Source: Rhizopus arrhizus (lineage: Eukaryota; Mucoromycota; Mucoromycetes; Mucorales; Rhizopodaceae). Taken from it: a stretch of 64,000 nucleotides of DNA. Below the pieces are notes generated by a model. It saw nothing but the letters and a program-made list of their open reading frames with translations. It was not told the DNA's origin and did no database searches. The position numbers and the translations under genes were made by a program. The stretch is taken from positions 1,226,591 through 1,290,590 of the forward strand of contig JAKZZE010000016.1 in the NCBI GenBank assembly GCA_024220505.1, read 5' to 3'. How positions within the stretch are numbered: the first letter of the stretch is position 1; each line of letters begins with the position of its first letter. This document shows, in pieces, positions 1 through 64,000 of this stretch.

Positions 1-935
1 TATTTCTGTGGCTACTACATAATAAAAGTTCTACTTTTATTATTTTAAAATATTCTTGGACACTTCTCCTTTGGGTCTGAAGCTTTGGTTTAACAAGAGG
101 TTGCAAGTTGTACATGGCGAATGAAGACATTGAAGACATTGAAGAAATTAAAAGAAATGTAGAAATGAAGAAATTCAAGTCCGAAGGTTGGCCTTGGTGT
201 GCCGGTAGCAAGTTGGGACGGTGTTTGAACATTCTCGGTGAATGAATTGTTGTCCCAGCGGAGCTTCCTTGGACAAGTCGACGATCCTTCTTCCTCTTCT
301 CTGCATTTCATTTATTTTCTTCAAGTCAGACAGTCTAATGTCTAGGCTTGTATCATTTCGGTTCTTTTTTGTTGCCAAGAATCAGTTTATCAATTATCGT
401 CTTAGTCCAGCAGCCAGTTTAGTTTATTTTAGTTAATTTTTTTATTTTATTTTATTTATTTTATTTTTAGTTTGACATGTCGACATTGTGAATGTCAGTT
501 TTACGCGTTGTAAAAAGTATAAAAGAAGTTAATTCTTAATTCAATAAAGATATATTATTTTTATTCATAAAAAAAAAGGAAAAACAATCACTCTATACTT
601 TCCATTGTATATTTTGGTTTTATCCCCTCTATTTTCAACTTCTGTCGATCTTTTCTCTCGAATTATTGACAGCTTACACCTACCTTTTTCTTACGCGAAT
701 ATATCTCCTGTGTTGTTGATTTCTGGTACCAATTATACGAGTAGGTTTTTCAGTCGCCTTGGTTCCGTAGTAATTGAAGTGAATTAATAACAAGTCTCCT
801 TACAGATATATCGTTTCTACTAGTAAATCAAAGACTCCCGCAAGCTCCTTCATTTTTGGTTACTAGTTCTACCGTGCAATTTCAGGAATTGATATATGCT
901 TTTCCCCTGATTATGCTTTACCTTGAATAGCTTGA

Positions 936-2674
936 CACTGCAAATAATCGTTCCCATTAGGTACCGGATTGCGCAAGATTGCTCTTCTTTTGGGTAACGG
1001 ATAGTTATTTTTTTTTCCTGAAAAAAATTAAATCTTGCTGTATTGATCATTTTCGAATTTTGAAAAAAGATTTAGATGCGAAAAAAATAAATTTAACGAT
1101 GTTATTATTTTTTTTGTAGGGTAAATATTCATGGAGTTATTCATGTTTTTAAAAAAATGTCTTTTTTTACAAATGATCTTTTTTTGGAAAGCGTATTTCT
1201 CTCCATTGTTTAAAGACCGATATTTTCTTTTTTTTATTTTTGAGGGCAAAATGCGGAAATCAAAAGCACCATGCGATTATTTTGTTCAGGAGAATACATA
1301 TTAGGAAGGCAATCTGTGATTTTTAGCGTAGCTCATTAGAAATGTGTAACAGGGCGTAACAAAATAGTTGCGTCTAGTAAAAAAAAAAAAAGAAGCTGAA
1401 AAAAAAAAAAGAAGCTGAAAAATAAAAAAAAGACAAAGTTAAAAAAAAGACCTAGTGAAAAAAAAAAAAAAAAAGAGCATAGCAATAAAAGGTTCCTTAT
1501 TCAAATGAAAACAATAATCTAACAGCAAATATACTTTATAGAAATGCAAATGCTTTTATGTTATAACAAAAGAATACTTGTATATTCTAAAAAGAAAGAA
1601 GCTTTGCTCACATTTTATTACAAGGCGGTTATAATTGACAAAATCAAGCAAAAGTTTTTGTTTTTCAAGTAAATAAAGTACTTTATTATTTTTTATGACA
1701 AATAATATAAAAGAATATATGTTTTTAAGCTTATATTGGTTCATTACTTACTTTATGTTTGCACATGGGTGTAATTTGCAATTAGCCATTAGCCATCAGT
1801 CATTAGAGATGTTAACATTGCCAACTTCCTTTACTAAAAAGAGTTTCTCAGCAGCAAGCAGTAATATAAGTTTGGTATTCTTATGGTTTTATCATGTTGG
1901 GAAGAACAACTTTGCTCATGAGGTTCATGTTCGTCATCCGAATGTGTCCCATTAGGAATTCCTAATGTAAAAAAAAAAAAGAAACTGACATTAGACTTGG
2001 TTGTTCTTTTTTTTTTATAAACTTACATATGATCAATACTTGAGCATTCTTTTTTATCTTTTGTACCTTTGACATCTAGTATATTCCATGAAACAAAACA
2101 AGGGAGAAAAAAAAAGATATTGTTTTACTGCTATAATTTGTTAAGATACCGACTTTTTGTTTTTATTTCAAGTAAAAAATAAAATAAAATAATACCCTTC
2201 ATGCTAAACATATTGCATTCAAGTAATAAACCTTGTTCAAGCAATGTATCAGTTACCTTTTGGGATACCATTAAATGTAAACTATATGAAAAGCAACAGT
2301 TTTTGATTTCTAATATGGATAGACATTGAATAAGTGTAACATTGGTAAAATAGGGCTACAAAAAACGCAATTCTGTTTTTTTTTTTCTTTTTTTTTTTCT
2401 TCTCTTTTTTATAAAAGGTAAGTTCTTAATATTATATAAATTGTATTCCTGTTCTAACGGTACTTGTACTTTAGTAATATTGTATTGACTGCTTTCTTTA
2501 TGGTTTAAATGGTCTTTATAAAGTCTTTTCCCAGGATTATCATTGCTTCTTCTTTTCCTTGTTGATATAAGCTTGACTGGTTTCTTTTTTTCTTTTCTTT
2601 TTTTTTTCATGGTCCATCTAAAGCAAGGTACTATTACTTTTACTACATACACTCAATAGCTAATAATTATTATA
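936..2674. mobile_element. CACTA-A fragment (A7), transposase-side end only
   Basis: It begins with the CACTA-A terminus CACTGCAAATAATCGTTCC and mirrors 7033-8770 of element A6. It has no second terminus: the sequence passes into the Tc1-like copy at 2675, and beyond that copy the flank is unrelated to A6. It therefore looks like half an element made by the inverted duplication, not by transposition. No coding gene is visible; the short open frames are A/T-rich low-complexity sequence. Confidence 0.85.
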
Positions 2675-4304
2675 CAGTAGCGGACAAAACTGGTGCACAA
2701 AACTTTTTTTCAGTTTTTAACTACCATTACCTGCTCATGGTAATTGCAATAGTCATGAAACTGTACTAGAAGGAGGATATACTAGTCATTGTAATCTATG
2801 TATGTTCTAAGCATGACATTGTTAAAACTGAGCGATAAGCGTGCTTTAAATTTATAAAATTTTATATTTTCTAAAAACCGCAAAAGTGGCTAAGACCTTA
2901 GACTTTATATAATCATCTCATCTCTTGATATCATCGGATATTCTTCTTTGCATATGCTAATAATATGCGTGTATATCATTTTCAATAAAAGAACCCGGCT
3001 CTTTGACTACTCTTTACCAAAGATCATCGACCCTTTTTGATCTAGTGTCGTATCATCATACCTTTGCCATCAATTGCCACCTGGTATGCTTAAGCGGACT
3101 TAGGCTGGGATTAGTGGCGACTAAACTTGTAGCACAGAAGCGCTGTTATCAAATATTGAGTTTGTGACATGCGTCGACTTGTGCCTTGTGTCATTGTCAT
3201 ACTGAAACGAGAGATTACGACGTTTTAGACCACTATACGCTAGGCTTTTGTGGTATGAAGTAAGCGAAATATATGTGTATATTTATGAGTTCATTATACC
3301 ATCATATACTTGACACACATATTCCGGTCCTCAATATCTAATACAGCCTTAAAACATAACAGAGCAGCCAGCATGCTTCATTGTTTGATCACCGTGAAAA
3401 AATCGCTCAGGTTGCTCGACTTGCTTTCAATATTAGTGTATACTATCTGCATCCATAATGTTCATATTTGTTTCATTGCTAAAGATAGCAGACTTCCAGC
3501 CCTCTATAGTATACAGTGGCTTGTTGTGATACCACATTCATCGCTTTTTCCGGCTAATACAGCTGATGAAATTCTTCGATTCCTTACTTCCGGACTCAAA
3601 ATCTAGCTTCCTACAGTGCCTTCAGACTAACAGTCTGCTAATACTGTATCTTAAGGTCCTCGAAATGTGCTGAGCATCAGAAACTGTGTGTAACGGACCT
3701 TGTCCAAGCTTTAGGTTAGTGATTGAGCTAGTAACTTTTCAGACTAAAAGCGGGAGACCTTCATGATCACAAGACATTAAGTTTCTTTCTTCCCTCTTTC
3801 TCCTGTTGATTGTCCATTTAGAGATTCTTGTTGTTCTAGAAATATCTGTTGTCGTACGAACTAAGTGTATTCGAGATCTCAGAGTTTCGTTTTTACAGTT
3901 GCTTATTTTCTTAAACATATAAGGCTAGTACTTTGTTATAGTGAATAGGGTAAAAACAAAAGGGGGGACTCAATGGGAAATACAAAATAAGTACAGTTTT
4001 ATATATTTTTTAAGAGCTACTAAAATTTACTAATATGCGGTGAAATCTGAAAGCAAACGGGAGAGATATGGGGAAAATTGAAAGAAGGCTAGACAAGCAC
4101 CACATTTTTGGCGAAAATTGAAATATGCAAAAAAGCACTAAAAATGACCTTATGCCTGGGGGATATCCGGTACAGTTCCGGTTTACATAACATAATGTAT
4201 ATTTTGGACTGTCTTTCAGATGGTATATGCCACAAAAGTCGCAGACATATGGCGGAGATACAATGTTGATTTTAATTTTTGTGCACCAGTTTTGTCCGCT
4301 ACTG
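2675..4304 (-). mobile_element. Tc1-like element Tc-a, copy 1
   Basis: A 1630-bp element with terminal inverted repeats beginning CAGTAGCGGACAAAACTGGT, bordered by TA on both sides. Its outer flank is A6-like CACTA sequence. Its inner flank (from 4305) is unrelated sequence, so its two flanks come from different loci. That is expected for a recombinant rather than a plain insertion. Confidence 0.93.
2900..3918 (-). pseudogene. Decayed Tc1-like transposase (Tc-a copy 1)
   Basis: Mirror copy of the pseudogene at 5789-6807, apparently with the same stops. On the minus strand the three-frame translation retains recognisable Tc1 blocks, such as a GWKSAIFSNETN block for the first Asp region and YDNDTRHKS for the second, interrupted by many stop codons. 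No functional protein is expected. Confidence 0.75.
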
Positions 4305-4475
4305 TATAACGGAGTGGCTAGCAGCCAATGAAAAGTATAAAAGGATTACAAGTTTTTATTGAATAAACAATATACAGTCTTCTCTTTATTTTTTTACTTT
4401 ATTCTTTTTACACTTACTTTACGCCTTTAAAGTCAATACTAGTTCTCTTTTTCCTGGTTACTGTTTTAAATTTCA
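4305..4475. other. Unassigned A/T-rich flank left of A6
   Basis: This short stretch holds no gene. It has a TATA-like GTATAAAAGG and an AATAAA, resembling a promoter/poly(A) pair as in LTRs, but no LTR borders are visible. It ends with TCA, the left target duplication of CACTA-A element A6. The ancestral sequence continues after A6 at 8774. Confidence 0.5.
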
Positions 4476-5402
4476 CACTGCAAATAATAGTGTAAATTGG
4501 GTAACAAATCGTTTACCAATCTTGCGAAATAATTTACATTCGTGTACAATCAGGTAAGAGATTTATCCACGCACAGCCTCCTGTCTCTGCCACAAATCGT
4601 GTAAGTTATTGTTCGCCCTTTGGTTATGTGATGGTGCAAGATTTGTGGCCAACACAGGAGACTGTTGGGAGACTTTTTCGTTAACTGATCTTGCAAGGTG
4701 GACCTTTCATCAGTTACGTTGTGGCTCTTGTTTATTATCAATTTGATATCTAATGGTGCTTGGCAACCAATCACGCTTTGTAAAACACTACTTTATTTGT
4801 CTTTTTGCTCTTTTATAAACCACTCATATTGCCTTATATACTTCTTTATGAACCACTTATATTGCTTTATATACTTCTTTATTGACCATTCATATTGCAA
4901 TAAATATCGCTTTATACACATAAAAAAATAGGGATTTTGTTTATAAAAAATAGCTTTTTTTTATTTGAATAAAATAATAATAACAAAATATGATATTTCT
5001 TTGCTTGTAGCGTTTTAAAAGAGTACTTGACTTACCTAATGTCACCAGAACAGCAGCATCTAATCTAAAAATACATCAATTAGTCTCGTGGAACTCAAAA
5101 AGTTCTCAAAAGAAAAAAGAAAAAAGAAAAAAAAAAAGCCAAGCTCAAGAATTCAAAGACACAAGGATTCAAGGATTCAAGAACTTGGACACTCAAAGCA
5201 AAAGAAAAGACATCAGTACTTAAGAGCCAAAGTAAAAACAAGGAAAGAAACAGAAACATGCCAAAGCAAAGCAGCATTCATCTATAACATTTATTAGCTA
5301 TCGTGTATATATCGTGAAAGTAATAGTACCTTACTTTAGATAGATCATGGGAAGAAAACTAGCTAAGCGTATACAAACAACTAAAAAAGCAGCACGCATC
5401 TA

Positions 5403-7032
5403 CAGTAGCGGACAAAACTGGTGCACAAAAATTAAAATCAACATTGTATCTCCGCCATATGTCTGCGACTTTTGTGGCATATACCATCTGAAAGACAGTC
5501 CAAAATATACATTATGTTATGTAAACCGGAACTGTACCGGATATCCCCCAGGCATAAGGTCATTTTTAGTGCTTTTTTGCATATTTCAATTTTCGCCAAA
5601 AATGTGGTGCTTGTCTAGCCTTCTTTCAATTTTCCCCATATCTCTCCCGTTTGCTTTCAGATTTCACCGCATATTAGTAAATTTTAGTAGCTCTTAAAAA
5701 ATATATAAAACTGTACTTATTTTGTATTTCCCATTGAGTCCCCCCTTTTGTTTTTACCCTATTCACTATAACAAAGTACTAGCCTTATATGTTTAAGAAA
5801 ATAAGCAACTGTAAAAACGAAACTCTGAGATCTCGAATACACTTAGTTCGTACGACAACAGATATTTCTAGAACAACAAGAATCTCTAAATGGACAATCA
5901 ACAGGAGAAAGAGGGAAGAAAGAAACTTAATGTCTTGTGATCATGAAGGTCTCCCGCTTTTAGTCTGAAAAGTTACTAGCTCAATCACTAACCTAAAGCT
6001 TGGACAAGGTCCGTTACACACAGTTTCTGATGCTCAGCACATTTCGAGGACCTTAAGATACAGTATTAGCAGACTGTTAGTCTGAAGGCACTGTAGGAAG
6101 CTAGATTTTGAGTCCGGAAGTAAGGAATCGAAGAATTTCATCAGCTGTATTAGCCGGAAAAAGCGATGAATGTGGTATCACAACAAGCCACTGTATACTA
6201 TAGAGGGCTGGAAGTCTGCTATCTTTAGCAATGAAACAAATATGAACATTATGGATGCAGATAGTATACACTAATATTGAAAGCAAGTCGAGCAACCTGA
6301 GCGATTTTTTCACGGTGATCAAACAATGAAGCATGCTGGCTGCTCTGTTATGTTTTAAGGCTGTATTAGATATTGAGGACCGGAATATGTGTGTCAAGTA
6401 TATGATGGTATAATGAACTCATAAATATACACATATATTTCGCTTACTTCATACCACAAAAGCCTAGCGTATAGTGGTCTAAAACGTCGTAATCTCTCGT
6501 TTCAGTATGACAATGACACAAGGCACAAGTCGACGCATGTCACAAACTCAATATTTGATAACAGCGCTTCTGTGCTACAAGTTTAGTCGCCACTAATCCC
6601 AGCCTAAGTCCGCTTAAGCATACCAGGTGGCAATTGATGGCAAAGGTATGATGATACGACACTAGATCAAAAAGGGTCGATGATCTTTGGTAAAGAGTAG
6701 TCAAAGAGCCGGGTTCTTTTATTGAAAATGATATACACGCATATTATTAGCATATGCAAAGAAGAATATCCGATGATATCAAGAGATGAGATGATTATAT
6801 AAAGTCTAAGGTCTTAGCCACTTTTGCGGTTTTTAGAAAATATAAAATTTTATAAATTTAAAGCACGCTTATCGCTCAGTTTTAACAATGTCATGCTTAG
6901 AACATACATAGATTACAATGACTAGTATATCCTCCTTCTAGTACAGTTTCATGACTATTGCAATTACCATGAGCAGGTAATGGTAGTTAAAAACTGAAAA
7001 AAAGTTTTGTGCACCAGTTTTGTCCGCTACTG
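5403..7032 (+). mobile_element. Tc1-like element Tc-a, copy 2
   Basis: Inverted partner of copy 1: 1630 bp, the same terminal repeats, TA at 5401-5402 and 7033-7034. It is inserted in CACTA-A element A6. Element A4 carries the uninterrupted target sequence, which confirms the insertion borders. Confidence 0.93.
5789..6807 (+). pseudogene. Decayed Tc1-like transposase (Tc-a copy 2)
   Basis: Translating across stops gives a Tc1-type order: an N-terminal helix-turn-helix-like segment (RISKWTINRRKR), the first Asp block in degenerate form (GWKSAIFSNETN), a CIRY.GPEYVCQVYDG block matching the WGCI...GPGY region of Tc1 transposases, then FQYDNDTRHKS for the second Asp block. At least ten in-frame stops and some frame changes are present. 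The third acidic residue region (DLNPIE in relatives) is no longer readable. Inactive. Confidence 0.75.
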
Positions 7033-8770
7033 TATAATAATTATTAGCTATTGAGTGTATGTAGTAAAAGTAATAGTACCTTGCTTTAGATGGACCATGA
7101 AAAAAAAAAGAAAAGAAAAAAAGAAACCAGTCAAGCTTATATCAACAAGGAAAAGAAGAAGCAATGATAATCCTGGGAAAAGACTTTATAAAGACCATTT
7201 AAACCATAAAGAAAGCAGTCAATACAATATTACTAAAGTACAAGTACCGTTAGAACAGGAATACAATTTATATAATATTAAGAACTTACCTTTTATAAAA
7301 AAGAGAAGAAAAAAAAAAAGAAAAAAAAAAAACAGAATTGCGTTTTTTGTAGCCCTATTTTACCAATGTTACACTTATTCAATGTCTATCCATATTAGAA
7401 ATCAAAAACTGTTGCTTTTCATATAGTTTACATTTAATGGTATCCCAAAAGGTAACTGATACATTGCTTGAACAAGGTTTATTACTTGAATGCAATATGT
7501 TTAGCATGAAGGGTATTATTTTATTTTATTTTTTACTTGAAATAAAAACAAAAAGTCGGTATCTTAACAAATTATAGCAGTAAAACAATATCTTTTTTTT
7601 TCTCCCTTGTTTTGTTTCATGGAATATACTAGATGTCAAAGGTACAAAAGATAAAAAAGAATGCTCAAGTATTGATCATATGTAAGTTTATAAAAAAAAA
7701 AGAACAACCAAGTCTAATGTCAGTTTCTTTTTTTTTTTTACATTAGGAATTCCTAATGGGACACATTCGGATGACGAACATGAACCTCATGAGCAAAGTT
7801 GTTCTTCCCAACATGATAAAACCATAAGAATACCAAACTTATATTACTGCTTGCTGCTGAGAAACTCTTTTTAGTAAAGGAAGTTGGCAATGTTAACATC
7901 TCTAATGACTGATGGCTAATGGCTAATTGCAAATTACACCCATGTGCAAACATAAAGTAAGTAATGAACCAATATAAGCTTAAAAACATATATTCTTTTA
8001 TATTATTTGTCATAAAAAATAATAAAGTACTTTATTTACTTGAAAAACAAAAACTTTTGCTTGATTTTGTCAATTATAACCGCCTTGTAATAAAATGTGA
8101 GCAAAGCTTCTTTCTTTTTAGAATATACAAGTATTCTTTTGTTATAACATAAAAGCATTTGCATTTCTATAAAGTATATTTGCTGTTAGATTATTGTTTT
8201 CATTTGAATAAGGAACCTTTTATTGCTATGCTCTTTTTTTTTTTTTTTTTCACTAGGTCTTTTTTTTAACTTTGTCTTTTTTTTATTTTTCAGCTTCTTT
8301 TTTTTTTTTCAGCTTCTTTTTTTTTTTTACTAGACGCAACTATTTTGTTACGCCCTGTTACACATTTCTAATGAGCTACGCTAAAAATCACAGATTGCCT
8401 TCCTAATATGTATTCTCCTGAACAAAATAATCGCATGGTGCTTTTGATTTCCGCATTTTGCCCTCAAAAATAAAAAAAAGAAAATATCGGTCTTTAAACA
8501 ATGGAGAGAAATACGCTTTCCAAAAAAAGATCATTTGTAAAAAAAGACATTTTTTTAAAAACATGAATAACTCCATGAATATTTACCCTACAAAAAAAAT
8601 AATAACATCGTTAAATTTATTTTTTTCGCATCTAAATCTTTTTTCAAAATTCGAAAATGATCAATACAGCAAGATTTAATTTTTTTCAGGAAAAAAAATA
8701 ACTATCCGTTACCCAAAAGAAGAGCAATCTTGCGCAATCCGGTACCTAATGGGAACGATTATTTGCAGTG

Positions 8771-9764
8771 TCAAGCTATTCAAGGTAAAGCATAATCAGG
8801 GGAAAAGCATATATCAATTCCTGAAATTGCACGGTAGAACTAGTAACCAAAAATGAAGGAGCTTGCGGGAGTCTTTGATTTACTAGTAGAAACGATATAT
8901 CTGTAAGGAGACTTGTTATTAATTCACTTCAATTACTACGGAACCAAGGCGACTGAAAAACCTACTCGTATAATTGGTACCAGAAATCAACAACACAGGA
9001 GATATATTCGCGTAAGAAAAAGGTAGGTGTAAGCTGTCAATAATTCGAGAGAAAAGATCGACAGAAGTTGAAAATAGAGGGGATAAAACCAAAATATACA
9101 ATGGAAAGTATAGAGTGATTGTTTTTCCTTTTTTTTTATGAATAAAAATAATATATCTTTATTGAATTAAGAATTAACTTCTTTTATACTTTTTACAACG
9201 CGTAAAACTGACATTCACAATGTCGACATGTCAAACTAAAAATAAAATAAATAAAATAAAATAAAAAAATTAACTAAAATAAACTAAACTGGCTGCTGGA
9301 CTAAGACGATAATTGATAAACTGATTCTTGGCAACAAAAAAGAACCGAAATGATACAAGCCTAGACATTAGACTGTCTGACTTGAAGAAAATAAATGAAA
9401 TGCAGAGAAGAGGAAGAAGGATCGTCGACTTGTCCAAGGAAGCTCCGCTGGGACAACAATTCATTCACCGAGAATGTTCAAACACCGTCCCAACTTGCTA
9501 CCGGCACACCAAGGCCAACCTTCGGACTTGAATTTCTTCATTTCTACATTTCTTTTAATTTCTTCAATGTCTTCAATGTCTTCATTCGCCATGTACAACT
9601 TGCAACCTCTTGTTAAACCAAAGCTTCAGACCCAAAGGAGAAGTGTCCAAGAATATTTTAAAATAATAAAAGTAGAACTTTTATTATGTAGTAGCCACAG
9701 AAATAAGAAAAATATTCTTTTCAAATCGAGTTTACCAATATTCACCATAGTATCATCCCAACCA
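8771..9764. other. Flank between A6 and SINE-2; no gene seen
   Basis: A/T-rich unique sequence, mirrored in 1-935 up to 9705 and single-copy from 9706 on. On the reverse strand it has a TATA-like GTATAAAAG with an AATAAA about 25 bases later, resembling an LTR promoter/R region, but I could not find LTR ends or a coding frame. The open frames here are short and lack recognisable similarity. Confidence 0.55.
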
Positions 9765-9780
9765 CTCCTCAATGGTCCAG
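9765..9780 (+). repeat. Target duplication of SINE-2 (tRNA-Glu nt -1 to +15)
   Basis: The 16 bases CTCCTCAATGGTCCAG repeat exactly at 36475-36490, where they form position -1 and the first 15 nucleotides of the intact tRNA-Glu gene. This copy abuts the A-rich 3' tail of SINE-2, so it is the distal target duplication and not a tRNA gene. Confidence 0.9.
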
Positions 9781-10253
9781 GTTAAAGATTTTATATTTTT
9801 ATTGGATAATATGCAGGCGACAAATATGTCATTATTGCTATCCACAGTGATAAACTGGAAAGCATACAAACTATTATGGGGGAGGAGGGAAAGGAAGAAA
9901 GAAGGAACGGATTATTATTGGGGGGAGCTGGAACCAGAGACGAAGACTTGAGGCAGAACAGAACGCGCTTCATTAAGCCCGGGCTGGGCATCCCGGCACC
10001 GCGGACCAACAACGCTCGACAAGCAACCAACGCAGACCAACCGACCAGAACAGCAGTGGCGTTAAAACCAGTATTATCATCAAGAGCGCACACCAAAGTC
10101 CCCCGAAAGGGAAGGAAAGTAGGCAGATACTCAGCTGCTACGCAACGCATCACACAGGCGGAGAAACAAAAGTGCTTGATGCACTCGGCAAAGTGAACAT
10201 GTAGAGGGGCAGGGAAGGGATAGATCCGAAGATCCTATCAGGGGTCGAACTTG
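9781..10253 (-). mobile_element. SINE-2, body and 3' tail
   Basis: A GC-rich block with no gene, read on the minus strand. It starts at the B-box-like GTTCGACCCC (10241-10250), continues through a body also found in SINE-1, and ends in an A-rich tail at 9781. Shared blocks with SINE-1 include GGGCTTAATGAAGC, GTTTGTATGCTTTCC and TGTCGCCTGCATA near the 3' end. The 5' portion is displaced to 36419-36474 by two CACTA-A elements. The frames that look open inside it differ in SINE-1 and are not coding. Confidence 0.85.
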
Positions 10254-10519
10254 CACTGCAAATAATTGGAGATATTAAACGTAGTTTTTTAGCATAAATG
10301 AGCGCAACAACGCGAAGTTTAACGCAACTCCACGGAATTTTATTGCTCTTTTAAACGATTTTCGAGGCAGAGCAGTAATCGTTAAATAACTTTTACGCAA
10401 GCAAGAGGAGGTCGTTTAGTGTTCTTTTACCAAAGCATTTTTTACGTTTCAATTAATACTAGTCAACGTTTGAGCAACGAATGATACGTTTTAAAACATT
10501 ACTTTATATGTCTTTTTGT

Positions 10520-10715
10520 TCTTTTATCGACCGCTCATATTGCCTTATATACTTCTTCATCGAACACTCATATTGCCTTATATACTTCTTTATTGACCAC
10601 CCATATTGCCTTATATATTTCTTTATGAACCACTCATATTGCTTTATATACTTCTTTATTGACCACTTATATAGCTTATATACTTCTTTATTGACCATTC
10701 ATATTGCAATAAATA
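10520..10715. repeat. Subterminal tandem repeats of A1
   Basis: About six copies of a 33-34 bp unit containing TATTGCCTTATATACTTC and a variable GACCAC/GAACAC core. The same array, with two to six units, lies near the accessory-gene end of each CACTA-A copy. Subterminal repeats are the usual binding sites of the DNA-binding protein in CACTA systems. The long open frame through this array is a by-product of the repeat. Confidence 0.8.
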
Positions 10716-11089
10716 TTGCTTTATATATACAAAAAAATAGGGATTTTGTTTATAAAAAATAGCTTTTTTTTATTTGAATAAAATAATAATAACAAAATAT
10801 GATATTTCTTTGCTTGTAGCGTTTTAAAAGTGTACTTGACTTACCTAATGTCACCAGAATAGCAGCATCTAATCTAAAAATACATCAACTAGTCTCGTGG
10901 AACTCAAAAAGTTCTCAAAAGAAAAAAAAGAAAAAAAAAAAAAGCCAAGCTCAAGGATTCAGAGACACAAGGATTCAAGGATTCAAGGATTCAAGGACTT
11001 GGGCACTCAAAGCAAAAGAAAAGACATCAGTACTTAAGAACCAAAGCGAAAATTAGGAAAGAAACAGAAAGAGGCCAAAGCAGAGCAGC

Positions 11090-11309
11090 ATTCATCTATA
11101 ACAATTATTAGCTATCGTGTATATGTAGTAAAAGTAATAGTACCTTTCTTTAGATAGACCATGGGAAGAAAACTAGCTAAGCGTATACTCACAAGTAAAA
11201 AAAGCAGCAGACATCTATAATAATTATTAGCTATTGAGTATATATAATAAAAGTGATAGTACCTTTCTTTAGATGGGCTAAGAGAAAAACCTTGCTAAGC
11301 TTTACCAAC

Positions 11310-11361
<52 letters not shown>

Positions 11362-11450
11362 AAGCAGTACTCCTCTATAATAATTATTAGTTATCAAGTA
11401 TATAGTAAAAGTAATAGCACCTTGCTTTAGGTGGACCATGAGAAAAAAAA
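11090..11450. repeat. Second subterminal repeat set of A1 (about 120-bp units)
   Basis: Three direct units spaced 120-150 bp, each with TTATTAGCTAT, then AAAAGTAATAGTACCTT, then CTTTAGATGGACCATG or variants. Homologous units lie at 28245-28560 in A2, 52225-52420 in A3, 54905-55080 in A4 and 62095-62405 in A5. A homopolymer of about 46 A separates two of the units. Confidence 0.75.
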
Positions 11451-11992
11451 AGAAAAAGAAAAAAAGACAGCAGCCAAGCTTATACTAACAAGTAAAAGAA
11501 GCAACTATAATCCTGGGAAAAAGACTTTATAAAGACCATTTGAAACATCAAGAAAGCAACTAATACGATTTTACTAAAGTTCAAGTACCATCAGAACAAT
11601 AATAGAGTACATATAATATTAAGAACTTACCTTTTAGAAAGAATGTTTTGTTTAAAAAAAAAGAAAAAAAAAAAAGGAAAAAAAAAAAGTACTTTTTTTA
11701 TAGCCTCATTTTACCAGTGTTACAGTTACCCACTATCGATTAAAAATAAGTCTTCTTTAATACTGTTTAACTATTGAAACATTCAGAGAGGCTATTCATA
11801 AACAGTTTAAACTTTCTCTTCTTCTTCTTTTTTTTTTTATTTAAATGTAATATCTTTAACTCCAAAGGCTTTTTTTTCTTCGCTTTTTTTGTAGAACAAA
11901 CAAAAGTATCAGGTTGTTTTGTGTTCATCTTTAGTTTATTTTGTACTCTTGTTTTTTTTTTTCTTCCTTTTTATATAATTTATCTTGAAAAA

Positions 11993-13226
11993 ATGTCTCG
12001 TCGTCTCGCTACCCCAATCAATGTTCCCAGTAATGCCCCTAAAAGGGCAAGAATATCTTCAAGCATTACTGGATCATCATCCACCGTTCTCCCGTCCTCT
12101 TCTCCTGCCCCCACTGCTGTTGCGTCTTTTGACAGCTTTGAGCCTTCTCGCCTTCAAGGCCCAGTTGGCTCTTCAGCAAATGGCCCAACCCTTGAGGCCA
12201 TCTTTGCTCAGATGCAGCAGCAGGAGCAGATTCAACGCCGACAGGAGGAGAATCAACGTCGGCAGGAGCTGAAGATTGAGCAGCTAACTCAATTGCTGCA
12301 ACAACAACAACAAGGGCAGCAACAGCAGCAGCAGCAGCCTCCACAGCAGCAACCTTCTGAGGTCAAAGAGAATAGGGCCTTGACCAGTGTAATTTGAATT
12401 TAAAAGCTAAATTAGCATGTGCAAAATAATAACTAAATTTTTGTTTTACCCTTTTTGAAATATAGGCTTTCATATTGAAGTACTACAGAGAGCATCTGGT
12501 CCCTCGGGGTATCACCTTTGACCTGAAGGAGGTCTTGCGCTACAAGCAAAACGCAAAGGTCAGAGATTTGCTTGTAGCAGCTGCCAAGAAGGAGCCATTT
12601 TCTGCTGGCATTACTGTTTCTGACATGCGCAGCATGGTCAGAAACAAATTCAACTACATGGTGAGAGAAAGTAAGGGGCTGACGGCTACGTCAGAAGAAT
12701 CAACGCGCCGTAGTCGTGTGCATGCAGTAAGTAATTAATATTGGAAAATTGAAATATATAGTGTTTGAAGTACTTACATTACTTCTTTAGAAGCTCGCCA
12801 TGAGGCGAAATGCTTACAATGCAGCCCCAGAGGAATTTGAAGCTCGTTTTCCTTTTGGAAAAAAGCTTCTGATAGCCGATTGGACCTCAGAGGAAGAAGA
12901 TGGCCCTGAGGATGAACATGGTCCTGTGTTTGTGGTAAAAAGACCACTCTTTCGAAGTAAAGCAGTAAGTAGTATTTTTGTTATAGTATTTATTTTCTAA
13001 TATACCTTTAATTAATCTACAGGTGGACGAATTCCATGCTTCTCTTCAAAAAGCATGGAGAGACTCCTTGTCGAAAAAAGGCACCATCAATAGAACAAGA
13101 AGGGTGGTGGACTACTTCGACAAGGAGTTCCCCACAAACCTTGACCATGAGGATTATCCCTCTTGGGCCTTTTCTTCTCCTGGCCTTGGCTTTTCCTCTT
13201 CTGCTGCTGCTAATCCTATGCAGTAA
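11993..13226 (+). CDS. CACTA-A accessory (TnpA-like?) protein, A1 copy
   Basis: Exons 11993-12388, 12466-12726, 12791-12964 and 13023-13226 join in phase 0 with GT..AG introns of 77, 64 and 58 bp, giving 344 aa. Residues 1-132 are Ser/Pro/Gln-rich with an NLS-like PKRARIS near residue 15 and a Q/R-rich, probably coiled-coil segment around 80-120. Exons 2-4 form the conserved part: a basic helix-rich stretch (RNKFNYMVRESKG), then an acidic DWTSEEEDGPEDEHGP, then a C-terminal WAFSS. Exons of 261 and 174 nt recur unchanged in all four copies. I do not recognise a named domain. A DNA-binding helper acting on the subterminal repeats is inferred from its position in the element and its composition. 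It is convergent with the transposase gene, 186 bp apart. Confidence 0.82.
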
Positions 13227-13412
13227 GCGTTTACTTTCTCTTTTCTCTCTCCCTCCTTTTTTTTTTTTTTTTTTGCTGCCTTTTTGTTGTCTCTGCAAAT
13301 TGAATAAAAATTTCAAAAAAAAAATAACAATAATAGTCTATTGAATGATTCTTTAGTAAAATAAATAATAATAATAATAATAAAAGAATGTTTGAATAAT
13401 TTAGCATAGTTG

Positions 13413-16246
13413 TTACATATAAATTCTTCTTGGCAGAGCGAGAGTAAGAAGATGGTTATCAACATATGGACATATAGCAACAGGGTTGAAAATCCTGTAA
13501 ATTGGAAGTATATTGCTGCTTGTAACTGGATCAAATTGATTCTTCCACACTTGGATGCCAGTACCATCAAAGGTGGGAAAATGTTGGGTCGCATGGCTGT
13601 ACCAATTGACGAATGCAAAATAATGAGTGGTATTGTTGAAGGAATGTGAAAAAAAAATATAATATTTGACCAATTCGTAGTTGGTTATTTACAACGGCTT
13701 GAATGTATGATGATGATGAATGACTGTCTGATTGTTGGTAACGTTGTCCAAGCAAGTTAATTTTCTTAAATGATTGTATCATTGTACTAATTGTATTCAT
13801 AATAGGTGTTTCATAGGTATCCATATAATAATTTTGTAAGACTTCATAGTGTTCAGGGCATAAGATTTGTTGTTTGTTGTTGGTTTTTGAAGGAAGGGAT
13901 TTTGGTGGCAGAGGCTCACTACCAGTAATTGTCAGGTTAAATAGACTTGGTCCGTCTATGAACTGAGCGTAATCAAATGGCGTTAGACCACTCTCGTCAT
14001 TCGTAACTTCGCCTATTTCCCTTATAAAGTTGAGTAGTAGGAGCATGTCTTCGTTGTTGGTATTAATAAGTGTTGATAATGAATGTATAAGATCTTGTGT
14101 ATGTATTGTTTGTGTAAGCATAGTGACATAAGTAGTTTCGAAGCCTGTCTTGTAATTGATATTTATCTTTTTGACATCACCATTCAAGCGTTCAAAACCA
14201 TAGAGCCAAAAGGCATAAGAGGGACCAAAGTCCAAAAAGCATTCTTTCAAATGCATGTGCATATGCATATTTGGTGTTATACTTGTTTTTCCATAAAGTT
14301 GAGCACAAGTCTTGCCAAAGGTCTTAAATAATGAATGTGCTGTGTGTATTTCTTCAATTGTGATCAAAGGACCAGTCACCAATCTTACTGCTTCTACATA
14401 TCGTATCCAATTGATGAAATGTTCACCGATTAGTCTTTGTTTTAACAGAAAAGGCGAAAGCACAACACACCACGTTCTCCATTCATCGGATTTCATATTG
14501 CTAAAAGTACTTTCAATCTTGCCTTTTTTTCGTTTTTGTTTTTTTTTTTTTTATACAAAAAATTAGTGTTCAGACTTATCACAGAATTAATTCTTTTATA
14601 TTTGTTGCATACCTTTGGAGATTCTGCAGTACTGTGATGGAATAACAATTGAAGCTGATTCATCAGCCATGGCTTTGAAATCAGCCGTAGAAAGAAGCCC
14701 GTGATCTACCCAAACTTCAACCATTCGTTTTGGCGTACCTAGAAATAAATTGTGCATAGGATCAACTGTTGTTAATCTTACAACATCAAAATATTCTAGT
14801 CGGTGAAGTTCACTCCATTTACTTCCTGTGTCCGTCTGCAGGGTTCTTTGTTGTGTAATGTGAGTGGCATTCAGCCAAGCATATGCTTCTTGGCGCTGCT
14901 GGGTATTGTTTCGCAGAATCCAATGCTCATCGTCAAAGTCTGAAAAATCTGGCTTCGTTGAATTTGCACCAGTACTGATTCGCGAAAACACAGTGGAACA
15001 CTTGTTGCAGGCTTTGTGCGCGGATTGACCCATGAATCCAGCTACCTTACGAGCTGCTGGTATATCACAGTTAACGGACATCAAAGCAACACGTACCATC
15101 TCACCGTTTCTGTTCTGGTACGTTGGCATCATCATACCTCCGTACAAGGTATTCAGCTCTGCAATCATTGGTCGCAAGAAATTTTGGAGCTGGTCATCCG
15201 TGGGCTCGCCAGGCCCAGGAATCATACCAACCAGGATGATGTTGGAAACCTTCATCCAGGAACCCCTTGGAAGGTTGTTGATAGTGAGATATACACCACC
15301 GCAAGAGTAATGCATACCATCACTAGGTTGAAACCAATCAACGTTCAATGACACCATTAATGATCGTCTTTTATTCACAAATGGCTCCCCAGCTGAGTCG
15401 ACCATCTCATTCCAGACTCTACCATCATAAATGTCATACAACACACCTTCCTCCACATATCGACCTCTCCACTGTTCAATTTCTGTTTCAAAGTTCGGAC
15501 GGACAAAGAACTTCTTCAACGTTTCGACAATTGAGTTGTACGGGAACTCAAGGACGGGCTTCAGGCTGCTGCCAACAAAAAGTGAATTACCACATGGGCG
15601 CTCTTGTCTGTGGGGGTTGTTTGCAAACCTGACAAAAGGGCATAGTCGGGTATGCAAACTTCCCGTGTCATAAACACTTCTACAAAGAGAACAGACAAGG
15701 AAACGGGAGACACCACTACTGGCAGAGGAATAATTGACCATGGCACGAGCAGTGGAGATCTTTGTAGGAATCTCCATGCCATGGCCAAGGGCACGAACAA
15801 AGAAAGAAAGAAAGGCCAACAGTTCTTCACCGGCTTCAACAGAAAGGTGCTTTGCTTGAAAAAGCACAAGGTAAAGGACCAGGAGATACTCCAATTGTTG
15901 GTCGTTGGTCATTTCTTCTTCCATGTCGACATCCATGTCAGCATCAAGGTCGAATTCTAAATTTGTTTAATAAAAAAAAAAGGGTGTGTTTATGAATATA
16001 CCTTCAAACGTGCTTCTTTCGGTAGAACTGGAGGGTTGCTCGAAGATATTTTCTAATCTTCTTTGTCTCAAAACTATTTTAATTGCACTTTAGTCTTTCT
16101 GCATTTCTTTAAAAAAAAGTACCTTCTCCAACTTTGTCAATACGCTTATGAGTATTAGCGGTTTTCTTGGCAATCATTCTGAATCCTTCAGGACATTTGC
16201 TGCATTTGGTGCATTGGCATTTAACTTTGTTGTTAGTGGCGTTCAT
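13413..16246 (-). pseudogene. CACTA-A tnp2-type transposase, A1 copy, frameshifted
   Basis: Exons, in order of transcription: 16123-16246, 16002-16073, 14613-15956 and 13413-14522, all phase-1 junctions. The N-terminus has a Cys cluster (CQCTKCSKC), followed by a zinc-ribbon-like CSLCRSVYDTG region and the tnp2 core. Core motifs are NVDWFQPSDG (first Asp), INNLPRGSWMK and GMIPGPGEPTDDQ as in plant TNP2, VDPMHNLFLGTPK (second Asp), and FERLNG (probable catalytic Glu). One extra base in a nine-A run (13649-13657, plus strand) shifts the frame and removes the last ~85 residues, which remain readable in the next frame. It is either inactivated or a homopolymer sequencing error. Confidence 0.85.
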
Positions 16247-16508
16247 TTCAAAAAAAAAAAAAAAAATATTCAGGATTTAGTAGAGGAATAAGATAGAAAA
16301 AAATGCGTGATCAAAAAAAACTAAAGCAAATATACTAAATTTGGATGTCGTTTCCTAAACAGTAACAGTTTTACGTGTACTAAAGAAATGTTTTTTTTTT
16401 CCTTGTTTTGTTTCAGAGAACATATTTAACATTGAGGATACAAAAGATATAAAAGAAAACTCAACAATGGTTAAAATGTAAGTTTGTAACAACAAAAATA
16501 ATACCAGG

Positions 16509-19500
16509 CACTACGGCGCAAAGAATCCTGCTTGAAGGATACGAATACTCGTTGCAGCATTTTTTTACAGCGCTTCTGGTGTATTTTTGAGTTTATTTTT
16601 TGGTTGTTCTCCGCATTTTTTCTTAAAATGCTCTATTCATTTTTATTGCTCCACTTTTTTTTTTTTTTTTGCAGGTAAATATTGAAATGGGCTGGATCTA
16701 CTTGGCAAAATCACTTTTTAAACTATATAAAACCTGAGTTTTGCTGTTAAAAGACGTAACGAACCGATATTACACAACTTGCATTTTTCTGCATTATGAT
16801 TGTAATGGTCGTAAAAAAGATTCCTTTTCATTAGTTTTTTTAAGCAATTACAAAGAAAGTAGATTGCGTACAATTTTTTATTTTTTAAAAAAAAAAAATG
16901 TTCTGCGACTCTCTTTTTTGTTTCTATCTTGAACTATATTTTGTGGTTGTTTTTATAATTGATAATTTGCAACAACAAAAAAAGAGACAACTTATAGCTC
17001 CATTACTGCCAAAAATGTAAAAAAAAAAGAACAAAGCTTACGTTTTTTTATGCCTCTGTCAATTGTCGTATCTTAAACCACTTCCACATCTTGTGCTCTA
17101 GCTGATATGTTTTTAATGGAAACTTAAAATGTGAAAAAGAAGACATGTAAGCATTATGGCAAAGAGTCAGTAATGCACCTGTGCCTTTAGTTCTATTTAT
17201 TTTAGCAAATTTAAACAAGATATGCTTTGATTGCTGTAACTTTTCTTTGTATCCAATTGTAGTACTGCTTCATTATACTTTTACTAGTCGAGTTACATTA
17301 CAAACTTTTTATGTTAATTGAACTGAGAGTAATTTGTCATAGTTGTGAATCTTTATTTTTTTGTATTAAATATGGGGAAATAAACTGAAGAATATAAATG
17401 CGTAATAGATATAAAAAAGAGTTGTATAAACTATTATCAAATTCAGACCATATACAATAAAGTAATTTGTTTAAATTACTTCTTCATTGGGTAAAAATAT
17501 TGATTTGAGTAGGTTGTCCTTTGTTATTATACTTTTTCTCTGTTATAGTCAGTTTAATTGAAGCCAAAGGAATTCAATCTGTTTGACTACTAATAATTGT
17601 TGTAATCATGAATTAAAATAAACCGAATTTCAAAAATAATTGTAATAAAAAAAAAAAAACGAGTTTGCAAATGCTCTAGGATGACGTCGTTATAACTTAC
17701 AAGCGTTTCAAAAAGTACAAGAAACTTCCGATTGTACTTCTTTTCTTTCTTCATGTAATCCTGCTACGAAATTCTTACGGCTCGTAATTATTTTTACTAT
17801 TCTAAACACTTGCTAACAATTAAACTGTTATTATTTATCTTGTACCTTAATCTAGTTTTTACAATTATTTAACAAGAATTAGCTTTTTTTTAAGGTAAAT
17901 AGTGATCGTTTGTTGATATACATTGCATCTAATGTATGTTTATAGTATATGAGCTACATTCCGTTTAGTCCTATGCTTTATGAAATATTTAGTAGAAAAA
18001 AAGTCTTTATTTGGTAGGGAAAAAAAAAAAAAAAAAAAAAAAAAAACATACAAGTTCAGTACTCATAATGAAAAAAATCTTATTTTGATTAACATATTGG
18101 ATATAAGGCTATAAATCCCTTTAACAACAACGTAACACTGTAGAGATAATGGAAGGTGTCAAATAACATATCATTTTGCAGTGCAACTTGTTAACAGATA
18201 CAAAACCTGAAGCTTTGTTTAAAAACTCTTAAAACGATTTTTTTTATTACAGCTACAAAACGTATAAAAATAGTTTCTTGTAAAAGGTTTTAAGCATAGA
18301 AACATATGCATAGAATTTATTTGGATTATAGTCGAAAAGTGATTTACGTGAATACAGCAATACATAAGAGAAGATTAGATATATATTTTGGATGGAGTTT
18401 TGATGGTAATTAAAAAAAAGAACATGGAAAAAGAAGTTATTAAATCATAGACATAGGCATAAAAGCATAAAAAAATAAAAAAAAAGAAGGCTACATAAAT
18501 GAAATGAAGAAAAAGGTATTAAAGATCGGAAAGCATACCATTATGTCTACCACCCGTTCTGGCACTCGTCCTACTTCTCGTCGTCAAAATAAAAAGAGAA
18601 GAATAGAATTGTTTCTTTTTCCTTTTATTGTTTTATCTTTGTTAAATAAATTCTACTATTGTTTGTTAAATGTCGTTTAGAATTGTCTTGTCATGACTAG
18701 ATCTCCATGATGGTAATGTTGGTACTTTTTTATATAGCTTAGTTATTATTCTTCAATGCCATTGGTCCTATGACGTTAATTATATGAAATAAACTTGCAT
18801 GGATTTTAAAGCATTATTTTATTTTTTTATTTTTTTATGGCTCTTTTCTTTTTTTTTTTTTTTTTTTTTCGTATATTCATTATTACTCTACTTTGTTAAC
18901 AGTTTTTGATACTTTTAGTTATTGCTGATATGCACCATGTTTTGAAAACAAAATAGCTAAAACTAAATCAGCTCAAACAGTCAACGCATTACAAATGAAA
19001 AAAAAAAAAAAAAAACAATTATTATGTTGCATGGGTATGAAGTTGTTGGATGTTGTATTCCTTTTAACCATTTCTTTTTATCTTTGCTTATAGTAAGCTC
19101 TAGTATTCTTTTACTTCAAATATTGCGAGAGCTTTAGTCAAACAAGATGTTTTTAACGAATGGTTCACTAATTAAAGAAAACTTATTTATAGCTACATTA
19201 CAACATGCAACAACCCTTGCTCTTTATATCATTATTTGTATTCCTTTCCGCTACTTACTTTGACACCTTACTGACTCTATCTGTAGTGTGCAACCTAGCT
19301 GTATAATGAATACTCTATCATGCTGTAGACCAGTTTGTCGCAACTATTCATCCTCTGCTTTTGTATACTATGCTTGGTGTGTTGTTTCATATTGTGTATG
19401 CTGTTGATATTAGGTAAAATTATACTCTATGTTGCTTCAGATAGATTGAACCTTAACCAACATCATATTGTATAGATAGTATGTTTAAACAAGACAAAAG

Positions 19501-20416
19501 GTATAATTTGTTTGCTTGTTACTTTTTTCTTAACTGATGTTTTTTATTTATTAGATTTTAATACTTTGTTTTATTTTGCAATGTGGATTTTGTATGAAGC
19601 AACTGTAATGATATTAACGATAACAGCAATGATGATAGAGTATTATGAAACCCAATAAAGCATAGGCGCACGGACTTGAGGAAAAGTAACAATGGTTGTA
19701 TAAGACAATTATCCATCACATGATAAAAAAAAAAAGAAAAACAATTTTGGTAAATAGAAATAAAATTGCATGTGTTTAAATATTAATCATCCTGTTGAAT
19801 GTAGATTACAATGTAGATTGTTGAAAGTAATTAAATCTGCTAAATGGGTTGCATTGAATATTGTCGAGGACAGGTAAGTAATGACGTACAATTATATTGG
19901 ATCTGTTCATTCTGTATTCCTTTTCTTTTATTATTCCTTTTTTTTTGTTATTACTTTTTTTTTATTATTCCTTTTCTTTTGTTATTCCTTTTTTTTTGTT
20001 ATTACTTTTTTTTTTATTCAAATGAATAATATAATAAAATAAATAAAGCATCGTATTATTAAATCATTTAAATTTGTCCATTTATACTGCCCTATACAAT
20101 AATAAACCTACCCATTTTACTGGACATAATTGATTAAACATAGCCATACTCTGCTTATATACAGAACAGCTAATGTCTGCCTCATCCAATTAAATTGTTA
20201 TACTTTAGACCAATTTTACTCCATTTTACTCCAATTTTGCCTCATCCAATTAAATTGTTATGTGAAAGCGTATGAGAGTTCATGTAGCATCATGTTTTAC
20301 TCCAATGTTATTCCAATTTTATTCTAAATTATGCTAAATTCGACATTTTTAGCATCTTTATTTTATTAATCCGCGCCTACAATGAGTGTTATGCGGAGAT
20401 TTTTTGCGCCGTAGTG
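16509..20416. mobile_element. CACTA-B element B1, non-autonomous
   Basis: Ends are CACTACGGCGCAAA and its inverse, with AGG duplicated at 16506-16508 and 20417-20419. It is inserted in A1 downstream of the transposase start; the joined flanks match CACTA-A sequence near 7700. It is 3.9 kb, A/T-rich and without a long gene. Compared with B2 it lacks about 155 bp (present in B2 at about 38255-38410) and has no Tc1 insertions. Only a short N-terminal-like coding relic is seen (18543-18680). Confidence 0.92.
18543..18680 (+). CDS. Short coding relic in CACTA-B (B1)
   Basis: A 45-codon frame starting MSTTRSGTRPTSRRQNKKRR. Its first 20 codons are much richer in GC and Arg/Ser/Thr than the surroundings, and the second half is A/T-rich hydrophobic noise. 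An identical frame is kept in B2 (40714-40851). The start resembles in style, not in sequence, the MSRRAATPINVP... start of the CACTA-A accessory protein. It may be the first exon of a lost CACTA-B gene. Weak. Confidence 0.3.
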   Translation: MSTTRSGTRPTSRRQNKKRRIELFLFPFIVLSLLNKFYYCLLNVV

Positions 20417-20936
20417 AGGTCTAACGTCGTTTTTCTTTTTTTTTTTCTTTTTATATTAAGGATTTCTAATGGGACACAAATGGATGATGAACATGAACCT
20501 CATGAGTAAAGTTATTCTTTCCAACAGATAAAACTATAAGAATATCAAACTTATATTACTGCTTGTTGCTGCAAAGTGTTTTTTGATAAAGAAAGTTGGC
20601 AATGTTAACATCTCTAATGGCTAATGGCAAATTACACCCATGTGTAAACATAAAGTAAGTAATGAACTAATATAAGCTTAAAAACATATATTCTTTTATA
20701 TTATTTGTCATAAAAAATAATAAAGCAATCTATTTACTTGAAAAACAAAAAAATTGTGCTTGTATCTATTGATTATAATTGCCTTGTAACAAGATGTTAA
20801 CAAAGCTTCTTTTTTTTTTATTCTTTTTAGAATATACACGTATTCTTGTTATAATGTACAAGCATTTGTATTTTTATAAAACATGTTTACTGTTAGGTTA
20901 TTGTTTTCATTTGAATAAGTAACATTTTATTGCTAT

Positions 20937-20975
<39 letters not shown>

Positions 20976-21500
20976 ATTCTTCAGCTTCTTTTTTTTTTTT
21001 TTCCCAAACGCAACTATTTTGTTACGTTCTGTTACACGCTTCAAATGAACTAAGCTAAAGATCACAGACTGCCTTCCTAATATGTATTCTTTTGATCAAA
21101 ATAATCACAATGTGTTTTTGTTTTCCGCATTTTGCCCTCAAAAATAAAAAAAATAAAATATCGGTCTTTCAACGATAGAGGAGAACAGGCTTTCCAAAAA
21201 GAGACTATTTGAAAAAAAAAAGACACTTTTTTAAAACATGAATAACTCTATGAATACTTACACCACAAAAAAAATAATAAAATTATTAAATTTCTTTATT
21301 TTTTTCGCACCTAAATCTTTTTTCAAAATTCAAAAAGGTGCAATACAGAGCATTTTAATTTTTTTCGTTTAATCAAAGTTATTTAAATCGTTGAAATTTT
21401 GATGTTAGAAATGACTGCCAATGACTGATAACGCTGAAAATCACCAATTATTTGCAGTGCCACACTGCAAATAATAGTGTAAATTGGGTAACAAATCGTT

Positions 21501-22068
21501 TGTTGTATAATGGTAATAGTTATTAAGAAAAAGGTAGAAACAAAGATCAAGAAACAGTTTGAGTACTTTTTGAGACTGATCTTTATTTCAGTTTAAGTTA
21601 AAGTAAAAATTATTCTAATTGAAGGTAGGTATTTATATCTTATTGAGTGAGTGGCTTGATATCTTCTATTGTAAGCGTTCTTCTAATATTCAGGTACTTT
21701 AGCAAGTGTCATCTATAATTATGATTATGAAAACTTTTCATTTGTTCTTTTGTATGTCTGTCATAGATTATCTTTTATTCGGGGAATTCCTCACTGATTT
21801 GAATAACGTTATTTTACGCGTTATTTCAATTATATGAAAGATTAGCAATATTCCTGATATTGGATTGGATCTTGTTATTTTAGTTGATACTTCTTCTTAT
21901 AAAAGAACTCTCATTAATACAAAACATATTCTAAAAGAATATGTTTAATTGGAATTGATTGTATAATCTTATTTAAATAAACTTATATTTTATTTTTATT
22001 TAATTATGATCTTGTATTAAGACTTATATTTATCAATGTCTACTACAATCAGTTACTGTTCTACAACA
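21501..22068 (-). repeat. 3' LTR (568 bp)
   Basis: Equal in length to the LTR at 26897-27464 and identical wherever I compared the two, which points to a recent insertion. In element orientation it is preceded by the polypurine tract at 22069-22080. Confidence 0.95.
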
Positions 22069-22088
22069 TAATCCCCTCCCAGGTATGA

Positions 22089-25000
22089 TCAATACCGTTT
22101 AGATCTTTTAGGTCTACCTTGGCTCTTATTCTTCTCATTAATTGTTGTGGAAGAGTAGCTGGTTTCTTTTAAGTCTATTGGTATTTTACGTTTACTTGAC
22201 TGAGGATTAGATTCCTTATTTGTATTATTTGACTTTTCTTTTTTATCAAGAATTTTATATTTCGTTTTAATGTCTTCAGGGACAATACCAATTCTTTGCC
22301 AATATTCAGTTATGAATTTAAGATCTGCAAAGTGAGATGCAGGTTCCCAGGTATCTTCACTCTCATCATAACCTTTCCATCTACACTTATAAATATATTT
22401 TCCTTTAACTTTTTTATGTGTTAAGATGGCTTCAACTTGATAGAATTTATTTGAGGATATTACTTCATCCTGTGATATCATCTTGAGTGCAGATGGTGGG
22501 TAGTTTTTAGGTAATAAATCTCCCTTTTCATCTTCAAGCACATATGATCCACCTTGGGTGATCCTTTTAACTTTATAAGGTCCCTCATATGGAGCATCAA
22601 GCTTATTTGTTTTATAATTTACTGTTACCATTACATAACTATTTTCGGGGATTGATACAAGTTTATGTGACGCATCAAATTTTTCCTTTTGTTTGTTTGT
22701 TATTATTTTTGTTCTTTCGTATATAGCAGGAAATACAATTTCTGTCATCTTTTTTATATTTTTTAAAAGTTCTGTATTTAATTCTTCCTTAGTTGCTTCA
22801 TCTTTTTCCTGACTGAAATCTTCAAAGTCATTTGGATTACGACCGAACATTAAAGTGAAGGGTGGCGTCTTAGTACGTTCATTATATTTGCTATTTAGGT
22901 AGAGTTGTGTAGAAGGAACATATAAATCCCAGTCTGCTTTAGCACCTTCGACTTGTTTCTTTATGGCTTTTACAGCACTTTGTACCCAACGTTCACTTAT
23001 ACCATTAGCTCTGGGATGGTAACTAGATATGAGTCTATGATCATAACCAGCATTTTCAGCAAGTAATTGCATAAGCTCATTTACAAATTCACCACCATTA
23101 TCAGATTGGATTACACGTGGAAAACCATAATGCGAGAATACATCGATTAATGTTTTTACAATTGTCATAGATTGTTTATCAGGGATAGGTTTCAATATGC
23201 AGTAACGAGTAGCAATGTCAACCATAATCAGTAAGTAATTGTTGCCATTCAAGGAAGTTTTCATGGGACCAGCTAAGTCGATGCCCCAACTATCACCAGG
23301 TAATGTGGCTGTTATAGGTCTTAAAGGGTTATAACCTTTTTTGATTATGTTAAATTGTTGACAGGGTACACAACTTTTTACTAATTCTACTGCTTCTTCT
23401 TTTAGATTATTCCAGTAGATACCTTTACGTTTTAAAGCATGGTAGATTGCATCAGAACCAAAGTGTCCTTTTAGATGTTCTTTAAGAAGAAGTTCTTTAC
23501 GTTCTTCTGAATCCGCTGGTGTTATGTATTCACCGTCATTAATACTAGGTAATTTTATAGCTGTTCTGTTAAGCAGACGAGCATTATCCCCTCCCAGTTC
23601 ATTGACAGGATTCTCAATTTCATAGAGACGAGAAAGTGTATCAGGTAAGATATTATCTATTCCTGGCAGATGAACGACTTTAAAATCATACTTTAATAAA
23701 GTATCCAGCCAATTGATCAGCATTACGTTTGCTATTTTTTGCGTGTGAAGATAGGTCAATGCTTTATGATCCGTGTATAGAGTGAAGTGATTACCCCAGA
23801 GATATTTATGGAACTTTTTAATGCATAGACTACTGCTAATAATTCACGCTTAGTAGCTGAATAGTTACGTTCACTTTTAGAGAGACTTTTCGCCATCATG
23901 GAAATATATTTTATTTTTCCATCAATCACTTGATAGAGAACAACACCTACACCAACGTTAGAAGCATCAGTGGCAACACAGAAAGGACGATTTAAATCAG
24001 GATAGGCTAAGATTGTACCTTCCAAAAGTACCTTTTTAAGATTATCAAAGCATGTTTGATGTTTACTGTTCCATAATTTTTCAAGTGATTTTTCATTCCT
24101 CAATGCATCCAGCGGAGCCAAGAGTGTGGACGCTTTAGGGATAAGAGGTCGGAAGTAATTTATGAGACCACAATACTTCATGATATCCTTTCCTGTTTTA
24201 GGTATAGGGAAATCTTGTACATTAGCAACTTTACGAACGTCAAGAGATACACCTTTAGGCGATATTCTAAAACCAAGTAAATTAATCTTATTTTGAAAGA
24301 ATTTACATTTATCAGGATTTAATTTGAGATTTACTTTGGTCAGCTTATTTATTACTGCTTTTAAATGTAGTTTATGTTCTTCAATTGAAGTAGATGCGAC
24401 TACTATATCATCGATAAAGCATCTAGCAAAGGGCATATTCTCAAGTGCTATACTCATTGTTCTTTGCATCACACTAGATACGTGTTTTAAACCAAATGGA
24501 GTACCAATTGGCACGTATTGTACATTATTCCATGAGAATGCTAATTTATGAGCATGATCCTCTCGCAACCTTAAAGAGTTAAATGCGGATTTAAGATCCA
24601 GAGTAGAATATACTGAAGCTCCTTTTAATTCTTCAAAGAGTTCAGATATTTTTGGTAAAGGCATTCGGTCAATAGAAGATAAAAGAGCATTAATATGTCT
24701 AGGATCATGGCATACACGATAACCAGTTATTTCTCCCTTGGCATTTGTCTTTTTTACTACAGTTAAAGCCGAATTCCATTCAGTGTTAGCAGGAGCACGT
24801 TTTATGACACCATTATCCAGCCATTCATTAATCTGATCCTGTACAACTTGATGATACACTAAAGCGATCGGGTAAGGACTTCGATAAGATGTTACATTTT
24901 CTGGAGTTTCAATTGAGACAACAGATTCTGGAATTGTACAAAAAGAACCTTTAGGTATGCCTTGATTTAATTGAATCAATGGTTTAATATCATTTATAGC

Positions 25001-25519
25001 AGATTGAAATTGTTCAGGAGTTCCTGCGGGGCAGTCTTCAAGTTCTGACATTTCCTTATCTACTTCTTCTAAGAGCTCACTATTGTCACTATATTTAGAT
25101 TGTGCAGCTTGAATATTGTCTACTTCATCAGTATCCCATTTGTATGGTAAACCAGTAAGACCGATTCCAAGTTTAGTCATAAAATCTGTACCTATACTCA
25201 TGTCATGATCATTTGTTAAGTTCATTACTTCGAAGTTATGAGTATAATTTTTTTCATTACATCTGATGTTTAATTCAATTGTACCAGTTCGTGTAATAGT
25301 AGATTCAGAATCAGCCAATTTTATTACATCTTTTTCCTTAGATGGAACAATAGGAAAATTATGTTCTAGACAAAACTTTTTATTAATTGACGAAAAATTT
25401 GCACCTGTATCTAAGATAGTCATTGCTTTTACATTATTTACAAGGATAGGAAAGCTTATAGAATCATCTTTAGTCAGTTTAAAATCACGAGTAACAGTTA
25501 TGTCTTTATTTCTTAATTT
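22089..25519 (-). pseudogene. Ty3-type pol (PR-RT-RNaseH-IN-chromodomain), one frameshift
   Basis: It follows gag in the same frame after a single TGA (25520-25522). Order of domains: aspartic protease (LDTGANFSS), reverse transcriptase with the FIDDIVVAS catalytic box, RNase H (FCVATDASNVGVG), then a frame change at a five-A run (plus-strand T at 23815-23819). After it come the RNase H end (LPGIDNILPDTLSRL) and the integrase: zinc-binding HLKGH...CVPC, the DD-E core with GIDLAGPMK, QSDNGGEF and GISERWVQS. A chromodomain (YKCRWKGYDESEDTWEP) follows near the C-terminus. The chromodomain places it among chromoviruses. One missing base separates the 5' and 3' halves. Confidence 0.9.
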
Positions 25520-26851
25520 TCAATCAAGAGCCATACGGTTTAAATGACCGTTAGTTTCGTCTTCATTATTTTCAGTGTTTTCATTGTTATTTGAGCGAAT
25601 TGCCATACGATTGACACGAGAGAGGGAAAATCCTTCATTTGCTTTTGCATTACTTAAAGACTTCTTTGCCTCCTTGAACTCTTCACAGCGATGGCCTTTA
25701 CTCCATTCTTTACCACAGTACATACACGGCTTGGGCTTACCAGTACCCTTATTGGTGCTTATATTATTCGATTTGATACCATTCATGACTTTACTAGCTC
25801 CTGGTGAAGCTTTACTAGTCTTTACAAAAGAGATACGAGAGACTTGTTCTTCTTCAGATCCTCTGTTGCGCTTGTGTGGGTTTTTGATTGAAAAAGCAGA
25901 ATCTTCACCCGAAGCAAGGACCAAATCAATTATTTGATTTATTGAACTAGGGAGCTTAGCACCCAAATGAGATGAGATAGCCACTTGAGCCACGGTTTTG
26001 ACAGAAGGTTTAAGTGATGCAAAATAGGTTACAGCCAGTTGGGTTCCATCTTCCATACCCGCTTCTCTTCTCATCTTTTGAAACCGGTTGGAATATTCCC
26101 TATTACTTTCATACGGAGCTTGACGCATAGAGCCAACTTCAACCATTAGCAAAAACTTTCGATACGGAGTATCAAAGTGGTCAAGAACAATAGGACGGAC
26201 TTCTTTCCAGGTGTAACGCTTGTTCATTAAGGCTTCCCGGGACCAAGAGACTTGTTCTGGGTTCATGCATAAGGGTAATAATCTTTCCCAATTTGAATTA
26301 AGCGACAAACCATGAGCATGTAGTACCGTTTCAAAAGTATTACAGAAGTCATAAGCAGAATCAAAGGGGTCCGTCTTCTTCTTCCACAGTGCCTCACCAC
26401 GCAATTGTAACACAGGCAAATCATTAGGGACTACTAAACGCACCGAACCAAGATTATCAGAGCCATTTAAGTCTTGTCTGTCTTCAAAAAGAGAAATCAT
26501 TGATTTATGGGCTTCTTGTGCAGCCACTATCTTCTGTTCAAATTCTTTATACAACGACAAAGCTTGCAATGTTTCTGGACTATCAGGACTGGATTGGTTT
26601 GAATTCATATAGGCAGCAAACAGAACCAAAGCTTGTTTTTTCATATCCTTGATCATACCAATGCTTTTGAGAGCAACATCTTCTGGTTTAGGCATTACAG
26701 GGATAGGAGTGTCTTCTTCCATAGGAGTAACTTCAGAGTGAGCATATTTACTAGCCATTGTACCCAGTTGGACAGAAGGATCCACAGTAGATGGAGAATC
26801 AGTAGGATTGCTAGTACCATCAGCAATTTCACCAAGAGTATTTTCAGACAT
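25520..26851 (-). CDS. Gag of the Ty3-type element
   Basis: 443 aa from ATG at 26851 (MSENTLGEIADG). It has a long helical capsid-like middle and a zinc-knuckle-like CMYCGKEWSKGHRC near residue 380. It ends at TGA 25520-25522, and the frame continues open into protease and RT without a frame change. Stop-codon readthrough is therefore a plausible way of making Gag-Pol; alternatively the TGA is a mutation. An upstream in-frame TTG at 26887 is less likely as a start. Confidence 0.88.
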   Translation of the reverse strand: MSENTLGEIADGTSNPTDSPSTVDPSVQLGTMASKYAHSEVTPMEEDTPIPVMPKPEDVALKSIGMIKDMKKQALVLFAAYMNSNQSSPDSPETLQALSLYKEFEQKIVAAQEAHKSMISLFEDRQDLNGSDNLGSVRLVVPNDLPVLQLRGEALWKKKTDPFDSAYDFCNTFETVLHAHGLSLNSNWERLLPLCMNPEQVSWSREALMNKRYTWKEVRPIVLDHFDTPYRKFLLMVEVGSMRQAPYESNREYSNRFQKMRREAGMEDGTQLAVTYFASLKPSVKTVAQVAISSHLGAKLPSSINQIIDLVLASGEDSAFSIKNPHKRNRGSEEEQVSRISFVKTSKASPGASKVMNGIKSNNISTNKGTGKPKPCMYCGKEWSKGHRCEEFKEAKKSLSNAKANEGFSLSRVNRMAIRSNNNENTENNEDETNGHLNRMALD

Positions 26852-26896
26852 ACGTATTTTAAATTTCAAATAAAGAGCAAAATTCAAAAAGTAAAA

Positions 26897-27464
26897 TGTT
26901 GTATAATGGTAATAGTTATTAAGAAAAAGGTAGAAACAAAGATCAAGAAACAGTTTGAGTACTTTTTGAGACTGATCTTTATTTCAGTTTAAGTTAAAGT
27001 AAAAATTATTCTAATTGAAGGTAGGTATTTATATCTTATTGAGTGAGTGGCTTGATATCTTCTATTGTAAGCGTTCTTCTAATATTCAGGTACTTTAGCA
27101 AGTGTCATCTATAATTATGATTATGAAAACTTTTCATTTGTTCTTTTGTATGTCTGTCATAGATTATCTTTTATTCGGGGAATTCCTCACTGATTTGAAT
27201 AACGTTATTTTACGCGTTATTTCAATTATATGAAAGATTAGCAATATTCCTGATATTGGATTGGATCTTGTTATTTTAGTTGATACTTCTTCTTATAAAA
27301 GAACTCTCATTAATACAAAACATATTCTAAAAGAATATGTTTAATTGGAATTGATTGTATAATCTTATTTAAATAAACTTATATTTTATTTTTATTTAAT
27401 TATGATCTTGTATTAAGACTTATATTTATCAATGTCTACTACAATCAGTTACTGTTCTACAACA
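26897..27464 (-). repeat. 5' LTR (568 bp)
   Basis: Same length and, where compared, same sequence as 21501-22068. Transcription would start here, toward lower coordinates. The TCGTT duplication follows at 27465-27469. Confidence 0.95.
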
Positions 27465-29060
27465 TCGTTTACCAATCTTGTGAAATAATTTACAATCGTG
27501 TACAATCAGGTAAGAGATTTATCCACGCACAGCCTCCTGTCTCTGCCACAAATCGTGTAAGTTATTGTTTGCCCTTTGGTTAATTGATGGTTCAAGATTT
27601 GTGGCCAACACAGGAGACTGTTGGGAGACGTTTTCGTTAACTGATCTTGCAAGATGGATCTTTCATCAGTTACGTTGTGGCTCTTGTTTATTATCAATTT
27701 GACATCTAATGGTGCTTGGTAACCAATCACGCTTTGTAAATCATTACTTTATTTGTCTTTTCGCTCTTTTATAAACCACTCATGTTGCCTTATATACTTC
27801 TTTATTGACCACTCATATTGCATTATATACTTCTTTATGAACCACTTATATAGCTTTATATACTTCTTTATTGACCATTCATATTGCAATAAATATTGCT
27901 TTATATACACAAAAAAATAGGGATTTTGTTTATAAAAAATAGCTTTTTTTTTATTTGAATAAAATAATAATAATACATGGTATTTCTTTGCTTGTAGCGT
28001 TTTAAAAGTGTACTTGACTTACCTAATGTCACCAGAATAGCAGCATCTAATCTAAAAATACATCAATTAGCCTCGTGGAACTCAAAAAGTTCTCAAAAGA
28101 AAAAAAAAAAGCCAAGCTCGAGGATTCAAAGACACAAGGATTCAAAGACTTGGGTACTCAAAGCAAAAGAAAAGACATCAGTACTTAAGAACCAAAGCAA
28201 AGGCAGAAAAGAGATAGAAAAGGCCAAAGCAAAGCAGCATTCATCTATAATAGTTATTAGCTATCGTGTATATATAATAAAAGTAATAGTACCTTTCTTT
28301 AGATAGACCATGGGAAGAAAACTAGCTAAGCGTATACAAACGACTAAAAAAGCATCAGACATCTATAATATTTATTAGCTATTGAGTATATGTAGCAAAA
28401 ATAATAGCACCTTGCTTTAGATGGGCTAAGAGAAAAACCTTGCTAAGCTTTACCAACAAGTAAAAAAAAAAAAAAAAAGGAAGCAGTACGCATCTATAAT
28501 AATTATTAGTTATTGAGTATATAGTAAAAGTAATAGTACCTTGCTTTAGATGGATCATGAGATAAAAAAAAAAAGAAAAAAAAGCATCAGCCAAGCTTAT
28601 ACTAACAAGTAAAAGAAGCAATGATAATCATGGGAGAGACTTTATAAAGACCATTTAAAACATCAAGAAAGGAACAAACACAACTTTACTAAAAAAAAAT
28701 ACCATAAGAATAGAAATAGAATATATATAATGTTAAGAACTTACCTTTTAGAAAGAATGTTTTGTTTAAAAAAAAAAAGAAAAAAAAAAGGAAAAAAAAA
28801 AAGTACTTTTTTTATAGCCTCATTTTACCAGTGTTACAGTTACCCACTATCGATTAAAAATAAGTCTTCTTTAATACTGTTTAACTATTGAAACATTCAG
28901 AGAGGCTATTCATAAGCAGTTTAAACTTTCTCTTCTTTTTTTTTTTTTTATTTAAATGTAATATCTTTAACTCCAAAGGCTTTTTTTTCTTCGCTTTTTT
29001 TGTAGAACAAACAAAAGTATCATCTTGTTTTGTGTTCATCTTCAATTTATTTTGTACTTA
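27465..29060. other. A2 subterminal region, non-coding
   Basis: It contains the short 33-34 bp repeats (27775-27905) and three roughly 120-bp units (28245-28560) of the CACTA-A accessory-gene end, A-runs, and the 5' region of the accessory gene up to the Tc1 insertion. No gene is seen. An open frame near the Tc1 border is an A/T-rich leader also present in A1 and A5. Confidence 0.7.
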
Positions 29061-30690
29061 CAGTAGCGGACAAAACTGGTGCACAAAACTTTTTTTTAGC
29101 TTTTAACTACCATTACCTGCTCATGGTAATTGCAATAGTCATGAAACTGTACTAGAAGGAGGATATACTAGTCATTGTAATCTATGTATGTTCTAAGCAT
29201 GACATTGTTAAAACTGAGCGATAAGCGTGCTTTGAATTTATAAAATCTTATATTTTCTAAAAACCGCAAAAGTGGCTAAAATCTTAGACTTTATATAATC
29301 ATCTCATCTCTTGATATTATCGGATATTCTTCTTTGCATATGCTAATAATATGCGTGTATATCATTTTCAGTAAAAGAACCCGGCTCTTTAACTATTCTT
29401 TTCCAAAGATCATCGACCCTTTTTGATCTAGTGTCGTATCATCATACCTTTGCCATCAATTGCCACCTGGCATGCTTAAGCGGACTTAGGCCGGGATTAG
29501 TGGCGGCTAAACTTGTAGCACAGAAGCGCTGTTATCAAATATTGAGTTTGTGACATGCGTTGACTTGTGCCTTGTGTCATTGTCATACTGAAACGAGAGA
29601 TTACGACGTTTTAGACTACTATACGCTAGGCTTTTGTGGTATGAAGTAAGCGAAATATATGTGTATATTTATGAGTTCATTATACCATCGTATACCTGAC
29701 ACACATATTCTGGTCCTCAATATCTAATACAGCCTTAAAACATAACAGAGCAGCCAGCATGCTTCATTGTTTGATCACCGTGAAAAAATCGCTAAGGTTG
29801 CTCGACTTGCTTTCAATATTAGTGTATACTGTCTGCATCCATAATGTTCATATTTGTTTCATTGCTAAAGATAGAAGACTTCCAGCCCTCTATAGTATAC
29901 AATGGCTTGTCGTGATACCACATTCATCGCTTTTTCCGACTTATACAGCTGATGAAATTCTTCGATTCCTTACTTCCAGACTCAAAATCTAGCTTCCTAC
30001 TGTGCCTTTAGACTGACAGTCTGCTAACACTGTATCTTAAGGTCCTCAAAATGTGCTGAGCATCAGGAACTGTGTGTAGCGGACCTTGTCCAAGCTCTAG
30101 GTTGATGACTGAACTAATAACTTTTCAGGCTAATAGCGGAATACCTTCATGATCACAAGACATTAAGTTTCTTTCTTCCCTCTTTCTCCTGTTGATTGTC
30201 CATTTAGAGATCCTTGTTACTCTAGAAATATCTGCTGTCGTACGAACTAGGCGTGTTCGAGATCTCAGAGTTTCGTTTTTACAGTTGCTTATTTTCTTAA
30301 ACATATAAGGCTAGTACTTTGTTATAGTGAATAGGGTAAAAACAAAAGGGGGGACTCAATGGGAAATACAAAATAAGTACAGTTTTATATATTTTTTAAG
30401 AGCTACTAAAATTTACTAATATGCTGTGAAATCTGAAAGCAAACGGGAGAGATATGGGGAAAATTGAAAGAAGGCTAGACAATCACTACATTTTTGGCGA
30501 AAATTGAAATATGCAAAAAATCACTAAAAATGACCTTATGCCTGGGGGATGTCCGGCACAGTTCCGGTTTACATAACATAATGTATATTTTGGACTGTCT
30601 TTCAGATGGTATATGCCACAAAAGTCGCAGACATATGGCGGAGATACAATGTTGATTTTAATTTTTGTGCACCAGTTTTGTCCGCTACTG
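29061..30690 (-). mobile_element. Tc1-like element Tc-a, copy 3
   Basis: 1630 bp with the same CAGTAGCGGACAAAACTGGT termini, TA at 29059-29060 and 30691-30692. It is inserted about 45 bp upstream of the A2 accessory-gene ATG. A5 shows the uninterrupted site (GTACTTATG). It differs from copies 1 and 2 at scattered positions, so it is an older, independent copy. Confidence 0.93.
29286..30304 (-). pseudogene. Decayed Tc1-like transposase (Tc-a copy 3)
   Basis: Aligned by position with the pseudogene of copies 1 and 2. It has the same degenerate Tc1 blocks with stops, plus its own substitutions. Not functional. Boundaries are transferred from copy 2 and approximate. Confidence 0.65.
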
Positions 30691-30735
30691 TATGTTTTTT
30701 TTTTTTTTTCTTCCATATATAATTTGTTTTAAAAA

Positions 30736-30847
30736 ATGTCTCGTCGTGCTGCCACCCCCATCAACGTTCCCAGCAATGCTCCCAAGAGAGCAAGAATTTC
30801 CATGAGCATTGCTGGATCATCATCCACCGTTGTTCCTGTTTCTGCTG

Positions 30848-30887
<40 letters not shown>

Positions 30888-32000
30888 TCCTGTTTCTGTT
30901 CCTGTTTCTGTTCCTGTTCCTGTTGCAAGCTTCAGTAGCTTTACAGCTCCTCGCTTGGAGAGCCCTGTTGGCACTGAAGCCATCGGAGCAGCCTCTGGTC
31001 TCGCACCAGAGATAATAGCTGCTCAGATACAGCAATTACAACAATTGCTGCAGCAACAGCAACAGCAGCAGCAACAGCAGCAGCAGCAACACCGAGCTTC
31101 AGAAGCTGAGGTCGACGCGGCCAAAAAAGAATGCAGTGTAAGTTTAGGACATATTTATTAAATTAGTAATTGTAATTTAATAACTATATTTTATACCTTT
31201 CTGTGTTATATAGAGTTATTTAGCAGAATACTACCGTGATTACGTTGTTGGTCGCAGAAGCGAATTTGACTTGGACGTTACCTTCGCCCATAAAAATAAC
31301 AGAAAAGTCAAGGCATTGTTGTATGAGCAAGCCAGAAAGCACCATCGTTTTGATTTGCTCACCACCTCACAAATAAATGCTATAATTAGGAGCAAGTATT
31401 CCTACATGATGAGCAAGGCCAAGGGGAAGACAGTTGTTTCACCAAAAACTACCTGTCGTAGCCGTATAAATACGGTGAGTATTTAATATTTTGAAGATTA
31501 TACTATAAAATATAGGAAATACTTACATTGATACCTTACAATAGAAACTCTCTAACAGGAGATCTGTTTATATGGCTAACCCTTCCGCGTTCGACGCCCG
31601 TTTCCCGTTCGCTGGTAAAATTCTGACTGTTGACTGGACGTCAGATGAAGAAGATGGGCCAGAGGACGAGAACGGCCGTACGTTCGTGGTCAAAAGGCCA
31701 TCATTTAGAAGCAACGAAGTAAGCAAAATGTTGTTGACAAGTTTCATCTTCTAATATACCTTAATTAATCTATAGGTGGTGCAATTCCACGAAGAGTTGC
31801 AAAAACGATACAAGGAGTCGATGAAGAAAAAGGGGGCTCCACCAACTATTAGAAGAATAATAGAAAACGTTGAGGTGGAGTTCCCCGACAAACTTGATGA
31901 TGCCGATTTTCCTTCCTGGGCTTTTTCTTCTTCTGCTCTTGGTTTTCCAACCTCTGTTTCTGCTTCTTCCTCTTTTGCGACTTCCAGTTCAATGCAGTAG
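30736..32000 (+). CDS. CACTA-A accessory protein, A2 copy
   Basis: Exons 30736-31137, 31214-31474, 31545-31718 and 31776-32000 join in phase 0, giving 353 aa. The start is identical in style to the other copies (MSRRAATPINVPSNAPKRAR). It then has an Ala/Pro/Val microsatellite segment (codons from 30839-30924), a polyglutamine run, and the conserved part from exon 2. In this subfamily exon 2 reads FDLDVTFAHKNNRKVKALL, where A1 and A3 have ITFDLKEVLRYKQNAKVRD, while DWTSDEEDGPEDENGRTFVV and WAFSS are shared. A Tc1 insertion separates the gene from its normal upstream sequence, so expression from this copy is doubtful. Function is not recognised. Confidence 0.82.
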
Positions 32001-32161
32001 GCATTCTTCCCCTTTTTTTTTTCTTGGTTTGTTGTTTCTTCACAAATTGAATAAAATTTTTTAAAAAAAAGTCTATTGAATGATTCTTTAGTAAAATATA
32101 TAATAAAACAATAATAATAATAATAATAATAAATGAATGAATGAACGCTTCGACATAGTTT

Positions 32162-35082
32162 TTACATATAGATCCGTCTTGGGAGAGAAAGTGTAAGAAT
32201 ATGATTATCTAAATATGACTTCACTGCTACTGGATTGTGAATTTTGTGAACAGGAAGTATATTTTGTTGTGAGACTGGGTCAAACTGGTTTTTCCACACT
32301 TGAATGCCAGTATCATCAAAGGAGGGAAAGTGATGGGTCGCATGGCTGTACCAATTGACAAATGCAAAGTAATGAGTGTAGTTGTTAAATGAATGTGTAA
32401 AGAGATAAGAAATTTGACCAATGCGTATTTCGTTGTTGATAATAGCTTGGATAATGCAGGAGGATGAAGAAGTTGAAGTATTTTTTGATGATGTATATTT
32501 TTGTCCAAGCAAGTTTATATTTTTAAATGAATGAATAATATTGCTGATAAACGTGCCAGGGATGAGTGCATAGGTATAGGTGTAGTAATTAATTAATGAT
32601 TCATAGTGTTCTGGGCATATAAGTTGAGTTCGATTGTCGAAATTTAAAGGAAAGGATGTGGGTGGCAGAGGCTCACTACCAGTTATTGTTGAATTGAATA
32701 AGCTAGGTCCGTCTATGAAACGAGAGTAATCAAATGGCGTTAAACCACTCTCGTCATTCGTAACCTCACCTATCTCTTCTATAAATTTAATTAGTAGGAG
32801 TATGTCTTCGTTTGTTGAATTTATAAAGGAATGTAAAGAATATACTAGATCTTGTGTGTGAACATTTTGAATAAACATAGTAGCATAAGTGGTTTCAAAT
32901 CCAGTCTTAAAATTGATGTTGATATGTTTCATATCGCCATTGAGACGTTCAAAGCCATAAAGCCAAAAAGAGTATGAGGGACCAAAGTCCAGGAAGCTTT
33001 CTTTTAAATGAAGATGCATATGCATATTTGGGGTGGGCATAGATTCACCATACAGCTCGACACAGGTCTTGCCAAAGTTTTTCATCAATAGATGTGCGGT
33101 ATCTATGTCTTCTACTGTGATGGAAGGGCCAGTGACCAGCTTCACAGCATCGACATACCGCAACCAGTTTGTAAAATGTTCACCTGCCAGTTTTTGTTTG
33201 AGCAGGAAAGGTGACAGCACAACAACCCAGGTTCTCCACTCATCTGATTTCATATTAGCAAAAGCACCAGAGATTTTTCCTATTTTTTTTAAAAAAAAAA
33301 GAAAAAAAAATAAGTATTTTGTTCCACCATGAAATAAAGCTTTATTCCATGTATATATAAACACGATCAAGCAGTATTACATACCTTCAGATAGCTTAGC
33401 GTATTGCTGAGGAATGCTGATAGTAGTCGACTCTGTTGCCATTGCTGGAAAATCAGTAGAAACAAGCAAGCCAAAATCCTGCCAGACTTCAATCATTTTC
33501 TTAGGTGTTCCAAGAAATAAGTTATGCATTGGATCGACAGTTACATATCTCACCACATCAAAGTAAGGAAGTCGATGTACTTCACTCCACTTTGTACCAG
33601 AACTTGCCTGTTTTTCTTCTTGTTGTGCCTTGTGCGTAGCAGTCAACCAGTCATACGCATCAAATCTTTGCTGTTCCCACGTTCTTTGCACCCAGTTTTC
33701 ATCGTTGAAATCAGAAAAGTTTGGTTTTGAAGACCTGGTACCAGTTGATAGACGGCCAAAAGCAGTTGAGCACTTGTTACATGCTTTAGTAGCCATGGCG
33801 CCCATGTATCCAGCTACTTTTCTTGCTGCAGGCATATCACAATTGATGGACATCAATGCCACACGAACTAGTTCTCCGTTAGGATTTTCGTAAGTGGGCA
33901 TTATAACACCATTGTACAGTACAAGCAATTCATCTACCAATGGCTTCAAGAAGTTTTGGATTTGATCATCATTGGGCTCATGTGGTCCAGGAATAACACC
34001 TGCCAAAACGATGTTGGAAAACTTCATACGTGTATTTCTTGGCAGATTGTTGATTGCAAGGTAAATGGCACCACTAGAATGCTTCATGTTGTCACTTGGC
34101 TGGAACCAATCCACATTCAAGGATACCATCAATGATCTTGGTTGACTGGTAAAAATTTGCCCGTTTGAATCCACAAGCTGATTCCAAACTCTGCCATCGT
34201 ATATGTCGAACATAACATCTTCATCAACTGATCTTCTTCTCCATTGCTCAATTTGTTGTTCAAAACTGGGTCGCATAAAGAACTTTTTTAAAGTCTCAGT
34301 AATTGAGTTGTAGGGATACTCAAGCACTGGCTTTAAACTGCTGCCTGCAAAAAGAGCATTTCCACATGGTTGTGCTTGTCGATAAGGGTTGTGAGGGAAG
34401 CGTACATAGCCACAGGAGCGAGAATGCAAGCTTCCAGAAGTGTAAACGCTTCGACAAGCAGAGCAAACAAGAAAACGGGACAAACCATTGCTGGCAGTGG
34501 AATAATTGACCATAGTACGGGCAGTAGAGATCTTTGTAGGAATCTCCATACCATGGCCAAGAGAACGGACAAAGAAGGAAAGAAAGGCCAACAAGTCTTC
34601 ACCGGCTTTCACCGAGAGGTGCTTTGCTTGAAAAAGCACAATGAACAACAGCAAGAGGTGACGAAGCTGTTCTTCATTACTCATTCCTTCCTCTTCGTCA
34701 ATATTCATTCCGTCTAACAAGTTGCAAAATACATTTCAATAAATAAAACCTTTCTTATATTAAATACTTTGCTGATTAAAAATATACCTTCAGTTACTGG
34801 TTCAGGAATGGCTGATGAGTATTCGACAGTTTCCTCCCCGTTGTCGTTAGCTTCAGATACTCTTCTCGATTCTATTTTGTTTTTTTTTTTTTTTTTTTTT
34901 TTTTTGAAAATTAGCACGTTTGGATTTCTATTGAAAAATAAAACAAAAAAACCTCTATTTCTAACTCTGTCGATAAGTTCATGACCTCTTACAGTTCTCT
35001 TTGCAAGCATTCTGAATCCATTGGGATGGTTGCTGCATTCAGAACAGGTACAAATAATTTTGGTGGTGTTGAAGTTGTTCAT
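32162..35082 (-). CDS. CACTA-A tnp2-type DDE transposase, A2 copy, apparently intact
   Basis: Exons in order of transcription: 34953-35082, 34788-34871, 33385-34713 and 32162-33279. The junctions are all phase 1 and sum to 2661 nt, 886 aa with no stop. An N-terminal CTCSECSNHP cluster and a CSACRSVYTSG zinc-ribbon-like region precede the catalytic core. Core motifs: NVDWFQPSDN (first Asp), INNLPRNTRMKFSN, VIPGPHEPNDDQ, VDPMHNLFLGTPK (second Asp), TPNMHMHLHLKES and FERLNGD (probable Glu). These match the tnp2/Transposase_21 family of CACTA (EnSpm) elements. It should bind the CACTG ends and cut and paste the elements. It is the only uninterrupted transposase copy here and could mobilise A3, A4 and A6 in trans. 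Confidence 0.88.
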
Positions 35083-36418
35083 GTTTATATTTTTTAAATT
35101 TGGAAATAGCAAAGAAAATTGGTAGAAAGAGAAAATATGCCTGATAAAAAAAACATGTTAAATTTAAAAAAACAAAGTCGGTGCTTAAAGTAACGTTTTT
35201 TTTTTCCCTCGTTTTGTTTCATGGAATACTCTAGATGCCAAAGGCATAAGAAAAAAGGAAAGCTCAAGCACTGGTCAAATGTAAGTTTATTAAAAAAAAT
35301 AACAACCAAGTCTAATGTCGATTTCTTTTTTTTTTTTTTTTTTTTTTTTTACAGTAGGAATTCCTAATGGGACACATTCGGATGATGAACATTAACCTCA
35401 TGAGAGAAGCTGTTCTTTCCAACATGACAAAGCTATAAGAATATCAAACTTTTATTACTGCTTGCTGCTGAAAATTCCTCTTTGGTAACGGAAGTTGGCA
35501 ATGTTAACATCTCTAATGGCTAATGGCTGATGGCTAATGGCTAATGGCTAATGGCCTAATGGCCTAATGGCAAATTACACCCATGTGTAAACATGAGGTA
35601 AGTAATGAACCAGTGTAAGCTTAAAAACATATATTCTCTTGTATTATTTGTCATAAAAAATAATAAAGCCATCTATTTACTTGAAAAACAAAAACGCTGT
35701 ACTTGTATGTGTTAATTATAACAAAATGTGAGCAAAGCTTCTTTATTTTTTTATTCTTTTTAGAATATACAAGTATTCTTTTGTTATAACATAAAAGCAT
35801 TTGCATTTCTATAAAGTATATTTGCTCTAGATTATTGTTTTCATTTGAATAAGGAACCTTTTATTGCTATATTCTTTTTTTTTTTTCGCTGTCTTTTTTT
35901 TTAACTGTGTCTTTTTTTTTAACTTTGTCTTTTTTTTTTACTTTTAATCTTTCAGCTTCTTTTTTTTTTTTTACTAAACGCAACTATTTTGTTACGTTCT
36001 GTTACACATTTCCAATGAGCTTAGCTAAAGATCACAGATTGCCTTCCTAATATGTATTCTTCTGTACAAAATAATCGCACGGTGCTTTTGATTTCCGCAT
36101 TTTGCCCTCAAAAATAAAAAAAATAAAATATCGGTCTTTAAACAATGGAGAGAAATACGCTTTCCAAAAAAAGATCGTTTGTAAAAAAAGACATTTCTTT
36201 AAAAACATGAATAACTCCATGAATATTTACCCTACAAATAAAATAATAACATCGTTAAATTTCTTTATTTTTTTCGCATCTAAATCTTTTTTCAAAATTC
36301 GAAAATGATCAATACAGCAAGATTTAATTTTTTTCACGAAAAAAAGTAACAATTTGTTACCCAAACGAAGAGCAATCTTGCGCAATCCGGTACCTAATTG
36401 GAACGATTATTTGCAGTG
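35083..36418. other. A2 transposase-side terminal region, non-coding
   Basis: No gene is seen. It includes a short TAATGGC repeat, several A/T-runs and an open frame (about 36100-36310) that recurs in other copies but is broken or shifted among them, with the composition of A/T-rich non-coding sequence. It ends at the CACTA-A terminus. Confidence 0.6.
35513..35570. repeat. TAATGGC microsatellite
   Basis: About eight units of TAATGGC, some altered (TGATGGC, CTAATGG). The same place in other CACTA-A copies has two to four units, so the tract varies in length between copies. Confidence 0.85.
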
Positions 36419-36474
36419 CCAGCAGTCGAAGACTGGGCGGAGAAGGAATAAGGCCGGGTGGTCTAGTACATCTC
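36419..36474 (-). mobile_element. SINE-2, 5' head portion
   Basis: Read on the minus strand, this stretch runs from the tRNA-Glu target duplication to the CACTA-A insertion point (CCA at 36419-36421) and continues at 10253. The first half of the internal promoter should lie here. The candidate A box (TACTAGACCACCCGG) is only an approximate match, and the head is unlike that of SINE-1. Confidence 0.65.
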
Positions 36475-36475
36475 C

Positions 36476-36547
36476 TCCTCAATGGTCCAGTGGCTAGGAT
36501 CTGTCGCTTTCACCGACATGGCCGGGGTTCGATTCCCCGTTGGGGAA
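36476..36547 (+). tRNA. tRNA-Glu (anticodon TTC)
   Basis: 72 nt fold as a cloverleaf. Acceptor TCCTCAA pairs with TTGGGGA, the anticodon arm is TGTCG-CTTTCAC-CGACA with TTC, and the T arm is CGGGG-TTCGATT-CCCCG. No intron. The first 15 nucleotides plus one upstream base are duplicated at 9765-9780 because SINE-2 inserted here, but this copy is complete. Confidence 0.95.
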
Positions 36548-36776
36548 TAAAGTTTTACTGTTTGTCTCTTTTTATTGTATTGTGGTGCTGTAACACACAC
36601 AATGGGAAAACATTAAAAAATTGTACCACAAGAATTGAATGAATACAGACAGTGTTTGAATTCAGATGGCTGTACAGATTCATACTGTAACACAATGCAG
36701 CAAACTTTTGCAGCATTTGACTTTTCTCTCTCCAATTCAAATCCAGGAAAATACAAACAAATACGTATTGTAACAC
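36548..36776. other. Ancestral spacer downstream of tRNA-Glu
   Basis: Single-copy sequence between the tRNA and the foldback element. A/T-rich, with no gene recognised. It ends with the foldback's TTGTAACAC target copy (36768-36776). Confidence 0.5.
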
Positions 36777-38579
36777 ACAAGAATAAAACGGCGGAATTTA
36801 AATCGTTGCAGTTTATAACGAACGCCTTGCAGTTTATAACAACCACCTTACACTATACAACAACCGCCTCTTATGTCACTACGGCGCAAAGAATGCTTGT
36901 AGAAGAATACGAATACTGCTTGAAGCATTTTTTTACAGTGCTTCTGGTGTATTTTTGAGTTTATTTTTTGGTTGTTCTCCGCATTTTTTTTTAAAATGCT
37001 CCATTCATTTTTATTGCTCCACTTTTTTTTTTTTTTTTTTGCAGGTAAATGTTGAAATGGGCTGGATCTACTTGGCAAAATCACTTTTTAAACTATATAA
37101 AACCTGAGTTTTGCTGTTAAAAGACGTAACGAACCGATATTATACAACTTGCATTTTTCTGCATTATGATTGTAATGGTCGTAAAAAAGATTCCTTGTCA
37201 TTAGTTTTTTTAAGCAATTACAAAGAAAGTAGATTGTGTACAATTTTTTATTTTTTTAAAAAAAAAATGTTCTGCGACTCTCTTTTTTGTTTCTTTCTTG
37301 AACTATATTTTGTGGTTGTTTTTAGAATAGATAATTTGCAATAACAAAAAAAGAGACAACTTATAACTCCATTACTGCCAAAAATGTAAAAAAAAAGAAC
37401 AAAGCTTACGTTTTTTTATGCCTCTGTCAATTGTCGTATCTTAAACCACTTCCACATCTTGTGCTCTAGCTGATATGTTTTTAATGGAAACTTAAAATGT
37501 GAAAAAGAAGACATGTAAACATTATGGCAAAAAGTCAGTAATGCACCTGTACCGTTAGTTCTATTTATTTTAGCAAATTTAAACAAGATATTTTTTGATT
37601 GCTGTAACTTTTTTTTGTATCCAATTGTAGTACTGCTTCATTATACTTTTACTAGTCAAGTTACATTACAAACATTTTATGCTAATTAAACTGAGAGTGA
37701 TTTGTCATAGTTGTGAATCTTTATTTTTTTGTATTAAATATGGAGAAATAAACTGAAGAATATAAATGCGTAATAGATATAAAAAAGAGTTGTATAAACT
37801 ATTATCAAATTCAGACCATATACAATAAAGTAATTTGTTTATAAATTACTTCTTCATTGGGTAAAAATATTGATTTGAGTAGGCTGTCCTTTGTTATTAT
37901 ACTTTTTCTCTGTTATAGTCAGTTTAATTGAAGCCAAAGGAATTCAATCTGTTTGACTACTAAAAAACGATAGACCTAGCAATTGTTGTAATCATGAATT
38001 AAATAAACTGAATTTCAAAAATAATAATAATAAAAGAAAAAAAAAAAAAAAAAAACGAGTTTGCAAATGCTCTGGGATGACGTCGTTAGAACTTACAAGT
38101 GTTTCAAAAAGTACAAGAAACTTCCGATTGTACTTCTTTTCTTTCTTCATGTAATCCTGCTAACGAAATTCTTACGGCTCATAATTATTTTTACTATTCT
38201 AAACACTTGCTAACAATTAAACTATTATTATTTATTTTGTACCTTAATCTAGTTATTTGCCCCTTTGCATCAAAATTGCTCTTTTATCCTGAATTATAAT
38301 TATACCATGGTCGACTAATACATGGCTCCGTGAAAGTGTAAAAGTAAATAGTTATGGTAAAGAAAAATCCGTTTACTTTTAATTCTAATGATTTATAGAA
38401 GAAACTTGAACAACATACTTTTACAATTATTTAACAAGAATTAGCTTTTTTTAAGGTAAATAGTGATCGTTTGTTGATATACATTGCATCTAATGTATGT
38501 TTATAGTATATGAGCTACATTCCGTTTAGTCCTATGCTTTATGAAATATTTAGTAGAAAAAAAGTCTTTATTTGGTAGG

Positions 38580-38624
<45 letters not shown>

Positions 38625-38802
38625 GTTCAGTACTCATAATGAAAAAAATCTTATTTTGATTAGCATATTGGATATAAGGCTATAAATCCCTTTAACAACA
38701 ACGTAACACTGTAGATATAATGGAAGGTGTCAAATAACATATCATTTTGCAGTGCAACTTGTTAACAGATACAAAACCTGAAGCTTTGTTTAAAAACTCT
38801 TA

Positions 38803-40400
38803 CAGTGCCCCACAAAACCCTTCAAGTGTTTTGCTTTTTTTCGTTTTTTGCTTGTCACGAAGCATTGAGTACTACAATTGGTAGCATGCTATACCTTATT
38901 TGAAAGCTACGGTGGCAGGGTATTTGGATAATGTTTAAACTCCGAGATCCATGCAATGTCCGCGGAGTAATGACACTTTAAAAACAGACACACACTTGAA
39001 GGGTTTTGTGGAATTTAAAAAATCTCATGTTAATTTCGTAAAAATCATCATAAACGTCACAAAAATGTGACTTGTCAACTTTTTGTGTAAAACGTTTTGT
39101 TTATTTACAACTTTCTATTTTTTTGTTTGCCTTTTTTTATAACATAACCTAATTAAGTGACATGCGACCAATTAGCAATGACATGCAGAACAGAATCGTT
39201 CAACTTCTTAAAGAAAGAGTTTCTGGAGAAGAAGTATCAACGAAGACTGGTGTCAGTACTGGAACTATTTCAAAAATCCGAAAAAACCATGATTTGGGAG
39301 ATTTCAAAACTAATGGAGGCAGGCCATTCGTAATCTCGACATTACTAGGTCGTCGAATCTTGCGAAACTTCAACTCTGGCAATTACAAAAATGCTTCAGA
39401 CGCTGCTAGAAAGTTGTTAGAAGATGGTGAAAATATTAGTGCTGAGACTATTAGACGTTTTTTAAAAGAATCAGGTTATGCAGCAATTCATAAGCCTAAA
39501 GTCCTACCTTTGACTAAGCACCGTATGAAGAAAAGATATGAATTTGCACGTGCGCATCTATCATGGACCATCGAGGACTGGAAAAAGGTCATTTTCAGCG
39601 ACGAAACTAAAGTGAATAGGATTGGTTCAGATGGTTTACAATGGACTTGGACAAATGGTGACAAGTTAAAAGACTTTCAGGTTCAGCATATGATCAAGCA
39701 TGGAGGAGGTTCCTTGATGCTGTGGGGCTGTTTAACATGGTATGGTGTTGGATACCTATCGAATATCAAGAGAAGCATCAATTCTGACTTTTATATTGGT
39801 ATTTTGGAAGATGAATTAATGAAAACGATTGATTGGTATGACCTTCAAAAAGACGATATTATATTTCAGCAAGACAATGCTAGTATCCATACTGCCAAAA
39901 AAGTCTCTGAATGGCTGGAAAACAATAATATTACTGTATCAAGATGGCCACCTCACTCTCCTGACTTAAATCCTATTGAGAACCTATGGTCAATCGTAAA
40001 CCGTCGTTTATTACAATATGAAAAGCAGCCTGACGGAATGCTCGAATTATGGTCAAGAGTAGAGAATGCTTGGGAGTCAATTACTCAGAATGAGTGTCAA
40101 AAACTCATAGAAAGTATGCCTAAACGCATTAAAGCAGTTTACAATGCAAAAGGAGGACATCCTAAATATTAATTGTTGTTAAACAAAAATTCCACAAAAC
40201 CCTTCAAGTGTGTGTCTGTTTTTAAAGCGTCATTACTCCGCGGACATTGCATGGATCTCGGAGTTTAAACATTATCCAAATACCCTGCCACCGTAGCTTT
40301 CAAATAAGGTATAGCATGCTACCAATTGTAGTACTCAATGCTTCGTGACAAGCAAAAAACGAAAAAAAGCAAAACACTTGAAGGGTTTTGTGGGGCACTG
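38803..40400 (+). mobile_element. Tc1-like element Tc-b, probably active
   Basis: 1598 bp flanked by TA (38801-38802, 40401-40402). The terminal inverted repeats are long, 214 bp (38803-39016 and 40187-40400). Each contains the motif CACAAAACCCTTCAAGTGT twice, once at the outer end and once inverted at the inner end. B1 shows the empty TA site (near 18229). The transposase is uninterrupted. Confidence 0.95.
39162..40172 (+). CDS. Tc1-like DD34E transposase (Tc-b)
   Basis: 336 aa, the usual length for Tc1 transposases, with no stop or frameshift. Residues 1-60 contain a helix-turn-helix (EEVSTKTGVSTGTISKIRK) and 70-110 a second paired-like one. The catalytic core has the first Asp in VIFSDETKVN, the second in FQQDNASIH and the Glu in SPDLNPIENLW. 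Thirty-four residues separate the last two acids. It binds the terminal repeats and inserts the element at TA. The ATG at 39162 lies just after the left terminal repeat and the gene ends about 15 bp before the right one. The element is the best candidate for a live Tc1-like element here. Confidence 0.95.
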   Translation: MRPISNDMQNRIVQLLKERVSGEEVSTKTGVSTGTISKIRKNHDLGDFKTNGGRPFVISTLLGRRILRNFNSGNYKNASDAARKLLEDGENISAETIRRFLKESGYAAIHKPKVLPLTKHRMKKRYEFARAHLSWTIEDWKKVIFSDETKVNRIGSDGLQWTWTNGDKLKDFQVQHMIKHGGGSLMLWGCLTWYGVGYLSNIKRSINSDFYIGILEDELMKTIDWYDLQKDDIIFQQDNASIHTAKKVSEWLENNNITVSRWPPHSPDLNPIENLWSIVNRRLLQYEKQPDGMLELWSRVENAWESITQNECQKLIESMPKRIKAVYNAKGGHPKY

Positions 40401-40713
40401 TAAAACGATTTTTTTTATTACAGCTACAAAACGTATAAAAATAGTTTCTTGTAAAAGGTTTTAAGCATAGAAACATATGCATAGAATTTATTTGGATTAT
40501 AGTCGAAAAGTGATTTACGTGAATACAGCAATACATAAGAGAAGATTAGATATATATTTTGGATGGAGTTTTGATGGTAATTAAAAAAAAGAACATGGAA
40601 AAAGAAGTTATTAAATCATAGACATAGGCATAAAAGCATAAAAAAATAAAAAAAAAGAAGGCTACATAAATGAAATGAAGAAAAAGGCATTAAAGATCGG
40701 AAAGCATACCATT

Positions 40714-40851
40714 ATGTCTACCACCCGTTCTGGCACTCGTCCTACTTCTCGTCGTCAAAATAAAAAGAGAAGAATAGAATTGTTTCTTTTTCCTTTTATT
40801 GTTTTATCTTTGTTAAATAAATTCTACTATTGTTTGTTAAATGTCGTTTAG
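40714..40851 (+). CDS. Short coding relic in CACTA-B (B2)
   Basis: Same 45-codon frame as in B1 (18543-18680), starting MSTTRSGTRPTSRR. The sequence is conserved between the two copies, but so is the surrounding non-coding sequence, so conservation alone does not show coding function. Confidence 0.3.
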   Translation: MSTTRSGTRPTSRRQNKKRRIELFLFPFIVLSLLNKFYYCLLNVV

Positions 40852-42275
40852 AATTGTCTTGTCATGACTAGATCTCCATGATGGTAATGTTGGTACTTTT
40901 TTATATAGCTTAGTTATTATTCTTCAATGCCATTGGTCCTATGACGTTAATTATATGAAATAAACTTGCATGGATTTTAAAGCATTATTTTATTTTTTTA
41001 TTTTTTTATGGCTCTTTTCTTTTTTTTTTTTTTCGTATATTCATTATTACTCTACTTTGTTAACAGTTTTTGATACTTTTAGTTATTGCTGATATGCACC
41101 ATGTTTTGAAAACAAAATAGCTAAAACTAAATCAGCTCAAACAGTCAACGCATTACAAATGAAAAAAAAAAAAAACAATTATTATGTTGCATGGGTATGA
41201 AGTTGTTGGATGTTGTATTCCTTTTAACCATTTCTTTTTATCTTTGCTTATAGTAAGCTCTAGTATTCTTTTACTTCAAATATTGCGAGAGCTTTAGTCA
41301 AACAAGATGTTTTTAACGAATGGTTCACTAATTAAAAGAAAAGTTAGTTATGGCTACATTACAACATGCAACAACCCTTGCTCTTCTTTATATCATTATT
41401 TGTATTCCTTTCCGCTCCTTACCTTGACACCTTACTGACTCTATATGTATTGTACAACCTAGCTGTATAATCAATACTCTATCATGCTGTAGACCAGTTT
41501 GTCGCAACTATTCATCCTCTGCTTTTGTATACTATGCTTGGTGTGTTGTTTCATATTGTGTATGCTGTTGATATTAGGTAAAATTATACTCTATGCTGCT
41601 TCAGATAGATTGAACCTTAACCAACATCATATTGTATAGATAGTATGTTTGAACAAGACAAAAGGTATAATTTGTTTGCTTGTTACTTTTTTCTTAACTG
41701 ATGTTTTTTATTTATTAGATTTTAATACTTTGTTTTATTTTGCAATGTGGATTTTGTATGAAGCAACTGTAATGATATTAACGATAACAGCAATGATGAT
41801 AGAGTATTATGAAACCCAATAAAGCATAGGCGCACGGACTTGAGGAAAAGTAACAATGGCTGTATAAGACAATTATCCATCATGTGATAAAAAAAAAGGA
41901 AAACAATTTTGGTAAATAGAAATAAAATTGCATGTGTGTAAATATTAATCATCCTGTTGAATGTAGATTGCAATGTAGATTGTTGAAAGTAATTAAATCT
42001 GCTAAATGGGTTGCATTGAATATTGTCGAGGACAGGTAAGTAATGACGTACGATTATATTGGATCTGTTCATTCTGTATTCCTTTTCTTTTATTATTCCT
42101 TTTCTTTTTTCTTTTTTTTTTTTTTTGTTATTACTTTTTTTTTTATTCCTTTTCTTTTGTGCTTCCTTTTCTTTTATTATTCCTTTTCTTTTATTATTCC
42201 TTTTCTTTTATTATTATTTTTTTTTGTTATTACTTTTTTTTTTATTCAAATGTATATTAAATGAATAATATAATA

Positions 42276-43881
42276 CAGTAAGGGACAAAATCAGTCCGTT
42301 TTTTGGTTTTTTCGCAATGCCTCGCCGGGAATTAAACTTAGGGCTTCGCTTTGCTGACGAAACATTTGCACGCAAGCTAGACAAAATTATTGGTGTAACC
42401 TAATTGCTTCTACCACCATTTTCTCTGTAGTTATGGCGGAAAAAGTGATTTTCCGTGATTGTTGCTAACGCCCGATTTTGCATTAGACACCATATCTCCA
42501 GAAACAGTCACTGGACTGACTTGAGATTTAGTTTGGTACGTCTTATGACGTCAGTGAACGCTAACGTGTTCTCATATTTTAGCTTCTTTTATTTTTTTAC
42601 ATTTTTTCTTTTTCCTCATTTACCTCATCTCAGATTAGCCAAACACGCCATGACAGCAAAGAATGCCGACAAACATGCCCAAATTGAAAACATGTTGAAC
42701 CACTCCATTCCATGGGATGTAATTAAAAAAAAAGTAGGCTGTGGAAAGTCCATGATTCGAAGAATTTCAAGGAAAACCAAGTTGCAGTCAAAAGATAGCG
42801 CGGGTAGACATCGTTTACTCACACCTAGGGAGGAAACCAAAGCAGCTAGAGACATAAGACTTGGCTTATCTAAAAGCGCAGCCGATGCTTCCTTTGGCGT
42901 TAAAAAACCAGATCAAATGGTCAATCCAAAAACAATTGCTCGTACTTTGAAACGCAAAGGTCTAAAATCGACTAAGAAAAAGACGGTACTTCCACTTAAT
43001 AATGACAAGCAAAAGGCACGATATGATTGGGCAAAGGCTCATAAAGACTGGTCCGAGACTGATTGGGAACGCGTTGTCTTTTCTGATGAGACAAAGATCC
43101 AAAAAAAGAGGGTCTAATGGTCTAGAATACGCTTGGAAAGAGGATAATGCACCTTACCGAGACCATCACTACAAAAAGAAACATGCTTATGGAGGAGGCG
43201 GGATCATGCTTTGGAGTTGCATAACTATACATGGAGGGGGCTACATGTCCTGGCTACAAAGTAATGTAAATGGTGAGCTATACACGTCAGTACTTGAGGA
43301 GGAATACAAGGAGACATTGAAATATTATGGCCTGCAAAGTAAGGACATGATCTTTCAACAAGATAATGCAAGCATCCATTGTGCTTCAGCTCCTTCAAAA
43401 TGGTTCCAAAAGAACAAGATTAAGCTCCTGAGTTGGCCAGCATACTCCCCTGACCTTAACCCAATTGAAAATGCATGGTCCATGCTTAAAAAGAAGGAAC
43501 AGATGACAAGACCACCTTCTTCTGTGGTTGAGACTGACCAAGCATTTTTTGACCGGGTTTCGAAGCTTTGGTATGACCTAGCAACTCCAGAGTACTGTAG
43601 AAACCTTATTCACTCTATGCCCCGTCGAGTTTGGGACGTAATCCAGCGTAAGGGCCGCGATACCAAGTACTAATCGAAATTCAAAAAAATAAAAATACAT
43701 TATTTTCAATATATCTTCTTATAACATGGCGGAAAATAAAAAATACCATTTCCGACAAATATTGTCAACTTTGTTGAAGGAAGAGACAAATTTTTCGTCA
43801 GCAAAGCAGAGCTCTAAGCTTAATTCCCGGCGAGGCATTGCGAAAAAAAACCAAAAAACGGACTGATTTTGTCCCTTACTG
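42276..43881 (+). mobile_element. Tc1-like element Tc-c
   Basis: 1606 bp, terminal inverted repeats of about 85 bp beginning CAGTAAGGGACAAAATCAGT, TA at 42274-42275 and 43882-43883. It is inserted in a T/A-rich part of B2; B1 lacks it. The transposase is complete apart from one homopolymer indel. Confidence 0.93.
42650..43673 (+). pseudogene. Tc1-like DD34E transposase (Tc-c), one frameshift
   Basis: From ATG 42650 (MTAKNADKHAQ) the first frame carries the DNA-binding part and reaches the first Asp block (VVFSDETKIQ). An extra A in a seven-A run (43101-43107) then ends it at 43117. The next frame continues with GSNGLEYAWK, FQQDNASIH and SPDLNPIENAW to a normal C-terminus at 43673. There are 34 residues between the last two catalytic acids. 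It is a single-event defect, or a sequencing error in a homopolymer. An upstream in-frame extension to 42455 is less likely to be coding. Confidence 0.88.
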
Positions 43882-44356
43882 TATAATAAATAAAGCATCG
43901 TATTATTAAATCATTTAAATTTGTCCATTTATACTGCCCTATACAATAATAAACCTACCCATTTTACTGGACATAATTGCTTAAACATAGCCATACTCTG
44001 CTTATATACAGAACAGCAAATGTCTGCCTCATCCAATTAAATTGTTATGTGAAAGCGTTTGAGAGTTCATGTAGCATTAGATTTACTACAATTTTGCTTT
44101 AAATTTTGCTAAAACCTGCCTCATCCAATTAAATTGTTATGTGAAAGCGTATGAGAGTTCATGTAGCATTATATTTATTCCAATGTTACTCCAATTTCGC
44201 TTTAAATTTTGCTAAATTCGACATTTTTAGCATTTTTATTTTGCTAATCTGCGTCTACAAGAAGCGAAATGCGGAGATTTTTTGCGCCGTAGTGTGTTAT
44301 AACAACCATTCAAAATACCAAAAACAGAACAAAATCATAAAATCCAAAAACATATA

Positions 44357-45995
44357 CAGTAGGTCAAAAAATTGCTGCAAGGAATCCATTTTTCTCAATT
44401 TTTGTAGCGTACATCCTGCCACAATGGTACAAACTGCCTCTGTTTCCACATAGTAGATTTCCTACATGTCTTGAAAAATCCGAAAGAGTTTAAGCCCTAT
44501 TGGATAAGTATTGAAGGAAGTATGAGGCACGCAATTTGAAAATTTGAAAAAACGAAAATTTGAACGCAATGAATTTATTTATTAATATTTAGTTGATCCT
44601 CCTTTTCTATTAATAACCTCTTGAATTCTTACCGGCATGCTATCGATGTACCTTTGGCAAAGTTCTTTATCAAATCCATTCCATGCTTTTTGTACTCGTT
44701 CCCAAAGCTCATCCGTATTCTTTGCTCTACGTTCGTAACAGCTGAGCTTTAAATTCAGCTGATGCCATACATGTTCTATTGGATTTAAGTCCGGACTCTG
44801 AGCTGGCCAATCGTTAATATAACTCTATTGGTGACTATTCAACCAGGCTACTGTAGATTTTATCTTGTGCTTTGGGTCATTATCATGCTGAAAGTAAATG
44901 TAGGACCAGTCGGAATTATAGTGCTCCATAGTATCACGAAGCGTGGTGTTCAAATTATGCTGGTAAACATCCGAATAAATGCTTCCATCGTAAATTTGGC
45001 AGTCATATCCTGGACTTCCGCATGTTATACAGCCTCACGTCATCAACTTGCTAGCTCTATGCTTGACTGTAAATTTCAGGTCACGATGTTGAAAAAGACC
45101 ACTTGGCCTTTTCCAATAGTAGTTACCACCATCAGATCCCCATACATTGATCTCAGATTCATTAAAGAATACTGTTTATTGTCAGTCGTCTACTGTCTAA
45201 TCCTGATGATCGTTGACACATTCTAACTGATGCTACATATGTGCTTTTGTCGGAAATAGCTTCTTTTTTTCTATTGAAAAATGGAACTCCATTGATTTCA
45301 GTACCTTAATTGCTGACTGGTATGAGATATCATAGCCAAGTTCAGCCAGCTCCCGGCATACCTCTTTGGCAGTATTTGGAACCCCTTTAACGAATTTTCT
45401 TTTGCTTAACCGCTTCGTCACTTTGGAGTTTATTGTAGGTCTACCACCTGTATTTATTGTCCTGTTTAAAAACAACCTTCTAAAGTAACTACTAACAGTT
45501 GATTTATGTACTCCAGTCTCCTTAGCAATAGCGTACGCTGATGTGGGCTCAGTTAATGCTTGTTTGAGATTGTTTACTTTCTCGTTTGATAGTCGTTTAG
45601 GCATGTGGTTGATGATAGGGTAAAAAAGATAAATAGTGCAAGCAAGACAATTTAAAATTTAAAATAAAGGAATTGCAAGCGTCTTTATATACTGCTAACA
45701 TTCTTACGATGTCAAGGATGTGAATTCATACGATAACAATCGGCTGGGTCGTATTAAAATTCGTTATTCCAAACATATGTAAACAAGTAAAAAATGCCAG
45801 ATGTTTATAACATTCCCTTTAACTATATCAAATTCCGCCAATAACCATTGTCCATATCAGATAATCGACGAATAAATGCCCTTTCTAGTGAGGTACAAAC
45901 GATCAAAGTTTGAGATAGTTTGGTGCAGTATCCATAGACAACCAGCTGTAAAACCGGTATTTTGTAATTCCTTGCAGCAATTTTTTGACCTACTG
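44357..45995 (-). mobile_element. Tc1-like element Tc-d, decayed
   Basis: 1639 bp with ends CAGTAGGTCAAAAAATTGCT and inverse, TA at 44355-44356 and 45996-45997. It is inserted in the left arm of the foldback element; the right arm (near 48315) shows the empty site. Confidence 0.92.
44582..45604 (-). pseudogene. Tc1-like transposase (Tc-d), degenerate
   Basis: The N-terminal 123 codons are open (45604-45233) and include a helix-turn-helix (YAIAKETGVHKSTVSSYFRR) and a second DNA-binding helix set. After that the frame has stops and at least one indel before the core. Remaining blocks are YGSPGYDCQIYDG-like, FQHDNDPKHK and SPDLNPIEHVWHQ, with about 35 residues between the last two acids. Inactive. 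Confidence 0.85.
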
Positions 45996-46328
45996 TAAAT
46001 AACCCCAAATAATAATCTCAAAAAATACTTCACTTCTAACTTCCTAACTTCTCTCTTATTTTATTTTTACTTTTTCTTTTTATCAAATAAATATTCTTTT
46101 AAAGAGGCAAACTATCTCTTATTTTATTTAACATCAAGAACAAGAAGTCCCTTGAAGCTATTATACTTCATTGTAAATCCCCTTTTTTATTTTACTTTAT
46201 CTTTTTATTTTTATTCTACCTTAACTAAAACAGTTTGATCTACTTTATAAGATCTGGTGGTCACTATAACAAGCGAATCAAGCCAATCCAACTCATATAA
46301 AAGCAATTATTATACCAATTACAACTTA

Positions 46329-47983
46329 CAGTAGGTGGAAAAATGGTCCGGATGTTTTTAAATTATTCACAAATATCGCTATAGCTTTACCAAATCTCAA
46401 CCAAATTGAACAAAGCAAACATTATTTTGAAGAGAAAACATTGCTTTATTTTTAGTAAAAATTTGATATGTCACACAAAAGTTCAAAGGGAGCTACAAAA
46501 GATCAAATATTTCAGCAACATCCGGACCATTTTTCAGGGTGCCCTATAGAATTTTAATTACCCAGATTGTTCAATGCTGCTGACTCAGAAGCCGTCACTT
46601 TTGTCTCGGATGATTAATAATACATTAGATTCGTATTAATAATCAAAAAAAATATAAATATCTACTTTTTTTTGCTGATTTAGCACGTCTTCTTCTTTCG
46701 TTATTATTGCTGTTTTATACAAATATGGTTCGCTCTTTGCCTTTGGATGTACAAGATAACATCAAATCTTTACTCAAATCTGGTCATTCTTACTCATCCA
46801 TCATAAAACGAGTGCCTGGAGTCAAGAAAAGCACCATCAGCGACTATAAGCGAAGATGGTTTCCTAACATGGGGCCTCTTAAATCAGGCCGCAAGTCCGA
46901 AATTACTGTTACAACAAAGTCCTACATCAGACAGTCACTCATAACAGGTAAATTAAAGACGGGAAAGGATGTACAACGATATCTATGTGATATTGGATGT
47001 GCAATTGGCTACTCTGCTTGATTAAAACTTCTAAAATCGATGGGATTCCAAGCTCGTATTAAGAAGCACAAGCCGTTTTTAAAGGCTATTCATATGAAAA
47101 AGCGACTTGCATGGGCCAACGCCCACAAGGATTGGACAAAAGATGATTGGCGTCGTATGGTATTCTCTGACGAGACTAAGGTAAACGTTTGGGGATCAGA
47201 CGGTGTAAAGTACTACTGGAAGAGAGTAGATGATAAGCATCGATTCCACCATCTTGACTTAACAGTAAAAGGAGGTGGAGGCAGCGTTATGATGTGGGGC
47301 TGTATTACATACGATGGTCCTGGGTACGCTTGTCGTATCTATGATGGAACAATGAAGAAAGAGGACTATGTACATATATTGGACACAACGCTAATGGACA
47401 CCCTAAATTACTACAATTATGACCCCAAAAACATCTACTTCCAGCAGGATAACGATCCTAAACATACGTCGAAGGTCGCAAAAGCTTGGTTTGAAGAAAA
47501 CAACTCCGAAAGCAAGTCTATTTATAATTGGCCTGCTCAGAGCCCGGATCTAAACCCGATTGAACACGTTTGGCATCACCTGAAGCTAAGGTTAAGTGCG
47601 TATGAAACCAGAGCTAAAGGTGTACATGAATTATAGGATCGAATTGAAGAACAATGGGCAAGATTTACAAAAGATGATTGTAGAAAGTATATAGACAGTA
47701 TGCCGGATAGAATCAAAGCTGTTATTCAAGCAAAAGGGGGATATACAGACTACTAACAGATATCATGGAACACCCTGAAAAATGGTCCGGATGTTGCTGA
47801 AATATTTGATCTTTTGTAGCTCCCTTTGAACTTTTGTGTGACATATCAAATTTTTACTAAAAATAAAGCAATGTTTTCTCTTCAAAATAATGTTTGCTTT
47901 GTTCAATTTGGTTGAGATTTGGTAAAGCTATAGCGATATTTGTGAATAATTTAAAAACATCCGGACCATTTTTCCACCTACTG
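46329..47983 (+). mobile_element. Tc1-like element Tc-e, at the dyad of the foldback
   Basis: 1655 bp with ends CAGTAGGTGGAAAAATGGTC and inverse, TA at 46327-46328 and 47984-47985. Flanks are ACAACT-TA and TA-AGTTGT. Closing the site gives a perfect palindrome with that TA in the middle, so the element landed on the symmetry axis of the foldback. Inverted repeats extend over about 200 bp on each side. Confidence 0.93.
46725..47756 (+). pseudogene. Tc1-like transposase (Tc-e), two nonsense codons
   Basis: One continuous frame of 343 codons from ATG 46725 to TAA 47756, broken only by TGA (47019-47021) and TAG (47634-47636). In related transposases both positions carry Trp (the W of an S.W.KLLKSM-like segment and of ELW.RIE), so each is explained by one G-to-A change. 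Core motifs are VFSDETKVNVWGSDG, FQQDNDPKHTSK and SPDLNPIEHVW. The spacing between the last two acids is 37 residues, unlike the 34 of Tc-b and Tc-c. Confidence 0.88.
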
Positions 47984-48587
47984 TAAGTTGTAATTGGTAT
48001 AATAATTGCTTTTATATGAGTTGGATTGGCTTGATTCGCTTGTTATAGTGACCACCAGATCTTATAAAGTAGATCAAACTGTTTTAGTTAAGGTAGAATA
48101 AAATAAAAAGATAAAGTAAAATAAAAAAGGGGATTTACAATGAAGTATAATAGCTTCAAGGGACTTCTTGTTCTTGATGTTAAATAAAATAAGAGATAGT
48201 TTGCCTCTTTAAAAGAATATTTATTTGATAAAAAGAAAAAGTAAAAATAAAATAAGAGAGAAGTTAGGAAGTTAGAAGTGAAGTAATATTTTTTGAGATT
48301 ATTATGTGAGGTTATTTATATGTTTTTGGGTTTTATGATTTTGTTCTGTTTTTGGTATTTTGAATGGTTGTTATAAGAGGCGGTTGTTGTATAGTGTAAG
48401 GTGGTTGTTGTAAATTGCAAGGCGTTCGTTATAAACTGCAACGATTTAAATTCCGACGTTTCATTCTTGTTTGTCACACTATCCAAAATGAGAATAAAAT
48501 ATACGACAGATCAAACACGATACAGTTTCATGCAAAAATCTACAGATACCTCAAAGCACTTCATAGAATGAACACTTCGGGAGGTAC

Positions 48588-48658
48588 TGCCGTGAGCAGG
48601 AATCGAACCTGCGTCGAAGCGGCCACAACGCTACGTACTGCCACTATACTATCACGGC
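48588..48658 (-). tRNA. tRNA-His (anticodon GTG)
   Basis: On the minus strand the 5' acceptor GCCGTGA pairs with TCACGGC. The anticodon loop TTGTGGC carries GTG, and the T arm is GCAGG-TTCGATT-CCTGC. The A-box region TAGTATAGTGG matches eukaryotic tRNA-His. One mismatch lies at the base of the anticodon stem. The first 15 nucleotides plus one base are duplicated at 63656-63671 by the SINE-1 insertion, but this copy is complete. Confidence 0.93.
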
Positions 48659-48659
48659 A

Positions 48660-48715
48660 GGTGTGGGTGTTTGTCGTAGTGGTTAAGCCGCTACCGTATG
48701 GGTTGAGTGTCCTCT
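48660..48715 (+). mobile_element. SINE-1, 5' tRNA-like head
   Basis: It starts immediately after the tRNA-His 5' end and contains a good A box (CGTAGTGGTTAAG). It is cut at TCT (48713-48715) by CACTA-A elements and resumes at 63192 with the B box GGTTCGAATCC. The joined head reads like a tRNA with a long variable arm, so a pol III promoter is expected. Confidence 0.85.
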
Positions 48716-50020
48716 CACTGCAAATAATTGGTGATTTTCAGCGTTCTCAGTCATTGACAATCATTGCTAACATCAAAAAATCAACGATTTGAATACCTTT
48801 GAGTAAACGAAAAAAATTAAAATACTCTGTATTGCACCTTTTTGAATTTTGAAAGAAGATTTAGATGCGAAAAAAATAAAGAAATTTAACAATCTTATTA
48901 ATTTTTTTGTAGGGTAAATATTCATAGAGTTATTCATGTTTTAAAAAAGTGTCTTTTTTTTTTCAAATAGTCTTTTTTTGGAAAGCCTGTTCTCCTCTAT
49001 CGTTGAAAGACCGATATTTTCTTTTTTTTCTTTTTGAGGGCAAAATGCGGATATCAAAAGCACTCTGCGATTATTTTGATCAGAAAATACATAATAGGAA
49101 GACAGTCTGTGATTTTTAGCTTAGTTCATTAGAAACATGTAACAGAACGTAACAAAATAGTTGCGTTTAGTAAAAAAAAGAAAATAAAAAAAAAGACAAA
49201 GTTAAAAAAAAGACCTAGTGAAAAAAAAAAAAAAAGAGAGCATAGCAATAAAAAGTTCCTTATTCAAATGAAAATAATAATCTAACAGTAAACATGTTTT
49301 ATAAAAATACAAATGCTTTTACATTATAACAAAAGAATACGTGTATATTCTAAAAAGAATAAAAAAAAAAGAAGCTTTGATAACATCTTATTACAAGGCA
49401 GTTATAATTGACAGATACAAGCACAGCGTTTTTGTTTTTTAAGTAAATAGATTGCTTTATTATTTTTTATGACAAATAATATAAAAGAATATATGTTTTT
49501 AAGCTTATACTGGTTCATTACTTACTTTATGTTTGCACATTGGTGTAATTTGCCATTAGCCATTAGCCATTAGCCATTAGAGATGTCAACATTACCAACT
49601 TTATCAAAAACAGCTTTTTAACAACAAGCAACAATAAAAGTTTGATATTCTTATAGCTTTATCGTGTTAAAAAGAACAACTTTGCTCATGAGGTTCATGT
49701 TCGTCATCCGAATGTGACCCATTAGGAATTCCTAATGGAAAAAAAAAAAGAAACTGACATTAGACTTGGTTATTACCTTTTTTTTATAAACTTACATATG
49801 ACCAATACTTGAGCTTTCTTTTTTATCTTTCGTATCTTCAATGTTAAATATGTTCTCTGAAACAAAACAAGGGAAAAAAAAATTTCTTTAGAACACGTAA
49901 AACTGTTACTGTTTAAGAACCGACATCCAAATTTAGTATATTTGCTTTAGTTTTTTTTGATCATGCATTTTTTTCTATCTTATTCCTCTACTAAATCCTG
50001 AATATTTTTTTTTTTTTGAA

Positions 50021-50182
50021 ATGAACGCTACTACTGGCATCCAAGTGTGGAAGAATCAATTTGATCCAGTTACAAGCAACAATATACTTACAATTTACAT
50101 GATTTTCAACCCTGTTGCTATATGTCCATATGTTGATAATCACCTTCTTACTCTCGCTCTGCCAAGAAGAATTTATATGTAA
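50021..50182 (+). pseudogene. Transposase remnant in A3 (start fused to C-terminus)
   Basis: A 53-codon in-frame fusion. The first four to five codons equal the transposase start (MNAT), and the rest equals its last ~48 residues (GIQVWKNQFDPV ... LPRRIYM). About 2.7 kb in between are missing, including all catalytic residues. Whether the small frame is translated is unknown; keeping frame could be chance. Confidence 0.8.
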
Positions 50183-50313
50183 CAACTATGCTAAATTATT
50201 CAAACATTCTTTTATTATTATTATTATTTATTTTACTAAAGAATCATTCAATAGACTATTATTGTTATTTTTTTTTGAAATTTTTATTCAATTTGTACAG
50301 ACAACAAAAGAGG

Positions 50314-50353
<40 letters not shown>

Positions 50354-50383
50354 AGGGGGAAAGAGAAAAGAGAAAGTAAACGC

Positions 50384-51631
50384 TTACTGCATAGGATTAG
50401 CAGCAGCAGAAGAGGAAAAGCCAAGGCCAGGAGAAGAAAAGGCCCAAGAGGGATAATCCTCATGGTCAAGGTTTGTGGGGAACTCCTTGTCGAAGTAGTC
50501 CACCACCCTTCTTGTTCTATTGATAGTGCCTTTTTTCGACAAGGAATCTCTCCATGCTTTTTGAAGAGAAGCATGGAATTCGTCCACCTGTAGATTAGTT
50601 AAAGGTATATTAGAAAATGAATACTATAACAAAAATACTACTTACTGCTTTACTTCGAAAGAGTGGTCTTTTTACCACAAACACAGGACCATGTTCATCC
50701 TCAGGACCATCTTCTTCCTCTGAGGTCCAATCGGCTATCAGAAGCTTTTTTCCAAAAGGAAAACGAGCTTCAAATTCCTCTGGGGCTGCATTGTAAGCAT
50801 TTCGCCTCATGGCGAGCTTCTAATGTAAAGAAGTAATGTAAGTACTTGAAACACTATATATTTCAATTTTTAAATATTAATTACTTACTGCATGCACACG
50901 ACTACGACGCGTTGATTCTTCTGACGTAGCCGTTAGCCCCTTACTTTCTCTCACCATGTAGTTGAATTTGTTTCTGACCATGCTGCGCAAGTCAGAAACA
51001 GTAATGCCAGCAGAAAATGGCTCCTTCTTGGCAGCTGCTACAAGCAAATCTCTGACCTTTGCGTTTTGCTTGTAGCGCAAGACCTCCTTCAGGTCAAAGG
51101 TGATACCCCGAGGGACCAGATGCTCTTTGTAGTACTTCAATATGAAAGCCTATATTTCAAAAAGGGTAAAACAAAAATTTAGTTATTATTTTGCACATGC
51201 TAATTTAGCTTTTAAATTCAAATTACACTTGTCGAGGCCTTATTCTCTTTGACCTCAGAAGGTTGCTGCTGTGGAGGCTGCTGTGGAGGCTGCTGCTGCT
51301 GTTGCTGCCCTTGTTGCTGTTGTTGCAGCAATTGCGTTAACTGCTCAATCTTCAGCTCCTGCCGACGTTGATTCTCCTCCTGTCGGCGTTGAATCTGCTC
51401 CTGCTGCTGCATCTGAGCAAAGATGGCCTCAAGGGTTTGGCCATTTGCAGAAGAGCCAACTGCGCCTTGCAGGCGAGAAGGCTCAAAGCTGTCAAAAGAC
51501 GCAACAGCAGTGGGAGCAGGAGAAGAGGACGGGACAACAGTGGATGATGATCCAGTAATGCTTGAAGATATTCTTGCCCTTTTAGGGGCATTACTGGGAA
51601 CGTTGATGGGGGTGGCAGCACGACGAGACAT
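50384..51631 (-). CDS. CACTA-A accessory protein, A3 copy
   Basis: Exons in order of transcription: 51227-51631, 50889-51149, 50646-50819 and 50384-50587, phase 0, giving 347 aa. Nearly identical to the A1 protein outside the Q-rich tract (ITFDLKEVLRYKQNAKVRD, RNKFNYMVRESKG, DWTSEEEDGPEDEHGP), with single substitutions. That this gene stays open in an element without a transposase suggests recent deletion, or a use of the accessory protein without its partner. Function is not recognised; an end-binding role is inferred. Confidence 0.82.
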
Positions 51632-52754
51632 TTTTTAAAACAAATTATATAAGGAAAAAAAAAAAAGGAAAAAAAAAAGAAAAAAAAAAAGAAAAAACAG
51701 GGGTACAAAATAAATTGAAGATGAGTACAAAACAAGGTGATACTTACATTTATTTTACAAAAGAAGCAAAGAAAAAAAGTCTTTGGTGTTAAAGATATTA
51801 CATTTAAATAAAAAAAAAAGAATTTAAACTGTTTATGAATAGCCTCTCTGAATGTTTCAATAGTTAAACAGTGTTAAAGAAAACTTATTGTTAACCGTTA
51901 ATGGGTAATTGTAACCCATGTAAAATGAGTTATAAAAAATGTACTTTTTTTCCTTTTTTTTTCCTTTTTTTTTTCCTTTTTTTTTTCTTCTTTTTTTTTT
52001 CTTCTTTTTTTTTTTTTTTAAAAAAAACAATTCTTTCTAAAAGGTAAGTTCTTAACATTATATATATTCTATTTCTATTCTTATGGTATTTGTTCTTTAG
52101 TAAATTTGTGTTGGTTGCTTTCTTTATAGTTTAAATGGTCTTTATAAAGTCTCTTCCAGGATTATCATTGCTTCTTTTTTACTTGTTGCTATAAGCTTGG
52201 CTGGTGTCTTTTTTTTCTTTTTTTTTATCTCATGGTCTATCTAAAGCAAGGTACTATTACTTTTACTATATACTCGATAGCTAATATTTACTATAGATGC
52301 GTTCTGCTTCCTTTTTTTTATACTTGTTGGTAAAGCTTAGCAAGGTTTTTCTCTTAGCCCATCTAAATAAAGGTACTATTACTTTCATTATATATACACG
52401 ATAGCTAATAACTATTATAGATGAATGCTGCTTTGCTTTGGCCTCGTCTATCTCTTTTCTGTCTTTGCTTTGGTTCTTAAGTACTGATGTTTTTTCTTTT
52501 GCTTTGAGTGCCCAAGTCCTCGAATCCTTGTGTCTCTGAATCCTTGAGCTTGGCTTTTTTTTTTAAAAATTTTTTTTTGAGTTCCACGAGATTAATTGAT
52601 GTATTTTTAGATTAGATGCTGCTATCCTGATGACATTAGGTAAGTCAATTACACTTTTAAAACGCTACTAGCAAAGAAATACCATGTATTGTTATTGTTA
52701 TTTTATTTAAATAAAAAAAAAGCTGTTTTTTATAAACCAAATACCTATTTTTTG

Positions 52755-52965
52755 TGTATATAAAGCAATATTTATTGCAATATGAATAGCCAATAAAGAA
52801 GTATATAAAGCTATATAAGTGGTTCATAAAGAAGTATATAAGCTATATGAGTGGTCAATAAAGAAATATATAAGGCAATATAAGTGGTCAACAAAGAAGT
52901 ATATAAGGCAATATGAGTGTTCGATGAAGAAGTATATTAGGCAATATGAGCGGTCGATAAAAGAA
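52755..52965. repeat. Subterminal 33-34 bp tandem repeats of A3
   Basis: Six to seven units containing AAGAAGTATATAAGGCAATA (inverse orientation to those in A1) near the accessory-gene end of A3. The unit number differs between copies: A4 (55445-55550) has about three and A5 (62815-62935) about four. Confidence 0.8.
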
Positions 52966-53232
52966 CAAAAAGACATATAAAGTAATGTTTTAAAACGTAT
53001 CATTCGTTGCTCAACCGTTGACTAGTGTTGATTAAAGCGTAAAAAATGTTTTGGTAAGAGAATGCTAAACAACCTCCTCTTGCTTGCTTAAAAGATATTA
53101 AACGCTTAATGAACTGCCGCGAAAAACGTTTAAAACAGCAATAAATTCCGTTGATTTGCGTTAACTTTCGCGTATTTGCGCTCATTTATGCTAAAAAACA
53201 ACGTTTAATATCTCCAATTATTTGCAGTGTCT

Positions 53233-55881
53233 CACTGCAAATAATCGTTCCAATTAGGTACCGGATTGCGCAAGATTGCTCTTCTTTTGGGTAACGGATT
53301 GTTATTTTTTTTCCTGAAAAAAATTAAATCTTGCTGTATTGATCATTTTCGAATTTTGAAAAAAGATTTAGATACGAAAAAAATAAAGAAATTTAACGAT
53401 GTTATTATTTTTTTTGTAGGGTAAATATTCATGGAGTTATTCACATTTTTAAAAAAATGTCTTTTTTTACAAATGATCTTTTTTTGGAAAGCGTATTTCT
53501 CTCCATTGTTTAAAGACCGATATTTTCTTTTTTTGTTTTTGAGGATAAAATGCGGAAAACAAAAGCACAATGTGATTATTTTGATCAAAAGAATACATAT
53601 TTGGAAGGCAGTCTGTGATCTTTAGCTTAGTTCATTTGAAGCGTGTAACAGAACGTAACAAAATAGTTGCGTTTGGGAAAAAAAAAAAAAGAAGCTGAAA
53701 AATTAAAAGTAAAAAAAAAAAGACAAAGTTAAAGAAAAAGACTGAGTAAAAAAAAAAAAGAATATAGCAATAAAAGATTCCTTATTCAAATGAAAACAAT
53801 AATTTAACAGCAAATATACTTTATAGAAATGCAAATGTTCTTGCATTATAACAAAAGGATACATGTATATTCTAAAAAGAATAAAAAAATAAAGAAGCTC
53901 TGCTCAAATTTTATTACAAGGCAGTTATAATTAACAAATACAAGCAAAAGTTTTTGTGTTTCAAGTAAATAGATTGCTTTATTATTTTTTATGACAAATA
54001 ATACAAGAGAATATATATTTTTAAGCTATATTGGTTCATTACTTACTTTATGTTTGCACATGGGTGTAATTTGCAATTAGCCATTAGCCATTAGAGATGT
54101 TAACATTGCCAACTTCCTTTATCAAAAAGGGCTTTTCAACAACAAGCAACAATATAAGTTTGATATTCTTATATTTTTATCGTGTTGGAAAGAATAACTT
54201 TGCTCATGAGGCTCATGTTCATCATCCGAATGTGTCCCATTAGGAATTCCTAATTTAAAAAAAAAAGACCGACATTAGACTTGGTTGCTATTATTTTTTT
54301 TTATAAACTTACATATGATCAATACTTGAGCATTCTTTTTTATCTTTTGTACCTTTGTCATCTAGTGTATTCCATGAAACAAAACAAGGGAGAAAAAAAA
54401 AAAGATATTGTTTTACTGCTATAATTTGTTAAGATACCGACTTTTTTTTTATTTCAAGTAAAAAATAAAATAAATAATACCCTTCATGCTAAACATATTG
54501 CATTCAAGTAATAAACCTTGTTCAAGTAATGTATCAGTTACCTTTTGGGATACCATTAAATACAGACTACATGAAAAGCAACAGTTTTTGATTTCTAATA
54601 TGGATAGACATTGAATAAGTGTAACATTGGTAAAATAAGGCTACAAAAAACGCACTTCTGTTTTTTTTTTTTTTCTTTTTTTTTCTTCTCTTTTTTTATA
54701 AAAGGTAAGTTCTTAATATTATATATATTCTATTCCAGCTCTAATGGTGCTTTTACTGTAGTAAAGATGTATCGGCTGCTTTCTTTATGGTTTGAATGGT
54801 CTTTATAAAGTCTTTTTCCCAGGATTATCATTGCTTCTTCTTTTCCTTGTTGATATAAGCTTGAGTAGTTTCTTTTTTTCTTTTCTTTTTTTTTTTCATG
54901 GTCCATCTAAAGCAAGGTACTATTACTTTTACTACATACACTCAATAGCTAATAATTATTATAGATGTGTGCTGCTTTTTTACTTGTGAGTATACGCTTA
55001 GCTAGTTTACTTCCCATGGTCTATCTAAAGAAAGGTACTATTGCTTTTACTACATATACACGATAGCTAATAAATGTTATAGATGAATGCTGCTTTGCTT
55101 TGGCCTCTTTCTGTTTCTTTCCTTGTTTTTACTTTGGTTCTTAAGTACTGATGTCTTTTCTTTTGCTTTGAGTGCTCAAGTCCTTGAATCCTTGAATCCT
55201 TGTGTCTTTGAATCCTTGAGCTTGGCTTTTTTTTTTCTTTTTTCTTTTGAGAACTTTTTGAGTTCCACGAGACTAATTGATGTATTTTTAGATTAAATGC
55301 TGCTGTTCTGGTGACATTAGGTAAGTCAAGTACACTTTTAAAACGCTACAAGCAAAGAAATATCATATTTTGTTATTATTATTTTATTCAAATAAAAAAA
55401 AAGCTATTTTTTATAAACAAAATCCCTATTTTTTTGTGTATATAAAGCAATATTTATTGCAATATGAATGGTCGATAAAGAAGTATATAAAGCAATATAA
55501 GTGGTTCATAAAGAAGTATATAAGGCAATATGAGTGGTTTATAAAAGAGCAAAAAGACAAATAAAGTAGTGTTTTACAAAGCGTGATTGGTTGCCAAGCA
55601 CCATTAGATATCAAATTGATAATAAACAAGAGCCACAACGTAACTGATGAAAGATCCATCTTGCAAGATCAGTTAACGAAAAAGTCTCCCAACAGTCTCC
55701 TGTGTTGGCCACAAATCTTGTACCATCACATAACCAAAGGGCGAACAATAACTTACACGATTTGTGGCAGAGACAGAAGGCTGTGCGTGGATAAATCTCT
55801 TACCTGATTGTACACGAATGTAAATTATTTCGCAAGGTTGCTAGTCAATCAGGTAACGAATTTGCACTATTACTTGCAGTG
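53233..55881. mobile_element. CACTA-A element A4, non-coding derivative
   Basis: Ends CACTGCAAATAATCGTTCC and an imperfect ATTACTTGCAGTG, flanked by TCT at 53230-53232 and 55882-55884. It is 2.65 kb, equivalent to A6 without its Tc1 insertion and in the opposite orientation. It holds no gene, only ends, subterminal repeats and A/T-rich filler; the open frames are short and not shared in frame with the coding copies. Confidence 0.92.
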
Positions 55882-57194
55882 TCTCACTGCAAATAATCGT
55901 TCCAATTAGGTACCGGATTGCGCAAGATTGCTCTTCGTTTGGGTAACAAATTGTTACTTTTTTTCGTGAAAAAAATTAAATCTTGCTGTATTGATCATTT
56001 TCGAATTTTGAAAAAAGATTTAGATACGAAAAAAATAAAGAAATTTAACGATGTTATTATTTTTTTTGTAGGGTAAATATTCATGGAGTTATTCACATTT
56101 TTAAAAAAATGTCTTTTTTTACAAATGATCTTTTTTTGGAAAGCGTATTTCTCTCCATTGTTTAAAGACCGATATTTTCTTTTTTTTATTTTTGAGGGCA
56201 AAATGCGGAAATCAAAAGCACCATGCGATTATTTTGATCAGGAGAATACATATTAGGAAGGCAGTCTGTGCTTTTTAGCTTAGCTCATTAGAAACGTGTA
56301 ACAGAATGTAACAAAATAGTTGCGTTTGGGAAAAAAAAAAGAAGCTGGAAAATTAAAAGTAAAAAAAAAGAGACAAAGTTAAAAAAAAAGACCTAGTGAA
56401 AAAAAAAAAAAAAAAAAAAAGAGCATAGCAATAAAAGGTTCCTTATTCAAATGAAAACAATAACCTAACAGTAAACATGTTTTATAAAAATACAAATGCT
56501 TTTACAATGTAACAAAAGAATACGTGTATATTTTAAAAAGAATAAAAAAAAAGAAGCTTTGTTAACATCTTGTTACAAGGCAATTATAATTAATAGATAC
56601 AAGCACAGTTTTTTTTTGTTTTTCAAGTAAATAAAGTGCTTTATTATTTTTTATGACAGATAACATAATAGAATATATGTTTTTAAGCTTATACTAGTTC
56701 ATTACTTACTTTATGTTTGCAGATGGGTGTAATTTGCCATTAGCCATTAGCCATTAGCCATTAGAGATGTTAACATTGCCCACTTTCTTTATCAAAAAGA
56801 ACTTTTCAGCAACAAGCAACAATATAAGTTTGATATTATTATAGTTTTATCGTGTTAAAACGAACAACTTTGCTCATGTGGCTCATGTTCGTCATCCGAA
56901 TGTGTCCCATTAGGAATTCCTAATGTAAAAAAAAAAAAAAAAAAAAAGAAGCCGACATTAGACTTGGTTGTTATTATTTTTCTTTATAAACTTACATATG
57001 ATCAATACTTGAGCATTCTTTTTTATCTTTTGTACCTTTGTCATCTAGTGTATTCCATGAAACAAAACAAGGGAAAAAAAAAAGGTTACTTTAAGCACCG
57101 ACTTTGTTCTTAAATTTAACATGTTTTTTTTATCAGGCATATTTTCTCTTTCTACCTATTTTCTTTGCTATTTCCAAATTTAAAAAATATAAAC

Positions 57195-60102
57195 ATGAAC
57201 AACTTCAACGCCACCAAAATTATTTGCACCTGTTCTGAATGCAGCAACCATCCCAATGGATTTAGAATGCTTGCAAAGAGAACTGTAAGAGGCCATGAAC
57301 TTATCGACAGAGTTAGAAATAGAGGTTTTTTTTTTATTTTATTTTTCAATAGAAATCCAAACGTGCTAATTAAAAAAAAAAAAAAACAAAATAGAATCGA
57401 GAAGAGTATCTGAAGCTAACGACAACGGGGAGGAAACTGTCGAATACTCATCAGCCATTCCTGAATCAGCAACTGAAGGTATATTTTTAATCAACAAAGT
57501 GTTTAATATAAGAAAGGTTTTATTTATTGAAATGTATTTTGCAACTTGTTAGACGGAATGAATGTTGACGAAGAGGAAGGAATGAGCAATGAAGAACAGC
57601 TTCGTCACCTCTTGCTGTTGTTCATTGTGCTTTTTCAAGCAAAGCACCTCTCGGTGAAAGCCGGTGAAGACTTGTTGGCCTTTCTTTCCTTCTTTGTCCG
57701 TTCTCTTGGCCATGGTATGGAGATTCCTACAAAGATCTCTACTGCCCGTACTATGGTCAATTATTCCTCTGCCAGCAATGGTTTGTCCCGTTTTCTTGTT
57801 TGCTCTGCTTGTCGAAGCGTTTACACTTCTGGAAGCTTGCATTCTCGCTCCTGTGGTTATGTACGCTTCCCTAACAACCCTTATCGACAAGCACAACCAT
57901 GTGGAAATGCTCTTTTTGTAGGCAGCAGTTTAAAGCCAGTGCTTGAGTATCCCTACAACTCAATTACTGAGACTTTAAAAAAGTTCTTTATGCGACCCAG
58001 TTTTGAACAACAAATTGAGCAATGGAGAAGAAGATCAGTTGATGAAGATGTCATGTTCGACATATATGATGGCAGAGTTTGGAATCAGCTTGTGGATTCA
58101 AACGGGCAAATTTTTACCAGCCAACCAAGATCATTGATGGTATCCTTGAATGTGGATTGGTTCCAGCCAAGTGACAATATGAAGCATTCTAGTGGTGCCA
58201 TTTACCTTGCAATCAACAATCTGCCAAGAAATACACGTATGAAGTTTTCCAACATCGTTTTGGCAGGTGTTATTCCTGGACCACATGAGCCCAACGATGA
58301 TCAAATTCAAAATTTCTTGAAGCCATTAGTAGATGAATTGCTTGTACTGTACAATGGTGTTATAATGCCCACTTACGAAAATCCTAACGGAGAACTAGTT
58401 CGTGTGGCATTAATGTCCATCAACTGTGATATGCCTGCAGCAAGAAAAGTAGCTGGATACATGGGCGCCATGGCTACTAAAGCATGTAACAAGTGCTCAA
58501 CTGCTTTTGGCCGTCTATCAACTGGTACCAGGTCTTCAAAGCCAAACTTTTCTGATTTCAACGATGAAAACTGGGTGCAAAGAACATGGGAGCAGCAGAG
58601 ATTTGATGCGTACGACTGGTTGACTGCTACGCACAAGGCACAACAAGAAGAAAAGCAAGCAAGTTCTGGTACAAAGTGGAGTGAAGTACACCGACTTCCT
58701 TACTTTGATGTGGTGAGATATGTAACTGTCGATCCAATGCATAACTTGTTTCTTGGAACTCCTAAAAAAATGATTGAAGTCTGGCAGGATTTTGGCTTGC
58801 TTGTTTCTACTGATTTTTCAGCAATGGCAACAGAGTCGACTACTATCAGCATTCCTCAACAATACGCTAAGCTATCTGAAGGTATGTAGTACTGCTTGAT
58901 CGTGTTTATATATACATGGAATAAAGCTTTATTTCATGGTGGAGCAAAATACTTATTTTTTTTTAAAAAAAAAAAATAAATAGGAAAAATCTCTGGTGCT
59001 TTTGCCAATATGAAATCAGATGAGTGGAGGACTTGGGTTGTTGTGCTGTCACCTTTCCTGCTCAAACAAAAACTGGCAGGTGAACATTTTACGAACTGGT
59101 TGCGGTATGTCGATGCTGTAAAATTGGTCACTGGCCCTTCCATCACAGTAGAAGACATAGATACCGCAACATCTATTGATGAAAAATTTTGGCAAGACCT
59201 GTGTCGAGCTGTATGGTGAATCTATGCCCACCCCAAATATGCATATGCATCTTCATTTGAAAGAAAGCTTCCTGGACTTTGGTCCATCATACTCTTTTTG
59301 GCTTTATGGCTTTGAACGTCTTAATGGCGATATGAAACATATCAACATCAATTTTAAGACTGGATTTGAAACAACTTATACTACTATGTTCATTCAAAAT
59401 GTTCACACACAAGATCTAGTATATTCTTTACATTCCTTTATCAATTCAACAAACGAAGACATACTCCTACTAATTAAATTTATAGAAGAGATAGGTGAGG
59501 TTACGAATGACGAGAGTGGTTTAACGCCATTTGATTACTCTCGTTTCATAGACGGACCTAGCTTATTCAATTCAACAATAACTGGTAGTGAGCCTCTGCC
59601 ACCCACATCCTTTCCTTTAAATTTCGACAATCGAACCCAACTTATATGCCCAGAACACTATGAACAATTGATTAATTACTACACCTACACCTATGCACTC
59701 ATCCCTGGCACGTTTATCAGCAATATTATTCATTCATTTAAAAATATAAACTTGCTTGGACAAAAATATACGTCATCAAATAATAATTCAACTTCTTCAT
59801 CCTCCTGCATTATCCAAGCTATTATCAACAACGAAATACGCATTGGTCAAATTTCTTATCTCTTTACACATTCATTTAACAACTACACTCATTACTTTGC
59901 ATTTGTCAATTGGTACAGCCATGCGACCCATCACTTTCCCTCCTTTGATGATACTGGCATTCAAGTGTGGAAAAACCAGTTTGACCCAGTCTCACAACAA
60001 AATATACTTCCTGTTCACAAAATTCACAATCCAGTAGCAGTGAAGTCATATTTAGATAATCATATTCTTACACTTTCTCTCCCAAGACGGATCTATATGT
60101 AA
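57195..60102 (+). pseudogene. CACTA-A tnp2-type transposase, A5 copy, one frameshift
   Basis: Exons 57195-57324, 57395-57478, 57553-58881 and 58984-60102 have the same borders as the A2 copy, and the protein is almost identical to it. One extra A at 59168-59169 (GCAACATC where A2 has GCACATC) shifts the frame in exon 4, just after SITVEDIDTA. This is upstream of the TPNMHMHLHLKES and FERLNG blocks, so the predicted product lacks the catalytic Glu. The rest of exon 4 is open in the shifted frame down to the normal stop. Unlike the other frameshifts in the window it is in a run of only two bases. Confidence 0.9.
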
Positions 60103-60266
60103 AAACTATGTCGAAGCGTTCATTCATTCATTTATTATTATTATCATTATTATATTGTTGTTTTATTATATATTTTACTAAAGAATCATTCAATAGACTT
60201 TTTTTAAAAAATTTTATTCAATTTGTGAAGAAACAACAAACCAAGAAAAAAAAAGGGGAAGAATGC

Positions 60267-61381
60267 CTACTGCATTGAACTGGAAGTCGCAAAAGAGGAA
60301 GAAGCAGAAACAGAGGTTGGAAAACCAAGAGCAGAAGAAGAAAAAGCCCAGGAAGGAAAATCGGCATCATCAAGTTTGTCGGGGAACTCCACCTCAACGT
60401 TTTCTATTATTCTTCTAATAGTTGGTGGAGCCCCCTTTTTCTTCATCGACTCCTTGTATCGTTTTTGCAACTCTTCGTGGAATTGCACCACCTATAGATT
60501 AATTAAGGTATATTAGAAGATAAACTTGTCAACAACATTTTGCTTACTTCGTTGCTTCTAAATGATGGCCTTTTGACCACGAACGTACGGCCGTTCTCGT
60601 CCTCTGGCCCATCTTCTTCATCTGACGTCCAGTCAACAGTCAGAATTTTACCAGCGAGCGGGAAACGGGCGTCGAACGCGGAAGGGTTAGCCATATAAAC
60701 AGATCTCCTGTTAGAGAGTTTCTATTGTAAGGTATCAATGTAAGTATTTCCTATATTTTATAGTATAATCTTCAAAATATTAAATACTCACCGTATTTAT
60801 ACGGCTACGACAGGTAGTTTTTGGTGAAACAACTGTCTTCCCCTTGGCCTTGCTCATCATGTAGGAATACTTGCTCCTAATTATAGCATTTATTTGTGAG
60901 GTGGTGAGCAAATCAAAACGATGGTGCTTTCTGGCTTGCTCATACAACAACGCCTTGACCTTTCTGTTGTTTTTGTGGGCAAAGGTAACGTCCAAGTCAA
61001 ATTCGCTTCTGCGACCAACAACGTAATCACGGTAGTATTCTGCTAAATAACTCTATATGACACAGAAAGGTATAAAATATAGTTATTAAATTACAATTAC
61101 TAATTTAATAAATATGTCCTAAACTTACACTGCATTCTTTTTTGGCCGCGTCGACCTCAGCTTCTGAAGCTCGCTGATGCTGCTGCTGTTGCTGTTCCGG
61201 CTGCTGTTGCTGTTGCTGCAGCAACTGTTGTAATTGCTGTATCTGAGCAGCTATTATCTCTGGTGCGAGACCAGAGGCTGCTCCGATGGCTTCAGTACCA
61301 ACAGGGCTCTCCAAGCGAGGAGCTGTAAAGCTACTGAAGCTTGCAACAGGAACAGGAACAGGAACAGGAACAGGAACAGGA

Positions 61382-61415
<34 letters not shown>

Positions 61416-61557
61416 CAGCAGGAACAGGAGCAGAAACAGGAGCAGCAGCAGAAACAGGAACAACGGTGGATGATGATCCAGCAATGCTCATGGAAATTCT
61501 TGCTCTCTTGGGAGCATTGCTGGGAACGTTGATGGGGGTGGCAGCACGACGAGACAT
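60267..61557 (-). CDS. CACTA-A accessory protein, A5 copy
   Basis: Exons in order of transcription: 61129-61557, 60792-61052, 60548-60721 and 60267-60491, giving 362 aa. Same subfamily as the A2 copy; the extra length lies in the Ala/Pro/Val microsatellite of exon 1 (61330-61460). The conserved exons 2-4 keep their exact lengths and the motifs FDLDVTFAHKNNRKVK, DWTSDEEDGPEDEN and WAFSSSALGF. The upstream sequence is uninterrupted (unlike A2), so this may be the best expressed copy of its subfamily. Function is not recognised. Confidence 0.82.
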
Positions 61558-63191
61558 TTTTTAAAACAAATTATATATGGAAGAAAAAAAAAAAACATAA
61601 GTACAAATAAATTGAAGATGAACACAAAACAAGATGATACTTTTGTTTGTTCTACAAAAAAAGCGAAGAAAAAAAAGCCTTTGGAGTTAAAGATATTACA
61701 TTTAAATAAAAAAAAAAAGAAGAGAAAGTTTAAACTGTTTATGAATAGCCTCTCTGAATGTTTCAATAGTTAAACAGTATTAAAGAAGACTTATTTTTAA
61801 TCGATAGTGGTAACTGTAACACTGGTAAAATGAGGCTATAAAAAAAGTACTTTTTTTTTTTCCTTTTTTTTTTTTTTTCTTTTTTTTTAAACAAAACATT
61901 CTTTCTAAAAGGTAAGTTCTTAACATTATATATATTCTATTTCTATTCTTATGGTATTTTTTTTTTAGTAAAGTTGTGTTTGTTCCTTTCTTGATGTTTT
62001 AAATGGTCTTTATAAAGTCTCTCCCATGATTATCATTGCTTCTTTTACTTGTTAGTATAAGCTTGGCTGATGCTTTTTTTTCTTTTTTTTTTATCTCATG
62101 ATCCATCTAAAGCAAGGTACTATTACTTTTACTATATACTCAATAACTAATAATTATTATAGATGCGTACTGCTTCCTTTTTTTTTTTTTTTTACTTGTT
62201 GGTAAAGCTTAGCAAGGTTTTTCTCTTAGCCCATCTAAAGCAAGGTGTTATTATTTTTGCTACATATACTCAATAGCTAATAAATATTATAGATGTCTGC
62301 TGCTTTTTTAGTCGTTTGTATACGCTTAGCTAGTTTTCTTCCCATGGTCTATCTAAAGAAAGGTACTATTACTTTTATTATATATACACGATAGCTAATA
62401 ACTATTATAGATGAATGCTGCTTTGCTTTGGCCTTTTCTATCTCTTTTCTGCCTTTGCTTTGGTTCTTAAGTACTGATGTCTTTTCTTTTGCCTTTGAGT
62501 ACCCAAGTCCTTGAATCCTTGTGTCTTTGAATCCTCGAGCTTGGCTTTTTTTTGTCTTTTTTTCTTTTTTTTCTTTTTTTCTTTTTTTCTTTTTTTTCTT
62601 TTGAGAACTTTTTGAGTTCCACGAGACTAGTTGATGTATTTTTAGATTAGATGCTGCTATTCTGGTGACATTAGGTAAGTCAAGTACACTTTTAAAACGC
62701 TACAAGCAAAGAACTACTATGTATTGTTTATTATTATTTTATTTAATAAAAAAAAAAAGCTATTTTTTATAAACAAAATCCCTATTTTTTTGTATATATA
62801 AGCATATTATTGCAATATGAATGGTCAATAAAGAAGTATATAAAGCAATATAAGTGGTTCATAAGAAGTCATAAGGCAATAGGAGTGTTCGATGAAGAAG
62901 TATATAAGGCAATGAGCGGTCGATAAAAGAACAAAAAGGCATATAAAGTAATGTTTTAAAAGTATCATTCGTTGCCCAACGTTGATAGTATTAATTGAAA
63001 CGTAAAAATGGTTTGGTAAAAGAACACTAAACGACCTCCTCTTGCTTGCGTAAAAGTTATTTAACGATTACTGCTCTGCCCTCGAAATCGTTAAAAGAGC
63101 AATAAATTCAGTGGAGTTGCGTTAAACTTCGCGTTGTTGCGCTCATTTATGCTAAAAAACTACGTTAATATTCCAATTATTTGCAGTGTCT

Positions 63192-63655
63192 GGACATGCA
63201 GGTTCGAATCCTGCCTTCCTGCACGGTCACATGACTTCCTTAACGTGCGTCGTCTCTGGCTTTTCGGTGTGTCCCGCCTGTGGTTGCGTTGCGTGCCAGC
63301 TGGGTACTGGTCCACCTTCCCTCCCTTCGGTGTCCCCGTTGGTATTCCTTTCTGTTCTCTCTTTCTCCCTGGGTTTTGACGCCGCTGCTGTTCTAGTCGG
63401 TTTGCGTGTGGCTGTTTGGTGAGAAGCAATTATCAGCGTTGCAAGGATGCCCACCTCGGGGCTTAATGAAGCAATGTCTCTCTTTCTCTGTTTCCAAGTC
63501 TTCGCCTGTTCGCTTCAGCTAAAATAATCGCTCTGCTACCCTCCATTCCCTTCCCCCATACAGTTTGTATGCTTTCCCAGTTCGTTCTGTGGTCAAGCAA
63601 TTAATGAACACATATGTCGCCTGCATATTTGACAATAAAAAATAAAAAGTTTCGT
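63192..63655 (+). mobile_element. SINE-1, B box, body and 3' tail
   Basis: Resumes with a tRNA-like T arm (GCAGGTTCGAATCCTGC), then the GC-rich body shared with SINE-2, then TGTCGCCTGCATA and an A-rich tail (ACAATAAAAAATAAAAAG). With 48660-48715 the SINE is about 520 bp. Open frames in the GC-rich body are not conserved between the two SINEs. Confidence 0.88.
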
Positions 63656-63671
63656 CTATACTATCACGGCA
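63656..63671 (-). repeat. Target duplication of SINE-1 (tRNA-His nt -1 to +15)
   Basis: The 16 bases CTATACTATCACGGCA equal 48644-48659, which are position -1 to +15 of the intact tRNA-His on the minus strand. Here they abut the SINE tail and are followed by unique sequence, so this is not a tRNA gene. Confidence 0.92.
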
Positions 63672-64000
63672 CTTTTCTTTCGCTTTTGGTTCAAAGGTAA
63701 ACTTCACTCTTTTTTGGAAAAAGCCGATATCTCTGTCAAATCATCCATCCATCAACAATTTTACATCAATCGACGCCTTTTGACCTATACTTTTATTTGG
63801 TCCAACTCTTATTCGATATCTACATTACTTGTTGCTTAATCGTTGATCAAAGTTTGCATCCAAATGTCTTCAACAAGAAATACTAGAGGATCCAAATCCT
63901 GAATGCCGCCGCCGACCAATTCGTCCGACACGAAGTCCACAGTTCAAGTCTCAGTCACGCACTAGAAGCTGTCACTGCTCGTCTCTCTGCCTTAGAGCAG
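63672..64000 (+). other. Right flank with a possible gag-like start
   Basis: This is the sequence originally upstream of tRNA-His. An ATG at 63864 opens MSSTRNTRGSKS and then a stop. A neighbouring frame continues open to the window end with an Ala/Leu/Glu-rich, coiled-coil-like segment (HALEAVTARLSALEQ), as at the start of some retrotransposon Gag proteins. A frameshift or a splice would be needed to join them. Too short to identify. Confidence 0.25.

Follow-up and report, generated by a model that had tools for sequence, protein, structure and literature searches.

A LINE/SINE system that probably inserts at one structural position in many tRNA genes of Rhizopus arrhizus

Introduction

The known systems are described here as given in the available parts of the cited reports. 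The dictyostelid TRE5, TRE3, NLTR-A and NLTR-B elements are AP-endonuclease LINEs found at many kinds of tRNA genes; the TREs insert about 47-50 bp upstream or about 100 bp downstream, and NLTR-A inserts 2-6 bp upstream of the mature tRNA (PMC5391098, PMC5006619, PMC5911963). NeSL-type and LIN LINEs occur in tRNA-Pro, -Arg and -Glu genes, each in one kind of tRNA, and are grouped with the LINEs that carry a restriction-like endonuclease (PMC4640811). Dada DNA transposons target nt 8-13 of tRNA genes with 6-7 bp duplications, each family mainly at its own tRNA (PMC8869645, PMC3706591). Ty3-type elements co-localize with tRNA genes in Rhizopus oryzae, which is the same host as the one studied here or a close one; the available text lists LINEs in a table and reports no LINE or SINE inside tRNA genes (PMC2699053).

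This study was concerned with a stretch of 64,000 nucleotides of the Rhizopus arrhizus genome (the window) and with related insertions elsewhere in that genome.

Results

Two tRNA loci in the window

The original prediction placed a SINE at a tRNA-Glu gene and another at a tRNA-His gene, each between 16-bp repeats. Both repeat pairs are exact, at 9765-9780/36475-36490 (Glu) and 48644-48659/63656-63671 (His). The features of the two loci are as follows.

9766..9780, + strand: nt 1-15 of tRNA-Glu, remote copy on the tail of SINE A (9765 matches the near copy too)
9781..10253, - strand: SINE A from just upstream of the B box to the 3' tail, which ends at 9781
10254..36418, no strand: CACTA-like elements and a Ty3-type element, later insertions, rearranged
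36419..36474, - strand: 56 nt from the CACTA-like end to tRNA-Glu, not a SINE A head
36476..36490, + strand: nt 1-15 of tRNA-Glu, near duplicate copy (repeat comparison, tRNA motif)
36476..36547, + strand: intact tRNA-Glu(TTC), rebuilt by the duplication (ARAGORN)
48587..48659, - strand: intact tRNA-His(GTG) (ARAGORN); we place nt 1 at 48658 and take 48659 as the first SINE base
48644..48658, - strand: nt 1-15 of tRNA-His, near duplicate copy
48659..48715, + strand: tRNA-like head of SINE B up to the CACTA-like insert, with TCT at 48713-48715
48716..63188, no strand: CACTA-like later insertion or insertions inside SINE B, with a Transposase_21 gene at 57531-58889
63189..63655, + strand: remainder of SINE B from the B box to the 3' tail, with TCT at 63189-63191
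63656..63670, + strand: antisense remote copy of nt 1-15 of tRNA-His; the C at 63656 may instead be the last base of the element
63671..64000, + strand: start of LINE E (ACTTTTCTTTCGCTTTTGG...), at the same tRNA, inserted before the SINE (about the first 90 bases compared, by eye)

The repeats lie 26.7 kb (Glu) and 15.0 kb (His) apart, and most of the DNA between them is not SINE. A single giant element filling each interval (27 kb and 15 kb) was rejected because CACTA-like inserts were found in both and a Ty3-type insert in the first. The long gaps are due to later insertions, for the most part of CACTA-like transposons into the SINEs. These have CACT-type terminal repeats (CACTGCAAATAAT), a Tnp2-type transposase (Transposase_21 by Pfam, 2.7e-19) and, at His but not at Glu, a 3-bp duplication (TCT/TCT); the Ty3-type element lies in the Glu interval.

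At tRNA-His the predicted SINE proved to be one SINE B, cleanly split by the later insert, with TCT flanking it on both sides. At tRNA-Glu the prediction stood on the tail side only, which is SINE A. A single simple SINE was rejected there since the 56 nt on the tRNA side do not match the SINE A head; part of them (GGCCGGGTGGTCTAGT) has a single occurrence in the genome. A matching duplication at the CACTA-like ends of this locus was looked for and was absent. With no SINE A head and unmatched CACTA-like ends, the Glu locus has thus been rearranged. In addition, the two Glu junctions within the window's palindrome look duplicated.

Tail junctions across the genome

Tail junctions were read in the host genome of Rhizopus arrhizus (50 Mb) for SINE A, SINE B, SINE C, LINE D and LINE E, using tail patterns that we wrote for these five families. 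In 94 of the 96 junctions read, the tail adjoins the first 15 nt of a tRNA or tRNA-like gene in antisense. One of the tRNA 5' motifs was present at 35 of 200,000 random positions in a pool made up of the window and the fetched loci, which is rich in element stacks. One tail (L105) lies on non-tRNA sequence, and the tail end of L101 and L104 was unreadable. Loci L001-L008 and L048-L077 were outside the scan, and the patterns overlooked at least one LINE D tail (L017, which is at Ile too). Copy numbers are lower bounds because only 40 candidates were scored in each genome search.

These results confirmed that tRNA-targeted insertion holds far beyond the window. Duplications of 14-17 bp at fixed tRNA coordinates were expected in most other copies, and they were found. 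The tRNAs involved are Ile, Pro, Ala, Asp, Gly, Glu, His and a few more, which bears out the claim of the same cut in unrelated tRNAs, and the claimed polarity relative to the tRNA and the rebuilding of the tRNA gene by the duplication were also upheld.

It is very improbable that a few original insertions were multiplied by segmental duplication or recombination, so that events were overcounted. Some junctions do look like duplicates (L014/L015, L098/L099 and the two Glu junctions of the palindrome), and the SINE A of L032 has its head at Pro sequence and its tail at Glu sequence, as recombination would produce. However, the 94 tRNA and tRNA-like junctions represent 78 distinct sequence contexts in 47 clusters, at least eight kinds of tRNA were confirmed, each with its own duplicate, and the element heads differ in extra bases and truncation.

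Position of the cut

The tRNA-Ala and tRNA-Gly genes have A15 (11 of 11 and 5 of 5 seen, respectively), but all 20 of their junctions have G15 (15 of 15 for Ala and 5 of 5 for Gly), which places the apparent nick between A14 and nt 15. Most simply, the nick would be at 14|15 and the duplicated segment would be nt 1-14, with base 15 of the junction, as judged from sequence, encoded by the element. Thus the shared duplication is tRNA nt 1-14 and resembles 1-15. A duplication from -1 to +15, as originally predicted, is seen as exact 16-bp repeats at both loci in the window, but as a general rule it is ruled out by the position-15 data for Ala and Gly and by the junction set. The 16-bp match is partly a coincidence. 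At His, for example, the 16th base belongs to an element in both copies: it is the initial A of the SINE B head (AGGTGTGGG) in one and of the LINE E head (ACTTTTCTTTCG) in the other. At Glu a 16th base matches as well. The cut is constant to the base across tRNA isotypes.

LINE and SINE families

A LINE with a similar 3' end had been anticipated, and both LINE D and LINE E fit. LINE D measures 4854 bp between two Ile duplicates and has long open ORF1 and ORF2 (Pfam: PF14529, 3.1e-10; PF03372, 6e-06; RVT_1, 3.9e-23). LINE E has long open frames with RVT_1 (5.8e-25 by Pfam) and an endonuclease recognized by eye. These elements are AP-endonuclease LINEs in that ORF2 combines an AP-like endonuclease with a reverse transcriptase. 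The AP-like domain is N-terminal in LINE D ORF2, and a Pfam scan of two pieces found no restriction-like domain such as defines the NeSL type. A third LINE head type, F, was found at Lys, Met and Phe genes. A PDB sequence search with the endonuclease piece gave no match; the reverse transcriptase piece matched LINE-1 and R2 proteins with similar scores, so this match does not place it in a clade. A search for ORF2 relatives in viral contigs gave three pattern matches, none of which was confirmed.

The insertions have the marks of target-primed reverse transcription, namely a target duplication, an A-rich tail and some 5' truncation. The SINEs are tRNA-derived, with a tRNA-like head, A and B boxes recognized by eye as putative promoters, and a 3' end common with the LINEs. 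Folded separately, the 3' ends of all five families form the same three-stem structure; the stretches were trimmed by eye, the z-scores were weak in two of the five, and a MAFFT alignment misplaced the outer hairpin stem, so the common shape is that of the separate folds. LINE/SINE pairs with a common 3'-terminal RNA structure occur elsewhere, e.g. eel UnaL2; to our knowledge such pairs are not specific for tRNA genes.

The families differ at nt 13 of the target. C13 was found at 14 of 14 junctions of LINE D, 14 of 15 of SINE C and 20 of 25 of SINE A, whose exceptions are Pro (4) and one A13 tRNA, while T13 was found at 6 of 6 junctions of LINE E and at all 35 tRNA junctions of SINE B. LINE D, SINE A and SINE C are therefore mostly at C13-A14 tRNAs, and SINE B and LINE E only at T13-A14 tRNAs. 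This difference suggests that the bases around the nick are read, probably by ORF2.

Alternatively, read-through RNA carrying an antisense 14-nt tRNA remnant could pair with the nicked strand and return copies to a like tRNA. Each tail is followed by a remnant complementary to the priming strand, the position-15 C at Ala and Gly junctions must have been copied from element RNA, and LINE D, LINE E and SINE B keep to tRNA classes. We consider such RNA-guided homing unlikely because changes of target are common: SINE A is at Ile, Ala, Pro, Glu and one other tRNA, and SINE B is at six kinds or more.

Heads and upstream stacks

The head begins at the canonical first base in 49 of 72 head junctions; heads vary in extra bases and truncation. 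Elements or their remnants were found at -1 of all 11 tRNA-Ala genes. In a sample of 40 tRNA genes, a LINE/SINE head could be clearly recognized at -1 in only nine, and in none of the four Arg genes.

Some extra 5' bases equal the antisense 5' end of a tRNA. For example, L122 has CGACC, the antisense Ile start, at an Ala target, and L173 has ATACCCGC, the antisense Phe start by eye. Of the eight extras listed by script, six fit the antisense start of a known tRNA, which is a weak test as most are 1-2 nt. The longer LINE E/F extras were absent from that list and were judged by eye: AAGGCCGGG and GCAAGCC match none of 23 known starts, and CATTTCCCCC fits one only with an added C. Of the donor-tRNA patterns guessed from odd 5' junctions, two had no genome match and the third matched the window's copy only. 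The matching extras indicate that elements may start antisense transcription within a donor tRNA.

Over 12 nt the A box of tRNA-Ala is identical to the one in SINE A heads (GGATGTAGCTCA), but no junction among the 96 was located at a SINE head, so the A-box sequence alone does not account for the choice of target. This would be expected if TFIIIC/TFIIIB brought the LINE complex to active tRNA genes and the position of the factor fixed the cut, an explanation we rate a little short of an even chance. Several other observations favor it. The cut is common to many unrelated tRNAs; in the available text, Dictyostelium TRE5-A depends on a B box and has an ORF1 protein that binds TFIIIB; and LTR-like elements lie about 8-11 bp upstream of tRNA genes here, like TFIIIB-guided Ty3-type elements elsewhere. 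However, recruitment alone would not predict the family difference at nt 13, and the cut stays at exactly the same base in all isotypes, whereas insertions of TRE5-A, as described, are spread over a range of positions. Recruitment and base reading may act together.

Discussion

Our main reading, to which we give a probability of roughly 0.87, is that AP-endonuclease LINEs and tRNA-headed SINEs integrate at one structural position of tRNA genes through target-primed reverse transcription. A duplicate of tRNA nt 1-14 adjoins the 3' tail, and the 5' end abuts nt 1 of a complete tRNA gene. The LINE ORF2 endonuclease would nick the RNA-like strand within the A box, just after A14, and the freed 3' end of nt 1-14 would prime the copying of a LINE or SINE RNA ending in the shared hairpin, an A-rich tail and C. 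The other strand would be cut at the start of the mature tRNA. Since the gene is rebuilt, it would be open to repeated insertion and elements would stack upstream, with the youngest beside the tRNA.

A fuller account is tentative, at somewhat less than even odds. It holds that LINE families D, E and F and the SINEs all cut after A14, share out the tRNAs among themselves according to nt 13, and restore the target. Every tRNA gene would then be a landing pad that can be used again and would record the insertions in their order; antisense starts in a donor tRNA may also occur.

The system is of interest for several reasons. First, a LINE that cuts a shared tRNA position and restores the gene would have a nearly harmless, re-usable safe site. 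Secondly, it allows a test of how an endonuclease recognizes a promoter element that recurs in many sequences, as opposed to a single sequence. Third, stacks before tRNA genes give insertion order by position alone. Lastly, SINEs with tRNA-like heads end up directly before real tRNA genes.

We found no earlier report of an AP-endonuclease LINE/SINE system cutting one structural position in many tRNA isotypes. Known systems include LINEs next to tRNA genes, restriction-type LINEs within them, and Dada transposons. The TRE and NLTR elements are described in the available text as inserting beside the gene, whereas here the tails lie on nt 1-14 within it, with the cut in the A box and a fixed duplicate. 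The NeSL-type elements, as described, are likewise LINEs in tRNA genes; here the endonuclease is AP-like, many kinds of tRNA are used and SINEs take part. The Ty3-type elements of Rhizopus oryzae likewise use tRNA landing sites and are LTR elements. Dada, in the available descriptions, has in common with the present system a fixed structural position in the A box; Dada elements are DNA transposons with a DDE transposase and 6-7 bp duplications, whereas the elements here have a reverse transcriptase and a 14-bp duplication.

Insertion at the 5' end of tRNA genes

The insertion of elements into tRNA genes is real and spread over many contigs, and its reading as site-specific retrotransposition into these genes is well supported by the sequences compared here. 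Both repeat pairs of the original prediction were exact in the window, at 9765-9780/36475-36490 (tRNA-Glu) and 48644-48659/63656-63671 (tRNA-His). The long distances between the repeats are due to CACTA-like inserts. ARAGORN placed the two genes as follows.

36476-36547, tRNA-Glu
48587-48659, tRNA-His

The genome searched contained 50,257,186 bases in 41 contigs. Own-genome searches returned at least 47 matches for the body of SINE A, at least 40 for its tail, at least 40 for the body of SINE C and at least 46 for the body of SINE B; these four sets partly overlap, and with 40 candidates scored per search all counts are lower bounds. Thirty-nine loci were taken with long flanks, among them L032, which overlaps the palindrome in the window, and 33 were taken as short tail flanks, one of which was already in the long-flank set. 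In the fetched loci, nearly every tail was followed, in antisense, by nt 1-15 of a tRNA gene, and another element's head often came next.

Junctions were read by script with tail patterns for SINE families A, B and C and LINE families D and E. This gave 96 junctions (A 25, B 36, C 15, D 14, E 6), which form 47 clusters and show 78 distinct contexts, the two Glu junctions being palindrome copies of one another. The original prediction had proposed that most other SINE copies would lie at the same tRNA position, and 94 of the 96 tail junctions were indeed at a tRNA or tRNA-like 5' end over 15 nt. As a control, 35 of 200,000 random positions in the window and the loci longer than 1 kb matched one of these tRNA 5' motifs. 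One of the two remaining junctions carried the first 10 nt of Ala before a later insertion interrupted it. L105 was the sole SINE B tail among the 96 at a non-tRNA sequence (CTATTTGTCTATGTC), representing either an off-target insertion or a rearrangement afterwards. The tail ends of L101 and L104 were unreadable and fall outside the 96, and at least L017, a LINE D tail at Ile, escaped the tail patterns.

Junctions by tRNA gene (Ile identified from the anticodon, read by eye; all others named by ARAGORN, except the candidates in the last line)
Ile, 29
Pro, 22
Ala-AGC, 15
Asp, 12
Gly, 5
Ala-TGC, 3
Glu, 2
His, 2
Four further tRNA-like starts, candidates, 1 each

Target preference and nick position

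Families differed in the base at tRNA position 13 of their targets. LINE D (14/14 junctions), SINE C (14/15) and SINE A (20/25; four exceptions at Pro, one at an A13 tRNA) were found at C13-A14 tRNAs, and LINE E (6/6) and SINE B (35/35 tRNA junctions) at T13-A14 tRNAs. None of the 96 junctions had a SINE head as target, although 12 nt of the A-box region of tRNA-Ala recur in the heads of SINE A. ORF2 may recognise the site by reading A-box bases, Pol III factors may recruit the LINE complex to it, or the two may act together.

The duplication had been proposed to extend from -1 to +15. Its fixed tRNA position held, but this extent did not hold as a general rule. Position 15 was A in 11/11 tRNA-Ala genes (genome pattern match permitting A or G at 15) and in 5/5 tRNA-Gly(TCC) genes of a 40-gene sample, whereas it was G at 15/15 Ala and 5/5 Gly junctions; thus the base at position 15 is encoded by the element. 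Most simply, the primer would end at A14 and the duplicate would comprise nt 1-14.

The canonical first base of the element directly followed tRNA nt 1 in 49 of 72 head junctions, and the other 23 had additional bases or small losses. At L122, L173, L045 and L043, the extra bases of the 5' junction look like the start of a tRNA read in antisense; at L122 this tRNA is Ile although the target is Ala. Transcription starting within a donor tRNA may perhaps lie behind such bases.

The LINEs and their link to the SINEs

A LINE D copy of 4854 bp on contig 12, flanked by two Ile duplicates, contains an ORF1 of 359 codons and an ORF2 of 1137 codons, and a LINE E copy of ~5.0 kb on contig 32 contains frames of 336 and 1194 codons (all stop to stop). 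The two LINEs share 52% identity over 1154 aa in ORF2 and 34% over 287 aa in ORF1. Pfam identified an RT in both and an AP-like endonuclease in LINE D. The LINE protein had its closest matches among Rhizopus proteins, one of R. arrhizus at 95% identity (78% of the query covered) and one of R. stolonifer at 87% over the full length.

In the ~40 nt upstream of the A-rich tail, outer, middle and inner stems were predicted for all five families, with one representative per family, in stretches picked and trimmed by eye (z-scores -3.3 to -1.3; predicted folds). The outer stems differ in sequence: GGAUA/UAUCC (A), GGUC/GACC (B), GGAU/AUCC (C), GAAGA/UCUUC (D) and GAGUA/UACUC (E).

Occupancy upstream of tRNA genes

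At position -1 of the 11 Ala genes, there were four LINE D heads, three SINE A or C heads, two 5'-truncated SINE A or LINE D copies and two head-like remnants of ~9-11 nt followed by an LTR-like start. The nine Ile genes had four LINE D heads, one head remnant and four other sequences. In the 40-gene sample, hand-picked from 63 scored Rfam matches, nine genes had 0-9 extra bases and then the head of a LINE or SINE, about seven more had a short head-like remnant and then an LTR-like start, and the four Arg genes had neither head nor remnant. A third type of head, F, was found at Lys, Met and Phe genes.

LTR-like sequences with a TG start precede many tRNA genes by ~8-11 bp (window 9755 leftwards; L134, L148, L149, L150, L157, L161, L165, L168, L170, L175 and L178), and several interrupt a LINE or SINE head within its first bases. 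Their identity as LTRs is putative.

CACTA-like inserts and other features of the window

CACTA-like elements (Transposase_21, ends CACTGCAAATAAT) recurrently interrupt the heads of SINEs a few bases away from the B box, at L010, L023, L025, L026, L028, L029, L034, L035, L041, L042, L119 and L127 and in the window. CACTGCA-type ends occurred in 32 distinct contexts in the fetched stretches and the window. By eye, 18 were within SINEs, 16 in heads at ~12 bases or fewer from the B box and two in other parts of the body; the stretches were selected around SINEs, which biases the share of ends in SINEs, and the clustering within the SINE less so. Insertion near the B box appears to be another case of fixed-site insertion into these tRNA-like promoters. 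Gln-/Pro-rich frames with an MSRR start near Transposase_21 genes are possibly a second gene of these elements.

10254, 48716 and 63188, ends of CACTA-like inserts
11771-12397, 51352-51873 and 61105-61560, MSRR frames
39153-40172, Tc1/mariner-type transposase frame (Pfam DDE_3 and HTH_Tnp_Tc3_2)
42449-43673 and 46180-48132, Tc1/mariner-type transposase frames (by eye)
1-4306 and 5401-9705, inverted repeat of 4307 bp, 99.93% identity, ~1.1 kb spacer

The inverted repeat extends beyond the left edge of the window and is either a palindrome of recent origin or an artefact of the assembly.

Comparison with known systems

The literature search found no AP-endonuclease LINE/SINE system described within tRNA genes; subscription papers and Repbase reports lay mostly outside the search, and an earlier description is possible. 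LINEs have been described next to tRNA genes (PMC5391098, PMC5006619, PMC5911963), NeSL-group LINEs within tRNA-Pro, -Arg and -Glu genes (PMC4640811) and Dada transposons at tRNA nt 8-13 (PMC8869645, PMC3706591). Ty3-type elements are reported to co-localize with tRNA genes in R. oryzae (PMC2699053), and the positions of the LTR-like sequences fit this preference.
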